Shown here one piece after another: positions 1 through 64,000 of a stretch of DNA of 64,000 nucleotides (position 1 is its first letter; each line of letters starts with the position of its first letter). Below the pieces are notes generated by a model. It was not told the DNA's origin and did no database searches. It was given only the letters and a program-made list of their open reading frames with translations. Source of the DNA: an uncultured Eubacterium sp. (GTDB lineage: Bacteria > Bacillota > Clostridia > Oscillospirales > Acutalibacteraceae); contig CALWID010000002.1 of the NCBI GenBank assembly GCA_944380635.1, forward strand, positions 38,897 through 102,896. The letters run 5' to 3'. The translations under genes and the position numbers were made by a program.

Positions 1-1776
<1,776 letters not shown>

Positions 1777-1799
1777 TTATTATCAGCGTGAAAAACCGC

Positions 1800-2417
1800 T
1801 TACCTGCGGTGGAATATGCCCTCGTGAAATCCCTCCTGCTTAATGCAGACTTTAACGGATTCCAAAAGTATCTTTATATCAAGTTTAATACTCCAATTAT
1901 CGCAATATTCCTTATCATACTTCATTTTTTTCATAAGGGATATACTATCCCTGCCCTTAACCTGCGCAAGCCCCGTAAGCCCCGGGCGAAAACGGTAAAC
2001 TCCGTATTCAAGGCGCAGGCGGTGCGCTCTGATTTCGCTTGAAATAAGAGGGCGCGGGCCAACGAAACTCATATCTCCCTTAAGGATATTCCATAACTGC
2101 GGCAGTTCATCAAGGCTTGTGCGGCGCAGCACCCTGCCGAGTTTTGTAATATACTGCTCTGGATTTTCAAGTTCGCCCGTGGCGCAGTTGGGAGTATTGT
2201 TTTTCATAGTTTGAAATTTATAAATCTTAAAAGGTTTACCGCTCCTGCCGCGTCTTTCATGGGTAAAAAACACTTTTGTATCAGGTGTAAAGAAATTTAT
2301 TACGCATATTACAAGAAACAGCGGTGAAAGAATTATCAGCGCAAAAAAAGACGCAACTATATCAAACAGACGCTTAAATTTTAAGGGCGTAAACCACTTT
2401 TTAAAAAACGCTTTCAT
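1800..2417 (-). CDS. Undecaprenyl-phosphate sugar phosphotransferase (bacterial sugar transferase family)
   Basis: A 205-residue initiating glycosyl-phosphotransferase. Such enzymes move a sugar phosphate from a UDP-sugar to undecaprenyl phosphate and start capsule, exopolysaccharide or glycan assembly at the inner membrane. One N-terminal hydrophobic segment (residues about 15-42) precedes the catalytic part. The family motifs are present: YKFQTMK, RRTSLDELPQLWNILKGDMS, FVGPRP and RPGLTGLAQVKGR. The length matches the short PglC-like monotopic class that lacks the long multi-TM N-terminus. Its ATG overlaps the stop of the upstream cyclase gene by 4 bases, so the two are translationally coupled. 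No glycosyltransferase cluster surrounds it, which is unusual for this family. The sugar specificity cannot be read. Confidence 0.9.
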   Translation of the reverse strand: MKAFFKKWFTPLKFKRLFDIVASFFALIILSPLFLVICVINFFTPDTKVFFTHERRGRSGKPFKIYKFQTMKNNTPNCATGELENPEQYITKLGRVLRRTSLDELPQLWNILKGDMSFVGPRPLISSEIRAHRLRLEYGVYRFRPGLTGLAQVKGRDSISLMKKMKYDKEYCDNWSIKLDIKILLESVKVCIKQEGFHEGIFHRR

Positions 2418-3016
2418 AACTGTGCTTCCGTTGCAATTATGCCTTTAATAAGCAAGGCTCTGCACGGCGCCGCCTCGGCACCTCCTATTTTGAGCGGCGG
2501 GGCAAACAAAAAATATTCCCCCGGCTCAATATCCGTAAGATTGATACCCTCAAGCACCGCAATACCGTTATTAAGAAGTTCCCTGTGAACAGAGCCTTCA
2601 TTTTCGGCGCACGCTATGGAAACGGCGTCAATCCCCACAAGTTCAATATTAAATCTGCAAAGTTCAAACACTGCATTATCCATAAGATACCCGTTTGAAC
2701 CGCATTTTATAATAAGCCTTTTGCAGTCCCACGGCAAATTTTCCTCCACCCACTTTGCAGTTATCGGGCCGCTTGCCTCTTTAACAACACACCTGCCTAC
2801 AAATTTTGACACGGAAAGCATATCAACGCTCTCGCCGTCATCAAAATAATGCAAAGGCGCGTCTATATGCGCTCCTGTGTGGAGGCACATTGAAATATCC
2901 GAAAGATTGTACTCGCTGCCGTTTGCAATCGCCGCGCGGCGTTCAAGGCATGGTACACTGTCCCCCGGATAGAGGCTCGCCTTCATAATGTCAGGTGTAA
3001 TATCATAAATAAACAT
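2414..3016 (-). CDS. Cyclase-family metal-dependent hydrolase (kynurenine formamidase-like)
   Basis: About 200 residues of the Cyclase family (PF04199 type), which includes kynurenine formamidase and polyketide cyclases. The metal-binding signature HTGAHIDAPLHY is intact and corresponds to the family HxGTHxDxPxHF. I place the start at ATG 3016 (MFIYDITPDIM) because AGAGGT lies just upstream; an ATG 39 bases earlier adds residues unlike the family. Family members hydrolyse amides or act on cyclic substrates with a metal in the active site. Coupling to a sugar transferase by ATGA overlap gives no obvious pathway. Family assignment is firm; the substrate is unknown, and no other tryptophan-catabolism gene is nearby. 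Confidence 0.85.
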   Translation of the reverse strand: MFIYDITPDIMKASLYPGDSVPCLERRAAIANGSEYNLSDISMCLHTGAHIDAPLHYFDDGESVDMLSVSKFVGRCVVKEASGPITAKWVEENLPWDCKRLIIKCGSNGYLMDNAVFELCRFNIELVGIDAVSIACAENEGSVHRELLNNGIAVLEGINLTDIEPGEYFLFAPPLKIGGAEAAPCRALLIKGIIATEAQL

Positions 3017-3197
3017 CTTTAAACCTCTGGCGCAAAAAATCCGCCGAAAACTCAAAAAGACCTATATATGCACACAATTTTTCACAATTATACCATATGT
3101 GTGCTCATTATGCAATTTCTGTAACCACTTTTTAATAATTTTGATACAATTATATAAAATAATGCTTAAAAGCCGTTTGGCATTTTCATAAAAAAAT

Positions 3198-3275
3198 CCT
3201 CCCCTTACACAGGGGAGGAGGTGAGTTGAGGGTGCCTTGCGTTGAAACTGCCCCCTGCGCAGGGGAGGTGATGAG
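3198..3275. repeat. Dispersed hairpin repeat, copy 1
   Basis: A GC-rich imperfect repeat just past the stop of the DUF2804 gene. It contains the palindrome CCTCCCC-ttacaca-GGGGAGG (3198-3218), then GTGCCTTGCGTTGAAACTGC and a second palindrome CCCCTGCGCAGGGG. A related copy lies at 6505-6602. The layout resembles intergenic BOX/REP-like repeats and could fold in RNA and act as a terminator or mRNA stabiliser. Confidence 0.75.
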
Positions 3276-3287
3276 GTTTTGTCCAAA

Positions 3288-4328
3288 TCACCATTTATTG
3301 TGGACGCGCTCGGCGAACACCATTTTATCTTTTATTTTAATTTTTGTACCGTCGTCCAGAATTGCCGTGCCGGACATAAGCCCGAACACCTGGTGCGGTA
3401 TCATACACATTATTTTGGCGTCAATAGGGTCATACCTGTCTATAACCGGTTTGAAATCCATTTCAAACCGCCCGTCGGACGAAGTAAAAGTCCATGGCTC
3501 GGTATAAAGATATTTTTTACCGTTTCTCGGAATATTGAATTTGACTTCCTCCAGTTTGTGCGCCGTACCGTTATAAAAAAGCATATTTTCGCTTGCGGCG
3601 GAAGTATCGCCGAACCCATAACCAACATTAAAGCCAAAAACATTGCCGTCATCAAGTACCATCTGACCGGAACCCCAAAGCCAGGTATTATCATAAGTCC
3701 AAACGCCTCTGCCCCAGTCAAGCGTGGCAAGCGCGCCGTTTTCACGGGTAAAATCACGGCGTTTGCCGTCAAACTCAAAAAATCCTTCGGCGCGCATACA
3801 GTTTATTTTTTGATTATAATAAAAGTGTTTGTCCTTATTAAACGGCGTGGCAATTACCATGCTTTGCGGCGGAATATCTGATAAGCGAATATCAAAAATA
3901 AGCGCCTTTTTGGTGTTGCAATAATTATCAAACGAGCCGTAAAGGCGGCGCTCTTTTCCGTTATTTTCAAAGGTGAAATCGGCGGCGCCGGCACGGGCGT
4001 GAACATTGCCCGCCTCACTCGTCGGCGGCAGACCTACTTTGCCCATAGGGAAAAGTCTTATCCCTGCGCCGTTCATCTGCCTCGGCTCTTTGCCGAAACG
4101 CAGAATGGACGCGGATACTGTGCCGACATAACCGGCGTCCGATATTGTAAGGCATATGCCGTAATCCTGAGTGCCTATGTAATAATAATCCCACTCTTTG
4201 ATTCGGATTTTCGGCGCCTTTATATCTGCGCGCGAATATTGCCACAAAAGTTTTTTGGCGTACCCCGGCTCGGCGATATTGCCCTTTTCATCAAGCAGTT
4301 TTTGCGGTGCCGTAATTTCATGCTGCAT
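3288..4328 (-). CDS. DUF2804 domain-containing protein
   Basis: A 346-residue protein recognised as DUF2804 from its start (MQHEITAPQKLLDEKGNIAE), the KEWDYYYIGTQDYG block and the later LDWGRGVWTYDNTWLWGSG block, which are typical of that family. The predicted fold is mostly beta. No catalytic motif, signal peptide or membrane segment is visible. Family members are widespread in Clostridia and Actinobacteria and have no established biochemical role known to me. It starts at ATG 4328 behind a GGGGG-containing ribosome site, 15 bases downstream of the glycosylase gene on the same strand, so the two may share a transcript. Confidence 0.85.
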   Translation of the reverse strand: MQHEITAPQKLLDEKGNIAEPGYAKKLLWQYSRADIKAPKIRIKEWDYYYIGTQDYGICLTISDAGYVGTVSASILRFGKEPRQMNGAGIRLFPMGKVGLPPTSEAGNVHARAGAADFTFENNGKERRLYGSFDNYCNTKKALIFDIRLSDIPPQSMVIATPFNKDKHFYYNQKINCMRAEGFFEFDGKRRDFTRENGALATLDWGRGVWTYDNTWLWGSGQMVLDDGNVFGFNVGYGFGDTSAASENMLFYNGTAHKLEEVKFNIPRNGKKYLYTEPWTFTSSDGRFEMDFKPVIDRYDPIDAKIMCMIPHQVFGLMSGTAILDDGTKIKIKDKMVFAERVHNKW

Positions 4329-4343
4329 AAAAACGCCCCCTGG

Positions 4344-4838
4344 TTAAAGATATTGATTTATGATTTTATATTCTTCTATAAGTTTTTCAATGCCTGTCCG
4401 CGCGTTGGCAGGGCTTGGCGAAGGCAGGCACACGGCGTCCGCCCCCGTTTCCTTAAACTGATATTTGCGGTAAAATTTATACGCCGTCTTCCCCGTTGTA
4501 AAAATTATTTTTATATCCGCTGTATCAAGCACGGCGCTAAGATTGTTTGGAACGGCGTTTTTTATACTGCTGTCCGCCGCGCCGGTTATATCGCAGGAAC
4601 TGAGAGTATCCCAAAGCGCAATACGGTTTCTGAGCAAAAAGCGTATTTTATCCTCTTTGCTTTGCGGAACTTCTTCACCGCGAACTGCGGCAAGCACACG
4701 CCAAAACCGGTTTTGCGGATTTCCGTAATAAAAATTCGCCTGCCGCGATTTGGGCGACGGCATTGTGCCCAAAATAAGCACGCGGCTGTTTTCATCATAC
4801 ACCGGAGGAATAGTGTGAATAATATGTTCGTATCTCAT
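4344..4838 (-). CDS. Hypoxanthine-DNA glycosylase (uracil-DNA glycosylase superfamily)
   Basis: A 164-residue member of the UDG superfamily, closest in motif pattern to the DNA-deoxyinosine (hypoxanthine) glycosylases. Motif 1 reads LGTMPSPKSRQ followed by FYYGNPQNRFWRVL, and the distal loop reads CLPSPSPANA. These enzymes remove deaminated adenine (hypoxanthine) from DNA and so start base-excision repair. Length is typical. The start at 4838 (MRYEHI) has only a weak ribosome site. It is followed by the DUF2804 gene. Which deaminated base is preferred is inferred from the family. Confidence 0.88.
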   Translation of the reverse strand: MRYEHIIHTIPPVYDENSRVLILGTMPSPKSRQANFYYGNPQNRFWRVLAAVRGEEVPQSKEDKIRFLLRNRIALWDTLSSCDITGAADSSIKNAVPNNLSAVLDTADIKIIFTTGKTAYKFYRKYQFKETGADAVCLPSPSPANARTGIEKLIEEYKIINQYL

Positions 4839-4896
4839 AATCTGATATTACCACATATGCCGAAAAAATAAAAGCGAAAAAACCGCAAAAAAAGTG

Positions 4897-4925
4897 TTGA
4901 CATATTAAATATTTTTTGCTATTAT
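4897..4925 (+). promoter_or_regulatory. Sigma-A promoter for tRNA-Asn
   Basis: TTGACA at 4897-4902 and TATTAT at 4920-4925, separated by 17 bases, 27 bases before the tRNA. It is a near-consensus vegetative promoter, as expected for a stable RNA gene. Confidence 0.85.
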
Positions 4926-4952
4926 ATTAAAGCGCTTGAGAGTTGCAGATAT

Positions 4953-5028
4953 TCCTCAATAGCTCAGTCGGTAGAGCATGCGGCTGTTAACCGCAGGGTC
5001 GTTGGTTCGAGTCCAACTTGGGGAGCCA
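4953..5028 (+). tRNA. tRNA-Asn (GTT)
   Basis: The acceptor stem TCCTCAA pairs with TTGGGGA (one G-T pair). The anticodon loop CTGTTAA gives anticodon GTT for asparagine, the T arm carries GGTTCGAGTCC, and the CCA is encoded. Total length is 76 nt. Confidence 0.97.
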
Positions 5029-5030
5029 AA

Positions 5031-5069
5031 AAAGGGAATCGTGTTCGCACGGTTCCCTTTATTTTTTTT
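5031..5069 (+). terminator. Intrinsic terminator after tRNA-Asn
   Basis: Stem AAAGGGAA..CGTG-ttcg-CACG..TTCCCTTT followed by a run of T. It lies directly after the encoded CCA of the tRNA. Confidence 0.9.
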
Positions 5070-5100
5070 AGTTTGATTTTATAAAGTTTGGAGGAGTGTT

Positions 5101-6423
5101 ATGAAAAGCAAAATCATTGTTGCCGGAATGGGGCACGGCGGGCTTGCCGCGGCCGCAATACTTGCAAAAGCCGGATATGAAGTAACCGTTTATGAGCAAA
5201 AGAGCGCCGGAACGCTTGGATATGACTGGACGGACATTTTTGACCCGAAAGCATTTGCGGCGGCGGGGCTGCCCATGCCTGAAAAGGAACTTTACACCTA
5301 CAAAGAAGATATGACTTTCTTTAACCCCTCCATGACTGTAGGGCTGAAACAGCATGTGCCGGCGGACAAGCGTGAAATAAAAATGGAACGGCGGGATTTA
5401 TATGCCCACCTGATACGCTGCGCTGAGGAAAGCGGCGCAAAACTTGTGTATGACTGCAAAGTGCGCGCGCCGATTATGGCGGGCAGCCGTGTTGTTGGCA
5501 TTTCTACCGAGCGCGGCGATTTTTACGCAGACCTTATTATAGACTCCTGCGGCATGGATTCACCCGTAAGGAAAAACCTGCCGCCCGAAATTCCGGTGGA
5601 AAAAACCGCAGACAGAAAAGACAGAATATCAATCTACCGCGCGTTTTTTGACAGAGCGGATATGAAAGATGTGCAAGACAAATTTAAGGTTATTTTATTT
5701 GCAGACGGCATTTGCGGAATCAGTTGGATAGCGACCGAGGACAAATATACAGACCTGCTGATTGGCAGATTTGAAGATTTCGGCGAAGATGAAGTGCATC
5801 GTTTTTCTGATTTTTTACGCGAAACAAACCCTCAACTCGGCAAAAAAGTTATGCGCGGCGGTCAATTCGTGCAGATACCTGTTCGGCAGCCGCTTTCCGT
5901 TATGGTGTGGGACGGATATGCCGCCGTTGGCGACAGCGCTTTTATGACGGTTCCGCTAATCGGCTCCGGAATTGCGAATTCCCTGCGCGCGGCGCGGTTC
6001 CTTGCGGATACGGTGCTTGCCGATACTTACGCAAGATTTGACTGCGAAACGCTGTGGCAGTATGAGGTAAAATATTTCCGTGAACTCGGGCGCGGACTTG
6101 CTCCGCTTGCCGCGGCGAAACGGCTGCTGCTCAATATGAGTGCCGATGATATTGACTATTTCTTTGAATCCGGCACGCTGAATGAAGACAATATTACAAT
6201 GACCGCTGATTTTCACAGCCTTTTTGATTTGATAAAATTTGACCCGGCTGACCTGCTTAAAAAAGGCAGAAACATATGCAAAAACAAAACAGCAATGAAA
6301 AAACTGCTTGCCGGAGTGCCTAAAATAGCGGGCGCAATGGCGGCAAGCGCCGCTATTCCAAAGCAGTGGAACGAAAAAGCCGTGCGCCGCTGGGCGGCAG
6401 ATTATTCCGCCTGTTTCAGATAA
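5101..6423 (+). CDS. FAD-dependent oxidoreductase (geranylgeranyl-reductase-like)
   Basis: A 440-residue flavoprotein. The N-terminus carries the FAD dinucleotide-binding signature (IIVAGMGHGGLAAAAILAKAG, shown in two parts: IIVAGMGHGG, LAAAAILAKAG) ending at an acidic residue in VTVYEQ. A second FAD motif, GYAAVGDSAFMTVPLIGSG, lies near residue 280. This architecture is shared by the monooxygenase/geranylgeranyl-reductase group, which hydroxylates or reduces hydrophobic substrates. GGAGGAG sits 8 bases before ATG 5101. The gene stands alone between the tRNA-Asn terminator and a repeat. Membership of the FAD superfamily is secure; the substrate is not readable. Confidence 0.8.
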   Translation: MKSKIIVAGMGHGGLAAAAILAKAGYEVTVYEQKSAGTLGYDWTDIFDPKAFAAAGLPMPEKELYTYKEDMTFFNPSMTVGLKQHVPADKREIKMERRDLYAHLIRCAEESGAKLVYDCKVRAPIMAGSRVVGISTERGDFYADLIIDSCGMDSPVRKNLPPEIPVEKTADRKDRISIYRAFFDRADMKDVQDKFKVILFADGICGISWIATEDKYTDLLIGRFEDFGEDEVHRFSDFLRETNPQLGKKVMRGGQFVQIPVRQPLSVMVWDGYAAVGDSAFMTVPLIGSGIANSLRAARFLADTVLADTYARFDCETLWQYEVKYFRELGRGLAPLAAAKRLLLNMSADDIDYFFESGTLNEDNITMTADFHSLFDLIKFDPADLLKKGRNICKNKTAMKKLLAGVPKIAGAMAASAAIPKQWNEKAVRRWAADYSACFR

Positions 6424-6504
6424 ATAAAAAAACGCAAAGAACTAACTTTGACTGAGGGATTGTTAATATATTTTTTGTTTTTTATGTGTTTCAGCACCTT
6501 ACAA

Positions 6505-6602
6505 CAACCCCTCCGTCAACTTCGTTGACACCTCCCCTTACACAGGGGAGGCGATAAAGTGAGGAGTGGCTTGCGTTGAAACTGCCCCTTACGCAGAGGG
6601 AT
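6505..6602. repeat. Dispersed hairpin repeat, copy 2
   Basis: Related to 3198-3275: the same palindrome CCTCCCC-ttacaca-GGGGAGG (6531-6551), then CTTGCGTTGAAACTGCCCC and a TTACGCAGAGGG half-palindrome. A small hairpin, GTCAACttcGTTGAC, precedes it. With the terminator at 6628 it fills most of the 311-base gap between the oxidoreductase and the next gene. Confidence 0.75.
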
Positions 6603-6627
6603 AAAATATAGCGGACAGCGGGCAAAG

Positions 6628-6664
6628 TGCCCTTTGGCAAAATAATTTGCCAAAGGGCATTTTT
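6628..6664 (+). terminator. Strong intrinsic terminator
   Basis: A perfect 14-bp stem, TGCCCTTTGGCAAA / TTTGCCAAAGGGCA, with a 4-base loop, followed by TTTTT. It separates the oxidoreductase and repeat from the operon starting at 6735. Confidence 0.9.
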
Positions 6665-6734
6665 AATGCTATAATAAAATAAGTTAAAATAACCGCAAAC
6701 ACACTTATTTTCTGCAAAAACGGGGAAACAGATT

Positions 6735-7544
6735 ATGAAAGAAAGATATATTGATTACATTGATAAATCCCTGCCTGACAGACCCGGGGACTCTGTTCTT
6801 TATCAATTCAAAAGAAAAATACTTGACGAAATGACGGCTATGGACAGCACGGTGGAGGCGCGCGGGCTTAATGACAAAAAAGTACGCGAAGACCTGATTA
6901 TAAGCGAATACCCTAATCTTGCTGGCAAATACGCCGTTTACTTTGACAAAAAAACTCAAAAACAGCGCTCAAAGCGAAATCTGATTGCAAACATAATAGG
7001 CTCTTTGGTATACATACTTGTGCTGCTGATAATATTTTTGGGCACGAGTTTTGTAACCCACCGCTGGGGCAGCACATGGGTAATTATGGTTGACGGAATA
7101 CTGCTTTGGGCAGACTACCTGCTGCTGCTCGGAGTTGCAAAGATAACTTCAATGCGGCGCGCGTTTCATATTTTTGCAAGAATACTTTTGAGCATAGCGG
7201 TAATGGTATTTGCCGTTGCGGTATTTTTGGTATGCATGGCAATTTTTCACCTGCCGCACAGTTGGCTTATAGTAATTGCCGGCATTGCCGCGATATTTGC
7301 AGCGGATAGTTTTTATGTTTTTGTAACAAGGCAAAAACTTGCCGTTATATTTTACCTGGCGTATATACCCGCTTTTATAACAATGATTTATATTATTTTG
7401 GGTGCGCTGAGCATTATTCCGTGGTCGCCCGGCTGGGTAATGATACCTCTTTCACTGCTGATTGACGCGGTAATAGCAGCCGCGCTTATAATACGCAACA
7501 AAAAGATTGCGCGGGAGGTGGCAAAACATTGGAACGAAGATTAA
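6735..7544 (+). CDS. Multi-pass membrane protein with DUF1700-like N-terminus
   Basis: A 269-residue protein. The first 75 residues are soluble and charged and resemble the helical N-terminal domain of DUF1700/HAAS-type proteins. About six hydrophobic segments follow from residue 83 to 258. The pattern (short cytoplasmic helical domain, then a transmembrane bundle, then a charged tail) is common in Clostridia membrane proteins next to PadR-type regulators, but no such regulator is present here. Its end overlaps the start of the condensation-fold gene by 16 bases, so the two are coupled. No enzymatic motif is visible. A role in the envelope is inferred from the neighbours. Confidence 0.6.
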   Translation: MKERYIDYIDKSLPDRPGDSVLYQFKRKILDEMTAMDSTVEARGLNDKKVREDLIISEYPNLAGKYAVYFDKKTQKQRSKRNLIANIIGSLVYILVLLIIFLGTSFVTHRWGSTWVIMVDGILLWADYLLLLGVAKITSMRRAFHIFARILLSIAVMVFAVAVFLVCMAIFHLPHSWLIVIAGIAAIFAADSFYVFVTRQKLAVIFYLAYIPAFITMIYIILGALSIIPWSPGWVMIPLSLLIDAVIAAALIIRNKKIAREVAKHWNED

Positions 7545-8809
7545 ACGCTGAACTTTGGGATAAAATGCATTATCTGTTTCGTGATTTTAACGACAGAATG
7601 GTGCATGTTGAACTGCGATATGATTTTGAAATAGACTTAGATGCGCTAAAAACTGTGCTTATATGCTTTTTTGAAAAAGCACCGGTGCTTCACTCTTCAT
7701 TTACGGATAATCATGTGCGCCCGTACTGGACGGTTAACGATTACACCGTTGATGAGATTCTGACGGTGAAAACCGTTTCCGCCGACGAACTTGACAGCGA
7801 GATAGATTCATTCCTTACGCAGTGCATTCCGCCGGAGGCAAAACTGCAAATGCAGGTTGCCGTATTTAACTGCGGCGGAAAATCCACCCTGTGCGTTGTT
7901 GAAAACCATATGTGTATGGACGGCGGCGACTTTAAATACTTTATGAACGCGCTGTGCAAAAATTACAGCGATTATGTAAACAAAAAAGCAAGCCCCATAA
8001 ACTTAAAAACGGGCACTCGTTCTTATGAATCCGTTTATGAGGATTTTTCACCCGCTGAAAAGCATATGGCAAAAAATCTTTTTCGCAACATAAACGCAAA
8101 AGACGACCACGCTTTTCCCCTGACTCCGGATAATATCCGCGACCATTCATTCATAGCCCGCAGAACTTTGCCCGCGGAACTGTTTGACCCGATAAAATCA
8201 GCCGGTAAAGCGCACGGCGCAACAATAAACGATATGCTAACCGCGGCGTATTTTCACAGCGTTTATGAACTTGCGGGGTTTGACAGAAATGAATCCGTAT
8301 CCATTTCCTGCGCAATCGACCTGCGCCGGCATATAAAAGACAGTTCGGACACAGGCGTTACGAACCACACTGCGTGGATGCAGTGCAGAGTGCCGCGCTG
8401 CGGAAAAGACATTTTTGAAACTCTTAAATTCACAATAGAAAGTGTAAATCAGTTTAAAAGCGACCGCTTTATAGGTCTGCACGGATTGCCGCTGCTGTCA
8501 TTAGGATACAAGATACTGCCGCAGGCGGCGTCTGAAGAAATAGTTAAAATAGGATATTCAAACCCGCTTATGGCGATGAGCAACATAGGCATACTTGATG
8601 TTAAAAAACTTGCGCTTGACGGCAATGAACCTACCGACGGATTTATGAGCGGCGCTGTAAAATACAAGCCCTATGCTCTGCTTTCCGTTACCACGCTTAG
8701 AAAAAACATTACTTTTTCAATGTGCGTGCGCGGCAACGACGATGACCGAAAAATTGTTGAGCGTTTCTTTGACCTGCTTGAAAAAAATATAAATCTGCTT
8801 ATTAAATAA
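7529..8809 (+). CDS. Condensation-domain-fold acyltransferase-like protein
   Basis: A 426-residue stand-alone protein of the chloramphenicol-acetyltransferase/condensation superfamily, resembling PapA- or alcohol-acyltransferase-type enzymes. The HHxxxDG active motif appears as NHMCMDGG (residues 126-133): the first His is Asn, while the second, catalytic His127 and the structural Asp131 are kept. Superfamily members transfer acyl groups to hydroxyl or amino groups. It starts with TTG at 7529, set by GGGAGGTGG nine bases upstream, inside the end of the preceding membrane-protein gene. A HAD phosphatase gene follows 24 bases later. Together these suggest modification of a lipid, glycolipid or cell-surface alcohol; the acceptor is unknown. 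Confidence 0.75.
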   Translation: MERRLNAELWDKMHYLFRDFNDRMVHVELRYDFEIDLDALKTVLICFFEKAPVLHSSFTDNHVRPYWTVNDYTVDEILTVKTVSADELDSEIDSFLTQCIPPEAKLQMQVAVFNCGGKSTLCVVENHMCMDGGDFKYFMNALCKNYSDYVNKKASPINLKTGTRSYESVYEDFSPAEKHMAKNLFRNINAKDDHAFPLTPDNIRDHSFIARRTLPAELFDPIKSAGKAHGATINDMLTAAYFHSVYELAGFDRNESVSISCAIDLRRHIKDSSDTGVTNHTAWMQCRVPRCGKDIFETLKFTIESVNQFKSDRFIGLHGLPLLSLGYKILPQAASEEIVKIGYSNPLMAMSNIGILDVKKLALDGNEPTDGFMSGAVKYKPYALLSVTTLRKNITFSMCVRGNDDDRKIVERFFDLLEKNINLLIK

Positions 8810-8833
8810 ACGCTTGGTTACAGGGGGAAATAT

Positions 8834-9394
8834 ATGCGGGTGCTTGATTTTGACAACACTGTTTACAGCGGTGAAAGCGTGCTTGATTTTTATATTTTCA
8901 GCCTGCGGTACAACCCGAAAGCGGTAAAATTGTTATTTACCGTGCTGAAATACGCCCTTAGATACAAGGCGGGCAAAATGACTTTGGAAGAACTTGAAAA
9001 GGGCTGCGCCGCATATGCTCACGATTATATATGCTCTTTTTCAGAACCTGAAAAAATGGTGGTTTCATTTTGGAACAGCCATATGAAAAAAATTAAAAAA
9101 TGGTATACGCCGCAAAAAGACGATATAATTATGACAGCCTCTTTCAATGTGATTATGGACGAAGTTTGCAAAAGGCTGGGCGTTTCCCGCTGTGTGTGCT
9201 CTGTTATAAACAAGGATACGCTTGAGGTTGAATACCTGAATTTCAATAAAAATAAGAAAGAAAAATTTATCGAACTGTTCGGCGGCGCCGTGATAGACGA
9301 ATTTTATACGGACAGTATCAGCGATATGCCGATGATTGAGATTGCAAAATCCGCATACCTTGTGCGCGGCAGCAAAATTAAAAGAATTAAATAA
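8834..9394 (+). CDS. HAD-IB family phosphatase
   Basis: A 186-residue HAD hydrolase of the phosphoserine-phosphatase-like (IB) class. Motif I is LDFDNTVYSG with nucleophile Asp5 and acid/base Asp7. Motif II is the Ser of MTAS, motif III is the Lys cluster KNKKEK, and motif IV is YTDSISDMPM. The helical cap between motifs I and II is compact. The enzyme should dephosphorylate a small phosphomonoester in the cytoplasm. It is the last gene of the 6735-9394 operon and ends just before a terminator. HAD-IB fold is clear; the substrate is open. Confidence 0.85.
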   Translation: MRVLDFDNTVYSGESVLDFYIFSLRYNPKAVKLLFTVLKYALRYKAGKMTLEELEKGCAAYAHDYICSFSEPEKMVVSFWNSHMKKIKKWYTPQKDDIIMTASFNVIMDEVCKRLGVSRCVCSVINKDTLEVEYLNFNKNKKEKFIELFGGAVIDEFYTDSISDMPMIEIAKSAYLVRGSKIKRIK

Positions 9395-9422
9395 CGCATT
9401 TAAAGTAATTAACATAAACAAA

Positions 9423-9458
9423 CCGCCGTTTCGGAATAACCGAAGCGGCGGCGTTTTT
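9423..9458 (+). terminator. Intrinsic terminator between convergent operons
   Basis: Stem CCGCCG.TTCGG / CCGAA.CGGCGG with a 5-base loop and GTTTTT tail. It follows the HAD gene and faces the 3' end of the convergent symporter gene. Confidence 0.85.
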
Positions 9459-9504
9459 ATTGATTAAGGTATTTTGCGTATTTCCAAAAACTTTTATAAA
9501 GGCG

Positions 9505-10974
9505 TTATTCGCCGATTGTGCCGGCGGCTTTTCTTCTTTCCTCAAGTTCGCGTGTGATACGCTCTTTCTTTTCACCCACAAGGTCATAAAAGAACATAGG
9601 AACGGTGCAAAGCAGCAGACTGATTGCAGGCACAATTGAAATCAGGCTGAACATACCCTGCCGCACGGCGTGGCTCATTTCCAGCGGATTGGCGGTTACA
9701 TTAGCGCTGATAGAGGCAACATCAAGATTTACTATCATATACATAACAACGATAAATCCTGTTGCAAGCGCATTGCTGAACGAGGTTACAAAACTTTGGA
9801 TTGCCTGCCCCGTGCCCGCAAGGCGAACGCCTGTTTTCCATTCCATATAATCAAGGCAATCGCCTATCATGGCAAAAGCGCATACATTTATCGCGCCGAG
9901 CGGTATGCACGAAATAACAAAGAACGGCACGCACGCCCAAAAGTGTTCATAGCCGATAAAATAGATTATGAAACTTGAAACCGAGCCTAAAACCGAAGTG
10001 CTGATTATAATTTGCTTATAACTGAATTTCTTAAACGCAAGAGGCATAACAAGCATGGTTATAAACATACCTGCCGCCGCGGCAACCTGAAACACCGTTG
10101 AAACAAGGCTTATATTTGACTGAAGCGCCGCCTCGCGCTCCGCGCCGGAAAGAGCGGTTGGGTCTTTGCCGATATAAAACGCATACCTTGCCACATGAAC
10201 GGCGCCAGCCTGATAAAGATAACGCGCGGCGGAAAGAATGCCCATAAGCGCCGTTAAAATCAGCGGCTTACAACTTAAAATAATTCTAAGCACGCCTTTT
10301 TCGCCTTTCTGTTTCTTTGGCGGGGGCGGTATCTTTACACGCTCTTTGGTTTTGAAATAGACGGGAACAAACAGAATATTGCCCACAATGGCGCAAAACA
10401 GAGTAATGGTCATATACTTTGTTTCTTCAAGTTGTGTGCCGCTTAGTCCGAAACTTGGCAGAATGAACCCGAGCAGCATAAAAAACGCCATAGGAATAGC
10501 GGAGCCTACTCCGTTTGAAGTTCTGGCTTTGCTGATTATAGCGCCGCGCTCATCAGGATTCGGAGTCATAAGATTAGGCAGACTCCAAAACGGCACATCG
10601 CTGACGGAATATACCGTTGACCACAAAAGATAAGTTATTACTGCATACGCCATAAGCGCTCCGCCGGAAAGATTCGGAGAATAAAACAGCAGCACGGTAA
10701 GCACCGCAATGGGTATCGGCGTATAAATAATATAACTTTTGAGTTTGCCGTGTTTTGGGTTAGCCCTGTCCATATAATATCCCAAAATGGGGTCGATTGA
10801 AGCATCCCAAATTCTGGCAAGAAGCACCAGCAGCAAAACGAATAAAGGGGTAAGTTTAAGCACATTCAGGTAAAAATCCGATATGTAAGAACTCATTATG
10901 GCATAAACCATACCCTGCCCGAGCGCGCCTACGGCGTACGCCATCCACTCTTTGGTGGGCACATAATTTTTCAT
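9505..10974 (-). CDS. GPH-family sugar:cation symporter (MFS)
   Basis: A 489-residue, 12-TM transporter of the glycoside-pentoside-hexuronide:cation group (MelB-like). The diagnostic loop between TM2 and TM3 reads DPILGYYMDRANPKHGKLKSY, here seen as DPILGYYMDR and KHGKLKSYI. Later segments include DVPFWSLPNLMTPNPDER, also typical. It would import a glycoside with Na+ or H+. ATG 10974 follows GGGAGAAAATTT. It lies 42 bases downstream of the metallophosphoesterase gene on the same strand. The substrate is unknown; the lacZ-like gene at the window start makes a galactoside conceivable but they are far apart. Confidence 0.88.
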   Translation of the reverse strand: MKNYVPTKEWMAYAVGALGQGMVYAIMSSYISDFYLNVLKLTPLFVLLLVLLARIWDASIDPILGYYMDRANPKHGKLKSYIIYTPIPIAVLTVLLFYSPNLSGGALMAYAVITYLLWSTVYSVSDVPFWSLPNLMTPNPDERGAIISKARTSNGVGSAIPMAFFMLLGFILPSFGLSGTQLEETKYMTITLFCAIVGNILFVPVYFKTKERVKIPPPPKKQKGEKGVLRIILSCKPLILTALMGILSAARYLYQAGAVHVARYAFYIGKDPTALSGAEREAALQSNISLVSTVFQVAAAAGMFITMLVMPLAFKKFSYKQIIISTSVLGSVSSFIIYFIGYEHFWACVPFFVISCIPLGAINVCAFAMIGDCLDYMEWKTGVRLAGTGQAIQSFVTSFSNALATGFIVVMYMIVNLDVASISANVTANPLEMSHAVRQGMFSLISIVPAISLLLCTVPMFFYDLVGEKKERITRELEERRKAAGTIGE

Positions 10975-11016
10975 AAATTTTCTCCCTTAAAATTAAAAAA
11001 TTATATTTAAAAATTT

Positions 11017-12399
11017 TTAAACCTGATAATTGATTACCGCGTTATTGCTGTCTATTCCGTTTGCGTTATAAAGAATATCACAAAGCACGGGGCGGATAAT
11101 TTCCCTGTATTTCAACTTTATATCCTTCTGCGGAATAAGCCCCGCGGCTTTATCCGCAAGCGCCATAAATGAATCGTATTCGGCGCTGCCGGGGGCAAAA
11201 TTGCGCGTGCCGCCGTAAACATTATTTACAAGCGTTACAAAGAAATCACAAAGGCGCACATCATACATTCTCGGCGCTATTTTATTTAGAACAAAAAGCA
11301 GCCTGCCCGCTTTTTTAAAAGTAAGTTTTTGCAGCGCCTTGCCCGCAAGATTTATGGGCAGTTTTAATTTTTCGGACTGCTCTTTTTTAAGGCTGAAACT
11401 TTCGCCGAGTTCGCAAAAGCGGTCTATATCATTGGCGGCGGAATAGAAAATATCATTAAGCATATAATCAAAATGCTCTTTAAGATAAGTCATATATGGC
11501 TTGCATTTTAAATCATAATTTATATTCTGCGGGTGCAGAGTTTTAATATCAAGCGTGTCGCCGCTAAGCGTCATTTTGCGTATAGGGCTGGGATAGGCCG
11601 TAAGGCAGCCTGTATTTATCTCATAAAGCCTGCTGCCCGAGGGGCTGTCATAATAATTTATATTCTGCATATGAGTGTGCCCCGTAAACAGAAAGCGAAT
11701 ACCGCTGTCCGCAAGAAAAGCGGCAACTTTATCACAATCATCAATCATCTCGTGCGGGCTGAACAGGCGGTAAAATTTTACCGGTGAAAGCAGCGGATGA
11801 TGGCATACGCAAAGCATTTCATCCCCTGCCGCTTTTGAATCATCAATGCACTGCTTTGCCCATTCAATCTGAGCAGAGGAAAATCCGTAACTTTCAGAAC
11901 CCCAGCCGTCCCTGTCATCATTAAGCATAAGCAGGCGGTAGCCGTCCTGTAGCCTGGCACAGTAAGAGCCTGTTTCTTTATGTATGCTGACGGCTTCGCT
12001 TAAACCGAAATCGTAATAAATATCAAACAACTGCTCTTTTGAGGCGCACTCAACTATATATTCACCCTTTTCCGGGCTGTAGCCTTTAGGGTCCGGGCGT
12101 ATATCGTGGGACGCGGTTATAAGAAATATCCTCTTCCCCGCCGCTTTAAGTTTTTTTAGTTTTTGAGCAAGTGAAATATGCCCGGCAAGTTCGCCGTCGC
12201 ACACAACATCGCCGGTAATAAGCACTATTTCGGTATCCTTATCACGCGCAATCGTATCAAAAGCGGCGTCAACAACAGCCTCGCTTTCAGCAACACAGCG
12301 CTGGTCATAAAGCGCGCGCTTTTCCCATTCCCTGCCGCTTGAACGCAGTATTCTTGCAGGATAGTAATGCAGATCTGTTATCTGATAAAACCTTAACAA
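11017..12399 (-). CDS. Calcineurin-like metallophosphoesterase
   Basis: A 460-residue metallophosphoesterase. The metal ligands are visible in order: DLH (Asp9, His11), LITGDVV, the ITASHD block where NH(E/D) is replaced by SHD, HHPLL and GHTHMQNI. A C-terminal helical region of about 170 residues follows the phosphoesterase core and has no recognised motif. Translation starts at TTG 12399, nine bases after GGAGG. The family hydrolyses phosphomonoesters, phosphodiesters or nucleotides with two metals. It heads a two-gene unit with the GPH symporter. The change from Asn to Ser in the fourth motif is unusual and may affect metal binding. Confidence 0.85.
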   Translation of the reverse strand: MLRFYQITDLHYYPARILRSSGREWEKRALYDQRCVAESEAVVDAAFDTIARDKDTEIVLITGDVVCDGELAGHISLAQKLKKLKAAGKRIFLITASHDIRPDPKGYSPEKGEYIVECASKEQLFDIYYDFGLSEAVSIHKETGSYCARLQDGYRLLMLNDDRDGWGSESYGFSSAQIEWAKQCIDDSKAAGDEMLCVCHHPLLSPVKFYRLFSPHEMIDDCDKVAAFLADSGIRFLFTGHTHMQNINYYDSPSGSRLYEINTGCLTAYPSPIRKMTLSGDTLDIKTLHPQNINYDLKCKPYMTYLKEHFDYMLNDIFYSAANDIDRFCELGESFSLKKEQSEKLKLPINLAGKALQKLTFKKAGRLLFVLNKIAPRMYDVRLCDFFVTLVNNVYGGTRNFAPGSAEYDSFMALADKAAGLIPQKDIKLKYREIIRPVLCDILYNANGIDSNNAVINYQV

Positions 12400-12487
12400 G
12401 GCAATACACCTCCTATTCTATTATAAATCGTTTTGTCAAATTTACAACATAATTTTGCTGAGCATAAGTAAAATTAAAAAAAGCAAT

Positions 12488-12522
12488 AAAAAAACGGGGC
12501 GGTTCAGTTGCCCTCCGCCCCG
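12488..12522 (-). terminator. Intrinsic terminator of the arsR-ATPase operon
   Basis: On the reverse strand CGGGGCGG and CCGCCCCG form a stem followed by seven T. It lies 20 bases past the ATPase stop codon. Confidence 0.88.
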
Positions 12523-12540
12523 AAAATTTTCTTTTTGTTT

Positions 12541-14559
12541 TTATTTTCTCTTTTTCTTTTTAGGTTTATAGCGCAGCGCGCGCAGTGCGTTTGCAACCGC
12601 TATAAGGCTAACGCCAACATCGCCGAATACGGCAAGCCACATTGCGTTTTCATCAAGCAGACCTATTGCGGTTACAATTATAATAAGCGCCTTAATGCCT
12701 ATGCTGAACACAATATTTTCGAGCGCTATATTCATAGTTTTGCGCGCAATACGGCGGGCAACGGGGATTTTAGAAAGGCTGTCCCCCATAATTACAACAT
12801 CAGCCGCCTCAATGGCAACATCAGAGCCGATACCGCCCATAGCCACGCCTATATCCGCCTGGGCAAGCACGGGAGCGTCATTAATGCCGTCGCCCGTATA
12901 GAGAACAATATCTTCATTGCCCTCTTTGATTTTCTTTACCTTTTCCACCTTTTCATTCGGCAGAAGTTTGGAATAATATTCATTTATGCCTGCCTTTTTG
13001 GCAATATCCGCGGCAATATTCGTCTTATCGCCCGTAAGCATAACCGTCTTTTTAACGCCCAAATCATAAAGTTCGGATATAGCGTCTTTACTGTCCGTTT
13101 TAATAACATCCGCAAACACAATATCGCCGAGAAACTCATCATCGCTGCAAAGGTAAATCGCCGTGCCGATAAGTTTTGTTTCCCTGAAATCAACACCTGC
13201 TTTTTTCATAAGTTTTTCATTGCCGGCGTAATACCTTTTGCCGTTTATAACTGCGGAAACGCCCATACCCGCGTAGTTTTTCGCGTCTGTAACATTAAGG
13301 CCGTCCGCAAACTGACCGAACGCAAGGCTAACGGATTTTGCTATCGGGTGGGTGGAATATTTTTCACATGCCGCAATAAGCCCCAAAAGTTCACGGTGCT
13401 CTTTTTTATTTTCACAGTGGCAGTTTACACATTCGCAGTTTACAAATTCAAATTTGCCGCTTGTGATAGTGCCTGTTTTATCAAACACGGCAACATCAAA
13501 CTTTGCAAGCATTTCAAGATAGTTGCTGCCCTTTATAAGAACGCCCTGCTTTGAACTTGCGCCGAGGCCGCCGAAAAAACTAAGCGGAATTGAAATTACA
13601 ATGGCACACGGGCAGGATACAACAAGCGCCGAAAGACCCCTGTATGCCCAGTCTTTCCATTCCCCGCCGAAAAACAGCGGCGGCACTACAATTATAAGCA
13701 GCGCAATAAGGCACACAATGGGAGTATATACCTTTGCAAAGCGGCTTATGAATTTTTCCGCATGGCTTTTTTTGGAATCCGCATCCTCTATCATAGAAAG
13801 TATGCGGGAAACGGTTGAGTCCTTAAACTCTTTTGTTGCTTTAATCTTAAGCATACCGTCTATATTGATTGAGCCGGACAGTATCTCGTCCCCCGCGCTG
13901 AGGGAAACGGGTATGCTTTCGCCCGTAAGCGCCGCCATATCAATCTCCGCGCTGCCGGACTCAATAACGCCGTCAAGTTCTATCTTTTCACCGGGATTTA
14001 CAACAAATATTTCACCCGCGCTGATATTTTCCGGCTCTTCGTCAACAAGTTTGCCGTTTCGCTCAACATGCACTTTCTGCGGAGCGGACTGTATCATCTC
14101 CGTAATGGATTTACGGCTCTTGCCGACGGCAATATCCTGTAAAAATTCGCCTATTGTATACAGAATTACAACGGCGCAGCCCTCTGCGTATTCGCCTATT
14201 ATGAACGCGCCTATTGAGGCTATTGTCATCAGGAAATTCTCGTTAAAAATATTGCCGTGAAAAACGCCTTCTACCGCCTCTTTTACGATATTCAAACCAA
14301 CAATAATATATGAAACCGCAAAAACTATAAGCGGCACATAAAAAGGCAGCGCGGCAAATTCATTAATAATGTAACCCGCTATAAAAAACGCAATGCCGAA
14401 CACCATTTTAAGGGCAAACGCCTTTTTATTTACTTCTCCGCCGTGCTCATGGCCGCAGGAACAGCCGTCGCCGTGCTCATGGCCGCAGGAGCAGGCAGAG
14501 CCGTCTGCGTGATTATGTTTGTGCTCATCATCATGAGCGTGATTATGCTTTTCAGTCAT
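12541..14559 (-). CDS. Zinc/cadmium-exporting P1B-type ATPase
   Basis: A 672-residue heavy-metal ATPase that pumps Zn2+/Cd2+ out of the cell. In order: a His/Cys-rich metal-binding tail (residues 1-41, with two SCGHEHG repeats) replaces the usual HMA domain. The actuator motif TGES is at 212-215, the intramembrane SCPC motif at 315-318, the phosphorylation site DKTGT at Asp360, and later MLTGDK and GDGINDAPVL. The CPC motif together with a downstream ArsR/SmtB repressor binding site supports soft divalent metal export (ZntA/CadA type) rather than copper. It is translated 9 bases after the repressor gene and shares its promoter. Confidence 0.93.
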   Translation of the reverse strand: MTEKHNHAHDDEHKHNHADGSACSCGHEHGDGCSCGHEHGGEVNKKAFALKMVFGIAFFIAGYIINEFAALPFYVPLIVFAVSYIIVGLNIVKEAVEGVFHGNIFNENFLMTIASIGAFIIGEYAEGCAVVILYTIGEFLQDIAVGKSRKSITEMIQSAPQKVHVERNGKLVDEEPENISAGEIFVVNPGEKIELDGVIESGSAEIDMAALTGESIPVSLSAGDEILSGSINIDGMLKIKATKEFKDSTVSRILSMIEDADSKKSHAEKFISRFAKVYTPIVCLIALLIIVVPPLFFGGEWKDWAYRGLSALVVSCPCAIVISIPLSFFGGLGASSKQGVLIKGSNYLEMLAKFDVAVFDKTGTITSGKFEFVNCECVNCHCENKKEHRELLGLIAACEKYSTHPIAKSVSLAFGQFADGLNVTDAKNYAGMGVSAVINGKRYYAGNEKLMKKAGVDFRETKLIGTAIYLCSDDEFLGDIVFADVIKTDSKDAISELYDLGVKKTVMLTGDKTNIAADIAKKAGINEYYSKLLPNEKVEKVKKIKEGNEDIVLYTGDGINDAPVLAQADIGVAMGGIGSDVAIEAADVVIMGDSLSKIPVARRIARKTMNIALENIVFSIGIKALIIIVTAIGLLDENAMWLAVFGDVGVSLIAVANALRALRYKPKKKKRK

Positions 14560-14568
14560 AATTTCCTC

Positions 14569-14853
14569 CTATTCCTCGATATGTTCAATACCGCAGTTAA
14601 TAATTGTTTTTACATGTTCATCAGAAAGGGAATAAACCATCTGTTTTCCGTCCCTTTTATACTTAACAAGATGATTTTGCTTTAAAATGCGCAGTTGGTG
14701 CGAAACCGCTGTTTGCGAAACGCCCGTGGCGGAAGTTATTTCCGTTACATTCAGTTCCTTATCAAACAACGAGCACATTATCTTAAGCCTTGTTGAATCC
14801 GAAAAAATTTTAAAAACATCCGCAAGGTCATAAAGCATTTCCTCGTCAAGCAT
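14569..14853 (-). CDS. ArsR/SmtB-family metal-sensing repressor
   Basis: A 94-residue winged-helix repressor. The recognition helix is VSQTAVSHQLRILK. The C-terminal helix carries D-x-H, then His 11 residues on, then Glu 3 residues later (SLSDEHVKTIINCGIEHIEE). That spacing matches the alpha-5 zinc site of SmtB exactly, so zinc sensing is likely. The ELNVTE segment lacks the alpha-3 CxC cadmium/arsenic site. It represses its own operon with the efflux ATPase; metal binding releases the operator. A near-perfect operator and promoter lie directly upstream. Confidence 0.93.
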   Translation of the reverse strand: MLDEEMLYDLADVFKIFSDSTRLKIMCSLFDKELNVTEITSATGVSQTAVSHQLRILKQNHLVKYKRDGKQMVYSLSDEHVKTIINCGIEHIEE

Positions 14854-14910
14854 ACGAACACCTCCTGTTTTTAATTGAGCAGATAACCAAAACAGTTGTT
14901 CACGCTATTT

Positions 14911-14963
14911 ATATGAATATCTGTTCATATGTTCATTATATTATGGCGTATACGGTTTGTCAA
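14911..14963 (-). promoter_or_regulatory. Promoter and SmtB/CzrA-type operator of the metal-efflux operon
   Basis: On the reverse strand TTGACA (14963-14958), a 17-base spacer and TATAAT (14940-14935) form a consensus promoter. Immediately downstream the palindrome ATATGAA-n6-TTCATAT (14911-14930) matches the ArsR/SmtB operator, with an extra GTTCAT half-site at 14931-14936. The operator covers the transcription start, so bound repressor would block initiation. Confidence 0.9.
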
Positions 14964-15104
14964 CAGTTTTTAATAAAAAATTTTGCAGATATTAAATTTA
15001 TGCTTAAAAACCGAGGATTAAATCGGAGGAAAGCGGGCAAATCAAGCGCCTTTCAAAAAATGTGATAAAATATTATAATTTTAATTTGCCTGATTTCAGA
15101 CACG

Positions 15105-15143
15105 CAAAAAGCACACCTTTCATAAAATGGAAAAGGTGTGCTT
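15105..15143 (-). terminator. Intrinsic terminator of the sigma-like gene pair
   Basis: A perfect 12-bp stem, AAGCACACCTTT / AAAGGTGTGCTT, with a T-run on the reverse strand, 80 bases past the sigma-like gene. Nothing else convincing is seen between 14964 and 15225. Confidence 0.85.
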
Positions 15144-15225
15144 AGCAATCGTTTGGCGCGGTGGGCTGTCCCCGTGAAGAGCCGCGCTGTATTCGGTTGA
15201 TTATATAACGGGCAGGGCGGCGCCG

Positions 15226-15555
15226 TTACCCAAGGTATTTAAGCCAAGAGGCGTTTGCCCTGCTCAGCGCACTTTTGCAGTAATAAAGTCTGTTTGAAAG
15301 AGTGCTGACAGCGCTTTTCAGGTGGCGGCTGACGGTTGGCTGGGAAAGATTAAGTTCATCCGCTATTTCCTGTTGGGACATAAGCCGCCCGAAACGCAGT
15401 TCAAGGCACCTGCGCTGTTTTTCGGTTAATTCGCGCTGTATCACCTGCGGCATAACCGCTTTTAAAGCGCTTATTGTTGCCTTATTACAGTTAAATCCTT
15501 TTTCGTCTGTTTCGCAGTCTGCAATAAAGCAATCCAAAAATTGCCTTTTATTCAT
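15226..15555 (-). CDS. Sigma-70 region-4-like helix-turn-helix protein
   Basis: A 109-residue protein whose middle part (residues about 43-92) reads as a sigma region 4 helix-turn-helix: LTEKQRRCLELRFGR, MSQQEIADELNLSQPTVSRH. There is no region 2, so it cannot be a complete sigma factor. Proteins of this shape occur as phage- or element-encoded regulators and as small co-sigma proteins. Its start overlaps the stop of the upstream 70-residue gene by one base, so the pair is coupled. It probably binds DNA or RNA polymerase; the target is not known. Confidence 0.7.
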   Translation of the reverse strand: MNKRQFLDCFIADCETDEKGFNCNKATISALKAVMPQVIQRELTEKQRRCLELRFGRLMSQQEIADELNLSQPTVSRHLKSAVSTLSNRLYYCKSALSRANASWLKYLG

Positions 15556-15767
15556 TACTTTTCCTCCTCATTATCATAATAACCGGAAAGCATTGTTGAT
15601 ATAACTTTGCACTGGCTTGCCATATCATAATATATTTTAATTTTTCGCCGCAAGAGCACAAGATCTTCCCCCGTATAAACGCAAAGCAGCGGCCGCAGCC
15701 CTTTAATTTTTGCGTTTAACACACGGTATTGATTTTCATACTCTTCGGCAAGTTGAGTAACTGTCAT
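15555..15767 (-). CDS. Small coiled-coil protein of unknown function
   Basis: A 70-residue protein that I do not recognise. It is rich in charged residues and Leu/Tyr, and is predicted to be mostly helical (LAEEYENQYRVLNAKIKGLR) with an acidic end. It has no signal peptide or membrane segment. It is coupled to the downstream sigma-like gene by a one-base overlap. Small pairs like this occur in integrated elements of Clostridia, but no integrase, relaxase or attachment site is visible nearby. Confidence 0.55.
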   Translation of the reverse strand: MTVTQLAEEYENQYRVLNAKIKGLRPLLCVYTGEDLVLLRRKIKIYYDMASQCKVISTMLSGYYDNEEEK

Positions 15768-16014
15768 ACTGTTTTAACCTCCCGTTTATATTTAAAGCGT
15801 TGCAGGGGCGGCGTTCCGCTTTACATTTTTTATTTTATACGAACATTTGTTCTATGTCAACAAAAAAACCTGAATACTTATTCACAAATTACATAAGCAC
15901 AAATACAGTACGGTTTTTTAGACTGTTTCAGCATTATTTACGAATAAAGCAGGAATTTTTAAACGGGAATTAATATTTACTTGTTAAATCTGCCAAAAAT
16001 TTTTAATATTATGG
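15768..16014. other. AT-rich spacer without genes
   Basis: An AT-rich stretch between the small coiled-coil gene and the probable small RNA. I see no open reading frame with a ribosome site, no clear hairpin and no repeat in it. Confidence 0.5.
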
Positions 16015-16042
16015 TTGACAAATTGTGCAAATGTGGTATAAT
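16015..16042 (+). promoter_or_regulatory. Sigma-A promoter of a probable small RNA
   Basis: TTGACA at 16015-16020 and TATAAT at 16037-16042, separated by 16 bases. Both hexamers are consensus. No coding region begins in the next 380 bases. Confidence 0.85.
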
Positions 16043-16048
16043 TAAAAG

Positions 16049-16155
16049 TACCTTGAAACGGAGCCGCAACCGTTTTAAGTATCTTGTCCTCCTATTTATA
16101 GTTATTTAAAGACAGAGAGGGAAAGCAGCGTGTTATACGCTGCTTTTTCTTTTTA
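16049..16155 (+). ncRNA. Probable small RNA, about 105 nt, family unknown
   Basis: A strong promoter ends just before, and a terminator closes the unit: AAAGCAGCG / CGCTGCTTT (16122-16146) with a T-rich tail. Between them is a 5' hairpin, TACcTTgAAACGG / CCGTTTtAAGTA (16050-16080), and a single-stranded stretch GTCCTCCTATTT that resembles an anti-Shine-Dalgarno sequence. No peptide with a start codon and ribosome site fits. It may be a trans-acting regulator that pairs with ribosome sites, or a leader that ends before the symporter gene. I do not recognise a known RNA family. Confidence 0.55.
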
Positions 16156-16363
16156 TCTTTTCGCTTTTTTAATTTATTAAATATTAAATATATACCATTA
16201 TATATATCCGGTATCCGGTGTAATTAACGCTCAAATTTTAAGCGGCGGCGGATAATATTTACGGACAAAATCATATAGATTATATGAATGTTGATATATT
16301 TGCACTTTTTGTCTAACTTTAACAAAAAAATTTTTTAAATATGTAAAAAGCGCGCTAAAGATA

Positions 16364-16392
16364 TTGCATATTTGTCAAATCTTTGTTAAAAT
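16364..16392 (+). promoter_or_regulatory. Candidate promoter of the symporter operon
   Basis: TTGCAT at 16364-16369 and TAAAAT at 16387-16392, with a 17-base spacer, 36 bases before the ATG. The stretch 16156-16363 is AT-rich and holds nothing else I can support. Confidence 0.55.
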
Positions 16393-16428
16393 TAGGTGAA
16401 ATATTCATTTTGGAAGGGGTCTTTTTAA

Positions 16429-17943
16429 ATGGCTGACGAGAAAAACGGCGGCAAAAAATTTATGAAGTTCTCCGAAATCATTACATACGGCATAGGCCTT
16501 TTCGGCGTTGCGCTGCTCACGGGCTGGATGCCGGATTACACCGCAACATTCTTTGCGGATTTCGCTTTCAAAGGCAAGGGGTTTGACAGCGATGTAATGA
16601 GCGGAGCGATTTCAAATGTATTCTTTGTTGCAGGTATCGTGGGCGCGGTCTGCGAACTTGTAATCGGTTATTTGGTAGACAGAACAAGAACAAAATTCGG
16701 CAAGGTAAAGCCCTGGGTCGGCTTCGGCGTTGTGCCGCTTGCCATAGTTGCACTTCTTGTTTTTGTTGCGCCAAACACTAATTCACAAACAGTTGCCATT
16801 GCGTGGATGTTTGTTATTTACAGCCTTTACACGGCGGTTTCCTGCGCTGTTGAAAGCCCGGCAAACTGCTTTGGCTCTCTTTGCTCCCCTAACCCGAGCG
16901 AGCGTTCAACGGCAATATCAATTTCATCTTTCCTGCGCTCAGTAGGCCAGAGCGGCGGCATGGTAGTAATTATAGTAGTCGGCGCTGTAATGAAACTGCT
17001 TATGGGCCAGCAGCAGTTTAAGAACGCAGAAGGCCAGGGCATAGACCTTATTATTTCAACGGCTGTATGCTGCCTTGGCATTATACTTTTTGTTATGATT
17101 TTCTTTGTAAACAACAAAGAGCGTGTTCCCTTTACTCAGGAAAAGGTTAGCATTAAGGATTCGCTTAAAGTTGTTTTCGGCAATAAAAACCTGCTTATGG
17201 TATCGCTTACCAAATTTGCGGGATTCGGCCGCGGCGTTTACGGCACTGTTTCACTTTACATTGCCGTTTACCTGCTTGGCTCAAAGAATTTAAAACTTGC
17301 GCTTTTGCTTCCTATGGGTATCGGCACGGCAGTAGGCACGCTGCTTCTAAACTTTGTGCTTAAAAAATTCTCAACTAAAACAACATATATTCTTTTCTGC
17401 GTATACGGCGCTACATCGCTTGCAATACTTTACATAGTTTCAAGTTCCATAGGCTTTAACAGCGCGCTTATAATTCCGTTCCTTATCATCAACTTCTTCT
17501 GCGGAATTCAGCACGGCAACACAAACACAACGCCGAACATTATGATTGCGGACTGCGTTGACGAAATTGAATACAAAACAGGCAAAAGGCAGGACGGTAT
17601 TGCTTATGCGGGTTACGGACTTTTCTCTAAAGTTGCGTCCGCCTGCACAAAGGGATTCGGCCCGTGGCTTCTTTACACTTGGAGCCGCTACACGCTTTCA
17701 ACCGACCCGAATGTTGCATATGCCGCGCAGAGCGACACAACCCTTAACCGTATGCTTATGATTTACACGATTATTCCTGCTATCTTTGTTGTGCTTCAGA
17801 TGGTGCCCATCTTCTTCTATGACAATGTTGGCAAGAAGAAAGAGATGATTACCGAGGCTCTTAGAGAGCGCCGCGCCGCTGCAGCCGCTGAAAACGGCGA
17901 AACTTCCGGCGATGATGCCCAGCCTGAGGCTAAGGCAGAATAA
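16429..17943 (+). CDS. GPH-family sugar:cation symporter (MFS)
   Basis: A 504-residue, 12-TM transporter of the GPH class. The TM2-TM3 loop reads YLVDRTRTKFGKVKPWV and a later loop reads NPSERSTAISISSFLRSVGQ, both characteristic. The C-terminal tail is long, Ala/Glu-rich and cytoplasmic. It would import a glycoside, pentoside or uronide together with a cation. GGAAGGGG lies ahead of ATG 16429. The next gene begins 13 bases after the stop, so the membrane-anchored protein downstream is probably made with it. It is a paralogue of the transporter at 9505-10974. Confidence 0.87.
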   Translation: MADEKNGGKKFMKFSEIITYGIGLFGVALLTGWMPDYTATFFADFAFKGKGFDSDVMSGAISNVFFVAGIVGAVCELVIGYLVDRTRTKFGKVKPWVGFGVVPLAIVALLVFVAPNTNSQTVAIAWMFVIYSLYTAVSCAVESPANCFGSLCSPNPSERSTAISISSFLRSVGQSGGMVVIIVVGAVMKLLMGQQQFKNAEGQGIDLIISTAVCCLGIILFVMIFFVNNKERVPFTQEKVSIKDSLKVVFGNKNLLMVSLTKFAGFGRGVYGTVSLYIAVYLLGSKNLKLALLLPMGIGTAVGTLLLNFVLKKFSTKTTYILFCVYGATSLAILYIVSSSIGFNSALIIPFLIINFFCGIQHGNTNTTPNIMIADCVDEIEYKTGKRQDGIAYAGYGLFSKVASACTKGFGPWLLYTWSRYTLSTDPNVAYAAQSDTTLNRMLMIYTIIPAIFVVLQMVPIFFYDNVGKKKEMITEALRERRAAAAAENGETSGDDAQPEAKAE

Positions 17944-17956
17944 GGGGGTGCGTAAT

Positions 17957-18910
17957 ATGGCTAAAAGTGATAATAAAAAAGGATTTAATTACAAACTTTA
18001 CGCCGTTATTGCGTTCTTTGTTGTTGCGGCGATACTTTCCGTAACCACCGTGTATGCTTTTCAGCAGAAATACATAGCGTTTGACCCGGAAAAGACTGCT
18101 CTTAATTACGCTGACACTGTTTTTCAGCGCGGCGACGGATATAACGCTTATGCCTACACGATTTCTTCAAAGAGTGAGAAATACGGCGATTTCATTCGCA
18201 TTTACTATATGTATCCGCTAATCTACCCCGGTTATGAGCCGGGAATGAGCGACGAAGAATTTGACGCTATAAAAGACAACGGCTACAACTCCGATAAATA
18301 CAAATCAGACGCAACAGCAAATGATGACGGCACTCTTGCCGGCGAGGTTGCGGATATTATGTATCCCTACTATGTTGAACTTATAAAAACATACGGCTGG
18401 GACGATTATGACAGTATTTACAGAAATTACTTTGACCGTTTTGTTGAAGTCCGCGGGCAGGTTTTCGGCGATGAATATCTGGACGACGAATCAATGTTTA
18501 CGGCATTTGAATCAAATGTTTCCACATACGGCAACGCCGTAACGGGAACCGAGGAAGTTTTGGGCGAAGACGGAAAAACGGTAATTCAGGAAAAATCAAC
18601 AGGTCTGTTTCAGGAAATGTACGGCGAGGACTATAAGATTACAACCACTATTGTAAATGCCGCGCCTGTTGAGGACATTGATGCTTACAAAGCGGCAATG
18701 CCCGCCGATGTGCTTGAAACTTACGGGATTTCTGCGGACGATATTTCAGACGCCCAAATGATAACCGCCGAGGCTTCGCTTGAGGACGGAACAGTTATAG
18801 CAACGCTGGATATTTATGTTGTGCAGATTGGCAACACCTGGTATGTAGACAACACTTCAACCGTTACCAACCCGTTCTATGCCGAAATGCTTTCAGGCAT
18901 AAGCGCTTAA
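17957..18910 (+). CDS. Membrane-anchored extracytoplasmic protein of unknown function
   Basis: A 317-residue protein that I do not recognise. A short basic N-terminus (MAKSDNKKGFNYKLY) is followed by one hydrophobic segment (about residues 15-36). The rest should lie outside the membrane and is rich in Asp, Tyr and Glu. I use ATG 17957, which follows AAGGGGGTG; the frame continues upstream into the symporter end without a ribosome site. It is cotranscribed with the GPH symporter and ends 24 bases before a terminator. A sugar-binding or transporter-accessory role is a guess from context. Confidence 0.7.
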   Translation: MAKSDNKKGFNYKLYAVIAFFVVAAILSVTTVYAFQQKYIAFDPEKTALNYADTVFQRGDGYNAYAYTISSKSEKYGDFIRIYYMYPLIYPGYEPGMSDEEFDAIKDNGYNSDKYKSDATANDDGTLAGEVADIMYPYYVELIKTYGWDDYDSIYRNYFDRFVEVRGQVFGDEYLDDESMFTAFESNVSTYGNAVTGTEEVLGEDGKTVIQEKSTGLFQEMYGEDYKITTTIVNAAPVEDIDAYKAAMPADVLETYGISADDISDAQMITAEASLEDGTVIATLDIYVVQIGNTWYVDNTSTVTNPFYAEMLSGISA

Positions 18911-18933
18911 GGCATTTTAAACAGTTAAACAAC

Positions 18934-18971
18934 AAAACCTCTGCGGTAACGCCGCAGGGGTTTTATTTTTT
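18934..18971 (+). terminator. Intrinsic terminator of the symporter operon
   Basis: Stem AAAACCTCTGCGG / CCGCAGGGGTTTT with a T-rich tail. The remainder of the gap to 19200 shows no further gene or motif that I can support. Confidence 0.88.
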
Positions 18972-19260
18972 GGCTGCGCCACGGGGGTTTATTTTTTTGG
19001 CAGGCACAAGCCTCAGTCCTGCTATGTTTCCTGCCGTATTTTATGCTGTAATTCCCGCCGCTTTGGTAAAATTCCACAAATAAACGATTATTTTTTTGGC
19101 TTAAGAAATATTGAAATAACGCATAATAATATAGTAAACTAAAATATAGGGGCTGTATGCCGAAAAACCGAGCGGCGCAGCAGTTTAACACCTTATCACT
19201 TTAAAAGGGGCTGATTTTACGGAAAATAATATCATAATCACTTCAGGGCGCAACCAAAAA

Positions 19261-19863
19261 GTGTTTATCCGCGTTACCGAGGGGCATTTCATAACAGAAA
19301 ACGCGCATATAAATTACTATGTAGGCACTTCGGATATAAAGCACAACCACAATGTTTCCGTTGAGGCGGCAATGCTGATGGCGCAGTATTATATAGAGCG
19401 TGATATAAGCATAGACACGGTGCTTTGCCTTTATGAAACGCAGGCGCTCGGGGCGTACATTGCCCACGAACTTTCACGCCCGAGTATGCTGCAGCCGAAT
19501 CCGCAAAGCGAAATATATGTGCTGGGGCCGGAATATGACGCGGCGGGAAATATGATTTTCCGCGAAAACCTGAAAAGAATGATACACGGCAAAAAGGTGC
19601 TTGTGCTTATTTCCTGCATTACAAGCGGAAAAACGGTGCAGCGCGCTATTGACAGCGTAAACTACTACGGCGGAACGGCAGTAGGCGTAACGGCGGCTTT
19701 CAGCCGGGCAAAAAGCATTGCCGGAATAGAAGTAAATTCCATTTTCACTCAGGACGATTTGCCGGGCTACCATGTTTACAGCAAGCACGACTGCCCGCTG
19801 TGCAGGCAGGGCGTACCGGTTAAAGGCATTGCCAACGGCCACGGATATTCCACTCTGCCTTAA
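19261..19863 (+). CDS. Orotate-phosphoribosyltransferase-like protein
   Basis: A type I phosphoribosyltransferase-fold protein of at least 200 residues. The PRPP-binding loop reads LVLISCITSGKTVQRAI, and the N-terminal block VFIRVTEGHFITENAHINYY matches orotate PRTase relatives that lack a decarboxylase partner. The C-terminal end holds CPLCRQG, a possible metal-binding pair. GTG 19261 is the first usable start, but its ribosome site is poor. The frame is open upstream to 19189, and the residues encoded there look like family N-terminus. AAAAGGGG (19203-19210) lies 8 bases before an ACG codon at 19219, so the true start may be earlier and non-canonical. Confidence 0.78.
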   Translation: MFIRVTEGHFITENAHINYYVGTSDIKHNHNVSVEAAMLMAQYYIERDISIDTVLCLYETQALGAYIAHELSRPSMLQPNPQSEIYVLGPEYDAAGNMIFRENLKRMIHGKKVLVLISCITSGKTVQRAIDSVNYYGGTAVGVTAAFSRAKSIAGIEVNSIFTQDDLPGYHVYSKHDCPLCRQGVPVKGIANGHGYSTLP

Positions 19864-19879
19864 ATGTGAAATATCATTC

Positions 19880-19907
19880 TTGACTTTTAAAATCTATGTG
19901 TTATAAT
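19880..19907 (+). promoter_or_regulatory. Promoter of the T-box leuAB operon
   Basis: TTGACT at 19880-19885 and TATAAT at 19902-19907 with a 16-base spacer. Transcription would begin near 19914, at the start of the T-box leader. Confidence 0.75.
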
Positions 19908-19913
19908 TACTTT

Positions 19914-20200
19914 ATCCGATAGGATTGGTAAACTTAATATTACCCAAAAAAGACTGCGATGCGGAAAAAGACTGTAATTTGAGGTTCAGAGAGCCGGCGG
20001 GCGGTGAAAGCCGGTACAGGAATTATGGTGCATAGCTCTCCGCGGAGTTGCCGCCCTGAAAACTTTGGATAGGGGCGGACGCGTAACGGCGTTATTCGTT
20101 AAGGCATTTGTTGATGCTAAAGGGTGGAATTTTTCCGCCGAAGTAGGGTGGTACCGTGTAGATTTTTCTACGCCCCTATATCATATGGGGCGTATTTTTT
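19914..20200 (+). promoter_or_regulatory. T-box riboswitch (branched-chain amino acid type)
   Basis: The conserved T-box AGGGTGGTACCGTG is at 20145-20158. Stem I elements are present: the AGAGAG bulge region followed by GCCGGCGGGCGGTGAAAGCCGG. The terminator TACGCCCC / GGGGCGTA (20169-20194) ends in TTTTTT. Uncharged tRNA pairs with the specifier and with the T-box bulge, which prevents termination and allows leuA-leuB transcription. A leucine CTC codon occurs in the expected specifier region at 20036-20040, in either of two overlapping registers. I cannot settle the register by eye, so leucine is inferred mainly from the downstream genes. Confidence 0.92.
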
Positions 20201-20220
20201 ATGCCCTTCAAAAGAAAGGA

Positions 20221-20388
20221 GTTTTAGTGTGAAAATTCACGCTAAAACCGATTACATTCCCCTCAAAATTTGCCTGCGGCATAATTTTTGAGATGGCTGT
20301 AATCACCATTAACGCCTTATCAGGCTACAATAAGTCGTTAATGATTTTATTATTTTTTATATGTAGCCTGAAAGGCTATGGTGATACA
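20221..20388 (+). promoter_or_regulatory. Structured second leader segment before leuA
   Basis: Three potential stem-loops follow the T-box terminator. First, TTTTAGTGTGAA / TTCACGCTAAAA (about 20223-20248). Second, GATTACA..CTCAAAATT with AATTTTTGAG..TGTAATC (about 20252-20304). Third, CATTAACGcCTTAT / ATAAGtCGTTAATG (20307-20343) followed by ATTTTATTATTTTTTAT, a terminator-like unit. The third competes with a long pairing of 20302-20329 to 20362-20385, which would cover the leuA ribosome site just before ATG 20389. It may be a second attenuator or an inserted palindromic element. Confidence 0.6.
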
Positions 20389-22122
20389 ATGCTTAAAGGA
20401 TACAAAAAATATATTCCGTTCAAGCCAATCAACATTCCGGACAGAACTTGGCCGGACAAAACTATTACCAAAGCGCCGATATGGTGCTCAGTGGATTTAA
20501 GGGACGGCAACCAGGCGCTTGTTGACCCGATGAATTTGGAAGAAAAACTTGAACTTTTCAAGACGCTTATAGACATCGGCGTTAAAGAGATAGAGGTGGG
20601 CTTCCCTTCTGCTTCTGAAACAGAATACGAGATTTTAAGAACTTTGATTGAAGGCAATTATATCCCTGATGATGTTACTATTCAGGTGCTTGTGCAGGCA
20701 AGGGCGCACCTTATTAAAAAAACTTTTGAGGCAATCAAAGGCGCAAAAAATGTTATAGTTCATTTCTACAATTCAACTTCAACACTTCAGCGCAAAGTTG
20801 TTTTCAAGACCGATATGCAGGGAGTTATTGACATTGCCGTTGACGGCGCAAAACTTATTAAAGAACTTACGGACGAGGAATTAAAACAATATCCCGATAT
20901 GAATATCCGCTATGAATATTCGCCGGAATCATTTACCGGCACGGAGATAGACAATGCCGTGTGGATATGCGAAGAGGTTATGAAAGTTATGGGCGCAACG
21001 CCCGAAAACCCGATTATTCTTAACCTGCCCTCCACCGTTGAGTGCTCTACGCCAAACTGTTATGCGGACCAGATTGAATATTTCTGCCGCCACATCAGCA
21101 ACAGGGACGCGTGCATTATTTCACTGCACCCGCACAATGACCGCGGCGAAGGCGTTGCGGCAACTGAACTTGCGCTTATGGCGGGCGCGGACAGAGTTGA
21201 GGGCACGCTTTTCGGCAACGGCGAGCGTACAGGCAATGTGGATTTGGTTACTCTTGCGCTTAATATGTGGACTCAAGGGGTTGACCCGAAACTTGATTTC
21301 CACGATATAAACAAGATAAAAGATGTTTACGAGCGCACTACCAAGATGAAAGTGCCGCCGCGCCAGCCGTATGCGGGTGAACTTGTATTCACGGCATTTT
21401 CCGGCTCTCATCAGGACGCTATCAACAAGGGCAAGATATATATGGAAGAAACCCATTCGGATTACTGGGAAGTTCCCTATCTTCCGATTGACCCGGCTGA
21501 TGTAGGCAGAGAATATGAGCCCGTTATCAGAATTAATTCCCAGAGCGGCAAGGGCGGCGCGGCGTTTATTCTTTCAACCGATTACGGCATAAAAATGCCT
21601 AAGGCAATGCAAACGGAATTCGGCGCAACGGTTAAGCACGCCTGTGACGCCAAGGGCAAGGAACTTAAGCCGGATGAAGTATTTGACCTTTTCCAGAAAG
21701 AATACAGAAATGTTGTTGGCCCATACAGAATAATGAACCACAAAACCTTTGAAGAAAAAGAGGAAAACGAATACCTTACGCGAGTTCATTTTGAGGGCGA
21801 AATTAAAGTTAGGGACGGCAGCCTTGTTAAGATAGACGGCAAGGGAAGCGGTCCGATAGAGGCTTTCTTTAACGCGCTGGGGCAAATCGGAATTACCGGA
21901 TATCAATTTGTTGATTACAGCGAACACGCCATTTCCGTTGGTGAGGATTCAAAGGCGATTTCATATATTCACCTTAAAAATCCGCAGGGCAAAGATGTTT
22001 TCGGCATAGGCGTTTCACACAACATAGGCTACGCCTCACTTAAAGGCATAATCTGCGCTATAAACAGGGACCAGCCGGACTGCGTGCGTGATGATACAAT
22101 GCCCGGAATTTTCGAGAAATAA
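20389..22122 (+). CDS. leuA: 2-isopropylmalate synthase
   Basis: A 577-residue LeuA of the long (type 2, about 560-residue) class. It condenses 2-oxoisovalerate with acetyl-CoA in the first committed step of leucine synthesis. Visible motifs: [15 protein letters not shown] with the metal-binding Asp, [12 protein letters not shown], and the HPHNDRG metal site. A C-terminal regulatory (leucine-binding) domain covers about residues 430-577. I start at ATG 20389 ([11 protein letters not shown]), which matches the family. The frame runs in-phase from an ATG at 20293 through 32 residues rich in Leu/Ile, but that part overlaps leader structures and is unlike LeuA. leuB follows 13 bases after the stop. 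Confidence 0.95.
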
Positions 22123-22135
22123 GGAGAGCAGCAAA

Positions 22136-23206
22136 ATGAACAACTATAAAATTACTGTTTTGAAGGGCGACGGTATCGGCCCGGAAATAGTGGACGAATG
22201 TATAAAAGTGCTTGACGCCGCAGGTGAAAAATTCGGCTTTAAATTTGACTATAATTATCAACTGCTCGGCGGCTGCGCGATAGACGCCAAAGGCGTGCCC
22301 TATCCAAAGGAAACCGAGGAGGCGTGCAAAGCGTCTGACGCCGTACTGCTCGGCGCGGTAGGCGGCCCGAAATGGGATAACCAGCCCGGCAGCAACCGCC
22401 CGGAGGCAGGCCTGCTTGCAATAAGGGAATCGCTTGGTCTTTTTGCCAACCTGCGCCCCGCAAAAATATTTGCGCCGCTTAAAAACGCCTCTCCCATTAA
22501 AGAAGAAATTATAGGCGACGGGCTTGATATTCTGATTGTGCGCGAACTTACAGGCGGCATATATTTCGGCGACCGAGGCACATATGAGGAAAACGGCATT
22601 GAGGGCGCTTATGACACGGAGCGATACACCGTGCCTGAAATAGAAAGAATTTTGCGCGCGGGATTTGAATACGCTATGAAGAGAAATAAAAAACTCACCT
22701 GTGTAGACAAGGCAAATGTGCTTGATTCCTCAAGACTTTGGCGCAAGGTGGCTGAAAGAGTCAAAGAGGATTACCCAGAGGTTGAACTTTCATATATGTA
22801 TGTGGACAACTGCGCAATGCAACTTGTGCGCAACCCCGGCCAGTTTGACACCATAGTAACCTCAAATATGTTCGGCGATATTCTTTCAGACGAGGCGTCA
22901 ATGATAAGCGGCTCAATCGGAATGCTTGCCTCTGCGTCGCTTGCCAAAGGCACATTCGGACTTTATGAGCCTATTCACGGCTCCGCGCCCGATATTGCCG
23001 GCCAGCAAAAGGCAAATCCGCTTGCTACTATTCTTTCCGGCGCAATGATGCTGCGCTACACATTCGGCGAAAGCGAGGCGGCAGATGCAATAGAAAAGGC
23101 GGTTGACACCGCTCTTACTAAGGCAAGAACGCCCGATATATATGAGGACGGATTTAAAAAGGTTACCACTTCCGAAATGGGCGACCTTGTTGCATCCTTG
23201 CTGTAA
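22136..23206 (+). CDS. leuB: 3-isopropylmalate dehydrogenase
   Basis: A 356-residue LeuB. It oxidatively decarboxylates 3-isopropylmalate with NAD+ and a divalent metal. Motifs: [12 protein letters not shown] at the start, the substrate segment [36 protein letters not shown], the metal-binding [12 protein letters not shown], and the NAD-binding [18 protein letters not shown]. Start ATG 22136 follows AAGGAGAGCAGCAAA. It is the last gene of the T-box operon. The isomerase genes leuC and leuD, usually adjacent, are not in this window. Confidence 0.96.
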
Positions 23207-23236
23207 CGCAAAATTATAATAACAAAGCAAAAATAA

Positions 23237-23588
23237 AGGGGCTTTCCGTTTGGAAAGCCCCTCAGCGTGTCGAAAAAGGTTCTATTGAGAAAATAAGGCT
23301 TTCACGACACGCTGGGAGGCTGCCGAGAAATCGAGTTGGATTTCGCATTTGACGGATTGTAGGCGTACAGAGGTACGGTAAATCCGGCAAAGGCGGAAAG
23401 CGCAAATGCCGCACAGTTGTGCGGCATTTCTTTTTTTTGAGTTTAGACTATATCAATATATGCTTTAACTAAAATATAGTAATTTGGGTTTTATTTTATT
23501 TTTAAAAATTGTCTATTTTGCTTTTATCTACGCGCGGTGCAACCGACTTTATCGACAGCCTGAGGGGCTTTCCGTTTGGAAAGCCCCT
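23237..23588. mobile_element. MITE-like element with self-palindromic inverted ends
   Basis: The left end holds GGGGCTTTCC-gttt-GGAAAGCCCC followed by TCAGCGTGTCGA. The right end holds TCGACAGCCTGA followed by the same GGGGCTTTCC-gttt-GGAAAGCCCC. The two ends are therefore inverted repeats of about 36 bases enclosing roughly 350 bases. Inside are an inverted pair CAGCGTGTCG / CGACACGCTG (23263-23312), a hairpin CGGATT..CGTAC-agag-GTACG..AATCCG (about 23354-23387), and a terminator-like stem at 23407-23443. There is no transposase, so it may be a non-autonomous element. The left hairpin also serves as the leuB terminator. Confidence 0.5.
23407..23443 (+). terminator. Terminator-like hairpin within the MITE-like element
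   Basis: AATGCCGCA-cagt-TGTGCGGCATT followed by CTTTTTTTT. It could end leftover readthrough from leuB or an RNA transcribed from the element itself. Confidence 0.8.
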
Positions 23589-23665
23589 TTCAGTCTGTAG
23601 AAAAGCCCTAAACTGTGGCAAAGGTTAATTTTTGAAGTTTTAGTTTGAGGAAGCGCTGAGGCGGA

Positions 23666-25288
23666 TTAAACATTGGCGGCGGAAATGATTTCATCAATAT
23701 TCTTTTCCGTTTCAGAAACACGGCTTTGAATATCCGACCCGTGCTCCGCCCCTCCCTGAAGATAAACCAAGGTGAACTGCTCTTCATCATAATCATCTTC
23801 ATTGCAGAAATACGCAACGGCATAACCGTTTTTATTAAATTCGCGGCGGTAAACGCGCTCGCCGTTTATTGTGTAAGTGTTATAGCCGTAATTACTGTTT
23901 ATCTGGGCGATAAAAATCGGCGTAAACGAGCCGTTTTCATCCATTTCGCTGATACGGCTGGTGCCTTTCCATATACGGGAAGTGCGCTCATCATATGTGT
24001 ATGTATTACGGCAGATGTCAGTTTTTGAGCCGTTTTTGCGCAGTATATAAAAACGGGTTTCATCATCTGAATCCTGCATTTGGGAAACGCCCTCATTATC
24101 AAACACTTTAGCGGCGGAAGAGCCATTCCACCTGAACACTTCAAACTTATATTCCGGCTGAGTTTCAAGCACATGATTGCCGTCATCATCAGTGGCGGAA
24201 ATTTTTTTATTAAACCTGTAAACCGTTAAGAGTTCATTTACACCGTCGCCGTCAAAATCAATTAAATCGGCAACGCAAAGGCCATCCGCAAAGCAGGTGC
24301 GGGATGATGAATCGTATTCCGGCTCGCCGTACTTTGAAACATAATCGTTTACTATATTTGAATACGCCTGAGCCATAAGCTGCTCGCCGGATTTGGCGGA
24401 AACGGGCAGGGCGCCCTCATCGGCGCCGCCGAAACTGTCTATTGCAGCGGAAACGGAATCCAGCAGAGCCTCCGCGCTTGCCGCCGTTATGTTTGAAAGG
24501 CGAATAGTTTCATAATCCACAGTATTTATCTTGCCTTTTTCGGCGTAAATATCATTTACCGGGTCGTACTCACATTCACGGGTGCTTTTAAACTTACTGC
24601 CGTGCAGGTTTAAAAGCGTCATAGTTTTTTCATCATCGGCGGATAACTCGCCTATATAAAATTCATTGCCGCGGCGGTAAAGCGATATCCAACTGCCCAC
24701 ATTGGAATGATTTACGGCAACATTTGCGGCATGGGAATAAAGGCGGATGAAATCGCCGCCGTCATAGCCCCACACTTCAACCTGATAAGCGCTGCCGCTC
24801 CTGAAAGCAAGCAGAAGTTCGGATTTCCCGTTACCGTCAAAATCCACCTCGCGGGCAAAAGAAAGCCCGGACATTCTGTATATCTCGCCGGTATTATCCG
24901 CCTGCTCGGTTTTTGCCGATCCATACTCCCCTATTATATTGGCGCAGACTTTGGCGGCGTCATCCTCAAAGCGGTTTTCGCTGCGTGTTTCTCCGCTGAG
25001 CGCAATATAAAAAATAAGCGGAGTAATAATAATTGCAGCCGCAAGCAAAACGGCAACGCCCGCCCTGAACCCGATTGAGATAGAGGAAACGCTGGCTTTT
25101 ATTTTTACAAGTATTTTTTTAATTATCCTGCGGATTTTTGCGGGGGTGAGCCTGCGGACTTTTTCAAAAAGCGTTTTTACAGCGCTTTTAACCTCGCTTA
25201 AATCTACCTGAGGCAGGGTAAAACGGCGCTGAGATGATGAGGCGATATAATCGTCCCACTCTTCATCAAAATAAGTATATTTTTTCAG
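23666..25288 (-). CDS. Single-pass membrane protein with two FG-GAP/VCBS-like repeats, CTG start
   Basis: I read a 540-residue protein starting at CTG 25288, placed 7 bases after AGGGGGGTG. Its first residues (KKYTYFDEEWDDYIASSSQR) look like a genuine N-terminus, and there is no ATG, GTG or TTG in this frame until 25048, inside the membrane segment. About 80 cytoplasmic residues, ending in a basic stretch, precede one TM helix (AAAIIITPLIFYIAL). The outer part has two calcium-binding-loop-like repeats, DFDGNGKSELLLAF and DFDGDGVNELLTVY, as in FG-GAP/VCBS propeller proteins. No close family is recognised. A surface or cell-wall role is inferred. Confidence 0.72.
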   Translation of the reverse strand: MKKYTYFDEEWDDYIASSSQRRFTLPQVDLSEVKSAVKTLFEKVRRLTPAKIRRIIKKILVKIKASVSSISIGFRAGVAVLLAAAIIITPLIFYIALSGETRSENRFEDDAAKVCANIIGEYGSAKTEQADNTGEIYRMSGLSFAREVDFDGNGKSELLLAFRSGSAYQVEVWGYDGGDFIRLYSHAANVAVNHSNVGSWISLYRRGNEFYIGELSADDEKTMTLLNLHGSKFKSTRECEYDPVNDIYAEKGKINTVDYETIRLSNITAASAEALLDSVSAAIDSFGGADEGALPVSAKSGEQLMAQAYSNIVNDYVSKYGEPEYDSSSRTCFADGLCVADLIDFDGDGVNELLTVYRFNKKISATDDDGNHVLETQPEYKFEVFRWNGSSAAKVFDNEGVSQMQDSDDETRFYILRKNGSKTDICRNTYTYDERTSRIWKGTSRISEMDENGSFTPIFIAQINSNYGYNTYTINGERVYRREFNKNGYAVAYFCNEDDYDEEQFTLVYLQGGAEHGSDIQSRVSETEKNIDEIISAANV

Positions 25289-25384
25289 CGCTCTTCACCC
25301 CCCTTGCAGGCTTTTAAGTGTTGGTATACCAGTAATTTTATATAAGGTATAATATAATTTTGTATAAATTTATAATTATTTATA

Positions 25385-26356
25385 CTATTTTATGTATCTA
25401 ATATCGTTTCCCTCTAAAACAAGCACGGAATACTCGCCGGCAAGGCGGCTTGTTACCCTTTGGTTATAATCGCGTTCCAGGTCTTCAAAACTGAAATTTG
25501 TGCTTATAATAGTTGCTTTTTTCTTTAAAATACGGGTATTTACTATATTATAAAGGCACGCCTCTGAAAACTGATTTTTATATTCCGTGCCAAGGTCATC
25601 CAAAATAAGCAAATCCGTGTTTAAAATATCATGCTCATTATAATTTATATTATCCGTTCTGCCGAAATTTTCATCCTGCAAATCAGAAAAAATATTTTGG
25701 CTGGTGCCGTAAATAACGGAATAACCCTTATTGATTGCAACATTTGCTATGGCAAGGCTGAGATGGGTTTTGCCAAGCCCCGTGCCGCCCATAAACAGCA
25801 GATTCGGCGACTGCGGCGTAAATTTTTGGGCGTACATACGGCAGGATTCAAGTATTTTCTCCGCCTTTTCGCGTGGCGATATACTGCCTTGCGACGCTGT
25901 GTCCGGGTAATACTCCGTTTTAAAAGTATCAAAAGTACAGTCGTCAATAGGAGCGTCTTTTCTGATAGATTCACGCTCTATTTCCTTTAAAAGTTCCCTG
26001 TGGCAGCTGCACATACGGTTTTGTGTATAACCCGTATCCGAGCAAACGGGGCAGATATATTTAATGGTAAGAGCGTCCTCATCAAAGCCCGCTTTTACAA
26101 GCAGTTCTTTTTTACGCTTTTGCAGGGCGAGGCTTTTTTCCTTTAATTTATCAATTTCTCCCTTAACATTCTCCCCCCTGAAAAGCAGGGTTGAAACACT
26201 AAGCCCTATTCTTGCAAGTTCCTGCTGAATTTGAGCAAGTTCGGGTATTTTTTTCATTGCTTCATCAGTGCGCCGCTGTAAATCAGATTCAGCGATGCTG
26301 CGCCTGCGCTCTAAAATATTGAGCGCTTTTTGGTAAACATAACTTCTGTAAGGCAT
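25385..26356 (-). CDS. dnaI: DnaI/DnaC-type helicase-loading ATPase
   Basis: A 323-residue AAA+ protein of the primosome, which loads the replicative helicase. The N-terminal half is helical and ends in a zinc-binding cluster, CPVC (102-105) and CSCH (116-119). The AAA+ core has Walker A GGTGLGKTH (190-198), Walker B LLILDDLGTE, and sensor 1 in IISTNFSFEDL. ATP binding and hydrolysis control helicase release. It lies 9 bases downstream of the DnaD-domain gene on the same strand, a standard Firmicutes primosome pairing. Assignment by motif and context is secure; the DnaC versus DnaI naming varies. Confidence 0.92.
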   Translation of the reverse strand: MPYRSYVYQKALNILERRRSIAESDLQRRTDEAMKKIPELAQIQQELARIGLSVSTLLFRGENVKGEIDKLKEKSLALQKRKKELLVKAGFDEDALTIKYICPVCSDTGYTQNRMCSCHRELLKEIERESIRKDAPIDDCTFDTFKTEYYPDTASQGSISPREKAEKILESCRMYAQKFTPQSPNLLFMGGTGLGKTHLSLAIANVAINKGYSVIYGTSQNIFSDLQDENFGRTDNINYNEHDILNTDLLILDDLGTEYKNQFSEACLYNIVNTRILKKKATIISTNFSFEDLERDYNQRVTSRLAGEYSVLVLEGNDIRYIK

Positions 26357-26365
26357 AACTGCTCC

Positions 26366-27445
26366 TTAATATTTAATATCTGTATTATTAAGCGCGTCTT
26401 TTTTTATCTTATTCAAATCATAAGTGGGCGGGCGGCTGATTTCGCCGCGGCGGCTTTTTTCTTTTTGCGATTTCTGCCGCTCAAAATGCTCGCTTTCGCG
26501 CTTTGCGTCCTCCGGCGTTTTGATTCCCGCTTTTTTCCAATTTTTAAGTATTTTATCCATATAGCGCAAATCGGGTTTGTCTATATTTTCATTCATAATC
26601 TCCGCCGCGCGGAATATCATTTCATCTGAAAAATCCTGACGCCAGCGGTTTATCATTTCACGCTGCTTTTCCGTTGGCGAATCTTTTGTAAATCCCGCCG
26701 TGTCCTTTAAACTCTGCCAAAAAGCGTCCGTCTTTTCAAGTTCGCATATTCTGCTTTCCGCAAGAGCGGGGGTATCAATGCCGTCTTCCAGCCAGTTCTG
26801 AGCCGTTTTATAAAAATAGCCCGGGCTTACCGCCCTGCCGTTTGACCTTAAATTCTCACAATAGGCAAGCAGCATCATAACAACTTCCGGCGGCATACCG
26901 TAAAATTCCGTTAGATTAACAATCATTTCCTGCTCTGAATGGCTTATAGTGCGCCCGTAAACAGACTGCGCCTCATTTAACAACTGCGCCACCTGCGGTT
27001 TTTCACTGCTTATGGCAACTATCTCTTTAGGGGAAAGCACGGGCGCTTTAATTCCGCGGCTTGCGCTCTGCTTTTTTTGCGGTTTTTCGCTTTCAGTAAT
27101 TTGGGCAGGCTCGGTTTTTTTCTGCCCGCCGTTTTCCTCAGCCAAAGGCTCTGCCGCTCGCTCAAGCCCCGCCGCCGGCACATAATTTGAACTGCCGTCT
27201 TTCCCGCTGCTCAAAACGCCCTCTTCTATCCAGAAATCCATCATATTTTCGGCGTCCGCCTGCGGTATTCCGAGTTTTTTTGATAACTCAGCCGAAGTGG
27301 CAACGCCGTTTCTGCTTAAAATATAGAGCAGCGCTTTTACCTGATATTCGCTTGCAAGTTTTATGTACTTTTCCGCCAGTGCGGCAGGAACGAAAAACAT
27401 ACCGTCTTTCCATATTTTTCCCGCCGGGTTAATACGATAATCCAT
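26366..27445 (-). CDS. DnaD/DnaB-like replication initiation protein
   Basis: A 359-residue primosome protein. An N-terminal winged-helix-like region (LYILSRNGVATSAELSKKLG) is followed by a low-complexity Lys/Glu/Ser linker and a DnaD domain near residues 165-320. The domain holds the helical block EMIVNLTEFYGMPPEVV and ends in the conserved DnaD tail RYMDKILKNWKKAGI. These proteins remodel DNA and recruit the helicase loader in Firmicutes. It is the first gene of the operon with dnaI. A charged, basic linker suggests DNA contacts. Confidence 0.9.
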   Translation of the reverse strand: MDYRINPAGKIWKDGMFFVPAALAEKYIKLASEYQVKALLYILSRNGVATSAELSKKLGIPQADAENMMDFWIEEGVLSSGKDGSSNYVPAAGLERAAEPLAEENGGQKKTEPAQITESEKPQKKQSASRGIKAPVLSPKEIVAISSEKPQVAQLLNEAQSVYGRTISHSEQEMIVNLTEFYGMPPEVVMMLLAYCENLRSNGRAVSPGYFYKTAQNWLEDGIDTPALAESRICELEKTDAFWQSLKDTAGFTKDSPTEKQREMINRWRQDFSDEMIFRAAEIMNENIDKPDLRYMDKILKNWKKAGIKTPEDAKRESEHFERQKSQKEKSRRGEISRPPTYDLNKIKKDALNNTDIKY

Positions 27446-27595
27446 AAAATTCCCCTGAATTCATTTTTGCATAAAAACACATACTAATTTTAGCAAAAAG
27501 AGCGGGCAAAGTAAATAGAAAAATATTCACAATGCAAAACATACCGCCCCGGCGGCAAATTTTTTACCTTTGACATTAAATTTTTTCCAACACTC

Positions 27596-27624
27596 TTGAC
27601 AAATACGATTTCTTTTTGTATACT
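27596..27624 (+). promoter_or_regulatory. Sigma-A promoter for tRNA-Gly
   Basis: TTGACA at 27596-27601 and TATACT at 27619-27624 with a 17-base spacer, 13 bases before the tRNA. Confidence 0.87.
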
Positions 27625-27637
27625 TCTATTGTTGTTT

Positions 27638-27713
27638 GCGGATTTAGCTCATCCGGTAGAGCGCCACCTTGCCAAGGTGGAGGTAGCGAGTTCGAGTCTC
27701 GTAATCCGCTCCA
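27638..27713 (+). tRNA. tRNA-Gly (GCC)
   Basis: Acceptor stem GCGGATT / AATCCGC, anticodon loop TTGCCAA giving anticodon GCC for glycine, T arm with GTTCGAGTC, encoded CCA. Length 76 nt. Confidence 0.97.
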
Positions 27714-27716
27714 TGC

Positions 27717-27745
27717 GCCGTTCGCGTTTGCGAACGGCTTTTTTT
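27717..27745 (+). terminator. Intrinsic terminator after tRNA-Gly
   Basis: A 9-bp stem, GCCGTTCGC / GCGAACGGC, with a GTTT loop and seven T, starting 4 bases after the CCA. Confidence 0.92.
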
Positions 27746-27784
27746 ATTGTATTTTAATGCAGCGTAAAATTTTTTGCCGCATAC

Positions 27785-27828
27785 AAAAACGCCCGCCGGG
27801 ATTCCTCACCCCGGCGGGTTTTAATTTT
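27785..27828. terminator. Bidirectional terminator
   Basis: CCCGCCGGG / CCCGGCGGG with TTTTAATTTT on the right and, on the reverse strand, CGTTTTTG. It lies past the stop of the S1-domain gene on the reverse strand and past the tRNA terminator on the forward strand. Confidence 0.75.
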
Positions 27829-27964
27829 GCTGCGTGAAACAACAAAATTCGGCACGAATTAAAACATTGTTTCGGCAAACCGCAATGTATCAAAATTAAA
27901 TAATAAACACGGTAAAATACTTTACACGGCGGCACATTTCGGCATACAGGCTCTTTGCCGACGG

Positions 27965-28885
27965 TTAATCAAAAACGGTGGAAATCACTTTGGGCGCGCC
28001 CGGCGGCGAATAATCAAAGCGGTCTATATGGTCCGTATTAACAAAATAAGTGAGTTCCTGAGCCATATCCGCCTCTTCAAACGCCTCAACTATAACAAGT
28101 TTTATTTTCATTTTATCCGGCAAAACGGATTTTATGTATACCGCCACCCGCTGACCTTCAAAAAGATAATCGCACGGCTCGGCAAGCCCCGCTAAATTCG
28201 GCGTAAGTTCAACAAACACACCGTATGTTTCTATACTTCTGACCGTGCCGGTTACCGTTTCGCCTGGCTCAAACATCATAGCGTTTTCGCTCCATGTGCC
28301 AAGCAGTTCTTTAAGCGAAAAAGTAAGTTTATTCGGCTCTCGCTTTCGCAGCACAACTTTTATACATTCGCCCTCATACACTCTTTCCCTGGGGTGGTTT
28401 ATGCGGGAAACGGACAGCATATCAATAGGAATAAGAGCATTTATGCCCGCGCCTATATCTATAAACGCGCCGAATTTTTCAAGGTGGGTAACACGCGCGT
28501 CTATAATATCCCCCTGGGCAAGATTATCAATAAAATTCTTTTTGCAGCCGAGTTGCACCGCCTTGCGTGATAATATGGCGCTGATATTGCCGCGGTCATC
28601 ACGCTGAAAGCCTAAAATAATAAAGCAAACGGGCTTATTTACCTTAGAGATTAGCGCAATATCACGCGTTGTGCCGTCATCTATACCGATAGCGCCCTCC
28701 TCGCGCGGGATTATGCCCCTGATTATGCCCAAATCCACATGCAGGTTATGCTCACTATCGCACATAAGGACCCGGGATTCTATTATACTTCCGTTCATCA
28801 TTGCTATTTTAACATCTTCCAGCGTATCAAAAGTGCGCGTAAGCTGAGGATTTTGCCCCTCCGGGTAGAATTTCATAACATTCAC
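27965..28885 (-). CDS. S1 RNA-binding-domain protein (ribosomal protein S1-like)
   Basis: A 306-residue protein with at least two S1 beta-barrels: GDIIDARVTHLEKFGAFIDI near residue 125 and GETVTGTVRSIETYGVFVEL near 220. An N-terminal region (residues 30-110) has a degenerate S1-like pattern with GIIPREEGAIG. Such short S1 homologues in Firmicutes bind RNA and act in translation or RNA turnover rather than as full ribosomal S1. ATG 28885 follows AGAGAG. It is transcribed alone, divergent from DUF951-murI-prfA. Confidence 0.85.
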   Translation of the reverse strand: MNVMKFYPEGQNPQLTRTFDTLEDVKIAMMNGSIIESRVLMCDSEHNLHVDLGIIRGIIPREEGAIGIDDGTTRDIALISKVNKPVCFIILGFQRDDRGNISAILSRKAVQLGCKKNFIDNLAQGDIIDARVTHLEKFGAFIDIGAGINALIPIDMLSVSRINHPRERVYEGECIKVVLRKREPNKLTFSLKELLGTWSENAMMFEPGETVTGTVRSIETYGVFVELTPNLAGLAEPCDYLFEGQRVAVYIKSVLPDKMKIKLVIVEAFEEADMAQELTYFVNTDHIDRFDYSPPGAPKVISTVFD

Positions 28886-29088
28886 TCTCTTTAAACGGCG
28901 CGTTTTTACTGCCTGCCCCGCTGTTTTTATGGATTTTTATATGCTTTGCGCAGGGCGTATTAGCGTTATAGGGCGCCTTAATATTGTCTGTTTTAAATGT
29001 ATGCAAAATTCGCGGCGATTATGTTGTAAATGTAATAAATATGTGATAAAATACTTTATTAATAAAGTTAAGAGCGCAGAGAAAGCGC

Positions 29089-29289
29089 ATGGCGGGTGAT
29101 TATTTGGATTACAGCGTTGGCGATACTGTTATTATGAAAAAGCCGCACCCGTGCGGCAGCAGTGAGTTTAAGATTTTAAGAGTGGGCGTTGATTTTAAAC
29201 TGAAATGCGCCGGCTGCGGACGGGAGATTATGGTGCCCCGCATAAAGGCGCTGAAAAGCATTAAAAGGAAAAAGGAAGAATCAAAATGA
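29089..29289 (+). CDS. DUF951 domain-containing protein
   Basis: A 66-residue protein matching DUF951: GDTVIMKKPHPCG, FKILRVGVDFKLKC, CAGCGREIMVPR. The Cys residues (CG, CAGC) could bind a metal. The family is short, conserved in Firmicutes and has no defined role that I know of. Its ATG follows AGAGAAAGCGC, a weak ribosome site. The stop overlaps the murI start by 4 bases (ATGA), so both genes are translated together. Confidence 0.93.
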   Translation: MAGDYLDYSVGDTVIMKKPHPCGSSEFKILRVGVDFKLKCAGCGREIMVPRIKALKSIKRKKEESK

Positions 29290-30053
29290 GTTCTTCGGCT
29301 CCGGTGGGATTTTTTGATTCCGGAATAGGCGGCGTTACGGTGCTGAAAGAGGCTATACGCCTGCTGCCTAATGAAAATTATATTTTTTTCAGCGATTCAA
29401 AAAACAACCCTTACGGTGATAAGAGCGACGGCGAAATAATTGCCCGCTCAAAGGAAATAACCCGCTTTTTAATAAATGAAAAGCACTGCAAGGCAATAGT
29501 TATAGCCTGCAACACCGCCTCCGCCAAAGCGGCAAAAAGCCTGAGGGCGGAATTTTCAAAAATCCCCATTGCCGCCATTGAACCCGCGTACAAAGTAGTT
29601 CATGACGCGCGGCCTACAGGCGCAACGCTTATAATGGCAACCAAAGGCACTATAAAAAGCGAAAAATTCCGCCGCCTTTATTATTCTTATTACGACCACC
29701 ACACAAGCATTCACTCCTGCCCCGGGCTTGCGGATTTGATTGAAAACGGCAGCAGCGATGAAGTGCTTGATTACCTGAAAAAGACCCTTGCGCCTTACAA
29801 AGGCAAGGTGCAAAATGTTGTGCTTGGCTGCACGCATTACCCGCTTGCGAAAAAAGAGATAGCGGCAGTTTTGGGCAATGTTGATTTTTTTGACGGCGCG
29901 CCCGGAATTGCAAAGCGGCTTAAATACCTGCTGCAAAAAAACGATATTCTTAACGGCGGCACGGCAGGGAACACAGAATTTATTGATTCCGCAGAAGATG
30001 AAGAAATAAGAAAAGCGAAAGCCGCCCGGTTTTACGATATATTAAAGAGGTAA
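29286..30053 (+). CDS. murI: Glutamate racemase
   Basis: A 255-residue cofactor-independent racemase that makes D-glutamate for peptidoglycan. The two catalytic cysteines are visible: Cys75 in ACNTASA and Cys182 in GCTHYPL. The N-terminal FFDSGIGGVTVL carries the substrate-binding Asp-Ser, and SDSKNNPYG follows. Length is standard. It overlaps DUF951 by 4 bases and is followed 3 bases later by prfA, forming a tight housekeeping operon. Confidence 0.96.
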   Translation: MSSSAPVGFFDSGIGGVTVLKEAIRLLPNENYIFFSDSKNNPYGDKSDGEIIARSKEITRFLINEKHCKAIVIACNTASAKAAKSLRAEFSKIPIAAIEPAYKVVHDARPTGATLIMATKGTIKSEKFRRLYYSYYDHHTSIHSCPGLADLIENGSSDEVLDYLKKTLAPYKGKVQNVVLGCTHYPLAKKEIAAVLGNVDFFDGAPGIAKRLKYLLQKNDILNGGTAGNTEFIDSAEDEEIRKAKAARFYDILKR

Positions 30054-30056
30054 TTT

Positions 30057-31136
30057 ATGTTTGATAAACTGACGGAAGTAGAAAAAAGATTTGATGAGAT
30101 AAACAAACTTGTGTGCACGCCGGAAGTTGTTTCCGATATGCAAAAATACACAGCGCTGATGAAAGAATTAAAGCACTTAACCCCCGTTGTTGAGAAATTC
30201 AGGGAATACAAAAAAGTGCTTAAGAGCTGCGATGACTGCCGCGAGATACTTGATGACCCCGATGCGGACTCCGACCTTGCCGCAATGGCTAAGGAAGAGT
30301 TAGAGGAAAGCAAAAAAGAGGAAGAAGATATAAAAGCGCAGCTTAAAGTTTTGCTGCTGCCGCGCGACCCAAATGATGATAAAAATGTTATTATTGAAAT
30401 TCGCGGCGGGGCAGGCGGCGAGGAGAGCGCCCTTTTTGCCGGTGTGCTTTTCAGAATGTATTCCATGTACGCCGAATCAAAAGGATTTAAAACAGAAATT
30501 ATGAACGCAAACGAAACGGGGCTTGGCGGATACAAGGAAATCAGTTTTCTTATTGAGGGGGACGGCGCTTACAGCCGCTTTAAGTTTGAGAGCGGAGTGC
30601 ACCGTGTGCAGCGTGTGCCGGAAACCGAAAGCCAGGGGCGTATTCATACCTCCACCGTTACGGTTGCCGTTTTGCCTGAGGCTGAGGAAGTTGATTTTGA
30701 ACTTAACGACAAGGATTTGCAGATAGACACTTTCCGCTCCAGCGGCGCGGGCGGTCAGCATATCAACAAGACTTCTTCCGCCATAAGGATAACTCATATC
30801 CCGACGGGCACGGTAGTTGAGTGCCAGGACGAGCGCAGCCAGCACAAAAACAAGGAAAAAGCGCTGAAAGTTTTGCGTTCCCGCCTTTACGATATGGAAA
30901 AGGCAAAGCACGACGCCGAAATTGCGGGCGAGCGCAGGGCGCAGGTCGGCACCGGCGACCGTTCTGAAAGAATAAGAACTTACAACTACCCGCAGGGCAG
31001 AGTAACCGACCACCGCATAGGGCTGACGCTCTATAAACTTGAGCAGATATTAAACGGCGATTTGGACGAACTTATTGACGCCCTTATCACGGCGGACACC
31101 GCTGAAAAACTGAAAGCCGGGGCCGAGGAATTATAA
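30057..31136 (+). CDS. prfA: Peptide chain release factor 1
   Basis: A 359-residue class I release factor that reads UAA and UAG. The codon-recognition tripeptide is PET (188-190), the RF1 version of PxT, and [14 protein letters not shown] follows it. The hydrolysis motif GGQ is at 232-234 within [14 protein letters not shown]. The C-terminal block [19 protein letters not shown] is typical. Adjacent genes are murI and the TsaC-CoaE fusion. In many bacteria prfA is next to hemK/prmC; here prmC is absent. Confidence 0.97.
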
Positions 31137-31163
31137 AAGACTGTATAAACTGAAGGCATAAAA

Positions 31164-32732
31164 ATGGAAACAAAAATATTCAGACCCACAAGTGAAAACA
31201 TTGCGGCGGCGGGTGAAATAATACGCCGCGGCGGACTTGTTGCTTTTCCTACGGAAACAGTGTACGGGCTGGGTGCAAACGCGCTGAGCGACGAGGCTGT
31301 TTCAAAGATATATAAGGCAAAAGGCCGCCCGAGCGACAATCCTCTGATAGTACACATTGCTCAGAAAGAGGATATTCTGCCGCTTGTTAAAGAAGTGCCG
31401 CCCAAGGCTAAGGCGCTTATGGAGGCGTTTTTCCCCGGGCCTCTTACAATAATCCTGCCGAAAAGCGATAAGATAGGAAAAGTGGTGAGCGGCGGGCTTG
31501 ACACCGTGGGCATAAGAATGCCGCAAAACCCGATTGCAAGGGAATTTATAAAGGCGGCAGGAGTACCTATAGCGGCGCCGAGCGCCAACACGAGCGGTTT
31601 GCCCAGCCCGACTAACGCCAAATATGTTATAGAGGATATGCAGGGTAAAATAGACGCGGTTATTGACGGCGGCAGCAGCGAATTTGGTATAGAATCAACT
31701 GTTTTGACCCTTGCGGGCGAGATACCCACTATCCTGCGCCCGGGCGCGATAACTCAGGAAATGCTGAGTGAAGTAATCGGCAGAGTTGATATTGCCCGCG
31801 CCGTTACTCAGGGTATGGCGGACGGCGAAACGGCGGCGTCCCCGGGAATGAAATACAAACATTACGCCCCAAAGGCAAAAATAATAATAGTAAACGCCCC
31901 CAAAGAAAAATACGAAAAATTCGTAAACGCTCAGGACGGGGCTTTTGCCCTTTGCTATGAGGGGGACAATATTACAATACCGAAAGTTACATTCGGCAGA
32001 GAGGGCGATGATTTAAGCCAAAGTCATGCGCTGTTTGACGCATTGCGCCGGCTGGACGAACTCGGCGCCGAAAAGGTATATGCCCGCAATCCGAAACTTA
32101 CGGGAGTCGGCCTTGCGGTTTATAACCGCCTGATACGGGCGGCGGCATTCTGCGTTATAGACCTTGAAAAGCCGTTTCTTATAGGGCTTACGGGGCAGAC
32201 GGGCGCCGGCAAAAGTTATGTGGCAAAAAAACTGCGTGATATGGGATATAATATTGTTGACGCAGATTATTATTCCCGCAGATTAACCGAGGACGACTCG
32301 CCGATACTGCCGCTTATTGCGCAGACTTTCGGCGCTGATACCGTTGAGCACGGCGTGCTGAACAGAAAAATACTTGCCGAAAAAGTTTTTTCAAACAAGG
32401 ATTTGCTTGAAAAGCTGAATAAAATTATGCACCCGAGGATTCTTGAAATGTGCGAAAGCGCGGCAGAATTTCCGTGCGTGCTGGATGCTCCGCAGTTATT
32501 TGAAAGCGGCGGCGAAAGGCTTTGCGCAAGGGTGCTGAGCGTTACTGCGCCTGAAGATTTGCGCCTTAAAAGAATAATTGAGCGGGACGGAATATCAAAA
32601 CAGCAGGCGCGGGACAGAATGAACGCCCAGCACAGCGAGGAATTTTTTAAGGAAAATTCGGATTTTACCGTTATTAATGACGGCAGAGATATAATTTCAC
32701 AACTCAAAATATTCAAGGAGGAATCATTATGA
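31164..32732 (+). CDS. Fusion: threonylcarbamoyl-AMP synthase (Sua5/TsaC) with dephospho-CoA kinase
   Basis: A 522-residue two-enzyme protein. Residues 1-335 are a full Sua5: GGLVAFPTETVYGLG, KAKGRPSDNPL, GIRMPQNPIA, APSANTSGLPSPT, the SPGMKYKHYAPKA linker and a C-terminal Sua5 domain. It makes threonylcarbamoyl-AMP for t6A in tRNA. Residues 336-522 are CoaE: Walker A GQTGAGKS (344-351), NIVDADYYSRRL, HPRILE and the lid RMNAQHSEE. It phosphorylates dephospho-CoA in the last step of CoA synthesis. No stop or frameshift lies between the halves. It overlaps the M18 peptidase gene by 4 bases (ATGA). Confidence 0.93.
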   Translation: METKIFRPTSENIAAAGEIIRRGGLVAFPTETVYGLGANALSDEAVSKIYKAKGRPSDNPLIVHIAQKEDILPLVKEVPPKAKALMEAFFPGPLTIILPKSDKIGKVVSGGLDTVGIRMPQNPIAREFIKAAGVPIAAPSANTSGLPSPTNAKYVIEDMQGKIDAVIDGGSSEFGIESTVLTLAGEIPTILRPGAITQEMLSEVIGRVDIARAVTQGMADGETAASPGMKYKHYAPKAKIIIVNAPKEKYEKFVNAQDGAFALCYEGDNITIPKVTFGREGDDLSQSHALFDALRRLDELGAEKVYARNPKLTGVGLAVYNRLIRAAAFCVIDLEKPFLIGLTGQTGAGKSYVAKKLRDMGYNIVDADYYSRRLTEDDSPILPLIAQTFGADTVEHGVLNRKILAEKVFSNKDLLEKLNKIMHPRILEMCESAAEFPCVLDAPQLFESGGERLCARVLSVTAPEDLRLKRIIERDGISKQQARDRMNAQHSEEFFKENSDFTVINDGRDIISQLKIFKEESL

Positions 32733-34129
32733 GTGAAAAAGCAAAGGAACTTAAAAAACTGCTTTTCAACAACAAGCAGAACGGAATTGATGTTATGAGC
32801 GATGACGAGCTCAGGCTCTGCGACACATTCTGCGAGGGTTACAAAGGCTTTTTGTGGAACAACAAAACAGAGCGTGAAGTTGCGGCGTGGGCAGTTGAAA
32901 CGGCAAAAGCCGCCGATTTTACCAAGTTTAACGAATTCGGCGCTCCGCTTACCCCGGGGCAGAGAGTTTATGTTGCCAACAGAGGCAAGGCGGTAATTTT
33001 ATGCGTAAAAGGCAAAAAGCCGGTTAAAGAGGGCGTACGCATTGTTGCGGCGCATATTGATTCGCCAAGAGTGGATTTAAAGCAGTGCCCGATTTATGAG
33101 GACGGCTCAATCGCCTTCTTTAAAACGCACTACTATGGCGGTATTAAAAAATACCAGTGGGGCGCAATTCCGCTTTCACTGCACGGCAGAATCTGCAAAA
33201 ATGACGGCACTTATGTAGATATAAGGCTTGGCGAAGAGCCGGGCGAGCCAAAATTCTGCATTACGGATATCCTGCCACATCTGGCGCTTGAACAATACAC
33301 AAGAAAGCCAAACGAACTTATAAAAGGCGAGGAAATGAATGTGCTTATCGGCTCCCGCCCGTTTAAAGACGATGAGGAAAGCGAAAAGATAAAACTTAAT
33401 ATTCTTAATATTCTTTATGAAAAATACGGCATTGTTGAGCGTGATTTCCTTTCGGCCGAACTTGAACTTGTGCCGGCTTTCACCGTTGACGATATCGGCT
33501 TTGACAGAAGTATGATAGGCGGCTACGGCCATGACGACAGGGTTTGCGCTTACCCCGCTTTTGAGGCGATTACAGAAATAAAAGGCGCGCCGGAATACAC
33601 TGCCATCACGGTGCTTACGGATAAGGAAGAAATAGGCAGCGTCGGCAACACGGGGCTTAATTCAAGTTACCTTAAGTATTTTATTGAGGACCTTGCCCGC
33701 CTTGAGGGCTGCGAGGGCAGAGATGTGCTGCGACACAGCAAATGCCTTTCCGCCGATGTAAACGCCGCGTTTGACCCCACTTGGGCGTCCGCTTATGAAA
33801 AGAACAATTCAAGCCTTATCAACAACGGCGTTTGCGTAACTAAGTTTACCGGCAGCCGCGGCAAGAGCGAAACGAATGACGCCTCTGCCGAATTTGTAAG
33901 TTGGGTAAAGGCTCTGCTTGAAAACAACGGCGTTCTTTGGCAGAGCGGCGAACTCGGCAAAGTTGACGCAGGCGGCGGCGGCACCGTTGCTATGTATATT
34001 GCAAATCTTGATGTTGATACAATTGATGTGGGCGTTCCCGTGCTCTCTATGCACGCGCCGTATGAAGTAGTCAGCAAAATAGATGTTTATATGGCATATA
34101 AAGCCTTCATCACTTTCTTTACAAAATAA
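32729..34129 (+). CDS. M18 family aminopeptidase
   Basis: A 466-residue zinc aminopeptidase of family M18 (aspartyl aminopeptidase/ApeA-like). It removes N-terminal residues from peptides in the cytoplasm. Visible metal and catalytic motifs are VAAHIDSPRVDLKQ, GYGHDDRVCAYP and LTDKEEIGSVGNTG, plus the C-terminal SMHAPYEVVSKID with a ligand His. Length matches the family. It is coupled to the TsaC-CoaE fusion by ATGA overlap and ends the operon before a hairpin. Substrate preference cannot be read. Confidence 0.93.
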   Translation: MSEKAKELKKLLFNNKQNGIDVMSDDELRLCDTFCEGYKGFLWNNKTEREVAAWAVETAKAADFTKFNEFGAPLTPGQRVYVANRGKAVILCVKGKKPVKEGVRIVAAHIDSPRVDLKQCPIYEDGSIAFFKTHYYGGIKKYQWGAIPLSLHGRICKNDGTYVDIRLGEEPGEPKFCITDILPHLALEQYTRKPNELIKGEEMNVLIGSRPFKDDEESEKIKLNILNILYEKYGIVERDFLSAELELVPAFTVDDIGFDRSMIGGYGHDDRVCAYPAFEAITEIKGAPEYTAITVLTDKEEIGSVGNTGLNSSYLKYFIEDLARLEGCEGRDVLRHSKCLSADVNAAFDPTWASAYEKNNSSLINNGVCVTKFTGSRGKSETNDASAEFVSWVKALLENNGVLWQSGELGKVDAGGGGTVAMYIANLDVDTIDVGVPVLSMHAPYEVVSKIDVYMAYKAFITFFTK

Positions 34130-34152
34130 TGAACCGTATTTGCGGCAACAAA

Positions 34153-34177
34153 AGAGCCTCCCTTTTAGGGAGGCTCT
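34153..34177 (+). terminator. Hairpin after the aminopeptidase gene
   Basis: A 10-bp perfect stem, AGAGCCTCCC / GGGAGGCTCT, with only a weak T tail. It marks the end of the housekeeping region; beyond it composition becomes more AT-rich. Confidence 0.7.
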
Positions 34178-34385
34178 CTGTTTGTAATAAAACAAAATTA
34201 TAAACAAAGCGCAGCCAAGACCGTTCGGTTTATTTGGGCCGCGCTTTTTCTTACCCCTGCGCGGCGGCGGAGGAAATGAGGGTAAAAAATATAGTTACAC
34301 TACTTAAACAATAATACCCGCTTTAAGGCTCAAGCATAATATTCGCAAATTATAACAGCTTTTATATATTTTCAAATATATAAGT

Positions 34386-37025
34386 TTAAGATTCTAATCG
34401 GATAATACTGCTTATAAATCGCTTATCTACGGCAGCTCCGTTAAGATACATACGATTATAAAAGCGCTGTTCATTATTTCCCACAAATAAAGACTCCGTG
34501 AAATCACAGCCACTCAAATTATGCGCTTCTGCTGCATCAGTTAGAGCAAGATAATTTCTTCCTGCGTCATTAAAAAACCTGATGGTCTTATCCTGGCATA
34601 TTCCGATAATCATTTTACCGCTTTCTGCAATTATTAATTTTTCAATTATTTCCGAGCATTTTTCAAACTCAAAAGCAGGTTTTTCTATATTGGATAGTTT
34701 CCAAATACAAATACCATTTCCGCCGCTTATAAGTTGATCTCCGCCGTGCGAAAAAGCGAGGGTGCGAGTAGGCAGAGCTAATTCGCTGTTAATGTGCATT
34801 ATTATTTCGTTTTTATAACTGTTAAATATATATATTCCGTTTCCGGCGCAAGCAACAGCAATTTTTGAAAGATCGGGTAAAACGGCAATGGATGTTACCC
34901 ACATATCGCTCTTTAAAAAATCCTTTTCAAAAACCATTTTGCCGTTTTTAAACATTTTCATTGAGCGGTCTGAATATATTACCAATATATTTTTACAGTC
35001 ATCCGAACAATATACATAATTTATATCTGTAATATTATAAGATCCTTTTGCGTTTATTGTATGCTTTTTATTCACATCATCTATCAGATATATTTCTCGC
35101 TTTTCTTCAACATTGTAAGCAAAAAGTGAATTATCACGCAAATAGCAAATCAAATTCCCAAAAGGCGAAATGTTCATTAAACGACCTTCAAGAACCGCAT
35201 ACGGCTCTGATTTTTTTGATGTATCAAAGAGCAACACGCTATTGCGCGCTGAAGCTACAAGTTTTGAGTCATTATCCAAAAAGTGCAGATTAGTTATGGT
35301 TTGAAAATTTTTATTAGAAAGAATAGAGGTTTTATTCGTGCGAATATCTTTTATAGTTATTATACTTTTGTCTTTCGAGGAAACCAAAGCAACTTTTTGG
35401 CAATTTTTTGATACGGTGGCATTAGCAAATTCACAACGAGACGCTAACAGATAATACTCTGATTTTTGAACATTCCAAATGCCAAAGGACTTTTCAAATT
35501 CGCAAAAAATCATACTGCCATCATAAATAAATTCCGCTCTCGGCAAAATTCCGTTTTGACTGCCTAAAATAAAATTTGACGGATATATTTTAGCATGTTT
35601 AAAACTTGAATTTTTAATATCGAGCACCGGTGTATAAAAATCTGCATATTTGAGTTCTAAATTATTATAACAAGCAGTTATATGGTATGAACGTGATGTT
35701 TTCATTATGTTTATAAGATTGCTTATTGCCTGCGGGTGTTTATTTAATTCAGAATAATATCTTTGCATAAAATGCTCTATAGGCGATTCACTCCAACTTT
35801 CAAGATTATTTTTCTTTTCAAAATCACATTCGCATTTTCTGTCATCATTATCAGTTTCATAATTTACACTGTATCCGTAGCGCTTATCATATTCTCTTAA
35901 AAGTTCGCCTGTAAATTTTCTTATATCATAATTTGCAGAAACTTCAAGATCATCCGCTTTACAGAAATTCATGCAGTTGATTATGTGCTTTGAGGTAAAA
36001 TAATCCCTCCAGACATGATGCATCTCATATCCGTTTTCTATACGACTTAAGATGGCTAAATTATCACAACATATAAGTTCAATGTTATCCACATTTCTTT
36101 TATATACTTCAATATACTCGCTGCTTTTTTTTGGTCCAAGAAGCGTGCGAAAATAACTGATATCACCTGAAAGTTCGGCAAATTCAAAATCCTCTATTAC
36201 ATAACTGTTGTTTTTATATATTTTAAAGGCAAGCGCCGGCATAAAATAGAGCAGTATAAATTCTGCAAGTCTGTCGCCGATATACAGCTCCGGCTGTAAT
36301 TTTTTAAGGCTGTGAAATATAAAATCATCAAGTATATTTCCGCTGCGTATTTTTTTACTGTTGTAAAGCTCTTTATACGGAATATTTTTGCCGTATGTTC
36401 TTGTAAAGGTATCTAAATACAGCGGCGTTCTCAAAAGCGAAAGCAAATGCTTATTTACCTTATTTAAATCTATATTTTGATTAAAAAATTTCTTCAAATA
36501 ATTTATTATCTGTTTATCCGAGAGGCCGCGCATCTCAATTTTTACAAAATCTTTAAAAATCTGAGAATTATCTTTATTAACACGCGAGGATACAACCAGC
36601 CGCACATTTTTACAAGCTTTTAATGTATTGATTTCACGATTAATATCATCCGCCAAATGAATGGGAACTTCGTTATAACCATCTATAAGAATAAAATATC
36701 TATAAGCATTTGTTGTTGTGCTGCTATGCGGTAAAAATAATTTTTCAATTGTTACAATATCAGTGTCGCCACCGGAATAAACAGAGTATATATAGTGCAT
36801 AAGCGGTTTATTAACATCTTCATCTATCTTTTTTATATCTATATAAATAGGGACTATCGGCTCACCGCGTTTTGCAAGCTCAACAAGATAGCAAAACAGG
36901 GCTTTTATTGCTGTTGTCTTTCCCATTCCGCCGGCGCCGTAAAGAAAGATATTTTCAACCTCAAGATTTTTCTGAGTAAAATATTTAACTAAAGAAGAGT
37001 TATATGCGCTGCAACAACTATTCAT
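34386..37025 (-). CDS. NACHT-type STAND NTPase with C-terminal propeller (NLR-like)
   Basis: An 879-residue protein. Walker A is GAGGMGKTT (30-38) and Walker B FILIDGYNE (111-119), the NACHT form with an acidic tail; sensor-like VVSSRVN follows. Residues about 490-840 contain WD40-like blades (ASRCEFANATVSKN, LVASARNSVLLFDTS, FSHGGDQLISGGNGICIWKL), and the end has a pentapeptide-like LSGCDFTES. STAND proteins sense a ligand through the repeat domain and oligomerise on ATP binding. The N-terminal effector is very short (29 residues), so it may act through a partner such as the adjacent DUF4062 or IMPase product. It lies last in the leftward set. Confidence 0.78.
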   Translation of the reverse strand: MNSCCSAYNSSLVKYFTQKNLEVENIFLYGAGGMGKTTAIKALFCYLVELAKRGEPIVPIYIDIKKIDEDVNKPLMHYIYSVYSGGDTDIVTIEKLFLPHSSTTTNAYRYFILIDGYNEVPIHLADDINREINTLKACKNVRLVVSSRVNKDNSQIFKDFVKIEMRGLSDKQIINYLKKFFNQNIDLNKVNKHLLSLLRTPLYLDTFTRTYGKNIPYKELYNSKKIRSGNILDDFIFHSLKKLQPELYIGDRLAEFILLYFMPALAFKIYKNNSYVIEDFEFAELSGDISYFRTLLGPKKSSEYIEVYKRNVDNIELICCDNLAILSRIENGYEMHHVWRDYFTSKHIINCMNFCKADDLEVSANYDIRKFTGELLREYDKRYGYSVNYETDNDDRKCECDFEKKNNLESWSESPIEHFMQRYYSELNKHPQAISNLINIMKTSRSYHITACYNNLELKYADFYTPVLDIKNSSFKHAKIYPSNFILGSQNGILPRAEFIYDGSMIFCEFEKSFGIWNVQKSEYYLLASRCEFANATVSKNCQKVALVSSKDKSIITIKDIRTNKTSILSNKNFQTITNLHFLDNDSKLVASARNSVLLFDTSKKSEPYAVLEGRLMNISPFGNLICYLRDNSLFAYNVEEKREIYLIDDVNKKHTINAKGSYNITDINYVYCSDDCKNILVIYSDRSMKMFKNGKMVFEKDFLKSDMWVTSIAVLPDLSKIAVACAGNGIYIFNSYKNEIIMHINSELALPTRTLAFSHGGDQLISGGNGICIWKLSNIEKPAFEFEKCSEIIEKLIIAESGKMIIGICQDKTIRFFNDAGRNYLALTDAAEAHNLSGCDFTESLFVGNNEQRFYNRMYLNGAAVDKRFISSIIRLES

Positions 37026-37176
37026 AAAGCAAGCCCTCCTTTAGCTCATTAATTTTTTATAATTTTCTTCAATTATTATTCTGTTGGTAATTCAACAAAG
37101 CAGCGTACAAAAGGCGTTTATTCTTCTGTCTGCTTAATTTTATTCGTGCTTTCCGAAACAGCAATTTGATAATGAA

Positions 37177-37968
37177 TTATAATTTAAATTCTTTTTCTGA
37201 TTCTGACACAGTTTTTATTAAAAAATCATATGCCTTAGGCGTGCCGCAAACAATGCTGCATGGCTCAATATAATTTATTTTTTGGCCTTGCCAATCGGTA
37301 ATTTTACCTCCGCATTCTTCTAATATCAGCCCGGCAGCAGCATAATCCCAGGGTTTCAATTCTTTTTCAAAATAACCGTTTATCTTGCCCGCGGCATTAT
37401 AACAAATTGATAATGCTGAAGAACAGATGCGTCTGAGATCCAGACATTTGGAAAAAACGCGCTTTGCAACTGAAAATGCAAGTTCCGTTTGGTGCTTTTT
37501 AGTAGCTCCTGCGCCAAACTCAATAAGACATTTATTGATTTCACGATCCGGCGCCTTACCCATTCTTTGCCCGTTATAATATGCGCCTTCTCCCTTTTTA
37601 GCCACAAATAAGTCGCCGTTAAAAGGATTATATACTACGCCAAATACAATTATTTCATCCACACACAAAGCAAGTGAAACAGAACACATATTATAATCGT
37701 ATATAAGGTTTGTAGTCCCGTCTATAGGGTCCAATATCCACCTCGTGCCTTTTGGAACTGCGCTTTCCTCTTCACTCATAAACCCAATATCAGGTGTTAT
37801 AACCGCCAATTTTTCACCTATAAGTTTGCTGATTTTGAAATCAACAGATGTTACAAAATCAGCCTCACCTTTTACAACAATATCGGATTTAAGTTTTTTA
37901 TCAAGCACTATTTCTCTTGTTTGCTGAACAGCTTCAACCACCTTGGCAAAATCAACTGATATCGGCAC
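37177..37968 (-). CDS. Inositol-monophosphatase-family phosphatase
   Basis: A 263-residue Mg2+-dependent phosphatase of the IMPase/FBPase/BPNT superfamily. The metal ligands are present: Glu in MSEEES (66-68), Asp80 and Asp83 in WILDPIDGTTNL, and the Asp in KPWDYAAAG. The family hydrolyses inositol phosphates, fructose bisphosphate or 3'-phosphoadenosine 5'-phosphate. Its start overlaps the stop of the DUF4062 gene by 17 bases, so it is coupled to that gene, and the NACHT gene follows. An IMPase inside a conflict island is unusual; removal or tuning of a nucleotide signal is a guess. Confidence 0.85.
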   Translation of the reverse strand: MPISVDFAKVVEAVQQTREIVLDKKLKSDIVVKGEADFVTSVDFKISKLIGEKLAVITPDIGFMSEEESAVPKGTRWILDPIDGTTNLIYDYNMCSVSLALCVDEIIVFGVVYNPFNGDLFVAKKGEGAYYNGQRMGKAPDREINKCLIEFGAGATKKHQTELAFSVAKRVFSKCLDLRRICSSALSICYNAAGKINGYFEKELKPWDYAAAGLILEECGGKITDWQGQKINYIEPCSIVCGTPKAYDFLIKTVSESEKEFKL

Positions 37969-39013
37969 TGTTTTTCCTCCTTAATACATCGTCAAAATAT
38001 TCCTTCAAAAAATTATATCTTTCATTTTCGGTGCGAAACATATACACAAGCCCTGCTTTGGGGGAGGGATAAACATCATGGAAAGTGCCCTCAAACATAT
38101 ATTTGCTCTCATCGGAAACAAATTCATAATTTTTTTCAACTATATTCAATTCATGAATTCCTTTATAAATTCCTTTATCTACTTCCCAGCTGTCATATTT
38201 GCCCCTGGTTTCTCGAGACGCTTCATATATTCCGACAAGTGTATCTTTGTCCTTGAAATAATAATCGCCGCTCCATGTAGTTCTGTTAAGCCTGTCTAAA
38301 ACAATTTTATCCTGCTCCGGTTCATAACGAAGCACATCATAATTTTTTGCATTAAGCCTGTAAATAACATTACCGGTGTTTTCTTTTTGTGAAATTTCTA
38401 CTGTTCCTAACCTTATGTAATCTTTATTTCTTTCTTTTAGATGCACATGATACCATTTGCCTAAAATATCTGACGGCTTAAAAATTTTTTGTTCAGTTTG
38501 CTTATCATCGTTGATACCGTCATCTCTCAGCCAACCTTTACATTTTGAAACATCAATATTTGCAATTATCTGGCCCATAATACGGTTGAGCGGTCTGTTA
38601 TCTTCCTCTGTTTGAGTAAATTCTATCCCTTCGGCAAATTTTATTTGTTTCTGCTCGGATTCGGTTATAGCAGCTCCCTGCTTTGCCGATTGCTTCATTT
38701 GCATATATTTTTTGCTTAAAATTACATATGTTGTTTTATTTTGCGAACAAGCATATTCATACTCGCGCTGAGTCCAGCTTATTCCGTTTTCATCAACGCT
38801 TCCGTAATTCGGACCAAGAAGCATTATAAACAGATCCGACTGATCTATTCTTACTTTCAGGTCATCAAAATTTCTGCTTGATGTGGCGGTAAAATATTCC
38901 ATACAAATAGGAATCATCCCGGCATCAAGCAAACTTTTTATAATTACATCTCTTTCTGCTTTAAGGCTTTCATAATTTGAAGAAATGAACGCTGAGATTT
39001 TTTTATATTTCAT
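37952..39013 (-). CDS. DUF4062 domain protein
   Basis: A 353-residue protein. The first 100 residues are DUF4062: KISAFISSNYESLKAERD, AGMIPICMEYF, SDLFIMLLGPNYG, SWTQREYEYA. This is a TIR/nucleoside-deoxyribosyltransferase-like Rossmann domain often found at the N-terminus of STAND-NTPase proteins, where it is thought to be a signal or effector domain. Here it is separate from the NACHT gene and has its own 200-residue beta-rich C-terminal part of unknown family. Ribosome site AGGAGGAAAA precedes ATG 39013. Coupled to the IMPase gene. Confidence 0.82.
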   Translation of the reverse strand: MKYKKISAFISSNYESLKAERDVIIKSLLDAGMIPICMEYFTATSSRNFDDLKVRIDQSDLFIMLLGPNYGSVDENGISWTQREYEYACSQNKTTYVILSKKYMQMKQSAKQGAAITESEQKQIKFAEGIEFTQTEEDNRPLNRIMGQIIANIDVSKCKGWLRDDGINDDKQTEQKIFKPSDILGKWYHVHLKERNKDYIRLGTVEISQKENTGNVIYRLNAKNYDVLRYEPEQDKIVLDRLNRTTWSGDYYFKDKDTLVGIYEASRETRGKYDSWEVDKGIYKGIHELNIVEKNYEFVSDESKYMFEGTFHDVYPSPKAGLVYMFRTENERYNFLKEYFDDVLRRKNSADIS

Positions 39014-39132
39014 TTTTCCTCCTTATAAATATACTGCTCTTATATATTGAAATATCAAACACAAGCGAATAATAACTTTTTTGTATTTTACATCTTTTTT
39101 ATTTGTTTATTGTTAGCACGGTATCAAATATT

Positions 39133-40299
39133 TTAATCCGGCTCTGTTATATTTATATCTGCAAAAAGAAACGGATTAAAATTATGAACATCAAAAAGGT
39201 TGCTGCCGGGCTCGTTTATCAACCTTACTGCATTATCAATCATTATCTGCGGATGAGCTCCTCTGCTTTCATATATTTCTTTTAATATCGTAAGCTGCAC
39301 AATAAAATAATCCAGTGGATTTCCAAAACTCCGGTCATATCGAGCGTTTGGATTGCGGTTATTTGTAACTGTATATACAATCTCTTTAAATTTATTCCAA
39401 AATCCTACTGTTACTTTTTTATCATATTGCTGCAATATTTTTAAATATTCACTGTTTAACGGGTCATGCTTGCTATGAAGAAAATATACAAAATTTTTTT
39501 CACCTTCATTTTGAAAATATGTAAACATTACAAAATACAGCAGCATTGCACCAAGTGAATACAAATCCGATTGGGGACCTATCCGGTCTGTTTTACCTCT
39601 AAAAAGTTCATATGGAGCCCACGGCAAAGAGCAAGTTATGTCATCAGCTATTATTTTTTGGTTTAAATCAATAACCGAATCGAAATCAAACAACTTTATG
39701 CAAAAACCTATTCCGTCCGTATCATAAATAAAATTATCCGGTTTAATATCTGCCAAAATAAGGTGCTTTTTGTGAAATATATTTATAATTTTGCTTAACT
39801 TTATTAAAGCCTCTATCCGCTCGTTTATTGGGAAAGAACCGATATTATTTATTGCTGCGGTAGAATCAAAATCTAATAGTGAAAGGTAACAATATTTTCC
39901 CTGCTGTTTATTATATGAAATAATTGTATTTACACTTTTTTTATTCATTTCGCCGTCAGGCGGAATTACAAAATACCTTTTTAAGGAGTTTTCTTTATTA
40001 GAAATATCAAGAAGCAAGCTCCTTACCTGTTTCATCTTTTTAAAATGTGATTTAAAAAGTAATTCAAAGCTATTATTTGCTGAATCTATATTTCTAAGAC
40101 CGCCCGTTTGAGAAACAGGAAGATTATAATTTAAAGGAGCAAACTCTTTTAACATCTTAGTCTCAGAAGTGCCGTCAGAATATTTAACAGTACAGTAATA
40201 ACATCTGCAAGACGAACCTCGAGGAAGTATTTCGCTTTCAACAATAATACGGCGCCGTCCGATAAAATTTATTTTTTTACCTGTAAGCGTATCCTGCAT
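39133..40299 (-). CDS. Ser/Thr protein-kinase-fold protein with altered motifs
   Basis: A 388-residue kinase-like protein. A Gly-rich-like loop (PRGSSCRCYYC) and Lys in KMLKEF stand for the N-lobe. The catalytic loop is LADIKPDNF (Asp184, Lys186, Asn189), so the HRD His and Arg are replaced while the Asp is kept. DFG is DFD (205-207), APE is APYE (228-231), and the F-helix Asp is in GPQSDLYSLG. The remaining C-terminal part is helical and carries an NPF motif (375-377). Catalytic Asp, Lys and Asn are present, so activity is plausible. With the PP2C two genes upstream and the vWA proteins, it forms a kinase-phosphatase-vWA triad. Confidence 0.82.
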   Translation of the reverse strand: MQDTLTGKKINFIGRRRIIVESEILPRGSSCRCYYCTVKYSDGTSETKMLKEFAPLNYNLPVSQTGGLRNIDSANNSFELLFKSHFKKMKQVRSLLLDISNKENSLKRYFVIPPDGEMNKKSVNTIISYNKQQGKYCYLSLLDFDSTAAINNIGSFPINERIEALIKLSKIINIFHKKHLILADIKPDNFIYDTDGIGFCIKLFDFDSVIDLNQKIIADDITCSLPWAPYELFRGKTDRIGPQSDLYSLGAMLLYFVMFTYFQNEGEKNFVYFLHSKHDPLNSEYLKILQQYDKKVTVGFWNKFKEIVYTVTNNRNPNARYDRSFGNPLDYFIVQLTILKEIYESRGAHPQIMIDNAVRLINEPGSNLFDVHNFNPFLFADINITEPD

Positions 40300-40328
40300 T
40301 TAGCACCACTCCTGAATAATGTACAATT

Positions 40329-42452
40329 TTAATGATTGCAAATATACTTAAATACTGATATTGGCGAATCGCTTAAAAGGCAAAATATTATGATTCGCTC
40401 AAAAAGATTGGGCAGATAAAGTCCGTCAAATCCGCAATCTGCAAAAGTAAAATTGCACCACTCTTCAAAATCCTCAAAAACAGCCTTTACGATATTGCTT
40501 TTGTTTGAGTCATCGGCGGCAGATATCCACCCGTCAGGAGCAAGACAATATTCAATAAATAAAGCTTGTATTAAATATTCTTTTGTTACGGGAATTTTGC
40601 CATCAAGAATTGCATCTATGTTTCGTGATGAGAAAGTGCTTTTTTTAAATTGCACAAAACTGCCGCTGTTAATTTCAAACGAATCTGTAACGGCTTTTAT
40701 GGCAGTTGTATACTTAATGGCGCCAACGCGCTCATACCTGACTTTATGGTGACTCATTATATACTGTTCAACAGCGTCAATGGACCAATATCCCCTGTTT
40801 TTTTCATAATTTTTTTCAATGTAATCCTGCTGCCTTGCAGATGACACATAATCTTTAATAGCATTACAGCATTCGGTAAATCGTTTAAGAGCCTTTGAAT
40901 TCGTACCGCTTTTCGGCAAAGTGTTTAAGAAATTAAGAAGCCCCTTATCTTCATCAATATCATTAAAAATCTTTTTGTAATAATTTGTGCTTCGTACATT
41001 TTTATCTTCTGCGCTGTTTTTGATTTGTTTTTGGTACATTTCTACAAGATGGACATACCTTTCACATACATTTGTATGCTGAATAAGGCAATATGCTAAA
41101 ATGACCTCATAAGGATCTTTGTAATTTATTATTCTTTCTCCCAAGCAATGAACCAAAAGATTTTCCATCTGCTTATAGGCCATATTAAACGCAAGTGCCA
41201 CAAGAAAAACTTTTTCACGGTCAAACCTATATGCAATACCGGAGTTAGATGTATTGCTTATCAAAACAGTTTCTACATCTTTAAAAGTTTTGTTTGGATT
41301 TAAAATAAACGAACAAGAATATATGCCTTTTTTAGGCAAAGAATCCTCTGCAGCATCTGCACATTTTGCCAACAAATCATCATTTTGCGCGGAAATATAA
41401 ATCTTTTCGCCGCAAAAATCAACTATGTGAAACCGTTCCTCAGCAGAATTTATTGTTAAAATTTCATCTCTCAAATAAGTACCGCGGTAAATAGTTTCTT
41501 CATACGGATAGAACTCTATTGAAGCATTTTTTATATTCTGACTATCATGATGGTGTAACGCCACCGGTAAGCTTCGCTTTTTACCAAACATTTCTAAATA
41601 AGCAGTTTCATTGTATTCAGACTTTTTCAAAACACCGGACTTTTGAGCCTTTGACCTTTTCAAATAATGAAACTCTATCTTATCGCCCGCTTTGAAATCA
41701 ACCGGCTTACCTGTAATCAGTTTTAGTTTTTCATTCGCCAAAAGCAATGCTTTTTCCGGCCATGCGTGAGGAGATTGCACCCAATTATGTGCAAATTCCG
41801 CTATATATTTTTCCTTTCTCTGAATTTCTTGAGCTTCATGGCGCTTATATTTTTCCAAATTATAAGCGTCAAGCACAAGCTGTTCATCAACACAGTTAAC
41901 GCCGCTGTATTTTGGATCATAATAATCTATTCCCCAATCACGCAATAAGGCTTTGCGGCTTTCAGGCAATGCCCTTGAACTGTTAAATTTCCGCGGAATG
42001 AAATTTTTTTCCGAATACTCGTTAAGAATTTGCAGTCTTTTATCAATCGGAAGCGTCACAACGGCATCTGATATTTCTGAGATATGTATGTCTCTCAAAA
42101 CCCCATTATAATAAATTATTTTTTTGGTAAAGCTCAGCAAATTATCCTTAACAGCAGCTCTTATAAGCTCATTGCGCTTTCCGGTTAAATTTTTATTTGG
42201 CTTTCCTGTTTCTTTATCTAAACTGTAATATTTAGTAATCTCTGAATCCAAATCAACGGTTTTGCCGGAGTTTACGGCTTTTGAATATTCACTGTCAGGG
42301 AAAAGGCTGCAAATAAGCCGGTTATAATAAAAAATCGGCTTGATATCACCTATCTTTTTTATCAAGCCGGTTATAGTAACCTTGTCAAGGAATTTGTCTT
42401 GACGGTCATACATTTCTTGCACAACCTCATTCATTTTCTGAGTCATACCCAT
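40329..42452 (-). CDS. 707-residue protein of unknown family
   Basis: I do not recognise this 707-residue protein. It is hydrophilic, with no signal peptide or membrane segment. The N-terminal half has several Lys/Arg-rich helical stretches (KYKRHEAQEIQRKEKYI), the middle part (residues about 290-400) looks beta-rich and contains HHHDSQNIKN, and the C-terminal part is helical. It lies between the PP2C and kinase genes in what appears to be one transcript (69-base and 29-base gaps). By position it could be the substrate, scaffold or sensor of the kinase-phosphatase pair. That is inference from order only. Confidence 0.8.
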   Translation of the reverse strand: MGMTQKMNEVVQEMYDRQDKFLDKVTITGLIKKIGDIKPIFYYNRLICSLFPDSEYSKAVNSGKTVDLDSEITKYYSLDKETGKPNKNLTGKRNELIRAAVKDNLLSFTKKIIYYNGVLRDIHISEISDAVVTLPIDKRLQILNEYSEKNFIPRKFNSSRALPESRKALLRDWGIDYYDPKYSGVNCVDEQLVLDAYNLEKYKRHEAQEIQRKEKYIAEFAHNWVQSPHAWPEKALLLANEKLKLITGKPVDFKAGDKIEFHYLKRSKAQKSGVLKKSEYNETAYLEMFGKKRSLPVALHHHDSQNIKNASIEFYPYEETIYRGTYLRDEILTINSAEERFHIVDFCGEKIYISAQNDDLLAKCADAAEDSLPKKGIYSCSFILNPNKTFKDVETVLISNTSNSGIAYRFDREKVFLVALAFNMAYKQMENLLVHCLGERIINYKDPYEVILAYCLIQHTNVCERYVHLVEMYQKQIKNSAEDKNVRSTNYYKKIFNDIDEDKGLLNFLNTLPKSGTNSKALKRFTECCNAIKDYVSSARQQDYIEKNYEKNRGYWSIDAVEQYIMSHHKVRYERVGAIKYTTAIKAVTDSFEINSGSFVQFKKSTFSSRNIDAILDGKIPVTKEYLIQALFIEYCLAPDGWISAADDSNKSNIVKAVFEDFEEWCNFTFADCGFDGLYLPNLFERIIIFCLLSDSPISVFKYICNH

Positions 42453-42520
42453 TTAAGCAACACTCCCTGACAGGTAAAAACCAAATTTATATATTAATCT
42501 TTAAATTAAATTCAATAAAA

Positions 42521-43243
42521 TTATATCATAAAAGGGCGTACAATGCAATATGTTGCGTCATCAGTGAAACCTTTGCAATCTGTAATATTGCAAATTCGGT
42601 CGATATACTGTTTTGTTGAATTACAATTTTCGAACGCTCCATCAGTGGCAACAAAAAATTCCGTATTATAACTTACATATTTACCGGTTTTTATTCTCAA
42701 ATGTTCCTTAAAATGCAACGAATTAACCATATAGGTATACTGCTTTGTTACGCCGTTCTCAGGATATGATATTATCTGAGTATTATCATTTTCAGTTTTT
42801 GCAAAAAGACCATCGCCTATATGCACCGCGGTATAGCGCTTTGAATCCGTATCAACTGCGAGAAGCATTAGCGTACACATAAATTCTTGCGGGTCTGCAC
42901 TTAATCTTGCTGAAAGCCGGTTAAGTGATTGTCTCACAAAGCAGAGCATTTGTTTAGCCGTATCACACATATCGCCGTTAAATAACCCTATACCGTTTAT
43001 CTTACAAAAATCAACAGCTGCTCTGACACAGCAATTTGAAGTTTCTTTTGCAAAAGCGCTGCTTCCTGCGCCGTCAGAAATAGCAATATATATATAATTT
43101 TTGAAAACAGCAGTTTCTATTGCATCTTCATTATTTTCCCCGTTTCCTATGTGCTCTGTTCCCGCCTCGCTAAATGTTTGTATATAAATGTCATCATCTC
43201 CTTTGTTAATTTTATCAGCCAAATAATACATATCCGAAATCAT
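42521..43243 (-). CDS. PP2C-family protein phosphatase
   Basis: A 240-residue Mn2+/Mg2+-dependent Ser/Thr phosphatase of the PPM/PP2C family. The metal-ligand motifs are visible: NGENNED (Asp40), SDGAGSSAFAKE (Asp57), HIGDG (Asp144), ATDGAFE (Asp201) and TDDAT (Asp228/Asp229). It should reverse phosphorylation by the kinase two genes downstream. It is first in the leftward unit and is read away from the vWA gene across a 428-base AT-rich gap. Length is typical of PP2C in TerY-P-like triads. Confidence 0.9.
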   Translation of the reverse strand: MISDMYYLADKINKGDDDIYIQTFSEAGTEHIGNGENNEDAIETAVFKNYIYIAISDGAGSSAFAKETSNCCVRAAVDFCKINGIGLFNGDMCDTAKQMLCFVRQSLNRLSARLSADPQEFMCTLMLLAVDTDSKRYTAVHIGDGLFAKTENDNTQIISYPENGVTKQYTYMVNSLHFKEHLRIKTGKYVSYNTEFFVATDGAFENCNSTKQYIDRICNITDCKGFTDDATYCIVRPFMI

Positions 43244-43671
43244 TTTTTAAATTTTAAAAATGCACTTTCAACTTATTTAACAGTTTAAATAAAAAGAAAT
43301 CGAAAATAGTTTTTCCCGGTTTTATTGTTACGAAGCAACAAATTAGACAATTTGCACAGAGCGGTTTTTTATAACAAATTTATAGTTGTTTAATAAAATA
43401 TACAATTAAATAAAATAAAGATAAATATTACAAAAATATTGCAATATATAGTAATAATTTGCAATTTATTGATATATGCTGTATTATTAAATTTAGTCAT
43501 AACAATTAAGGGAAAATGATAATTTTATAAATATCATTGTCATTTTAAATATTATTTGAGGTTTTGACTGTTTAGGGACTCAAGAAACTTAAATACAGAA
43601 AACCCGAATTTTGAAATGCCCGATTTTTATGTGCTAAAGTAAACTTACATTAATCGGTAAAGGAGAAACTT
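43244..43671. other. Divergent AT-rich regulatory region
   Basis: The gap between the PP2C and first vWA genes has no open reading frame with a ribosome site. It contains an inverted repeat AATGATA / TATCATT (about 43516-43540) and several A/T runs. Promoters for both units must lie here if the island has its own control. Confidence 0.6.
43459..43487 (+). promoter_or_regulatory. Candidate rightward promoter of the vWA-tubulin unit
   Basis: TTGCAA at 43459-43464 and TATTAT at 43482-43487 with a 17-base spacer. It would leave a leader of about 180 bases before ATG 43672. In such AT-rich sequence chance matches are common. Confidence 0.35.
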
Positions 43672-46341
43672 ATGAAAAAGACCATTTCGTTTTTACTTTC
43701 ACTTATCTTAGTTGCAGTTATTTTTCCTGCCAGCAGTTTTGCAGAAGAAATGACTCAAGAAAAGGAATATAAAGCGCTTGACCTTGTTGTAGTAGTTGAT
43801 TCAAGCGGGTCAATGCTTTCGTCCGACCCTGATAGAATAGCTCCGGACGCCGTCAGAATGCTCACCAATATGATGCCGGCAGAAGACAGCCGCGTGGGGT
43901 TAATCAGCTTTAATGAACAGCCTACAGTTTTAACCACCACCGGCGAAGGTAACCCAACTTTAATAAGCCTTGAAGATTTTACAGGCGTAGAAACTATACG
44001 AACTGACATTGACTCTGTTGAATACAACGGAGGCACAGGAATCGGGAATGCGCTTAACGCTGCAACACAATTACTTAAAGATAATTCGCAGCAAGACCGC
44101 TCAAAAGCAATAATTCTCTTTACCGACGGTGTTAACGATTTTGATGATGACAAAATTGCTATGGCAGCGTGTGATGACAACGAAGCAACAGCTGTAAAGT
44201 GGGCAAAAGAAAATGCATGCCCAATATACTGCGTCGGCTATAATTATATAATGCCAAACGGTGAAAGCTCTATGGGCGAAAACGGCGAAGGTCTTCAAAA
44301 ACTGGAGAGCATTGCCTCAAATACTGATGGGCAGTTTAGGCAGTGCCAAAATATTGAAAACATGGAGCAAATGTTAATTGAATTCCTTGCCGATGTATGT
44401 GATGTTATCTTTGAAGAAGTAGACACAATTCCCGGCGACGGCGGATACCATGAATGCAATATAGAGGTTAGCCCAAGTGTAGTAGAAGTTAATATAAGGA
44501 TTAAAGGCGGCAATAAGGATGCCATAAAAAACGGTGAAGTGCATTTGTATTCTCCGGACGGGACTGAAATAAAATTAGAAAATTCTGGCAATGTGCGTTA
44601 TGATGTGGACGCTACCGCCGCCAGCATCAAGGTATTATTCCCTCAGTCCGGAAATTGGCTGCTCACCGTTAACGGAATAAGCGGCGAAGATATAAAAGTA
44701 AGCCGCCTTGAGCATTTTAAGATGAATCTTACAAGTGAGCTTATATTTCCGCAAGGAAATCCTGTAGGGGTAGCTTATACTAACGATACGGTAGGTATTA
44801 GGGCTTGGCTCTCATATGACGGTGCCGATATTACTGATACTGCTATTTATGATTCTGTTATTTCAGCTACGGCAACATGTGTATCAAGAGCAAATCAAGA
44901 CGATACTCAGACTGTACAGCTCACCAGAGACGGTAATGCATTTACCGGCTCATTCACAATACCTGAAGATTGTTATTATGATGTTACAATCCGTCTTGAC
45001 TGGGATACAGTATACAGAGAGGATACTCTTACCGTAGCATCCAGCAACAAGCCTGTAACACTAGTTAACAGCATTTCAGATGTGAATGTAAACAAAAACA
45101 AAACTGTAGAAATACCTGATTTATATAAATATGTAAATGATGACGAAGGAGACGCTGTAACCGCCAGCGTTTTAAATGTTGCATCACCGGATGTTGCAGA
45201 CGCTGTTATTGATGGGAACACATTGAAAATTACCGGCAAAAAATGGAGTTCCACACTTATTACTGTTCAGTACAGAGATGAGCAGGGCAACACAGTAGAT
45301 ACTACATTTAAGGTAAAAGTTTATGACCCTGTTGCTATGGCGCTTATAATTGGCGGTATTGTGCTGCTTGTAATTGCTGTGTTGCTTTTACTTTATTTGC
45401 TTAAAAAAGCATCAGAGCGTGTATCCGGAGCTATGAAAGTAGTGTATATAGCAAACGGTCGCATAGACAGTTCAAACAACTATAACAGCACGGAGTTGAT
45501 ATACGAAAATCCAAACATTAGTCACGATGCTAGTATGGCCAGTGATTACCAAAGCAACCAATTTTTAAACTCCTCGCCTTTAGACGATTCAAGCACTCCC
45601 TTTGGCGATACAAATAGTTCTTTTGGAGACTTAAACAGTCCTTTCGGCAATGAAAACAGTTCGTTCTCAAATCCAGCAGATATAAGCAGTCCTTTTGCCG
45701 AGCAAGGTAATGATATCTTTTCCACTTCATCCCCGTTTGATTCAAGCGGCAATGATTCGTTTGGTCAATATTCTCCATTTTCAAGCAGCGCAAGCGCGCC
45801 AATTGAAAAGGCGGAAAACGATACTGATAAAACTGATGATGCTAATAATATACCGGTTTCGGGTATGGAGTTTGGAAATATTCCGCAGGCAAACGAAAAT
45901 AATGAACAGGAACTTGACAGAAGCAACGAGTTCGATGAAAAAATATCAGTCGGCGGCAGCCGCGTGCGTAAAACAGACCTTAAAAAAGTGTTAGACAGGT
46001 TTGTAAAGACATACAAGGAATATATGGAATTCGGCGGCAAAAACAGCGTTATGTCAGATAAAATCGCTAACTTCATAATGCAATACTCTGCCGTATTTTC
46101 AAAAATAAAATTGCTTGGAACACTATATGGCAAAGGCGGTATAATCCTTAAGCCGGATAAAGATTCGGCCAAAAGAAACAACTTTATTATTCATTCCCCA
46201 AGCTTGATAAAGGGCAAGGCAACAATGAATCCCAAACGAGGCAAAACAAAAATTTCCGTATCAATTATAACCGGAGAAAAAGCAAAAGACGGCTCCTTCC
46301 CCTGCGCTCATATTGAGATTGAATACGGTAAAAAATATTAA
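43672..46341 (+). CDS. Membrane-anchored von Willebrand A protein with SPF-repeat cytoplasmic tail
   Basis: An 889-residue protein. Residues 1-25 are a signal peptide (MKKTISFLLSLILVAVIFPA). The vWA domain follows with an intact MIDAS: DSSGS at 43-47 and LFTDGVND later. Beta-sandwich domains come next, then a cadherin-like Ig domain (about 470-550). A TM helix lies at about 555-577. The cytoplasmic tail has a Ser/Asn/Asp-rich stretch (about 635-710) with repeated TPFG, SPFG, SPFA, SPFD and SPFS, then a folded C-terminal domain of unknown family. AAAGGAG precedes the ATG. It heads the rightward unit and would link an outside metal-dependent adhesive domain to the inside. Confidence 0.85.
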   Translation: MKKTISFLLSLILVAVIFPASSFAEEMTQEKEYKALDLVVVVDSSGSMLSSDPDRIAPDAVRMLTNMMPAEDSRVGLISFNEQPTVLTTTGEGNPTLISLEDFTGVETIRTDIDSVEYNGGTGIGNALNAATQLLKDNSQQDRSKAIILFTDGVNDFDDDKIAMAACDDNEATAVKWAKENACPIYCVGYNYIMPNGESSMGENGEGLQKLESIASNTDGQFRQCQNIENMEQMLIEFLADVCDVIFEEVDTIPGDGGYHECNIEVSPSVVEVNIRIKGGNKDAIKNGEVHLYSPDGTEIKLENSGNVRYDVDATAASIKVLFPQSGNWLLTVNGISGEDIKVSRLEHFKMNLTSELIFPQGNPVGVAYTNDTVGIRAWLSYDGADITDTAIYDSVISATATCVSRANQDDTQTVQLTRDGNAFTGSFTIPEDCYYDVTIRLDWDTVYREDTLTVASSNKPVTLVNSISDVNVNKNKTVEIPDLYKYVNDDEGDAVTASVLNVASPDVADAVIDGNTLKITGKKWSSTLITVQYRDEQGNTVDTTFKVKVYDPVAMALIIGGIVLLVIAVLLLLYLLKKASERVSGAMKVVYIANGRIDSSNNYNSTELIYENPNISHDASMASDYQSNQFLNSSPLDDSSTPFGDTNSSFGDLNSPFGNENSSFSNPADISSPFAEQGNDIFSTSSPFDSSGNDSFGQYSPFSSSASAPIEKAENDTDKTDDANNIPVSGMEFGNIPQANENNEQELDRSNEFDEKISVGGSRVRKTDLKKVLDRFVKTYKEYMEFGGKNSVMSDKIANFIMQYSAVFSKIKLLGTLYGKGGIILKPDKDSAKRNNFIIHSPSLIKGKATMNPKRGKTKISVSIITGEKAKDGSFPCAHIEIEYGKKY

Positions 46342-46353
46342 TTTGTTAGGTAG

Positions 46354-46636
46354 TATTATGCTTGATAAAAAACTTGTAAAAAACCAGCTTGAAGAACTTT
46401 CCGCAAAAGGCGGCGGCAGCCTTGTTAAAAGGGTTATCAAATCAAAGCTGAACTCCAATTCCAAAATTCTTGTTATAGGTCTTGGCGGCATGGGTTGCAA
46501 AACCGTAAACGCAATGAAGAGAATATACAGCAACGAATTTGCGAGCAGCTCAAATATAAGATTTCTTGCAATTGATACGGATTCGAATGCTTTAAGCAAA
46601 GTGGCTGTTATAAACGGCGGATATCTTTCTCCCGGT
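46354..46636 (+). repeat. Direct repeat, left copy (identical to 46981-47263)
   Basis: About 283 identical bases by eye, starting just before each ATG. The right copy is 627 bases downstream. Beyond 46636 the two sequences differ by several substitutions and then separate. Confidence 0.9.
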
Positions 46637-46702
46637 GAGACATTTGAAATATATTCACCTGAGGCGAAGGCCCTTCTTATCTTTGAGAATCTTGAAATTT
46701 AA
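46358..46702 (+). pseudogene. Truncated copy of the tubulin-like gene
   Basis: A 114-codon frame whose first 280 or so bases are identical to the start of the full gene at 46985. It then diverges, and its last coding stretch (46680-46697, 18 bases) matches 50289-50306 near the 3' part of the full gene. It therefore looks like a copy that lost its interior through recombination at short homology, leaving only the N-terminal GLGGMG segment. It sits 16 bases after the vWA stop. It may be dead, may yield a 114-residue N-terminal fragment, or may be a template for gene conversion. Confidence 0.8.
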
Positions 46703-46984
46703 CATTCCTTTTCACCCCCCAATATATTTTTAAACAAAATTGCTCTGAATGCTGCGCGGCAAAGGAGGTGTAATTCTTAACTCGGATAAAAATTCATTTG
46801 ATAAGAAGAGCAATTTAATCATTACATTAGCTAAACCTTGTAAAGAGGCGCGGCAAAAATCCCCAAAAGGGCAAACTAAACTTTTGTACCTGTTTTAACA
46901 TAATGACAAACAGAGAAATATTTAATTTTTTGCTCTTATGAGAAAACAGATTACAGAAAAACATATAATTTGTGAGGTAATATT
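46703..46984. other. Spacer between truncated and full tubulin-like genes
   Basis: No gene seen. There is a 10-base inverted pair AAATTGCTCT / AGAGCAATTT (about 46737 and 46808), and an AAAGGAGGTG sequence at about 46763 that has no start codon at the right distance. Both look like remnants of a larger unit. Confidence 0.5.
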
Positions 46985-49900
46985 ATGCTTGATAAAAAAC
47001 TTGTAAAAAACCAGCTTGAAGAACTTTCCGCAAAAGGCGGCGGCAGCCTTGTTAAAAGGGTTATCAAATCAAAGCTGAACTCCAATTCCAAAATTCTTGT
47101 TATAGGTCTTGGCGGCATGGGTTGCAAAACCGTAAACGCAATGAAGAGAATATACAGCAACGAATTTGCGAGCAGCTCAAATATAAGATTTCTTGCAATT
47201 GATACGGATTCGAATGCTTTAAGCAAAGTGGCTGTTATAAACGGCGGATATCTTTCTCCCGGTGAATCTTTTGAAATATATTCATCTGAGGCAAGGAACC
47301 TCCTTATAGACCGCCCCCCGATAGTCAGACAATGGCTTTCTAACTCGGTTGAATCCCGCCCCATTAATCCGGACGGCGCTCAGGGTGTTAGAGCAGTAGG
47401 CCGCGTTATGCTGTGCGGCACAAGCAAATACGAAGCGCTCAGAGACTATATCTCCGGCATAATGGATGAACTTTCAATGAATATGACCGAAACCGAAAAA
47501 CTGAATGTTGTTTTGGTTGCGGGAATTTCCGGCGGCACCGGAAGCGGCACATTTATTGATGTGGGGTATATGATAAGAAGTTTGCTCAAAGAGAAAAAAG
47601 ACAATAACAGCGTTGCATCAGAATATTTCGGCATATTCTATACCCCCGATGTACAGAAAAGCGTGCCGGAAATCGGCGGAGATGAGGCTACATATTCTAA
47701 TTTAAGACGCAACGGCTATGCCGCCCTTAAAGAACTTGATTACTTTATGACCGTGGGCAAGGAAAGCAGCGGAAAACCTGTATACTCAGTACAGGTGCCG
47801 AGCGGAAAAGTGTATTCTTCTACGCAGCCTATGTTTGATAAAAACAGAGTCTTTATTATTTCCGCTACTGCAAAATGTTCAAAGTGCGATGATATAATTA
47901 AATCGACTGCTGCAAGCTTCCTTAATATGTTCAGAGACGGTGAAAGAGATGATAATGGCACTCAATCTGTTATCAGCACACTGTGCAACAAAAACGGTCA
48001 GATGGCTACATGGGTGGTCAACAACGCTGCCACAGCTGCGAACAATCTTGAAAGTGACCCAAGCGGTAATATAAACTGCAGTTTCCCGGCATTTATGAAC
48101 TATAACTACGCTTCATTCGGCTACAGGTCTATTTATTTCCCACGCAATGAAATGGCGGCATATTTTGCCAATGAGGCCTTTATGCGCGTATATGATGTTT
48201 GGAAGCGCGCGTTTCAATTTACACAAAAAACAATTGACGGTCTCGCACAACAATGCGGAATAGGTGATTTTGACGCTGTTTACACAAGCGCCTGCGCTGC
48301 TCTTGGTATAAACAGCGATGAATTCAGAATCAAACCGGAGGATCATGACAATTATCCCGTAAGAAGAGGCACCTCATTATTGGGCAGGGTTACAGGGCTT
48401 GACGATACCGTAGCAGCTGCCAAAGGATTAGTGGATGCAAAACTTCGCGCTATAGGCAATCCAAGCCCTAAAATTATCAGCCAAATCGTTTCACCGATAA
48501 TTGCAAACGTAAAAGGCTTAATCCTTGACAATTCCACTTTCCTTGAAAATTACGGACCTTACGGTGGTATTGTGGCGCTGTCCGGCAACAACGGAAATCC
48601 CTGCGGACTTATTGATATACTCGGCGGGTTTATTAATAATTTCAATACGGTTTTAAATAATAAACAGGAAAAGCTGAGAGTAGCACAGTCTAATCTTGAC
48701 GCGGGAAAAACAACTTTAGCAAATGATTCAAACCCTCATGATGACGAGATAGAAGCATTTATAGACATTTGCCAGCAGTTTTCAAAAACATATTTTGAAG
48801 AGGAATTTTACCGTTTATATATGCCGCGTATTCTCAGCGGGCTTGTAACAGAGCTCAACGCTCTTAATTCAGAAACATTTGAGATTTTCGTTCCGGTTAT
48901 TGACGCACTTAAGGATTTACTGAATGAAGATTCAGTTGCTTTTTCCGATTCCATATATCAAAGAACCGGCAATACAACTACATATTCGCTGAACGCGTTC
49001 AATATGAACAGTGCGCTTCAGTCGAACGGTTTATTCCGCTCTCTTTTTGACGGATATGTCGATAACGAAAAAGTAAAGCAAGTTGCCGATGGTTTCGCAA
49101 AAAGCATTTTCGGCAAGGACTCCAGAGAAAAATGGAAAAAAATTGTTTCTGATCCGGCAGTGCTTGCAGATGAGCTCAGGTCAATCTTTAATAGTGTAAC
49201 CGCGCCGATTGTAACAGATATGCTTCAAAAGCTAATTGTTATCATCTATGGGAATAGTGCAAGCCTGCTCCAAGCTGCAGGTTCACAGGGCCAAACCATA
49301 TCCATTGAAGACATTAATAGAATTTGGAATAACACCAGTGTTCGCGACACAGCTCTCAGAAGCGCCGCGAAAAACATTGTTGACGCATTAACAGGCAATA
49401 TTATGACGGCTTTTGATGTGCCTGATACGCAAATAAAGCAAATATCGCGTTCGGCATCAGTTATTTTGCTTAATGAAACTCCTGAATTAAATCACTTTAT
49501 AGAACTGGAACTGCAAAGGGTTTTCGGTCAACAATATTCTTGCAGTTATGTCGGCAATTCGCACACTTGCGAAAGAAAGACAGAAGTAACTATGGCAATG
49601 ATGCTTGCCCCGTTTTCTCTTCCTATTGTAAAAAATATGAAAGATTATGCCGAAAGATATTTTAAATCCGAGCGAGGTGAAACTTCTGCAGCAGGCCGCC
49701 ATCTTGACGAAGTAACGGAATGCTGGCAGTTTAATCTTCCAGAAATATACGGCGCAGACGCTGAAGATTATTTCGGAGGCCCAATCTTTAACAGGACAGA
49801 CGCTGCCATCACTCCGGAATACCGTAAAATGAATGATGACGGCACTGTAAAAGACAATGACCGCGAACAGTACGAGAGAATTCGCAAAGCTGTTGAATAC

Positions 49901-50827
49901 GGCATAAAGAACGGATTCATATACAAGGACGATACAATTAAAAAATACGAAATGATAGTGCTTAACAGCGGCGGAATCAACAAAAATGATCCTCGCCCGG
50001 AGCTGTTGAAAAGAATCAGCAGCGTACTGCCCGAAATCAGGCTTGATCAGCAAAATGACAGCCTGACTTGGATTGACGCTCTTAAATACATCGAAGAAAC
50101 CGAGCACCATACAATGCATGAGGAAATCGTTATAGACGAATATGTTAACAACGAAGCATTAAAGAACAGAGAATGCATTGAACCATCAGACCCTTACGAA
50201 TACAAAAATATTTACAGAATTTTCCGTGCTGATATGCGTATGACAAAGATTTTGTTTGAAACTGCGGAATACTTTAAATCCATGCAGTTCTTTGAGAATC
50301 TTGAAAATATATCAAATCTTGGCTCTGTGGTTGAACTTTTCCTGAACGCGTTTAAATGCGGCCTTATTACTCATAATGAGGAAAACAGAACATGGCTTGT
50401 TAAATACAGCAATAACATTTATAACACTGATGTTTTGTTCTTTGATGAAAAGTTACGCAAGAGCGATGAATTTGATCAGCCGCTTAGCTGGTATCTGCTC
50501 ATTTCTGCATTTGCAGAAAAAGCACTTGAGCCTAAGATTAAAGATGGAATTACAGCCATTTATAATGAAAAGGTTCATAATATGAGCGGCTTTGAGAGCG
50601 TTGAAACTATCGTAAATGAGATAATAAGCATGCTTGACAGCCCCCTGTTTACAAATTCAGACGCAGATATTAGAGATATGCAGATACGCAAGTGCTATTC
50701 CAACTCAAATTACAGAAAGTACTATTCATATCCGACTGCATTTTCCGGCACTGACAGCATTATTAACAATGTTAAACAGATAATTAATACTGTTAAAGAT
50801 TACGCAAGATTCAAAGGGGTTAATTAA
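46985..50827 (+). CDS. Giant tubulin/FtsZ-superfamily protein (Tubulin_2-like)
   Basis: A 1280-residue protein. KILVIGLGGMGCKTV (36-50) is the N-terminal nucleotide-binding loop, and AIDTD follows. The tubulin signature is GISGGTGSGTF (180-190), equivalent to GGGTGSG in FtsZ, so GTP binding is expected. Only the first 400 or so residues fit a tubulin/FtsZ core; the remaining 880 are mainly helical and not recognised. FtsZ is under 450 residues, so this is a large derivative. It has no membrane segment. It lies between two vWA membrane-protein genes. A polymerising or switch-like GTPase beneath the membrane is inferred. GAGGTAAT precedes ATG 46985. Confidence 0.82.
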   Translation: MLDKKLVKNQLEELSAKGGGSLVKRVIKSKLNSNSKILVIGLGGMGCKTVNAMKRIYSNEFASSSNIRFLAIDTDSNALSKVAVINGGYLSPGESFEIYSSEARNLLIDRPPIVRQWLSNSVESRPINPDGAQGVRAVGRVMLCGTSKYEALRDYISGIMDELSMNMTETEKLNVVLVAGISGGTGSGTFIDVGYMIRSLLKEKKDNNSVASEYFGIFYTPDVQKSVPEIGGDEATYSNLRRNGYAALKELDYFMTVGKESSGKPVYSVQVPSGKVYSSTQPMFDKNRVFIISATAKCSKCDDIIKSTAASFLNMFRDGERDDNGTQSVISTLCNKNGQMATWVVNNAATAANNLESDPSGNINCSFPAFMNYNYASFGYRSIYFPRNEMAAYFANEAFMRVYDVWKRAFQFTQKTIDGLAQQCGIGDFDAVYTSACAALGINSDEFRIKPEDHDNYPVRRGTSLLGRVTGLDDTVAAAKGLVDAKLRAIGNPSPKIISQIVSPIIANVKGLILDNSTFLENYGPYGGIVALSGNNGNPCGLIDILGGFINNFNTVLNNKQEKLRVAQSNLDAGKTTLANDSNPHDDEIEAFIDICQQFSKTYFEEEFYRLYMPRILSGLVTELNALNSETFEIFVPVIDALKDLLNEDSVAFSDSIYQRTGNTTTYSLNAFNMNSALQSNGLFRSLFDGYVDNEKVKQVADGFAKSIFGKDSREKWKKIVSDPAVLADELRSIFNSVTAPIVTDMLQKLIVIIYGNSASLLQAAGSQGQTISIEDINRIWNNTSVRDTALRSAAKNIVDALTGNIMTAFDVPDTQIKQISRSASVILLNETPELNHFIELELQRVFGQQYSCSYVGNSHTCERKTEVTMAMMLAPFSLPIVKNMKDYAERYFKSERGETSAAGRHLDEVTECWQFNLPEIYGADAEDYFGGPIFNRTDAAITPEYRKMNDDGTVKDNDREQYERIRKAVEYGIKNGFIYKDDTIKKYEMIVLNSGGINKNDPRPELLKRISSVLPEIRLDQQNDSLTWIDALKYIEETEHHTMHEEIVIDEYVNNEALKNRECIEPSDPYEYKNIYRIFRADMRMTKILFETAEYFKSMQFFENLENISNLGSVVELFLNAFKCGLITHNEENRTWLVKYSNNIYNTDVLFFDEKLRKSDEFDQPLSWYLLISAFAEKALEPKIKDGITAIYNEKVHNMSGFESVETIVNEIISMLDSPLFTNSDADIRDMQIRKCYSNSNYRKYYSYPTAFSGTDSIINNVKQIINTVKDYARFKGVN

Positions 50828-50843
50828 AGAAATTATTTCAACG

Positions 50844-50873
50844 GGAGACCGCGGCAGGGTCTGCGGTCTCCCC
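50844..50873 (+). other. Intercistronic hairpin
   Basis: A perfect 10-bp stem, GGGAGACCGC / GCGGTCTCCC, between the tubulin-like and second vWA genes. It lacks a T-run, so it may attenuate or protect the mRNA rather than terminate fully. Confidence 0.65.
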
Positions 50874-50893
50874 AGCCTTACGGGGGGATTTTA

Positions 50894-52345
50894 ATGAAAA
50901 AAAGCAAAAAGCAATCAAATGTGATTAAGCATATAGCGATTACCGCTGTTTCGGGAGCACTGTTTTGGATAGTTGGTGAATTAATTTTTCCGCACCTTAC
51001 TGAAGAAATGCCTGCTCCGTTCGGAATTCCTATATATATGCTTGTATTTTTTATTTTTGTTGCGGTTGCATTAATTGCTTTATCATTTTATAAAACAGAT
51101 TTTTCAGATCCCAAAAATAAGAGCAATATAATCTCTTCCACAAAAATCACTGCAATAACGCTTGTTGTATTTTTGCTTGCAAGCGGTCTGTTTGAATTTC
51201 TTTACGAACTCGGAAAGCAGGAAATACCCGAACCCACATCAGTAATAATTATGTTTGATGATTCCGGATCAATGAAGGGAACGGAGCAGGAACGGGCAGA
51301 TGCCGTTAACTCCCTTATGCAAAGCGATGCAGCGGACATGCCGTATGCGGTATATAGTTTTACCGATTCTGCGCAATGTATAAGGCCTATGGGTTCTTAC
51401 AACGGTTTTAGCACAGATGAACTTCAATTTAGTTCCGAAGGCGGCACTGAAGTTATAAAATCTATCCGCGAAGTGTTAGGAGATTTTGAACAAGGGCGTC
51501 TTTCCGGTTCGGGCAGTAATCCAAAAATCATAGTAATCAGCGACGGAGCCAGCAGCTCGGCAAATATGAATTCAGTAACTTCAAGATGCAGAAACTCCGG
51601 AATAAGCGTAAGCACTATAGGGGTATCAAATTGCAACAAGAATTTTTTGGAAAAGATAGCACACAAAACCGGAGGAGTTTTTGTTTATTGCAGTGATATT
51701 TCTTCACTTGCTCAAAATATCGGTTCTGCAATGCAGGTGGACACAAGCAGAAATTTACTGTCTGAGAGAATAGTCTTTAAAAATAACGCGCTATATGCAT
51801 TCCTTAGGATACTGTTTTTAACTATTCTTGCTGCCGTTTGGTCATTTATGAAAGTACAACTTACATATGAACGCAGTGATAAAACAACTCGTATCTTTTT
51901 AATTTCATTTGCCGCTTGCGTTGCCGGTGGCATTCTTGTAGAATGCTTAGCAAACAGTTCATTATCCATAAAATTTGTAAGGTTCATTTTCTGTGTTCTT
52001 TGGGCATTAACGCCGGGCACTGCAATGTTTTTGAAAAAAAATCAAGCAAGTGCGGCAATAGATATAAACCCTGCAAAAACAGGCGATAACATCAGTTATA
52101 ATGATGACGCGCAAAAATCTGTTAATTATAAACCGGATAATCAATCATCAACTACTCGGCAGCGTATTACCCAAAACGGCAATGACTCATATCAAACAGA
52201 TAATTCTCAGGACAACAGCAATCCGTTTGGAAACGGCCCGTTTTCTGATAATTCCGGCGATTCGGCTGATTCTCCCTTTGGCAACTTTGATGATCCGTTT
52301 AGTGATTTAAACGATCCATTTTCTGATAATAAGACTAATTGGTAA
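50894..52345 (+). CDS. Multi-pass membrane vWA protein with NPF/DPF tail
   Basis: A 483-residue protein. Three N-terminal hydrophobic segments (about 14-31, 48-66, 85-105) precede a vWA domain with intact MIDAS DDSGSM (122-127) and VISDGASS. Three more segments follow (about 302-320, 335-352, 358-376). The C-terminal 100 residues are hydrophilic and end with SNPFGNGPFSD, DSPFGNFDDPFSD and NDPFSD. GGGGGG lies ahead of ATG 50894. The vWA topology (BatA/BatB-like) suggests a scaffold or metal-dependent protein-binding role. The tail motif is shared with the other vWA and zinc-ribbon proteins of this unit. Confidence 0.85.
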   Translation: MKKSKKQSNVIKHIAITAVSGALFWIVGELIFPHLTEEMPAPFGIPIYMLVFFIFVAVALIALSFYKTDFSDPKNKSNIISSTKITAITLVVFLLASGLFEFLYELGKQEIPEPTSVIIMFDDSGSMKGTEQERADAVNSLMQSDAADMPYAVYSFTDSAQCIRPMGSYNGFSTDELQFSSEGGTEVIKSIREVLGDFEQGRLSGSGSNPKIIVISDGASSSANMNSVTSRCRNSGISVSTIGVSNCNKNFLEKIAHKTGGVFVYCSDISSLAQNIGSAMQVDTSRNLLSERIVFKNNALYAFLRILFLTILAAVWSFMKVQLTYERSDKTTRIFLISFAACVAGGILVECLANSSLSIKFVRFIFCVLWALTPGTAMFLKKNQASAAIDINPAKTGDNISYNDDAQKSVNYKPDNQSSTTRQRITQNGNDSYQTDNSQDNSNPFGNGPFSDNSGDSADSPFGNFDDPFSDLNDPFSDNKTNW

Positions 52346-52362
52346 TAAACAGGAGGCACATA

Positions 52363-53481
52363 TTGATTATTAAATATTGTCCCGAATGTATCGGCAAGCC
52401 ATATACGAAAAATCTTGATACTTTGAACTGCCCTGTCTGCGGCGCAGCGCTGGCGTCCGAGTTTGTAGGGGAAGACGAACTTTTTGCCAGAACGCAGCTT
52501 CCGGATAAAACTCCTGCAAGCAATTCTTCTTTTGATGGGACAGACATTTTTGCCCCCGAAAATGAAAAATTTGACGGTTATGAATCAAGTGACCCTCAAA
52601 ACATATTTGGAAACCCATTTGAAAACAATGATGATATAACACCATTCAACTCCGGTCCGCCGGCTGCCGAAATTAACTCTGCTGAACATCAGAATCCAGT
52701 TGTTTCCAGAAGCAACAGCGGCAACAGCGAAAATAAGAAAATGGAAAAAGTAATACGCGGCAAAGTGGCTTCCTATAGCAGTACAGGTAAAGAGGATGGC
52801 TCATACAGGCGCTTATTACTGCCAAAGTTATTTGACGCACTTATTTATCATCAACGCCTTGAAGATGTCCTGCACAGATTTACAGTTCGTGTCAACGCCG
52901 GCCAGGACATAATGGGATTTGGCAATTATATAGATGTTCCCGTAAATGTTCACGGTACAATTTCCGGCGGAATGCAGATTACTGATAATTGTGAAGTAGA
53001 AGTAAAAGGAAAATATAAAAATCATGTACTTATGGCACAAACCATTGATGTTATTAACAACGGATATAAAAGCAGAGTTAAATTTCAGCACTCAACCAAA
53101 GCTATATTTTATTCAATATTATTATTCATTGCGGCGGTTGTAACTATATATTTTGCGGCTACGTCCAACGGAAACTTTTTGAGCGAATTAAAGTATTTTA
53201 TGATAACCTGGGCGATTATTGCCGCTATAACTACTGTTTTATATATTATAATTTCCTTTTCAAAACTCGGCCTGTTGGCACGCTTTGCAAGCAAAAGTAC
53301 AAAGCGGTTTCCCTTAATTGGAATTTTGGTAATTTCATTTATAGCAACTGTAATATTTTTAAAATGCCTTGGCGGCGTAGCAGGCTTAGGCAGTTTGTTT
53401 TCAAACCTGCTCATTGCATTACTGCCGTTAATAATCCTGATAGCAGGCGTTATAATTCTTTTTAAAGCAATAATCAAATAA
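52363..53481 (+). CDS. Zinc-ribbon membrane protein with PF-motif linker
   Basis: A 372-residue protein starting at TTG 52363, six bases after AGGAGG; an in-frame ATG at 52339 lies inside the previous gene and has no ribosome site. The N-terminus is a zinc ribbon, CPEC and CPVC (about residues 5-31). A disordered acidic linker follows with DIFAPE, NIFGNPFEN and ITPFNSG (about 60-110), then a beta-rich domain, then four C-terminal hydrophobic segments (about 245-370). The family is not recognised. Its position between vWA and HerA genes, plus the shared motif, suggests a membrane partner of both. Confidence 0.75.
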   Translation: MIIKYCPECIGKPYTKNLDTLNCPVCGAALASEFVGEDELFARTQLPDKTPASNSSFDGTDIFAPENEKFDGYESSDPQNIFGNPFENNDDITPFNSGPPAAEINSAEHQNPVVSRSNSGNSENKKMEKVIRGKVASYSSTGKEDGSYRRLLLPKLFDALIYHQRLEDVLHRFTVRVNAGQDIMGFGNYIDVPVNVHGTISGGMQITDNCEVEVKGKYKNHVLMAQTIDVINNGYKSRVKFQHSTKAIFYSILLFIAAVVTIYFAATSNGNFLSELKYFMITWAIIAAITTVLYIIISFSKLGLLARFASKSTKRFPLIGILVISFIATVIFLKCLGGVAGLGSLFSNLLIALLPLIILIAGVIILFKAIIK

Positions 53482-53496
53482 AGTGGTGCTGCAAAA

Positions 53497-56163
53497 TTGA
53501 AACGAAGCGACATAGAAAACAAAAGCAAGGAAATTACTGAAAAGTATTTCTCAATGCTTTCAGAAATGACACGCGAAAAAACAGATAGCGAAGCTCCCCC
53601 TGTTAAAGATGCAAAAGATTATTTCTACATAAAGGTGGAGGAAATATCAAAACGCTGGATAACTGACGAGAGACCAATCTGGGATATTATGACCGAATTA
53701 TTCGTTGGTCTTAGCGCCATATCTATTCCTGTTTCGGTGGTATTCAGCAATGATTCGGTGAAAACAAGCGTTTTTTTCGGTTGCAAGAGCGAGCATATAG
53801 ATGTTTTGGACGGTATGCTGAACGGAACATTTGCACAGATACAGTATTCAAAAAACGAGCGTTCAAACACTGAAATTTTTACTTTTGCTCAAACCGGCAC
53901 AAAAGGCAGATTCGGCGGGTTTCTTAAAGGCAATCCGACAGGGGATTGCAATTTTAGCGCTCCTTTTCAAATAGATTCCATTATAAAAGGAATGGCGGGT
54001 AATTCTTGGAATATTTCAATTTTTGCTCAACCGGTGCAACGCCCAAAAACCGTACTCAGACAGCAATACTGGCTGGCTCAGTCTACACAATGCAGTGAAC
54101 TCTCAGACATATCCTTTACTGATAATGATAATGTTGAGGCTGTTACATATAAAAAAAATTACTATCATAGTGAGCAATACCGTGAAAAGGTGGATGCCTT
54201 TAATGAGCGGTCGGCCGAATGCATTGCCTCAGGCGAATGGTGTGTAACCATTAATTTTTCAACCGAGCGAAAAGATACATGCCGCTTATTGGGCGGGCTT
54301 CTAACATCTGCTTTTTACGGCGAGCAATCCGTTCCGGAACCTGTTCACGCAGTGTTTTTTGAAGGTGAAGAACCAAAATATATAGTTGACGGATTCGAAT
54401 ATACGCACCGGGCATTTTGCGATATTCCCTATCCAAAATATTCAACTTTACTCAGCAGCAGAGAGCTTGCGATATATTCTGCTTTACCAACAATGGATAC
54501 AAGCGGATTTTCTGTAAATGAATATGTTGAATTTGATGTTAACAGAAATATAGACGGCGATTTGGTAATAGGAAACATTCTTGACTGTGAAAGGGTAACA
54601 AAAAATCCTTACAAAATCAATGCCAATGAATTAAATCGGCACTGCCTTGTTACGGGCCTGACCGGTTCGGGAAAAACAAACACTATAAAAAGTCTGGTCT
54701 ACAATCTTACGCAAGGGGCAAAACTGCCGATAATGGTAATTGAACCTGCTAAGAAAGAATATTGGGAGCTTTTTAAACTCGGCTATAATAATCTTCAAAT
54801 CTATAGTGTTGGCTCAAGCGAAAAAAATGCCTGCACGCTATGCCTTAATCCTTTTGAGTGCGCTGCATATATTGATTCAGGCGGTAAAAGATCAACTGTT
54901 TCGATACAAACGCACATAGATTTTGTGTTTGCTGCTTTTAAGGCAAGTTTTATTATGTACACTCCTATGCCGTATGTTCTTGAAAAAGCAATATATTCAA
55001 TATATGAAGATTGCGGCTGGGACATACGAAACAGTATAAATAAAAACGGAGAAGAAATATACCCCACAATTGAAGACCTTTATTATAAAATTCCGCAAAT
55101 AGTAAATGATATGGGATACGATGCACGCATGCGAAATGACCTTATAGGCTCTCTTCAGGCAAGAATCAATTCTATGCGCTTGGGAGCAAAAGGAGATGCC
55201 CTTAATGTATCACGCTCGTTTCCTATGCATGTTCTTTTGGAAGGAAACTGCATAATAGAACTTGAAGATGTTGGTGATGACGATGTTAAAGCATTTATTA
55301 TTAGCATCCTGCTTGTAAATCTTTTGGAATACAGGCGCAAACAGGATGATTGCCAGCTTAAGTTACGCCACTTAATGCTGATTGAAGAGGCACATCGACT
55401 ATTAAAAAATGTGCAAAGCGGCGTTGGCGAAAACGCCGATCCACGAGGCGCCGCCGTTGAGTTTTTTTGCAATCTGCTTGCAGAACTGAGAAGCAAAGGC
55501 CAAGGATTTATAGTTGCAGACCAAATTCCTTCAAAATTAGCACCGGATTTAATAAAAAACACCAATCTTAAAATTGTTCATAGAACTGTTGATGAAGAGG
55601 AACGGCTGCTAATAGGCGGAGCAATGCATATGACGCCGGATCAAATAGATAGTTTGGCATCCTTAAAACAGGGGGTGGCAGCAGTTTATTCAGAAGGTGA
55701 TGAACGGCCCAAATTAGTCCGTTCAAGATACGCAGGAGAATACATATCTCAGGACGCGGTTAATCTTACGAGAGAAAATGTTTTGCTGCTGACAAGGTCA
55801 AATAATATTACCACTGAAGGATGCCCGGATTATTGCACACTAACAAATCGGCAAAACGAAATTTGCAGATATTGTGATTCACATTGTAAAAAAAATTATA
55901 GAGACATACTTAATGATGTAGATGACAAAAGATGTTTCTTTGACTTTGCCGCGCAGCTAAACCCTAATATAAGAAAAAGCTGTATAGTAAATAAGATTAA
56001 AGAAAGTATTACTGAATTTTGCACTCTTCATCTATGTAAACATTCTGAAAACAGCACTAAGGATATGTCCTGCATATTAAATTGCCTGCTTGATGAATGG
56101 AACTTAAATAAAAAACTACAAAATAAACTAATAAAGGTGTATAATAAGAGTAAAGGAGAATAA
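53497..56163 (+). CDS. HerA/DUF87-family ATPase
   Basis: An 888-residue ATPase of the HerA-FtsK superfamily. Walker A is GLTGSGKT (387-394), Walker B is MLIEEAH (about 627-633), and QGFIVADQIPSKL plus HRTVDEEER near 660-700 are typical HerA motor segments. The first 350 residues are an unrecognised N-terminal region. The end carries a Cys-rich cluster, CPDYC then CRYCDSHC (about 775-796), a possible metal site. HerA ATPases form hexameric pumps for DNA or protein. It starts at TTG 53497. The LHH-nuclease gene begins one base after its stop, so the nuclease may be its cargo. Confidence 0.88.
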   Translation: MKRSDIENKSKEITEKYFSMLSEMTREKTDSEAPPVKDAKDYFYIKVEEISKRWITDERPIWDIMTELFVGLSAISIPVSVVFSNDSVKTSVFFGCKSEHIDVLDGMLNGTFAQIQYSKNERSNTEIFTFAQTGTKGRFGGFLKGNPTGDCNFSAPFQIDSIIKGMAGNSWNISIFAQPVQRPKTVLRQQYWLAQSTQCSELSDISFTDNDNVEAVTYKKNYYHSEQYREKVDAFNERSAECIASGEWCVTINFSTERKDTCRLLGGLLTSAFYGEQSVPEPVHAVFFEGEEPKYIVDGFEYTHRAFCDIPYPKYSTLLSSRELAIYSALPTMDTSGFSVNEYVEFDVNRNIDGDLVIGNILDCERVTKNPYKINANELNRHCLVTGLTGSGKTNTIKSLVYNLTQGAKLPIMVIEPAKKEYWELFKLGYNNLQIYSVGSSEKNACTLCLNPFECAAYIDSGGKRSTVSIQTHIDFVFAAFKASFIMYTPMPYVLEKAIYSIYEDCGWDIRNSINKNGEEIYPTIEDLYYKIPQIVNDMGYDARMRNDLIGSLQARINSMRLGAKGDALNVSRSFPMHVLLEGNCIIELEDVGDDDVKAFIISILLVNLLEYRRKQDDCQLKLRHLMLIEEAHRLLKNVQSGVGENADPRGAAVEFFCNLLAELRSKGQGFIVADQIPSKLAPDLIKNTNLKIVHRTVDEEERLLIGGAMHMTPDQIDSLASLKQGVAAVYSEGDERPKLVRSRYAGEYISQDAVNLTRENVLLLTRSNNITTEGCPDYCTLTNRQNEICRYCDSHCKKNYRDILNDVDDKRCFFDFAAQLNPNIRKSCIVNKIKESITEFCTLHLCKHSENSTKDMSCILNCLLDEWNLNKKLQNKLIKVYNKSKGE

Positions 56164-56164
56164 T

Positions 56165-57271
56165 ATGAGTTACGGCGGAGACGCTTCCGGCGGAGACAGC
56201 GGTTCATATTCCGGCGGATATGAAGGCGGTTCCGAATCAACAGGATACGACAGCGGCTTTGATTCGGGTTCGGAATCATCTGACTACAATTCAGGCGAAT
56301 CAGATTTAGAAACTTCAGATTACAGCTCTGAGAGCGGAGATTCAGAATTGTATACTGACAGCAGTTATGAATCTCAAGAGATATATGAAAGCACAAACGA
56401 CTTTGAATCCTCAGAAAGCGAAAGAAGCGAGCTTTATGAACAAGAATCAGAAAGCAGCGAAACAGATCAGTTAAACGAAAGCGGCGAAGAACAACAGCTC
56501 GAATCATCAGAAGAAAATACAGATGAAGAAACAGCAAGCAATGAAGCAGATAACAATCTTGAGAACAGCAACAAAGCAGACGAAAATACAAATACACAAA
56601 CTGAAGTTTACGAGAACACTGAATCCACAGAGGATAACGCCGAAACAACAGAAAATGACGCTGACAATGAATCTTTAGAAAATGACATTGATACTGGATC
56701 TTCAGAAAATGCTGAAAATACGGAAGATGCGGAAGACGCTGATAATAACAATGCGGAAACTTCCGAAGACGCCGAAAATGAAGAACTTTCGGAAAGCGAC
56801 AATGCTGAAAATTCTGAAGAAACAGAAAAAAACGAGGAAGAAAAGCGCGCAGAAATTAATGAAAAAAGCGAGTATTCAACTGAAATTAACGATTATATAT
56901 CGTCCCCGGAAGAACTTGAAGTCTATCAAAAAGCCGGTTTGAAAGAAGCAGAAGTAAACGGAAGAAAATGTCTTATCAGGGAAAATATAGATATGGATTA
57001 TGTAGACCCCAAAACCAATAAGACCAACCGTGAACTTATGGCAAAAGGGCGAACTCCATATGATGCTGAGACCGGCGAAAAAATAGAATTGCACCATATC
57101 GGTCAGGACAGTTCTTCGCCGCTTGCCGAACTTACGGAAAAAGAGCACAAAAATAATTTTTCTGTACTTCATCAAAAGGAAGGAGAAAGCTGGCGCCACA
57201 ACAAGCAGCTTAATGACCGCTATAATAATGTTGAAAGGCCCAACCACTGGAAAACCCGCTCAAAGGAGTAA
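56165..57271 (+). CDS. Acidic Ser/Glu-rich protein with C-terminal LHH nuclease (toxin candidate)
   Basis: A 368-residue protein. Residues 1-240 are low complexity, dominated by Ser, Glu, Asp, Asn and Gly, and should be disordered and strongly acidic. Residues about 260-368 form an HNH/endonuclease-VII-type nuclease with conserved LHH: ELHHIGQDSS, FSVLHQKEGESWRHN. The LHH clan is common as the C-terminal toxin of polymorphic toxin systems. There is no signal peptide. AAAGGAGAATA lies at the end of the HerA gene. A SUKH-like immunity candidate follows 5 bases after the stop. The acidic part may act as an export or docking segment; that is inference. Confidence 0.85.
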   Translation: MSYGGDASGGDSGSYSGGYEGGSESTGYDSGFDSGSESSDYNSGESDLETSDYSSESGDSELYTDSSYESQEIYESTNDFESSESERSELYEQESESSETDQLNESGEEQQLESSEENTDEETASNEADNNLENSNKADENTNTQTEVYENTESTEDNAETTENDADNESLENDIDTGSSENAENTEDAEDADNNNAETSEDAENEELSESDNAENSEETEKNEEEKRAEINEKSEYSTEINDYISSPEELEVYQKAGLKEAEVNGRKCLIRENIDMDYVDPKTNKTNRELMAKGRTPYDAETGEKIELHHIGQDSSSPLAELTEKEHKNNFSVLHQKEGESWRHNKQLNDRYNNVERPNHWKTRSKE

Positions 57272-57276
57272 CAAAT

Positions 57277-57690
57277 ATGTTAAAAGATATAATAAAAGAT
57301 CGAGATATTGATTTTTCATCAAACAGAATAAATGTTAATCAACTTGGCGAATACGAAAATCATATGGGCGTTATATTTGGAGAGCAAGTATCTAACTATA
57401 TAACAGAATATGGTTATTTGGGATACGAGTTTATTGAATTTTACGGAATAAATGCTGCTCAGGGGTTAGATTCCGATATGGTAACTACAACGAAATGGCT
57501 TCATTCCGCTTTCCCGCAAACTAAAGGGCTCACCGCAATTGAAGATCAAGGCGACGGTGATTATTATCTTGCAGACGAAAACGATAATATTTACCGGCTT
57601 TTGGATTCAACAGGCGAGCTTACTGGAACACAGTTGAAATTTAACGATTATGTACTTGAGCGTTTTAAAACTGTTGACGGCATAGAATAA
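57277..57690 (+). CDS. SUKH/SMI1-KNR4-like immunity protein candidate
   Basis: A 137-residue protein of the SUKH type in size and pattern. A Trp-poor alpha/beta arrangement ends in GYEFIEFYGIN, LTAIEDQGDGDYYLADEND and YRLLDSTG, as seen in several immunity proteins. The match is from overall shape and position rather than a strict motif. AAAGGAGTAACAA precedes ATG 57277. It is directly after the LHH nuclease and so is the expected antidote. It would bind and block the nuclease in the cytoplasm. Confidence 0.65.
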   Translation: MLKDIIKDRDIDFSSNRINVNQLGEYENHMGVIFGEQVSNYITEYGYLGYEFIEFYGINAAQGLDSDMVTTTKWLHSAFPQTKGLTAIEDQGDGDYYLADENDNIYRLLDSTGELTGTQLKFNDYVLERFKTVDGIE

Positions 57691-57754
57691 GTTTAAAAGA
57701 CAAACATTAAGCAAAAGCCATACAATTTTAAGCTAAGACAAGCGGAGAAAATAA

Positions 57755-59722
57755 ATGGATGTTTTTATAAGTTACAAGTCAGAGGATTGGGAAAGTGCAA
57801 ATTTCGTAAAGTCTGTTTTAGAGACTAACGGAATAACCTGCTGGATAGCTCCAAACAATATCCCAGGCGGATCCAACTATGCCGCCGAAATTCCAAAGGC
57901 TATAAGAGAGTGTAAGGTTTTTGTGCTAATTCTTACCAGCAAAGCTCAACTTTCAAAATGGGTGCCACGAGAATTAGATCAAGCAGTAAATGAAAATAAA
58001 GTTATAATGCCTTTTATGACAGAAGATTGTTCATTAAAAGACGAATTTAATTTTTATCTCTCAAATGTGCAAAGATATGCCGCATATGAAAACAAATCAC
58101 GCGCTCTTAAAAAAATGACTGATGAAATAAAAGCAATCTTAAATTCCTCTTCATCTCCGCAAAAAGATAATAGCACCTGCAATGAAGTCCAAAATCCATC
58201 ATTAAAAGGCTCCTCAATTAACCAAGAGGCAAAGCTTGAAAAGCCACATACTACAAAACCGGCAAAAGAACCAAAAAAGAAAAAAACACAAGAAAAACGC
58301 CGTATTTCAGTAAAAAGCAAAAAAATAGGCGTTCTGTTAATTGTTGCAGTTATAGTAATAATTTCTGTATCGGCCGGCTTTAATTTATATAATACCGTAA
58401 AAGTGGCGGGAGAAAAATTCAAGAGGAATGATACTTCTGTATCTCTTAACGAAAAAACAATAACAGAAGAAGACATAGATTCATTACTAAAGATAAAAGA
58501 TTTGAATAACCTGACACTTGATAATTGCAAGTTAGAAGGCAATAATACACTTAACCGCTTATTTTCAATTGAATCAATATCATCGCTTTATCTTGATTCA
58601 TGCGCCCTTAGCGATGATGATTTTGAATCGGTTGAAATTCAGAGTTCAAAACTTGCTTATTTAAGTTTAAACAACAATGAAATAAGTAACCTTGAATTTT
58701 TGCTGCCGATTTGTAACACTTTAAAATACTTATATGTAGACGAAAACAACATTTCCGATATTTCCGTACTCGCTGATTTTGACCTTATAGAAATCAGTGC
58801 AAGCGGCAACAGCATAAATAATATAGACAGCCTTGGAGCAAATGTAAATATTAAATACATAATATTAAACGACAATAATATTTCCGAATTAAAAGCATTA
58901 AATTCCTGCGCAAATATAACCGAATTATATGTTGCGCGCAACAAAATCAACAGCCTCGAAGGGCTTGAAAACGCACTTGAACTTAAGGTACTTGATATTG
59001 CCGATAATTCTGTTTCCGACCTGAGTTACATAGGTAATTCCACTTTGCTTGAAAGTGTTAATATAAAAGGAAATAATATTGACGATATTTCCGTGCTTTC
59101 AAAATCCAAAGATACGCTTATGTATATTTATCTGTCTTATAACAATATTCAAGACATTAGCGCCGTTTCAGGATGTACTGAACTTAAAACACTGACTTTG
59201 GACGGAAATTCCGTAAGTAATCTTGACGCTTTAAAAGGTTTATCTAAACTTACTATAATATCTGCAAACAATAACCGGATTACAGATATTGGCGGGTTAA
59301 ACGAATGTAAAGCCCTGCAATATATAGATTTATCTAAAAATCTTATAACAGATGCCTCTGTATTGAGCGAAGCTTTAAATTATACAAATTCAAAAATAAC
59401 ATTAAATTTGAGTAACAACAAACTAACCACAATTGATATGCTCCCGAATACAAATTACACATTCTTATCTTTATACGGAAACAAAATTTCTGACTTTGCG
59501 CCGTTAAAAGATAAAAACAGCGATGTATATATATTAGATTATTCTGACACCTGCGATTATTCGGTGTTTAATGGTAATTTTAGTAAATACTATTTTTTGA
59601 ATTGCCCGGCAGATAAGCAAAAGCATTTAGAAGCGGCTCTAAATTATTCACTTGTTTATTTTATAGATACTCAGGAGGCGGAAGAACTGGCAGAAAATCA
59701 GGTGCCGTCATCTATAAAATAG
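57755..59722 (+). CDS. TIR-TM-leucine-rich-repeat protein
   Basis: A 655-residue protein. The N-terminal TIR domain (1-130) reads MDVFISYKSEDWESA, CWIAPNNIPGGSNY and LILTSKAQLSKWVPREL with Glu73 at the usual catalytic position. A Lys-rich linker precedes one TM helix (about 191-210). From about 240 to 620 there are internalin-like LRRs with LxxLxxLxLxxNxIxDISxL-type units (LSLNNNEISNLEFL, NNNRITDIGGLNECKALQY). By the positive-inside rule the TIR domain is cytoplasmic and the LRR outside. TIR domains often cleave NAD+ in immunity. It follows the immunity gene in the same direction after 64 bases. Confidence 0.9.
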   Translation: MDVFISYKSEDWESANFVKSVLETNGITCWIAPNNIPGGSNYAAEIPKAIRECKVFVLILTSKAQLSKWVPRELDQAVNENKVIMPFMTEDCSLKDEFNFYLSNVQRYAAYENKSRALKKMTDEIKAILNSSSSPQKDNSTCNEVQNPSLKGSSINQEAKLEKPHTTKPAKEPKKKKTQEKRRISVKSKKIGVLLIVAVIVIISVSAGFNLYNTVKVAGEKFKRNDTSVSLNEKTITEEDIDSLLKIKDLNNLTLDNCKLEGNNTLNRLFSIESISSLYLDSCALSDDDFESVEIQSSKLAYLSLNNNEISNLEFLLPICNTLKYLYVDENNISDISVLADFDLIEISASGNSINNIDSLGANVNIKYIILNDNNISELKALNSCANITELYVARNKINSLEGLENALELKVLDIADNSVSDLSYIGNSTLLESVNIKGNNIDDISVLSKSKDTLMYIYLSYNNIQDISAVSGCTELKTLTLDGNSVSNLDALKGLSKLTIISANNNRITDIGGLNECKALQYIDLSKNLITDASVLSEALNYTNSKITLNLSNNKLTTIDMLPNTNYTFLSLYGNKISDFAPLKDKNSDVYILDYSDTCDYSVFNGNFSKYYFLNCPADKQKHLEAALNYSLVYFIDTQEAEELAENQVPSSIK

Positions 59723-59789
59723 AAAAAATCAAAAGCAGAGTTTCTATTTAAAGTAAAAGGCCATAATAGAAAAGAGGGATTGTACATAA

Positions 59790-62111
59790 ATGAGCATAAA
59801 GGATCTTACATTACTACTACTTATTGTATCTATTGGCGCTTTCGTTTGTGAGATCGTACTGATAATCAAATATTTTGTAAACAAAGAAAAGAGCAGCATA
59901 TCATTTCGCTCAAAACTCTTTCGTTTAGCAGCTGTTTTAATCTTATCAATATGGTCTTTGAGATTTTTTGTTGAAATTTCGGCAGAACACGAAGCGTGGG
60001 CAGGTCTTAACTTAATTGAAAAAATGCTGGATAGTTTCGTTCACACATTTCAAACTTTTAGCTTGGATGAAGACTACACGGTTTATACCAACGCCGGAAA
60101 AAGTTTTTTAATTGACCGATTCGGAACGAATATAGCAGGAATCCTTTTTGGATTTTATTCATCAGTAATCAATGTTCTTGCGCCTGTTCTTGGCGGTGGA
60201 CTGCTGTTTGAAATTTTAACAAGTTTCTTCCCTAAATTCCGTTTGGCTCTTGCTTGCCGAAGCAAAAGGAAAAAATATATTTTCAGCGAATTAAATGAAT
60301 GTTCTGTAACGCTGGCAAAAAGCATAAAAGCAGAGCATCCTTCAGATATAATAATTTATACTGACACATATGTTGACCCGTCTAATGAAAGAGAAACGGA
60401 GCTCTATGCCGAGGCAAAAAGAGAAAATGCCGTTTGTGTTAAAGACGATATTATTAATGTGCTGCAAGACACAAAAATAGGCTTAAAAGGCACGATGGAG
60501 TGCTTCTTAATAGATGAAAACGAATATAACAACTTAACCGCGCTTGCCGCTATAGTTTTAAATGAAAAAAGCCGCGAAAAATTATATTCAAACAAGTTGA
60601 GAATATTTCATTCCGGCAATATTGATTCGTTAATAGAAGAAAAAGCAATAAGAAATATGTTTTTGCAGGATAAAAGCAGCGAGGAACCAATTCAAAATAA
60701 ATCATCTTCTGAAAATAATATAAATGAGAGCGATGATAACAAAAGCATTGATATACAACTTATAAACTGTTACAGACTAATAGTGTGGGATCTGTATTTT
60801 AAATGCCCTTTATATACGCCGCTGCTGCATCAAAAAACCCCTGACCAATTAAATCTGGTTATCATAGGCGCCGGTTCCATCGGGATTGAAAGTTTTCTTT
60901 CTGCCACATGGTTTGGGCAGATGCTTAACGGAAACGAACAAAATGTGCATCTGAATATAAGTATTATCAATAATGCTCCTTACGATGAATTTGTAAAACG
61001 AATAATTGCAATTAATCCTGAAATATTGTTGCAGGCTCAGGAAAAAAATCAATTATTAAAGATATATCCAAATAACCCTGAAAACAGCAGTTACGGCGAG
61101 CCTTACTATACTTTGTATTATGCAGAAGAAAATATTGAAAATGCGGATTTTGAGCACTTAAAATGTCATCAAGTAAGTATTTCAAATGAAGATGAATATA
61201 ATATTATTCCAAATAAGGTTGCGTATCTTGCGGACGCCGATTATATTATTGTTGCATTAGGCAGCGATGACGCAAACATCTTAACCGCGGAAAGGCTCAA
61301 AAAACAGTTTGAATATCAAAATATTAAAAACTGCTCCGCCAATGAAAATAACGGCATAGAAAAAGTTATTGCCTATGCTGTATATGATGACAATGTTAAT
61401 AATATGCTTATGAACGGAGAAAAATTTGAACTGGAAAACGGAATATTAATGTATGCCTTTGCAAATCTTTCTGATATTTATAGTTATGAGAAAATATCAG
61501 TAGGCAGATTTACAGAGTCCACTAAATTTACGCAAGCTGCATATGAAAATACAAGCCTCGCAATAAAGCAAAATCTTATTCATTTGAGAGAGGAAAATCT
61601 ATATAAAAAAAATTATGATTATTGGTCAACAATAGCGCGAAATCTTGATTTTTTCTACAAGATTTATTCCGCTTTCGGAGAAAGCGCTGTTCCGCTGCTT
61701 GATGATTCTAAATACGAAGAAGAAATTACAGAGAAATTTATTAAGAAGTTTGAAATAAAAAGCAACGACGATATTTCTGACCCCGAAAATTCTTATAAAA
61801 GAAAACTTATGTGGCAAGAGCATCGAAGATGGAATGCTTATATGCGCCAACAGGGATATAGAAGCGCTCCGCTAAATGTATCCAAAAATCTTAAATTTAA
61901 GTGGCACAACTGTATCGGAGAGTGTAACGATGAATATTACGATGACTTTTCGAAAATAATTAACCCTGATAAGTTGGACGATATATTCATACAAACTAAT
62001 GTCAATTATAAAATATATGATCTTCCCAGCCATTTTGACAGTGAAAGAAACGCAACAGTTTGGGAAGAAGGCTTAGTCGGCGCATATAAAAAATACAAAA
62101 ATAAAACATAA
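59790..62111 (+). CDS. Membrane protein with TrkA-N-like Rossmann and RyR domains
   Basis: A 773-residue protein. Three hydrophobic segments occur in the first 160 residues (about 5-28, 45-62, 113-145). A cytoplasmic region follows with a first Rossmann-like segment (about 168-290) and a nucleotide-binding motif LVIIGAGSIGIESF (about 355-368) as in TrkA-N/RCK domains. The C-terminal RyR module has LMWQEHRRWNAYMRQQGYR (about 672-690). Related TrkA-N plus RyR architectures occur in predicted bacterial conflict systems, where RyR may bind a nucleotide ligand. Ribosome site GAGGGATTG lies upstream. Probably a gated membrane effector or sensor. Confidence 0.78.
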   Translation: MSIKDLTLLLLIVSIGAFVCEIVLIIKYFVNKEKSSISFRSKLFRLAAVLILSIWSLRFFVEISAEHEAWAGLNLIEKMLDSFVHTFQTFSLDEDYTVYTNAGKSFLIDRFGTNIAGILFGFYSSVINVLAPVLGGGLLFEILTSFFPKFRLALACRSKRKKYIFSELNECSVTLAKSIKAEHPSDIIIYTDTYVDPSNERETELYAEAKRENAVCVKDDIINVLQDTKIGLKGTMECFLIDENEYNNLTALAAIVLNEKSREKLYSNKLRIFHSGNIDSLIEEKAIRNMFLQDKSSEEPIQNKSSSENNINESDDNKSIDIQLINCYRLIVWDLYFKCPLYTPLLHQKTPDQLNLVIIGAGSIGIESFLSATWFGQMLNGNEQNVHLNISIINNAPYDEFVKRIIAINPEILLQAQEKNQLLKIYPNNPENSSYGEPYYTLYYAEENIENADFEHLKCHQVSISNEDEYNIIPNKVAYLADADYIIVALGSDDANILTAERLKKQFEYQNIKNCSANENNGIEKVIAYAVYDDNVNNMLMNGEKFELENGILMYAFANLSDIYSYEKISVGRFTESTKFTQAAYENTSLAIKQNLIHLREENLYKKNYDYWSTIARNLDFFYKIYSAFGESAVPLLDDSKYEEEITEKFIKKFEIKSNDDISDPENSYKRKLMWQEHRRWNAYMRQQGYRSAPLNVSKNLKFKWHNCIGECNDEYYDDFSKIINPDKLDDIFIQTNVNYKIYDLPSHFDSERNATVWEEGLVGAYKKYKNKT

Positions 62112-62172
62112 AATCAGTATTTTATGAATATTGATTAAATATCATAATTTTATATATTTTAGGAGAATTTTT

Positions 62173-62448
62173 ATGTATAACCCGAAACCAATAGATACAA
62201 GTGAAGTTGAACTTTCAGAAGACCTTTTGGCTTTAACTGAAAAAATAGCTGAAAATGTTCATGATGTTTGGGCTAAAGGCAGGATTGCCGAAGGATGGAC
62301 CCTTGGAAAGGAAAAAGATACAGAAAAGAAAACCACACCGCTTTTGGTGCCTTACAAGGATTTGCCTGAAAGCGAAAAAGAGTATGACAGAAATACTGCA
62401 CTTGAAACACTTAAATTGATAATTAAATTAGGATATACAATAAAATAA
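62173..62448 (+). CDS. Small stand-alone RyR-domain protein
   Basis: A 91-residue RyR (ryanodine-receptor repeat-like) protein: IDTSEVELSEDLL, ENVHDVWAKGRIAEGWTLG, LVPYKDLPESEKEYDRNTA, LETLKLIIKLGY. This is the canonical bacterial single-module form. I start at ATG 62173 behind AGGAG; an ATG 42 bases earlier has no ribosome site. It follows the TM-Rossmann-RyR gene, so both may read the same ligand. It is the last gene of the rightward unit before a bidirectional terminator. Confidence 0.92.
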   Translation: MYNPKPIDTSEVELSEDLLALTEKIAENVHDVWAKGRIAEGWTLGKEKDTEKKTTPLLVPYKDLPESEKEYDRNTALETLKLIIKLGYTIK

Positions 62449-62454
62449 TAACAA

Positions 62455-62500
62455 AAAAGCGCCGCCATTCAACCTTAAAAAGGCTGAGAGCGGCGCTTTT
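62455..62500. terminator. Bidirectional terminator
   Basis: AAAAGCGCCGC / GCGGCGCTTTT with an inner stem (TCA.CCTT / AAGG.TGA). T-runs on both strands fit its position between the convergent RyR and M50 genes. Confidence 0.87.
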
Positions 62501-62538
62501 ATTTATCGCTGCAAAGTAATTACATCTAATAAAAAACT

Positions 62539-63549
62539 TTAGTTTAACGGAACAAACATTTTTGTTATAAGAAGCACCATTATTGCAAGCAGACAGATAA
62601 AAACTAATAAAAATGCTGCAAGAAGTATTATATTCCCTGTTTTAATGCTCAGATTTGTAAAAGACCTGCTCTTTATTGCATTTTTTATTGTTGAAACGGG
62701 GTCATCTTCAACTTCCAAAATTTCCGTTACTATATAGTAACCGTCAACACCGCGCACAAACAGCATATTAGCAAGCGCAAGAGTTAAATTCATAATGCTG
62801 CCGCCAAACAGCAAATAGTATAAGTTTCCGCAAGCGTTATGAGCCAAAATCATCAAAACTCCGGACAGCAGTAAGTTATTCTGTATCCCGGCGGCGTTGA
62901 TTTGCAGCCTTTGCATCCTGCTTTTTACCGATTTTTTATCACTGCTCATCATAACATACGCTCCGATAACACCAAAAGTTATTCCGGCTTCAAACAACTT
63001 GGCGCCAAATGCAACTCCGCTTATAGCGTGACCTGCCTCATGAAAAATAACACCGATAAGCATAAAAATAATTAATCCAATAAAATATTCGATAAAATTA
63101 AAATTATAAGCAAGGCTATAAGAAAAATTATCAGCAGATAATAACAAGTAAACACCTAAAACCGTTATCGGAATTGTTAAAAGCAACTGAAAATATGTAA
63201 GTATGCGGCAAATCAAGCCGGAAAATTTATTTGTTTTCTTGAAGTCAATAAGCGTTAAATTCCAGGAGAACAAATCTGTTCTTTCTATACGATTCTTTGT
63301 AGTCATTTTATAGATATGTTTCAGATTGAAAAGAACTTCGCGCACTCTGCAAGCGGGCATTTTAGGGTCTATGGTGAACGGGTCAGTTTTGCCGTCCAAT
63401 CCCCGCGCTATAACATATTCATCCCGCGAAAGTTTAAATGCATCCTCTTCAACATAATCATAAAACATAAATTGATTTGTGCTTTTGTCTTTGAATAATT
63501 TTATATAACTTTTGCGCTTTGGATATTTGTATCTAAATAATTTACTCAT
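62539..63549 (-). CDS. M50-family intramembrane metalloprotease
   Basis: A 336-residue protein. Residues 1-90 are soluble and resemble a PqqD-like winged-helix module (EDAFKLSRDEYVIARGLDG). Residues about 115-335 are hydrophobic with at least six TM segments. The zinc motif HEAGH is at 170-174, and a later NLLLSG and FVRGVDGYYI hold the usual third-ligand region (VDGYY). I start at ATG 63549, behind AAAGGA; an ATG 30 bases earlier is less supported. M50 proteases of this form occur with peptide-maturation or export loci. It is divergent from the gene at 63902. Confidence 0.82.
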   Translation of the reverse strand: MSKLFRYKYPKRKSYIKLFKDKSTNQFMFYDYVEEDAFKLSRDEYVIARGLDGKTDPFTIDPKMPACRVREVLFNLKHIYKMTTKNRIERTDLFSWNLTLIDFKKTNKFSGLICRILTYFQLLLTIPITVLGVYLLLSADNFSYSLAYNFNFIEYFIGLIIFMLIGVIFHEAGHAISGVAFGAKLFEAGITFGVIGAYVMMSSDKKSVKSRMQRLQINAAGIQNNLLLSGVLMILAHNACGNLYYLLFGGSIMNLTLALANMLFVRGVDGYYIVTEILEVEDDPVSTIKNAIKSRSFTNLSIKTGNIILLAAFLLVFICLLAIMVLLITKMFVPLN

Positions 63550-63579
63550 AAATTTTTCCTTTACAGTAATATTAAGCAA

Positions 63580-63760
63580 TAATATATTATGTCTGTTTTA
63601 TATAAGGTAACATATTTAAATTTTAAATTACAAAATTTTGGTTTTTGTAAAAGTAAAAATAACTTTAAAAAGATTAAATCCTTTATTAAAAGGCGCCCTT
63701 TGTTTTATTATACATATAAAATAATTGAATTTAATTGCAAGAAGTTGAAAGGATTAGATT
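63580..63760. other. AT-rich intergenic spacer
   Basis: Between the divergent M50 and TIR-like genes. No ORF with a ribosome site is seen. A loose repeat of ATTGCAAG..GTTGAA occurs at about 63733 and 63764. Confidence 0.5.
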
Positions 63761-63764
63761 TGTA

Positions 63765-63793
63765 TTGCAAGTTGAACCTTTAAATGTTATAAT
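63765..63793 (+). promoter_or_regulatory. Promoter of the gene at the right edge
   Basis: TTGCAA at 63765-63770 and consensus TATAAT at 63788-63793, with a 17-base spacer. About 108 bases of leader separate it from ATG 63902. Confidence 0.7.
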
Positions 63794-63901
63794 TGATAAT
63801 AGGTTATATTTATCTTTTTTATGACAAAAACCGCAAATAAATTCATCAAAAAACGGCGTGATAAAATGATAAATGTAAAAAATCAGAAAAAGGTGAAATT
63901 T

Positions 63902-64000
63902 ATGAGCGCTGAATATATTAAAATAAAAACGCCGGGCGGAGCGAGCGCACAGGGCAAACCAAGGGTGTATTTCACCTGCCACGCGGATGATTTTGAACGC
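63902..64000 (+). CDS. Start of a gene with a possible TIR-like N-terminus (partial)
   Basis: Only 33 codons are in the window. The encoded start (GGASAQGKPRVYFTCHADDF) resembles the first beta-strand and loop of a group of Clostridia proteins that begin with PRVYFTCHPDDF and carry a TIR-like N-terminal domain. AAAAAGGTG lies ahead of ATG 63902. An in-frame ATG at 63821 has no ribosome site. It suggests that the conflict island continues past the window. The assignment rests on a very short stretch. Confidence 0.6.
   Translation, partial: MSAEYIKIKTPGGASAQGKPRVYFTCHADDFER

What the first reader, a model, noticed from the sequence alone, without database searches (positions are those of the whole stretch)
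39133..56163. Divergent kinase/PP2C/vWA signalling unit wired to a giant tubulin-like GTPase and a HerA pump
Seen: kinase-fold protein, 707-residue orphan and PP2C run leftwards. From the same 428-base gap, vWA, tubulin-like GTPase, membrane vWA, zinc-ribbon membrane protein and HerA ATPase run rightwards. Known: vWA, PP2C and kinase form the TerY-P-type triad of predicted stress or defence systems. Inference: phosphorylation controls a membrane-bound assembly with a GTPase switch and an ATP-driven pump. I know of no characterised system with this full set.
Basis: partly seen in the sequence, partly recalled or inferred. Interest (0 to 1): 0.9.

Follow-up and report, generated by a model that had tools for sequence, protein, structure and literature searches.

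The report
Tubulin-HerA machine with polymorphic toxin cargo
A gut bacterium carries a conserved set of membrane, tubulin-like and ATP-pump genes that is nearly always followed by an interchangeable toxin-like gene, usually with an antidote-like gene, so it looks like an undescribed machine for handling, and probably exporting, bacterial toxins rather than the kinase-controlled unit first proposed.

Summary
The leftward kinase / 707-aa orphan / PP2C arm is not inherited with the rest: no homologue in 15 related loci, and the orphan is absent from those 15 genomes. The rightward arm is a real unit but ends too early. One base after the HerA-like gene lies a Ser/Gly/Asp-rich protein ending in an LHH nuclease domain, then a SUKH-type immunity gene. 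In 14 of the 15 members whose downstream side is visible, the next ORF is such an acidic low-complexity protein. Its C-terminus varies (LHH, WHH/colicin DNase, GH-E; further cargoes TNT, glutamine deamidase): a polymorphic-toxin pattern. All 11 LHH and colicin-DNase matches in 22 HerA-positive genomes lie within 2 kb of the HerA-like match. The ATPase model's best PDB matches by E-value are from a type IV secretion system, at low TM-score. Tails of three membrane proteins share Phe repeats matched within each locus. Best reading: a toxin-export machine, export itself inferred. My searches found no description in print.

The parts
43672..46341 (+). VWA1: exported/anchored vWA protein; signal-like segment 5-23, vWA with MIDAS DSSGS, TM 556-574, then a disordered-looking tail with [ST]PFG-type repeats
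   Evidence: homologues 34-57% identical (long segments) in the 7 loci with an adjacent tubulin
46358..46680 (+). partial duplicate of the tubulin gene's 5' end (323 bp, 97%); probably a relic
46985..50827 (+). TUB: 1280-aa Tubulin_2 (FtsZl1-type) GTPase; T1 (GGxG) and T4 (SGGTGSGT) motifs kept
   Evidence: full-length homologues in 7 of 15 loci
50894..52345 (+). VWA2tm: multi-spanning membrane vWA protein, MIDAS DDSGS, C-terminal PFG/DPF tail
52339..53481 (+). ZnR: CxxC...CxxC zinc ribbon, disordered Phe-rich linker, predicted OB-fold domain, four hydrophobic C-terminal segments
   Evidence: (alignment A4)
53497..56163 (+). HerA/VirB4-like ATPase, the most conserved component; Walker A GLTGSGKTNT
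56165..57271 (+). toxin-like cargo: Ser/Gly/Asp/Glu-rich N-terminal region (about 230 aa) plus C-terminal LHH nuclease domain
   Evidence: LHH residues present in 8 of 8 sequences printed
57277..57690 (+). SUKH-type immunity-like protein
   Evidence: PF14567 SUKH_5 above cut-off; homologue present in 7 of 7 related loci that carry the LHH cargo
57755..59722 (+). TIR-LRR protein, possible accessory; homologue (about 40%) downstream of the toxin/immunity pair in G368
59790..62111 (+). 773-aa membrane protein, recurrent neighbour at 22-28% identity (L065/G029 in part, L066, L068, L075/G368); no Pfam match
62131..62448 (+). 105-aa RyR-domain protein, recurrent neighbour (G029 85%, L068 66-71%)
42521..43243 (-). 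PP2C-like phosphatase; NOT part of the conserved unit
   Evidence: 0 of 15 loci
40329..42452 (-). 707-aa orphan; NOT part of the conserved unit; one distant relative (G206), directly after a protein kinase gene
39133..40299 (-). kinase-like protein (Pkinase model positions 78-204 of 263); NOT part of the conserved unit
   Evidence: 0 of 15 loci

Best explanation
The rightward run 43672-57690 encodes a polymorphic-toxin system with its own machine. SHOWN by comparison: (a) a core of zinc-ribbon/OB membrane protein + HerA/VirB4-like ATPase + cargo, usually with an immunity-like gene; (b) cargo with an acidic Ser/Gly/Asp-rich N-terminus and a variable C-terminus that is a known toxin domain in most loci; (c) in about half of the loci an adjacent vWA1-tubulin-vWA2 module; (d) within-locus matching Phe-repeat tails on VWA1, VWA2 and ZnR. 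INFERRED: the ATPase is the export motor. It docks on ZnR at the inner face of the membrane, recognises the disordered acidic N-terminus of the cargo (perhaps through EL[YMFLI] motifs present in about half of them), and drives the toxin out of the cell. The vWA proteins, with their vWA domains outside, act as contact or envelope sensors or scaffold. The tubulin-like GTPase assembles on the membrane and gathers VWA1, VWA2 and ZnR through their Phe-repeat tails. The immunity protein protects producer and kin. The kinase/PP2C arm is a neighbour in the same low-GC island, not a part.
For: Next ORF after HerA is an acidic Ser/Gly/Asp-rich protein in 14 of 15 members with the downstream side visible (window + 14; L073 is cut off; in L077 it lies 5 kb on). 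Polar N-terminus (at least 60% GSDENTY in the first 70 aa) in 20 of 20 cargoes against 1 of 466 other ORFs. Toxin domains: LHH x8, WHH/colicin DNase x2, GH-E with a SUFU immunity gene, plus Gln_amidase, TNT x2 and a CD38-like match below cut-off in further cargoes. LHH 3 of 3 and colicin-DNase 8 of 8 matches in 22 HerA-positive genomes lie 0.5-2.0 kb from the HerA match; colicin-DNase occurs in 8 of 20 HerA-positive against 3 of 374 HerA-negative genomes (Fisher 1.4e-9). Model ranks 1-6 in PDB by E-value are chains of the R388 type IV secretion system (named TrwK/VirB4 in 7o42/7o43; the 8rtd chains taken as the same by length). Phe-context similarity of tails within loci exceeds all 20,000 permutations and all 1000 composition shuffles. 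EssC (T7SS) is over cut-off in only 2 of 16 genomes.
Against: No export has been shown and no known export signal is on the cargo. TM-scores of the ATPase model to the VirB4 chains are low (0.25-0.30); shorter HerA (4d2i, 0.50) and TrwB (0.52-0.55) chains score higher when normalised by target length, and sequence profiles find HerA. HerA-nuclease pairs are also known as intracellular anti-phage complexes, and the ATPase matches PADLOC mad8 (2.2e-18) and HerA models. The predicted OB fold resembles ssDNA-binding proteins (no match at E 0.001; best 0.014), which would also suit DNA handling. Tubulin is not adjacent in 8 of 15 loci (3 of these, L068, L071, L073, lie at a contig edge and cannot tell), and no Tubulin_2 match exists in 2 of the 15 genomes (L069, L076), so it is not essential. 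A Tubulin_2-TIR fusion (L111) hints at an intracellular role. Cargo of L074, L076 and L078 has no recognised toxin domain. The 15 loci were found with two short peptides, so they are a sample of close relatives.
Confidence: 0.6

Rival explanations
1. Intracellular conflict (abortive-infection) system: the vWA/tubulin assembly senses invasion and the HerA-like ATPase with the nuclease/NADase effectors kills or arrests the infected cell; the 'immunity' gene is an antitoxin.
For: Kaur et al. 2020 place Firmicutes tubulin + two-vWA loci in intracellular conflict systems and see no sign of effector secretion in most of their systems. HerA-nuclease anti-phage complexes are known (listing only). The ATPase matches PADLOC mad8 (2.2e-18) and HerA models. 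Tubulin_2-TIR fusion. NACHT-WD40 and TIR-LRR neighbours.
Against: Effectors come with the toxin-specific immunity families of polymorphic toxins (SUKH, SUFU; SUKH or DUF6985 in the wider set) and keep a similar N-terminal region while the C-terminal domain changes. Both vWA proteins appear membrane-inserted, one with a signal-like segment. PADLOC models match none of the vWA, tubulin and ZnR proteins at E 0.1, nor the cargo and immunity proteins at 0.001.
Confidence: 0.25
2. DNA-handling machine: the HerA-like pump with the OB-fold protein moves DNA (uptake, transfer or segregation) and the nuclease processes it.
For: Family matches far below cut-off to CedD, VirB4 and HerA DNA translocases; OB fold like PriB/SSB.
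Against: Further cargo in the same loci is a glutamine deamidase or a TNT-type enzyme, which do not process DNA; the immunity genes have no place in this model.
Confidence: 0.06
3. Divergent kinase/PP2C/vWA signalling unit (TerY-P type) controlling the GTPase and the pump, as first proposed.
For: Head-to-head arrangement from one 428-base gap. Makarova and Koonin 2010 list protein kinases as frequent in vWA/FtsZl1 operons; Kaur et al. report kinase + PP2C + vWA in some actinobacterial GAP1-N2 loci.
Against: No homologue of kinase, orphan or PP2C in 15 related loci, and no orphan in the 15 genomes; none upstream of VWA1 where sequence was held.
Confidence: 0.05
4. The toxin/immunity pair is an unrelated cassette that happens to sit behind the pump.
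For: Toxin cassettes are mobile and occur in islands (general knowledge). 5 of 13 colicin-DNase matches in the order are away from any HerA-like gene.
Against: 14 of 15 members; different toxin families in the same slot; 1-base spacing in the window; 11 of 11 matches near HerA in 22 genomes.
Confidence: 0.04

Closest known systems
FtsZl1 (Tubulin_2)/vWA loci, Makarova and Koonin 2010 (PMC2875224; parts 1-2 of 5 read)
   Same: Long Tubulin_2 protein beside vWA proteins with signal/TM segments and MIDAS motifs; proposed membrane-remodelling role
   Different: No HerA (0 occurrences in the listing), and no toxin/immunity pair in the parts read; here no P-loop GTPase partner was recognised next to the tubulin
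GAP1-N2 tubulin systems of Firmicutes, Kaur et al. 2020 (PMC7159879; section 29 and passages read)
   Same: Tubulin proteins plus two vWA proteins, one multi-spanning with an extracellular vWA
   Different: No GTPase partner recognised here; 'HerA' occurs once there, in a reference; effector secretion is argued against for most of those systems; 'SUKH' has 0 occurrences
[quoted passage not shown] 2012 (PMC3482391; passages read; first 300,000 of 357,715 characters held)
   Same: LHH, WHH and GH-E nuclease toxins; SUKH immunity with LHH; constant N-terminus, variable C-terminus
   Different: Trafficking modes in the passages seen do not include a tubulin/vWA/ZnR/HerA set (HerA only as the T7SS ATPase); 'dynamin' has 0 occurrences
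Type VII secretion (EssC, LXG/WXG toxins)
   Same: FtsK/HerA-superfamily ATPase exporting polymorphic toxins in Firmicutes
   Different: No WXG/LXG match on the cargoes scanned; EssC over cut-off in 2 of 16 genomes only
Type IV secretion ATPase VirB4/TrwK
   Same: Best PDB matches by E-value of the predicted ATPase fold
   Different: Low TM-score; no other T4SS component recognised among the neighbours scanned
HerA-Sir2 / HerA-DUF4297 anti-phage pairs (titles; not read)
   Same: HerA-type ATPase with a nuclease or NADase
   Different: Other partners; here immunity-like genes and membrane components
TerY-P triad
   Same: kinase, PP2C and vWA in one neighbourhood
   Different: vWA is large, exported and belongs to another unit; a row that looks like the triad (L101: kinase, vWA, second vWA-like, PP2C) has none of this machine beside it

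Membership tests
Polymorphic toxin system | variable C-terminal toxin domains on a similar N-terminal region | tested here: met
   LHH, WHH, GH-E, Gln_amidase, TNT behind acidic Ser/Gly/Asp-rich N-termini; 3 cargoes (L074, L076, L078) without a recognised domain
Polymorphic toxin system | cognate immunity gene next to the toxin | tested here: met
   SUKH-type in the window and 7 LHH relatives, SUKH in L071, SUFU in L077: 10 of 15; small ORFs without Pfam match in L074, L076, L078; NADAR gene further on in L069; none seen in L072 (not scanned)
Polymorphic toxin system | toxin delivered to other cells | not testable with these tools
   needs secretion and competition assays
Type VII secretion system | EssC ATPase plus WXG/LXG substrates | tested here: not met
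   (2 of 16 genomes over cut-off); no WXG/LXG Pfam match on the cargoes scanned
Type IV secretion system | VirB4-type ATPase fold | tested here: inconclusive
   ranks 1-6 by E-value, TM-scores 0.25-0.30
Type IV secretion system | VirB3/6/8/10 channel components | not tested
   no dedicated search was run
GAP1-N2 tubulin conflict system | tubulin and two vWA proteins, one multi-spanning | tested here: met
GAP1-N2 tubulin conflict system | P-loop GTPase partner with zinc ribbons | tested here: not met
   no GTPase other than tubulin among the window ORFs scanned with Pfam at 43672-62448
GAP1-N2 tubulin conflict system | GAP1 protein | tested here: inconclusive
   nothing named GAP1 in the Pfam scans; GAP1 was not searched for on its own
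TerY-P triad | kinase, PP2C and small cytosolic vWA co-inherited | tested here: not met
FtsZl1 / Tubulin_2 | GTPase domain with GGTG(S/T)G loop and long C-terminus | tested here: met
   Pfam 1.9e-50; GGxG and SGGTGSGT in 8 of 8; C-terminus not modelled
HerA DNA translocase | DUF87/HerA ATPase core with Walker A | tested here: met
   (Walker A in 16 of 16)
HerA DNA translocase | full-length HerA equivalog | tested here: not met
   38.7 bits against a cut-off of 970

The most novel reading that the evidence does not exclude
A previously undescribed class of protein-export machine in Gram-positive gut bacteria: a VirB4/HerA-type ATPase on a zinc-ribbon/OB membrane base pushes toxins with an acidic Ser/Gly/Asp-rich 'ticket' out of the cell, while a tubulin-like (here) or dynamin-like (wider family) membrane GTPase builds the site; nucleoporin-like Phe-repeat tails on three membrane proteins cross-link the site, or act as a selective entry mesh, for the disordered cargo.
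Probability: 0.4. Interest if true: 0.95.

Novelty: new variant of a known kind. Interest (0 to 1): 0.85.

Why it matters
Tubulin_2/vWA loci were described in 2010 as a predicted membrane-remodelling machinery. Their linkage, through a HerA/VirB4-like ATPase, to interchangeable toxin-immunity pairs gives them a concrete, testable job and would add a new export route to interbacterial competition in gut Clostridia; 14 of the 16 genomes tested lack an EssC over cut-off. Phe-repeat tails matched within each locus would be an unusual bacterial parallel to nucleoporins. The wider family pairs related ATPases with dynamin-like GTPases and nuclease toxins, suggesting a general rule: pump + membrane GTPase + toxin.

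Tried and rejected
Rejected: TerY-P/kinase control as part of the conserved unit (0 of 15 loci); type VII export as the general route (EssC over cut-off in 2 of 16 genomes); chance toxin neighbour. Tried without result: Rfam on 38000-64000 (0 matches); PDB sequence search for four cargoes (0 matches each at 0.01); promoter/terminator scan (terminator-like 18 found, 16.2 expected; promoter-like 94 found, 63.4 expected, sd 8.0; not used); plain FG-dipeptide counts, significant (p below 0.05) in only 10 of 30 membrane proteins, so the Phe-context test was devised afterwards; the [NSDTG]PF motif is enriched in the membrane proteins of three loci only (window, L066, L072). Against my reading: 5 of 13 colicin-DNase matches in 394 genomes (G126 x3, G346, G420) are not next to a HerA-like gene. 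The EL[YMFLI] motif was noticed by eye first and is in 10 of 21 cargoes only. The cargo set includes second cargoes and L062/L063, which were picked by eye, and lacks the first cargo of L069, found later (polar fraction 0.93). The tail tests use 7 loci; L077, which has all three proteins but no such tails, was left out, and part of the within-locus likeness is composition (shuffled difference 0.054 against 0.155 observed). The dynamin neighbours were chosen by position and look.


Full report
OBSERVATION. The eight genes are present at the stated coordinates and strands, with the stated 428-base divergent gap. The region lies in an A+T-rich stretch: G+C falls from about 0.45 to about 0.34 near 34 kb. 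The contig ends at the window's right end.

THE UNIT IS DRAWN WRONGLY. A tubulin search in 148 genomes (own included) found one full-length homologue elsewhere (G029, same genus); its locus has vWA1, tubulin, membrane vWA, zinc-ribbon protein and HerA-like ATPase in the same order (with one extra small ORF between membrane vWA and zinc-ribbon genes), but no homologue of the kinase, orphan or PP2C. G368, from another family of the order, repeats this. tblastn finds the kinase, orphan and PP2C in 0 of 15; vWA1, tubulin and membrane vWA together in 7 of 15; ZnR in 13 of 15 (a 14th, L076, only by blastp at 3e-5); and the ATPase in 15 of 15 by construction. Upstream of vWA1, five further stretches hold no homologue of these genes (L085 has only about 1.3 kb). 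The orphan is absent from all 15 genomes and present in 1 of 294 other genomes of the order, G206, directly after a protein kinase gene. Kinase and orphan may therefore be a unit of their own.

The run continues 1 base after the ATPase with a 368-aa protein: about 230 residues rich in Ser, Gly, Asp and Glu, then an LHH nuclease domain (2.4e-19). Five bases later comes a 137-aa SUKH_5 protein. Of 16 members (window + 15), 15 show their downstream side (L073 is cut off). In 14 of these 15 the very next ORF is such an acidic low-complexity protein; in L077 it comes about 5 kb later, after MotA-like and MotB/OmpA-like genes among others. Its C-terminus is LHH in 8 (window, L064-L068, L070, L075; by Pfam in the window, G029 and G368, by BLAST in the rest), WHH/colicin DNase in 2 (L071, L072) and GH-E with a SUFU immunity gene in 1 (L077). 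L074, L076 and L078 have no Pfam match, and the first cargo of L069 was not scanned with Pfam. Further cargoes are TNT (L064, L070), a CD38-like match below cut-off (L066) and Gln_amidase (L069; followed two ORFs on by a NADAR antitoxin-family gene).

CONTROLS. In 22 ATPase-positive genomes chosen without regard to toxins, LHH has 3 matches and colicin-DNase 8; all 11 lie 531-1992 bp from the ATPase match. Some of these loci were already known to me, so the test is not blind, but the search was genome-wide. Across 394 genomes of the order (taken to be the same sample in both calls), colicin-DNase occurs in 8 of 20 ATPase-positive and 3 of 374 ATPase-negative genomes (Fisher p = 1.4e-9). Those 3 genomes hold 5 of the 13 matches, away from any HerA-like gene. 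N-terminal polarity of at least 0.60 was met by 20 of 20 cargoes and by 1 of 466 other ORFs (some cargoes were picked by eye). EL[YMFLI] occurs 25 times in 21 cargo N-termini against 3.5 expected and at most 11 in 3000 shuffles, but in only 10 of the 21; L069's first cargo has six copies.

PARTS OF THE MACHINE. ATPase: Walker A kept in 16 of 16, EEAH of the presumed Walker B region invariant in the 15 aligned. Sequence profiles find HerA; NCBIfam's nearest model is NF033849 'serine-rich protein', 96.8 bits against a cut-off of 650. The AlphaFold model (mean pLDDT 73, pTM 0.48) has chains of the R388 type IV secretion system, named or taken as TrwK/VirB4, at ranks 1-6 by E-value, with alignments along most of its length; their TM-scores are 0.25-0.30, and shorter HerA and TrwB chains score up to 0.55 by target length, so this is a lead, not proof. 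ZnR: CxxC pairs, a disordered linker (pLDDT below 50 over most of 58-135), a domain with PriB/SSB-like OB matches (best E 0.014) and four hydrophobic segments. Tubulin: GGxG and SGGTGSGT motifs invariant in 8 of 8. MIDAS motifs are seen in the 6 vWA1 ORFs that include the vWA N-terminus (the L066 and L077 ORFs used lack it) and in 8 of 8 membrane vWA proteins.

PHE-REPEAT TAILS. VWA1 and VWA2 tails and the ZnR linker carry Phe repeats of similar flavour within a locus: PFG (window, L066, L072), AFGG (L067), VFG (G029, weak in ZnR), GFGF (G368). Similarity of residues around Phe is 0.50 within loci against 0.37 for permuted loci, reached by none of 20,000 permutations, and the within-between difference is reached by 0 of 1000 composition-preserving shuffles. 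Seven loci were tested; L077 lacks such tails and was left out. The likeness to nucleoporin FG repeats is my analogy.

WIDER FAMILY. Other HerA-like ATPases in the order (26-38% identical) have a recognised toxin domain beside them in 10 of 18 further ATPase-positive genomes (8 colicin-DNase, one Endonuclea_NS_2, one Gln_amidase; the rest were not all scanned), with SUKH or DUF6985 genes in the five pairs scanned (L048, L049, L051, L053, L059). All nine large neighbours tested (8, one) are dynamin-family GTPases. L076 has a gene matching DO-GTPase families below cut-off. Tubulin_2 is found in 13 of the 15 genomes when non-adjacent copies are counted, though in L070, L071, L074 and L078 only distant copies.

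MECHANISM. I propose an export machine (0.6): ATPase motor on a ZnR base, recognising the acidic N-terminus of the toxin, with a GTPase-built membrane site and outward-facing vWA domains. Shown: gene linkage, toxin polymorphism, intact active-site motifs, tail matching. Inferred: export, recognition, assembly, topology. The main rival is an intracellular suicide system (0.25), favoured by Kaur et al.'s view of tubulin/vWA loci, by PADLOC matches of the ATPase and by a Tubulin_2-TIR fusion (L111).

LITERATURE. Makarova and Koonin 2010 (PMC2875224, parts 1-2 of 5 read) and Kaur 2020 (PMC7159879, section 29 and passages) describe tubulin/vWA loci; Zhang 2012 (PMC3482391, passages) describes the toxins. 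Other papers were seen as search listings only. Ten searches in the held open-access library listed no paper that, by title and abstract start, joins tubulin or dynamin, HerA and polymorphic toxins; 'dynamin' + 'HerA' + 'polymorphic toxin' together gave 0 papers. Many listings were capped, and subscription papers and preprints are not held.

Noticed in passing
window 46358-46680: 323-bp, 97% identical copy of the 5' end of the tubulin gene just upstream of it; partial duplication. Second tubulin genes, split or degraded, occur in G029 and G368, and two lie close together in G484.
   Followed up: partly
window 57755-59722: TIR domain, basic stretch, one hydrophobic segment (seen by eye), then LRRs: a Toll-like layout in a bacterium, with a homologue (about 40%) in G368.
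   Followed up: partly
L111 607-2355 (-) (G486): Fusion of Tubulin_2 and TIR in one 582-aa ORF; its TIR is 46% identical to that of the window's TIR-LRR protein.
   Followed up: partly
L049, L050, L051, L053, L055, L056, L057, L059: Dynamin-family GTPase beside a longer HerA-like ATPase with a WHH/colicin or NS nuclease: a sister system. SUKH or DUF6985 next to the nuclease in the four of these scanned (L049, L051, L053, L059).
   Followed up: partly
window 34386-39013: NACHT-WD40 STAND protein, inositol monophosphatase and DUF4062 protein on the - strand beside the kinase arm; G+C drops near 34 kb.
   Followed up: no
L101 946-4677 (G420): Compact row of kinase, vWA, second vWA-like and PP2C genes that looks like a TerY-P type triad.
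   Followed up: no
L081 6851-10079 (G206): Protein kinase gene followed directly by a relative of the 707-aa orphan's C-terminal half: kinase-orphan pairing elsewhere.
   Followed up: partly
L077 12691-15392: MotA/ExbB-like and MotB/OmpA-like genes directly after the HerA-like gene, suggesting a proton-motive component.
   Followed up: no
L065 14096-15094, L067 14902-15912: Transglutaminase-like protein soon after the immunity gene in two loci.
   Followed up: no
L069 12757-14028: Cargo with six ELY/ELI motifs and an unknown C-terminal domain; a NADAR (DarT1-type) antitoxin-family gene lies further downstream.
   Followed up: partly
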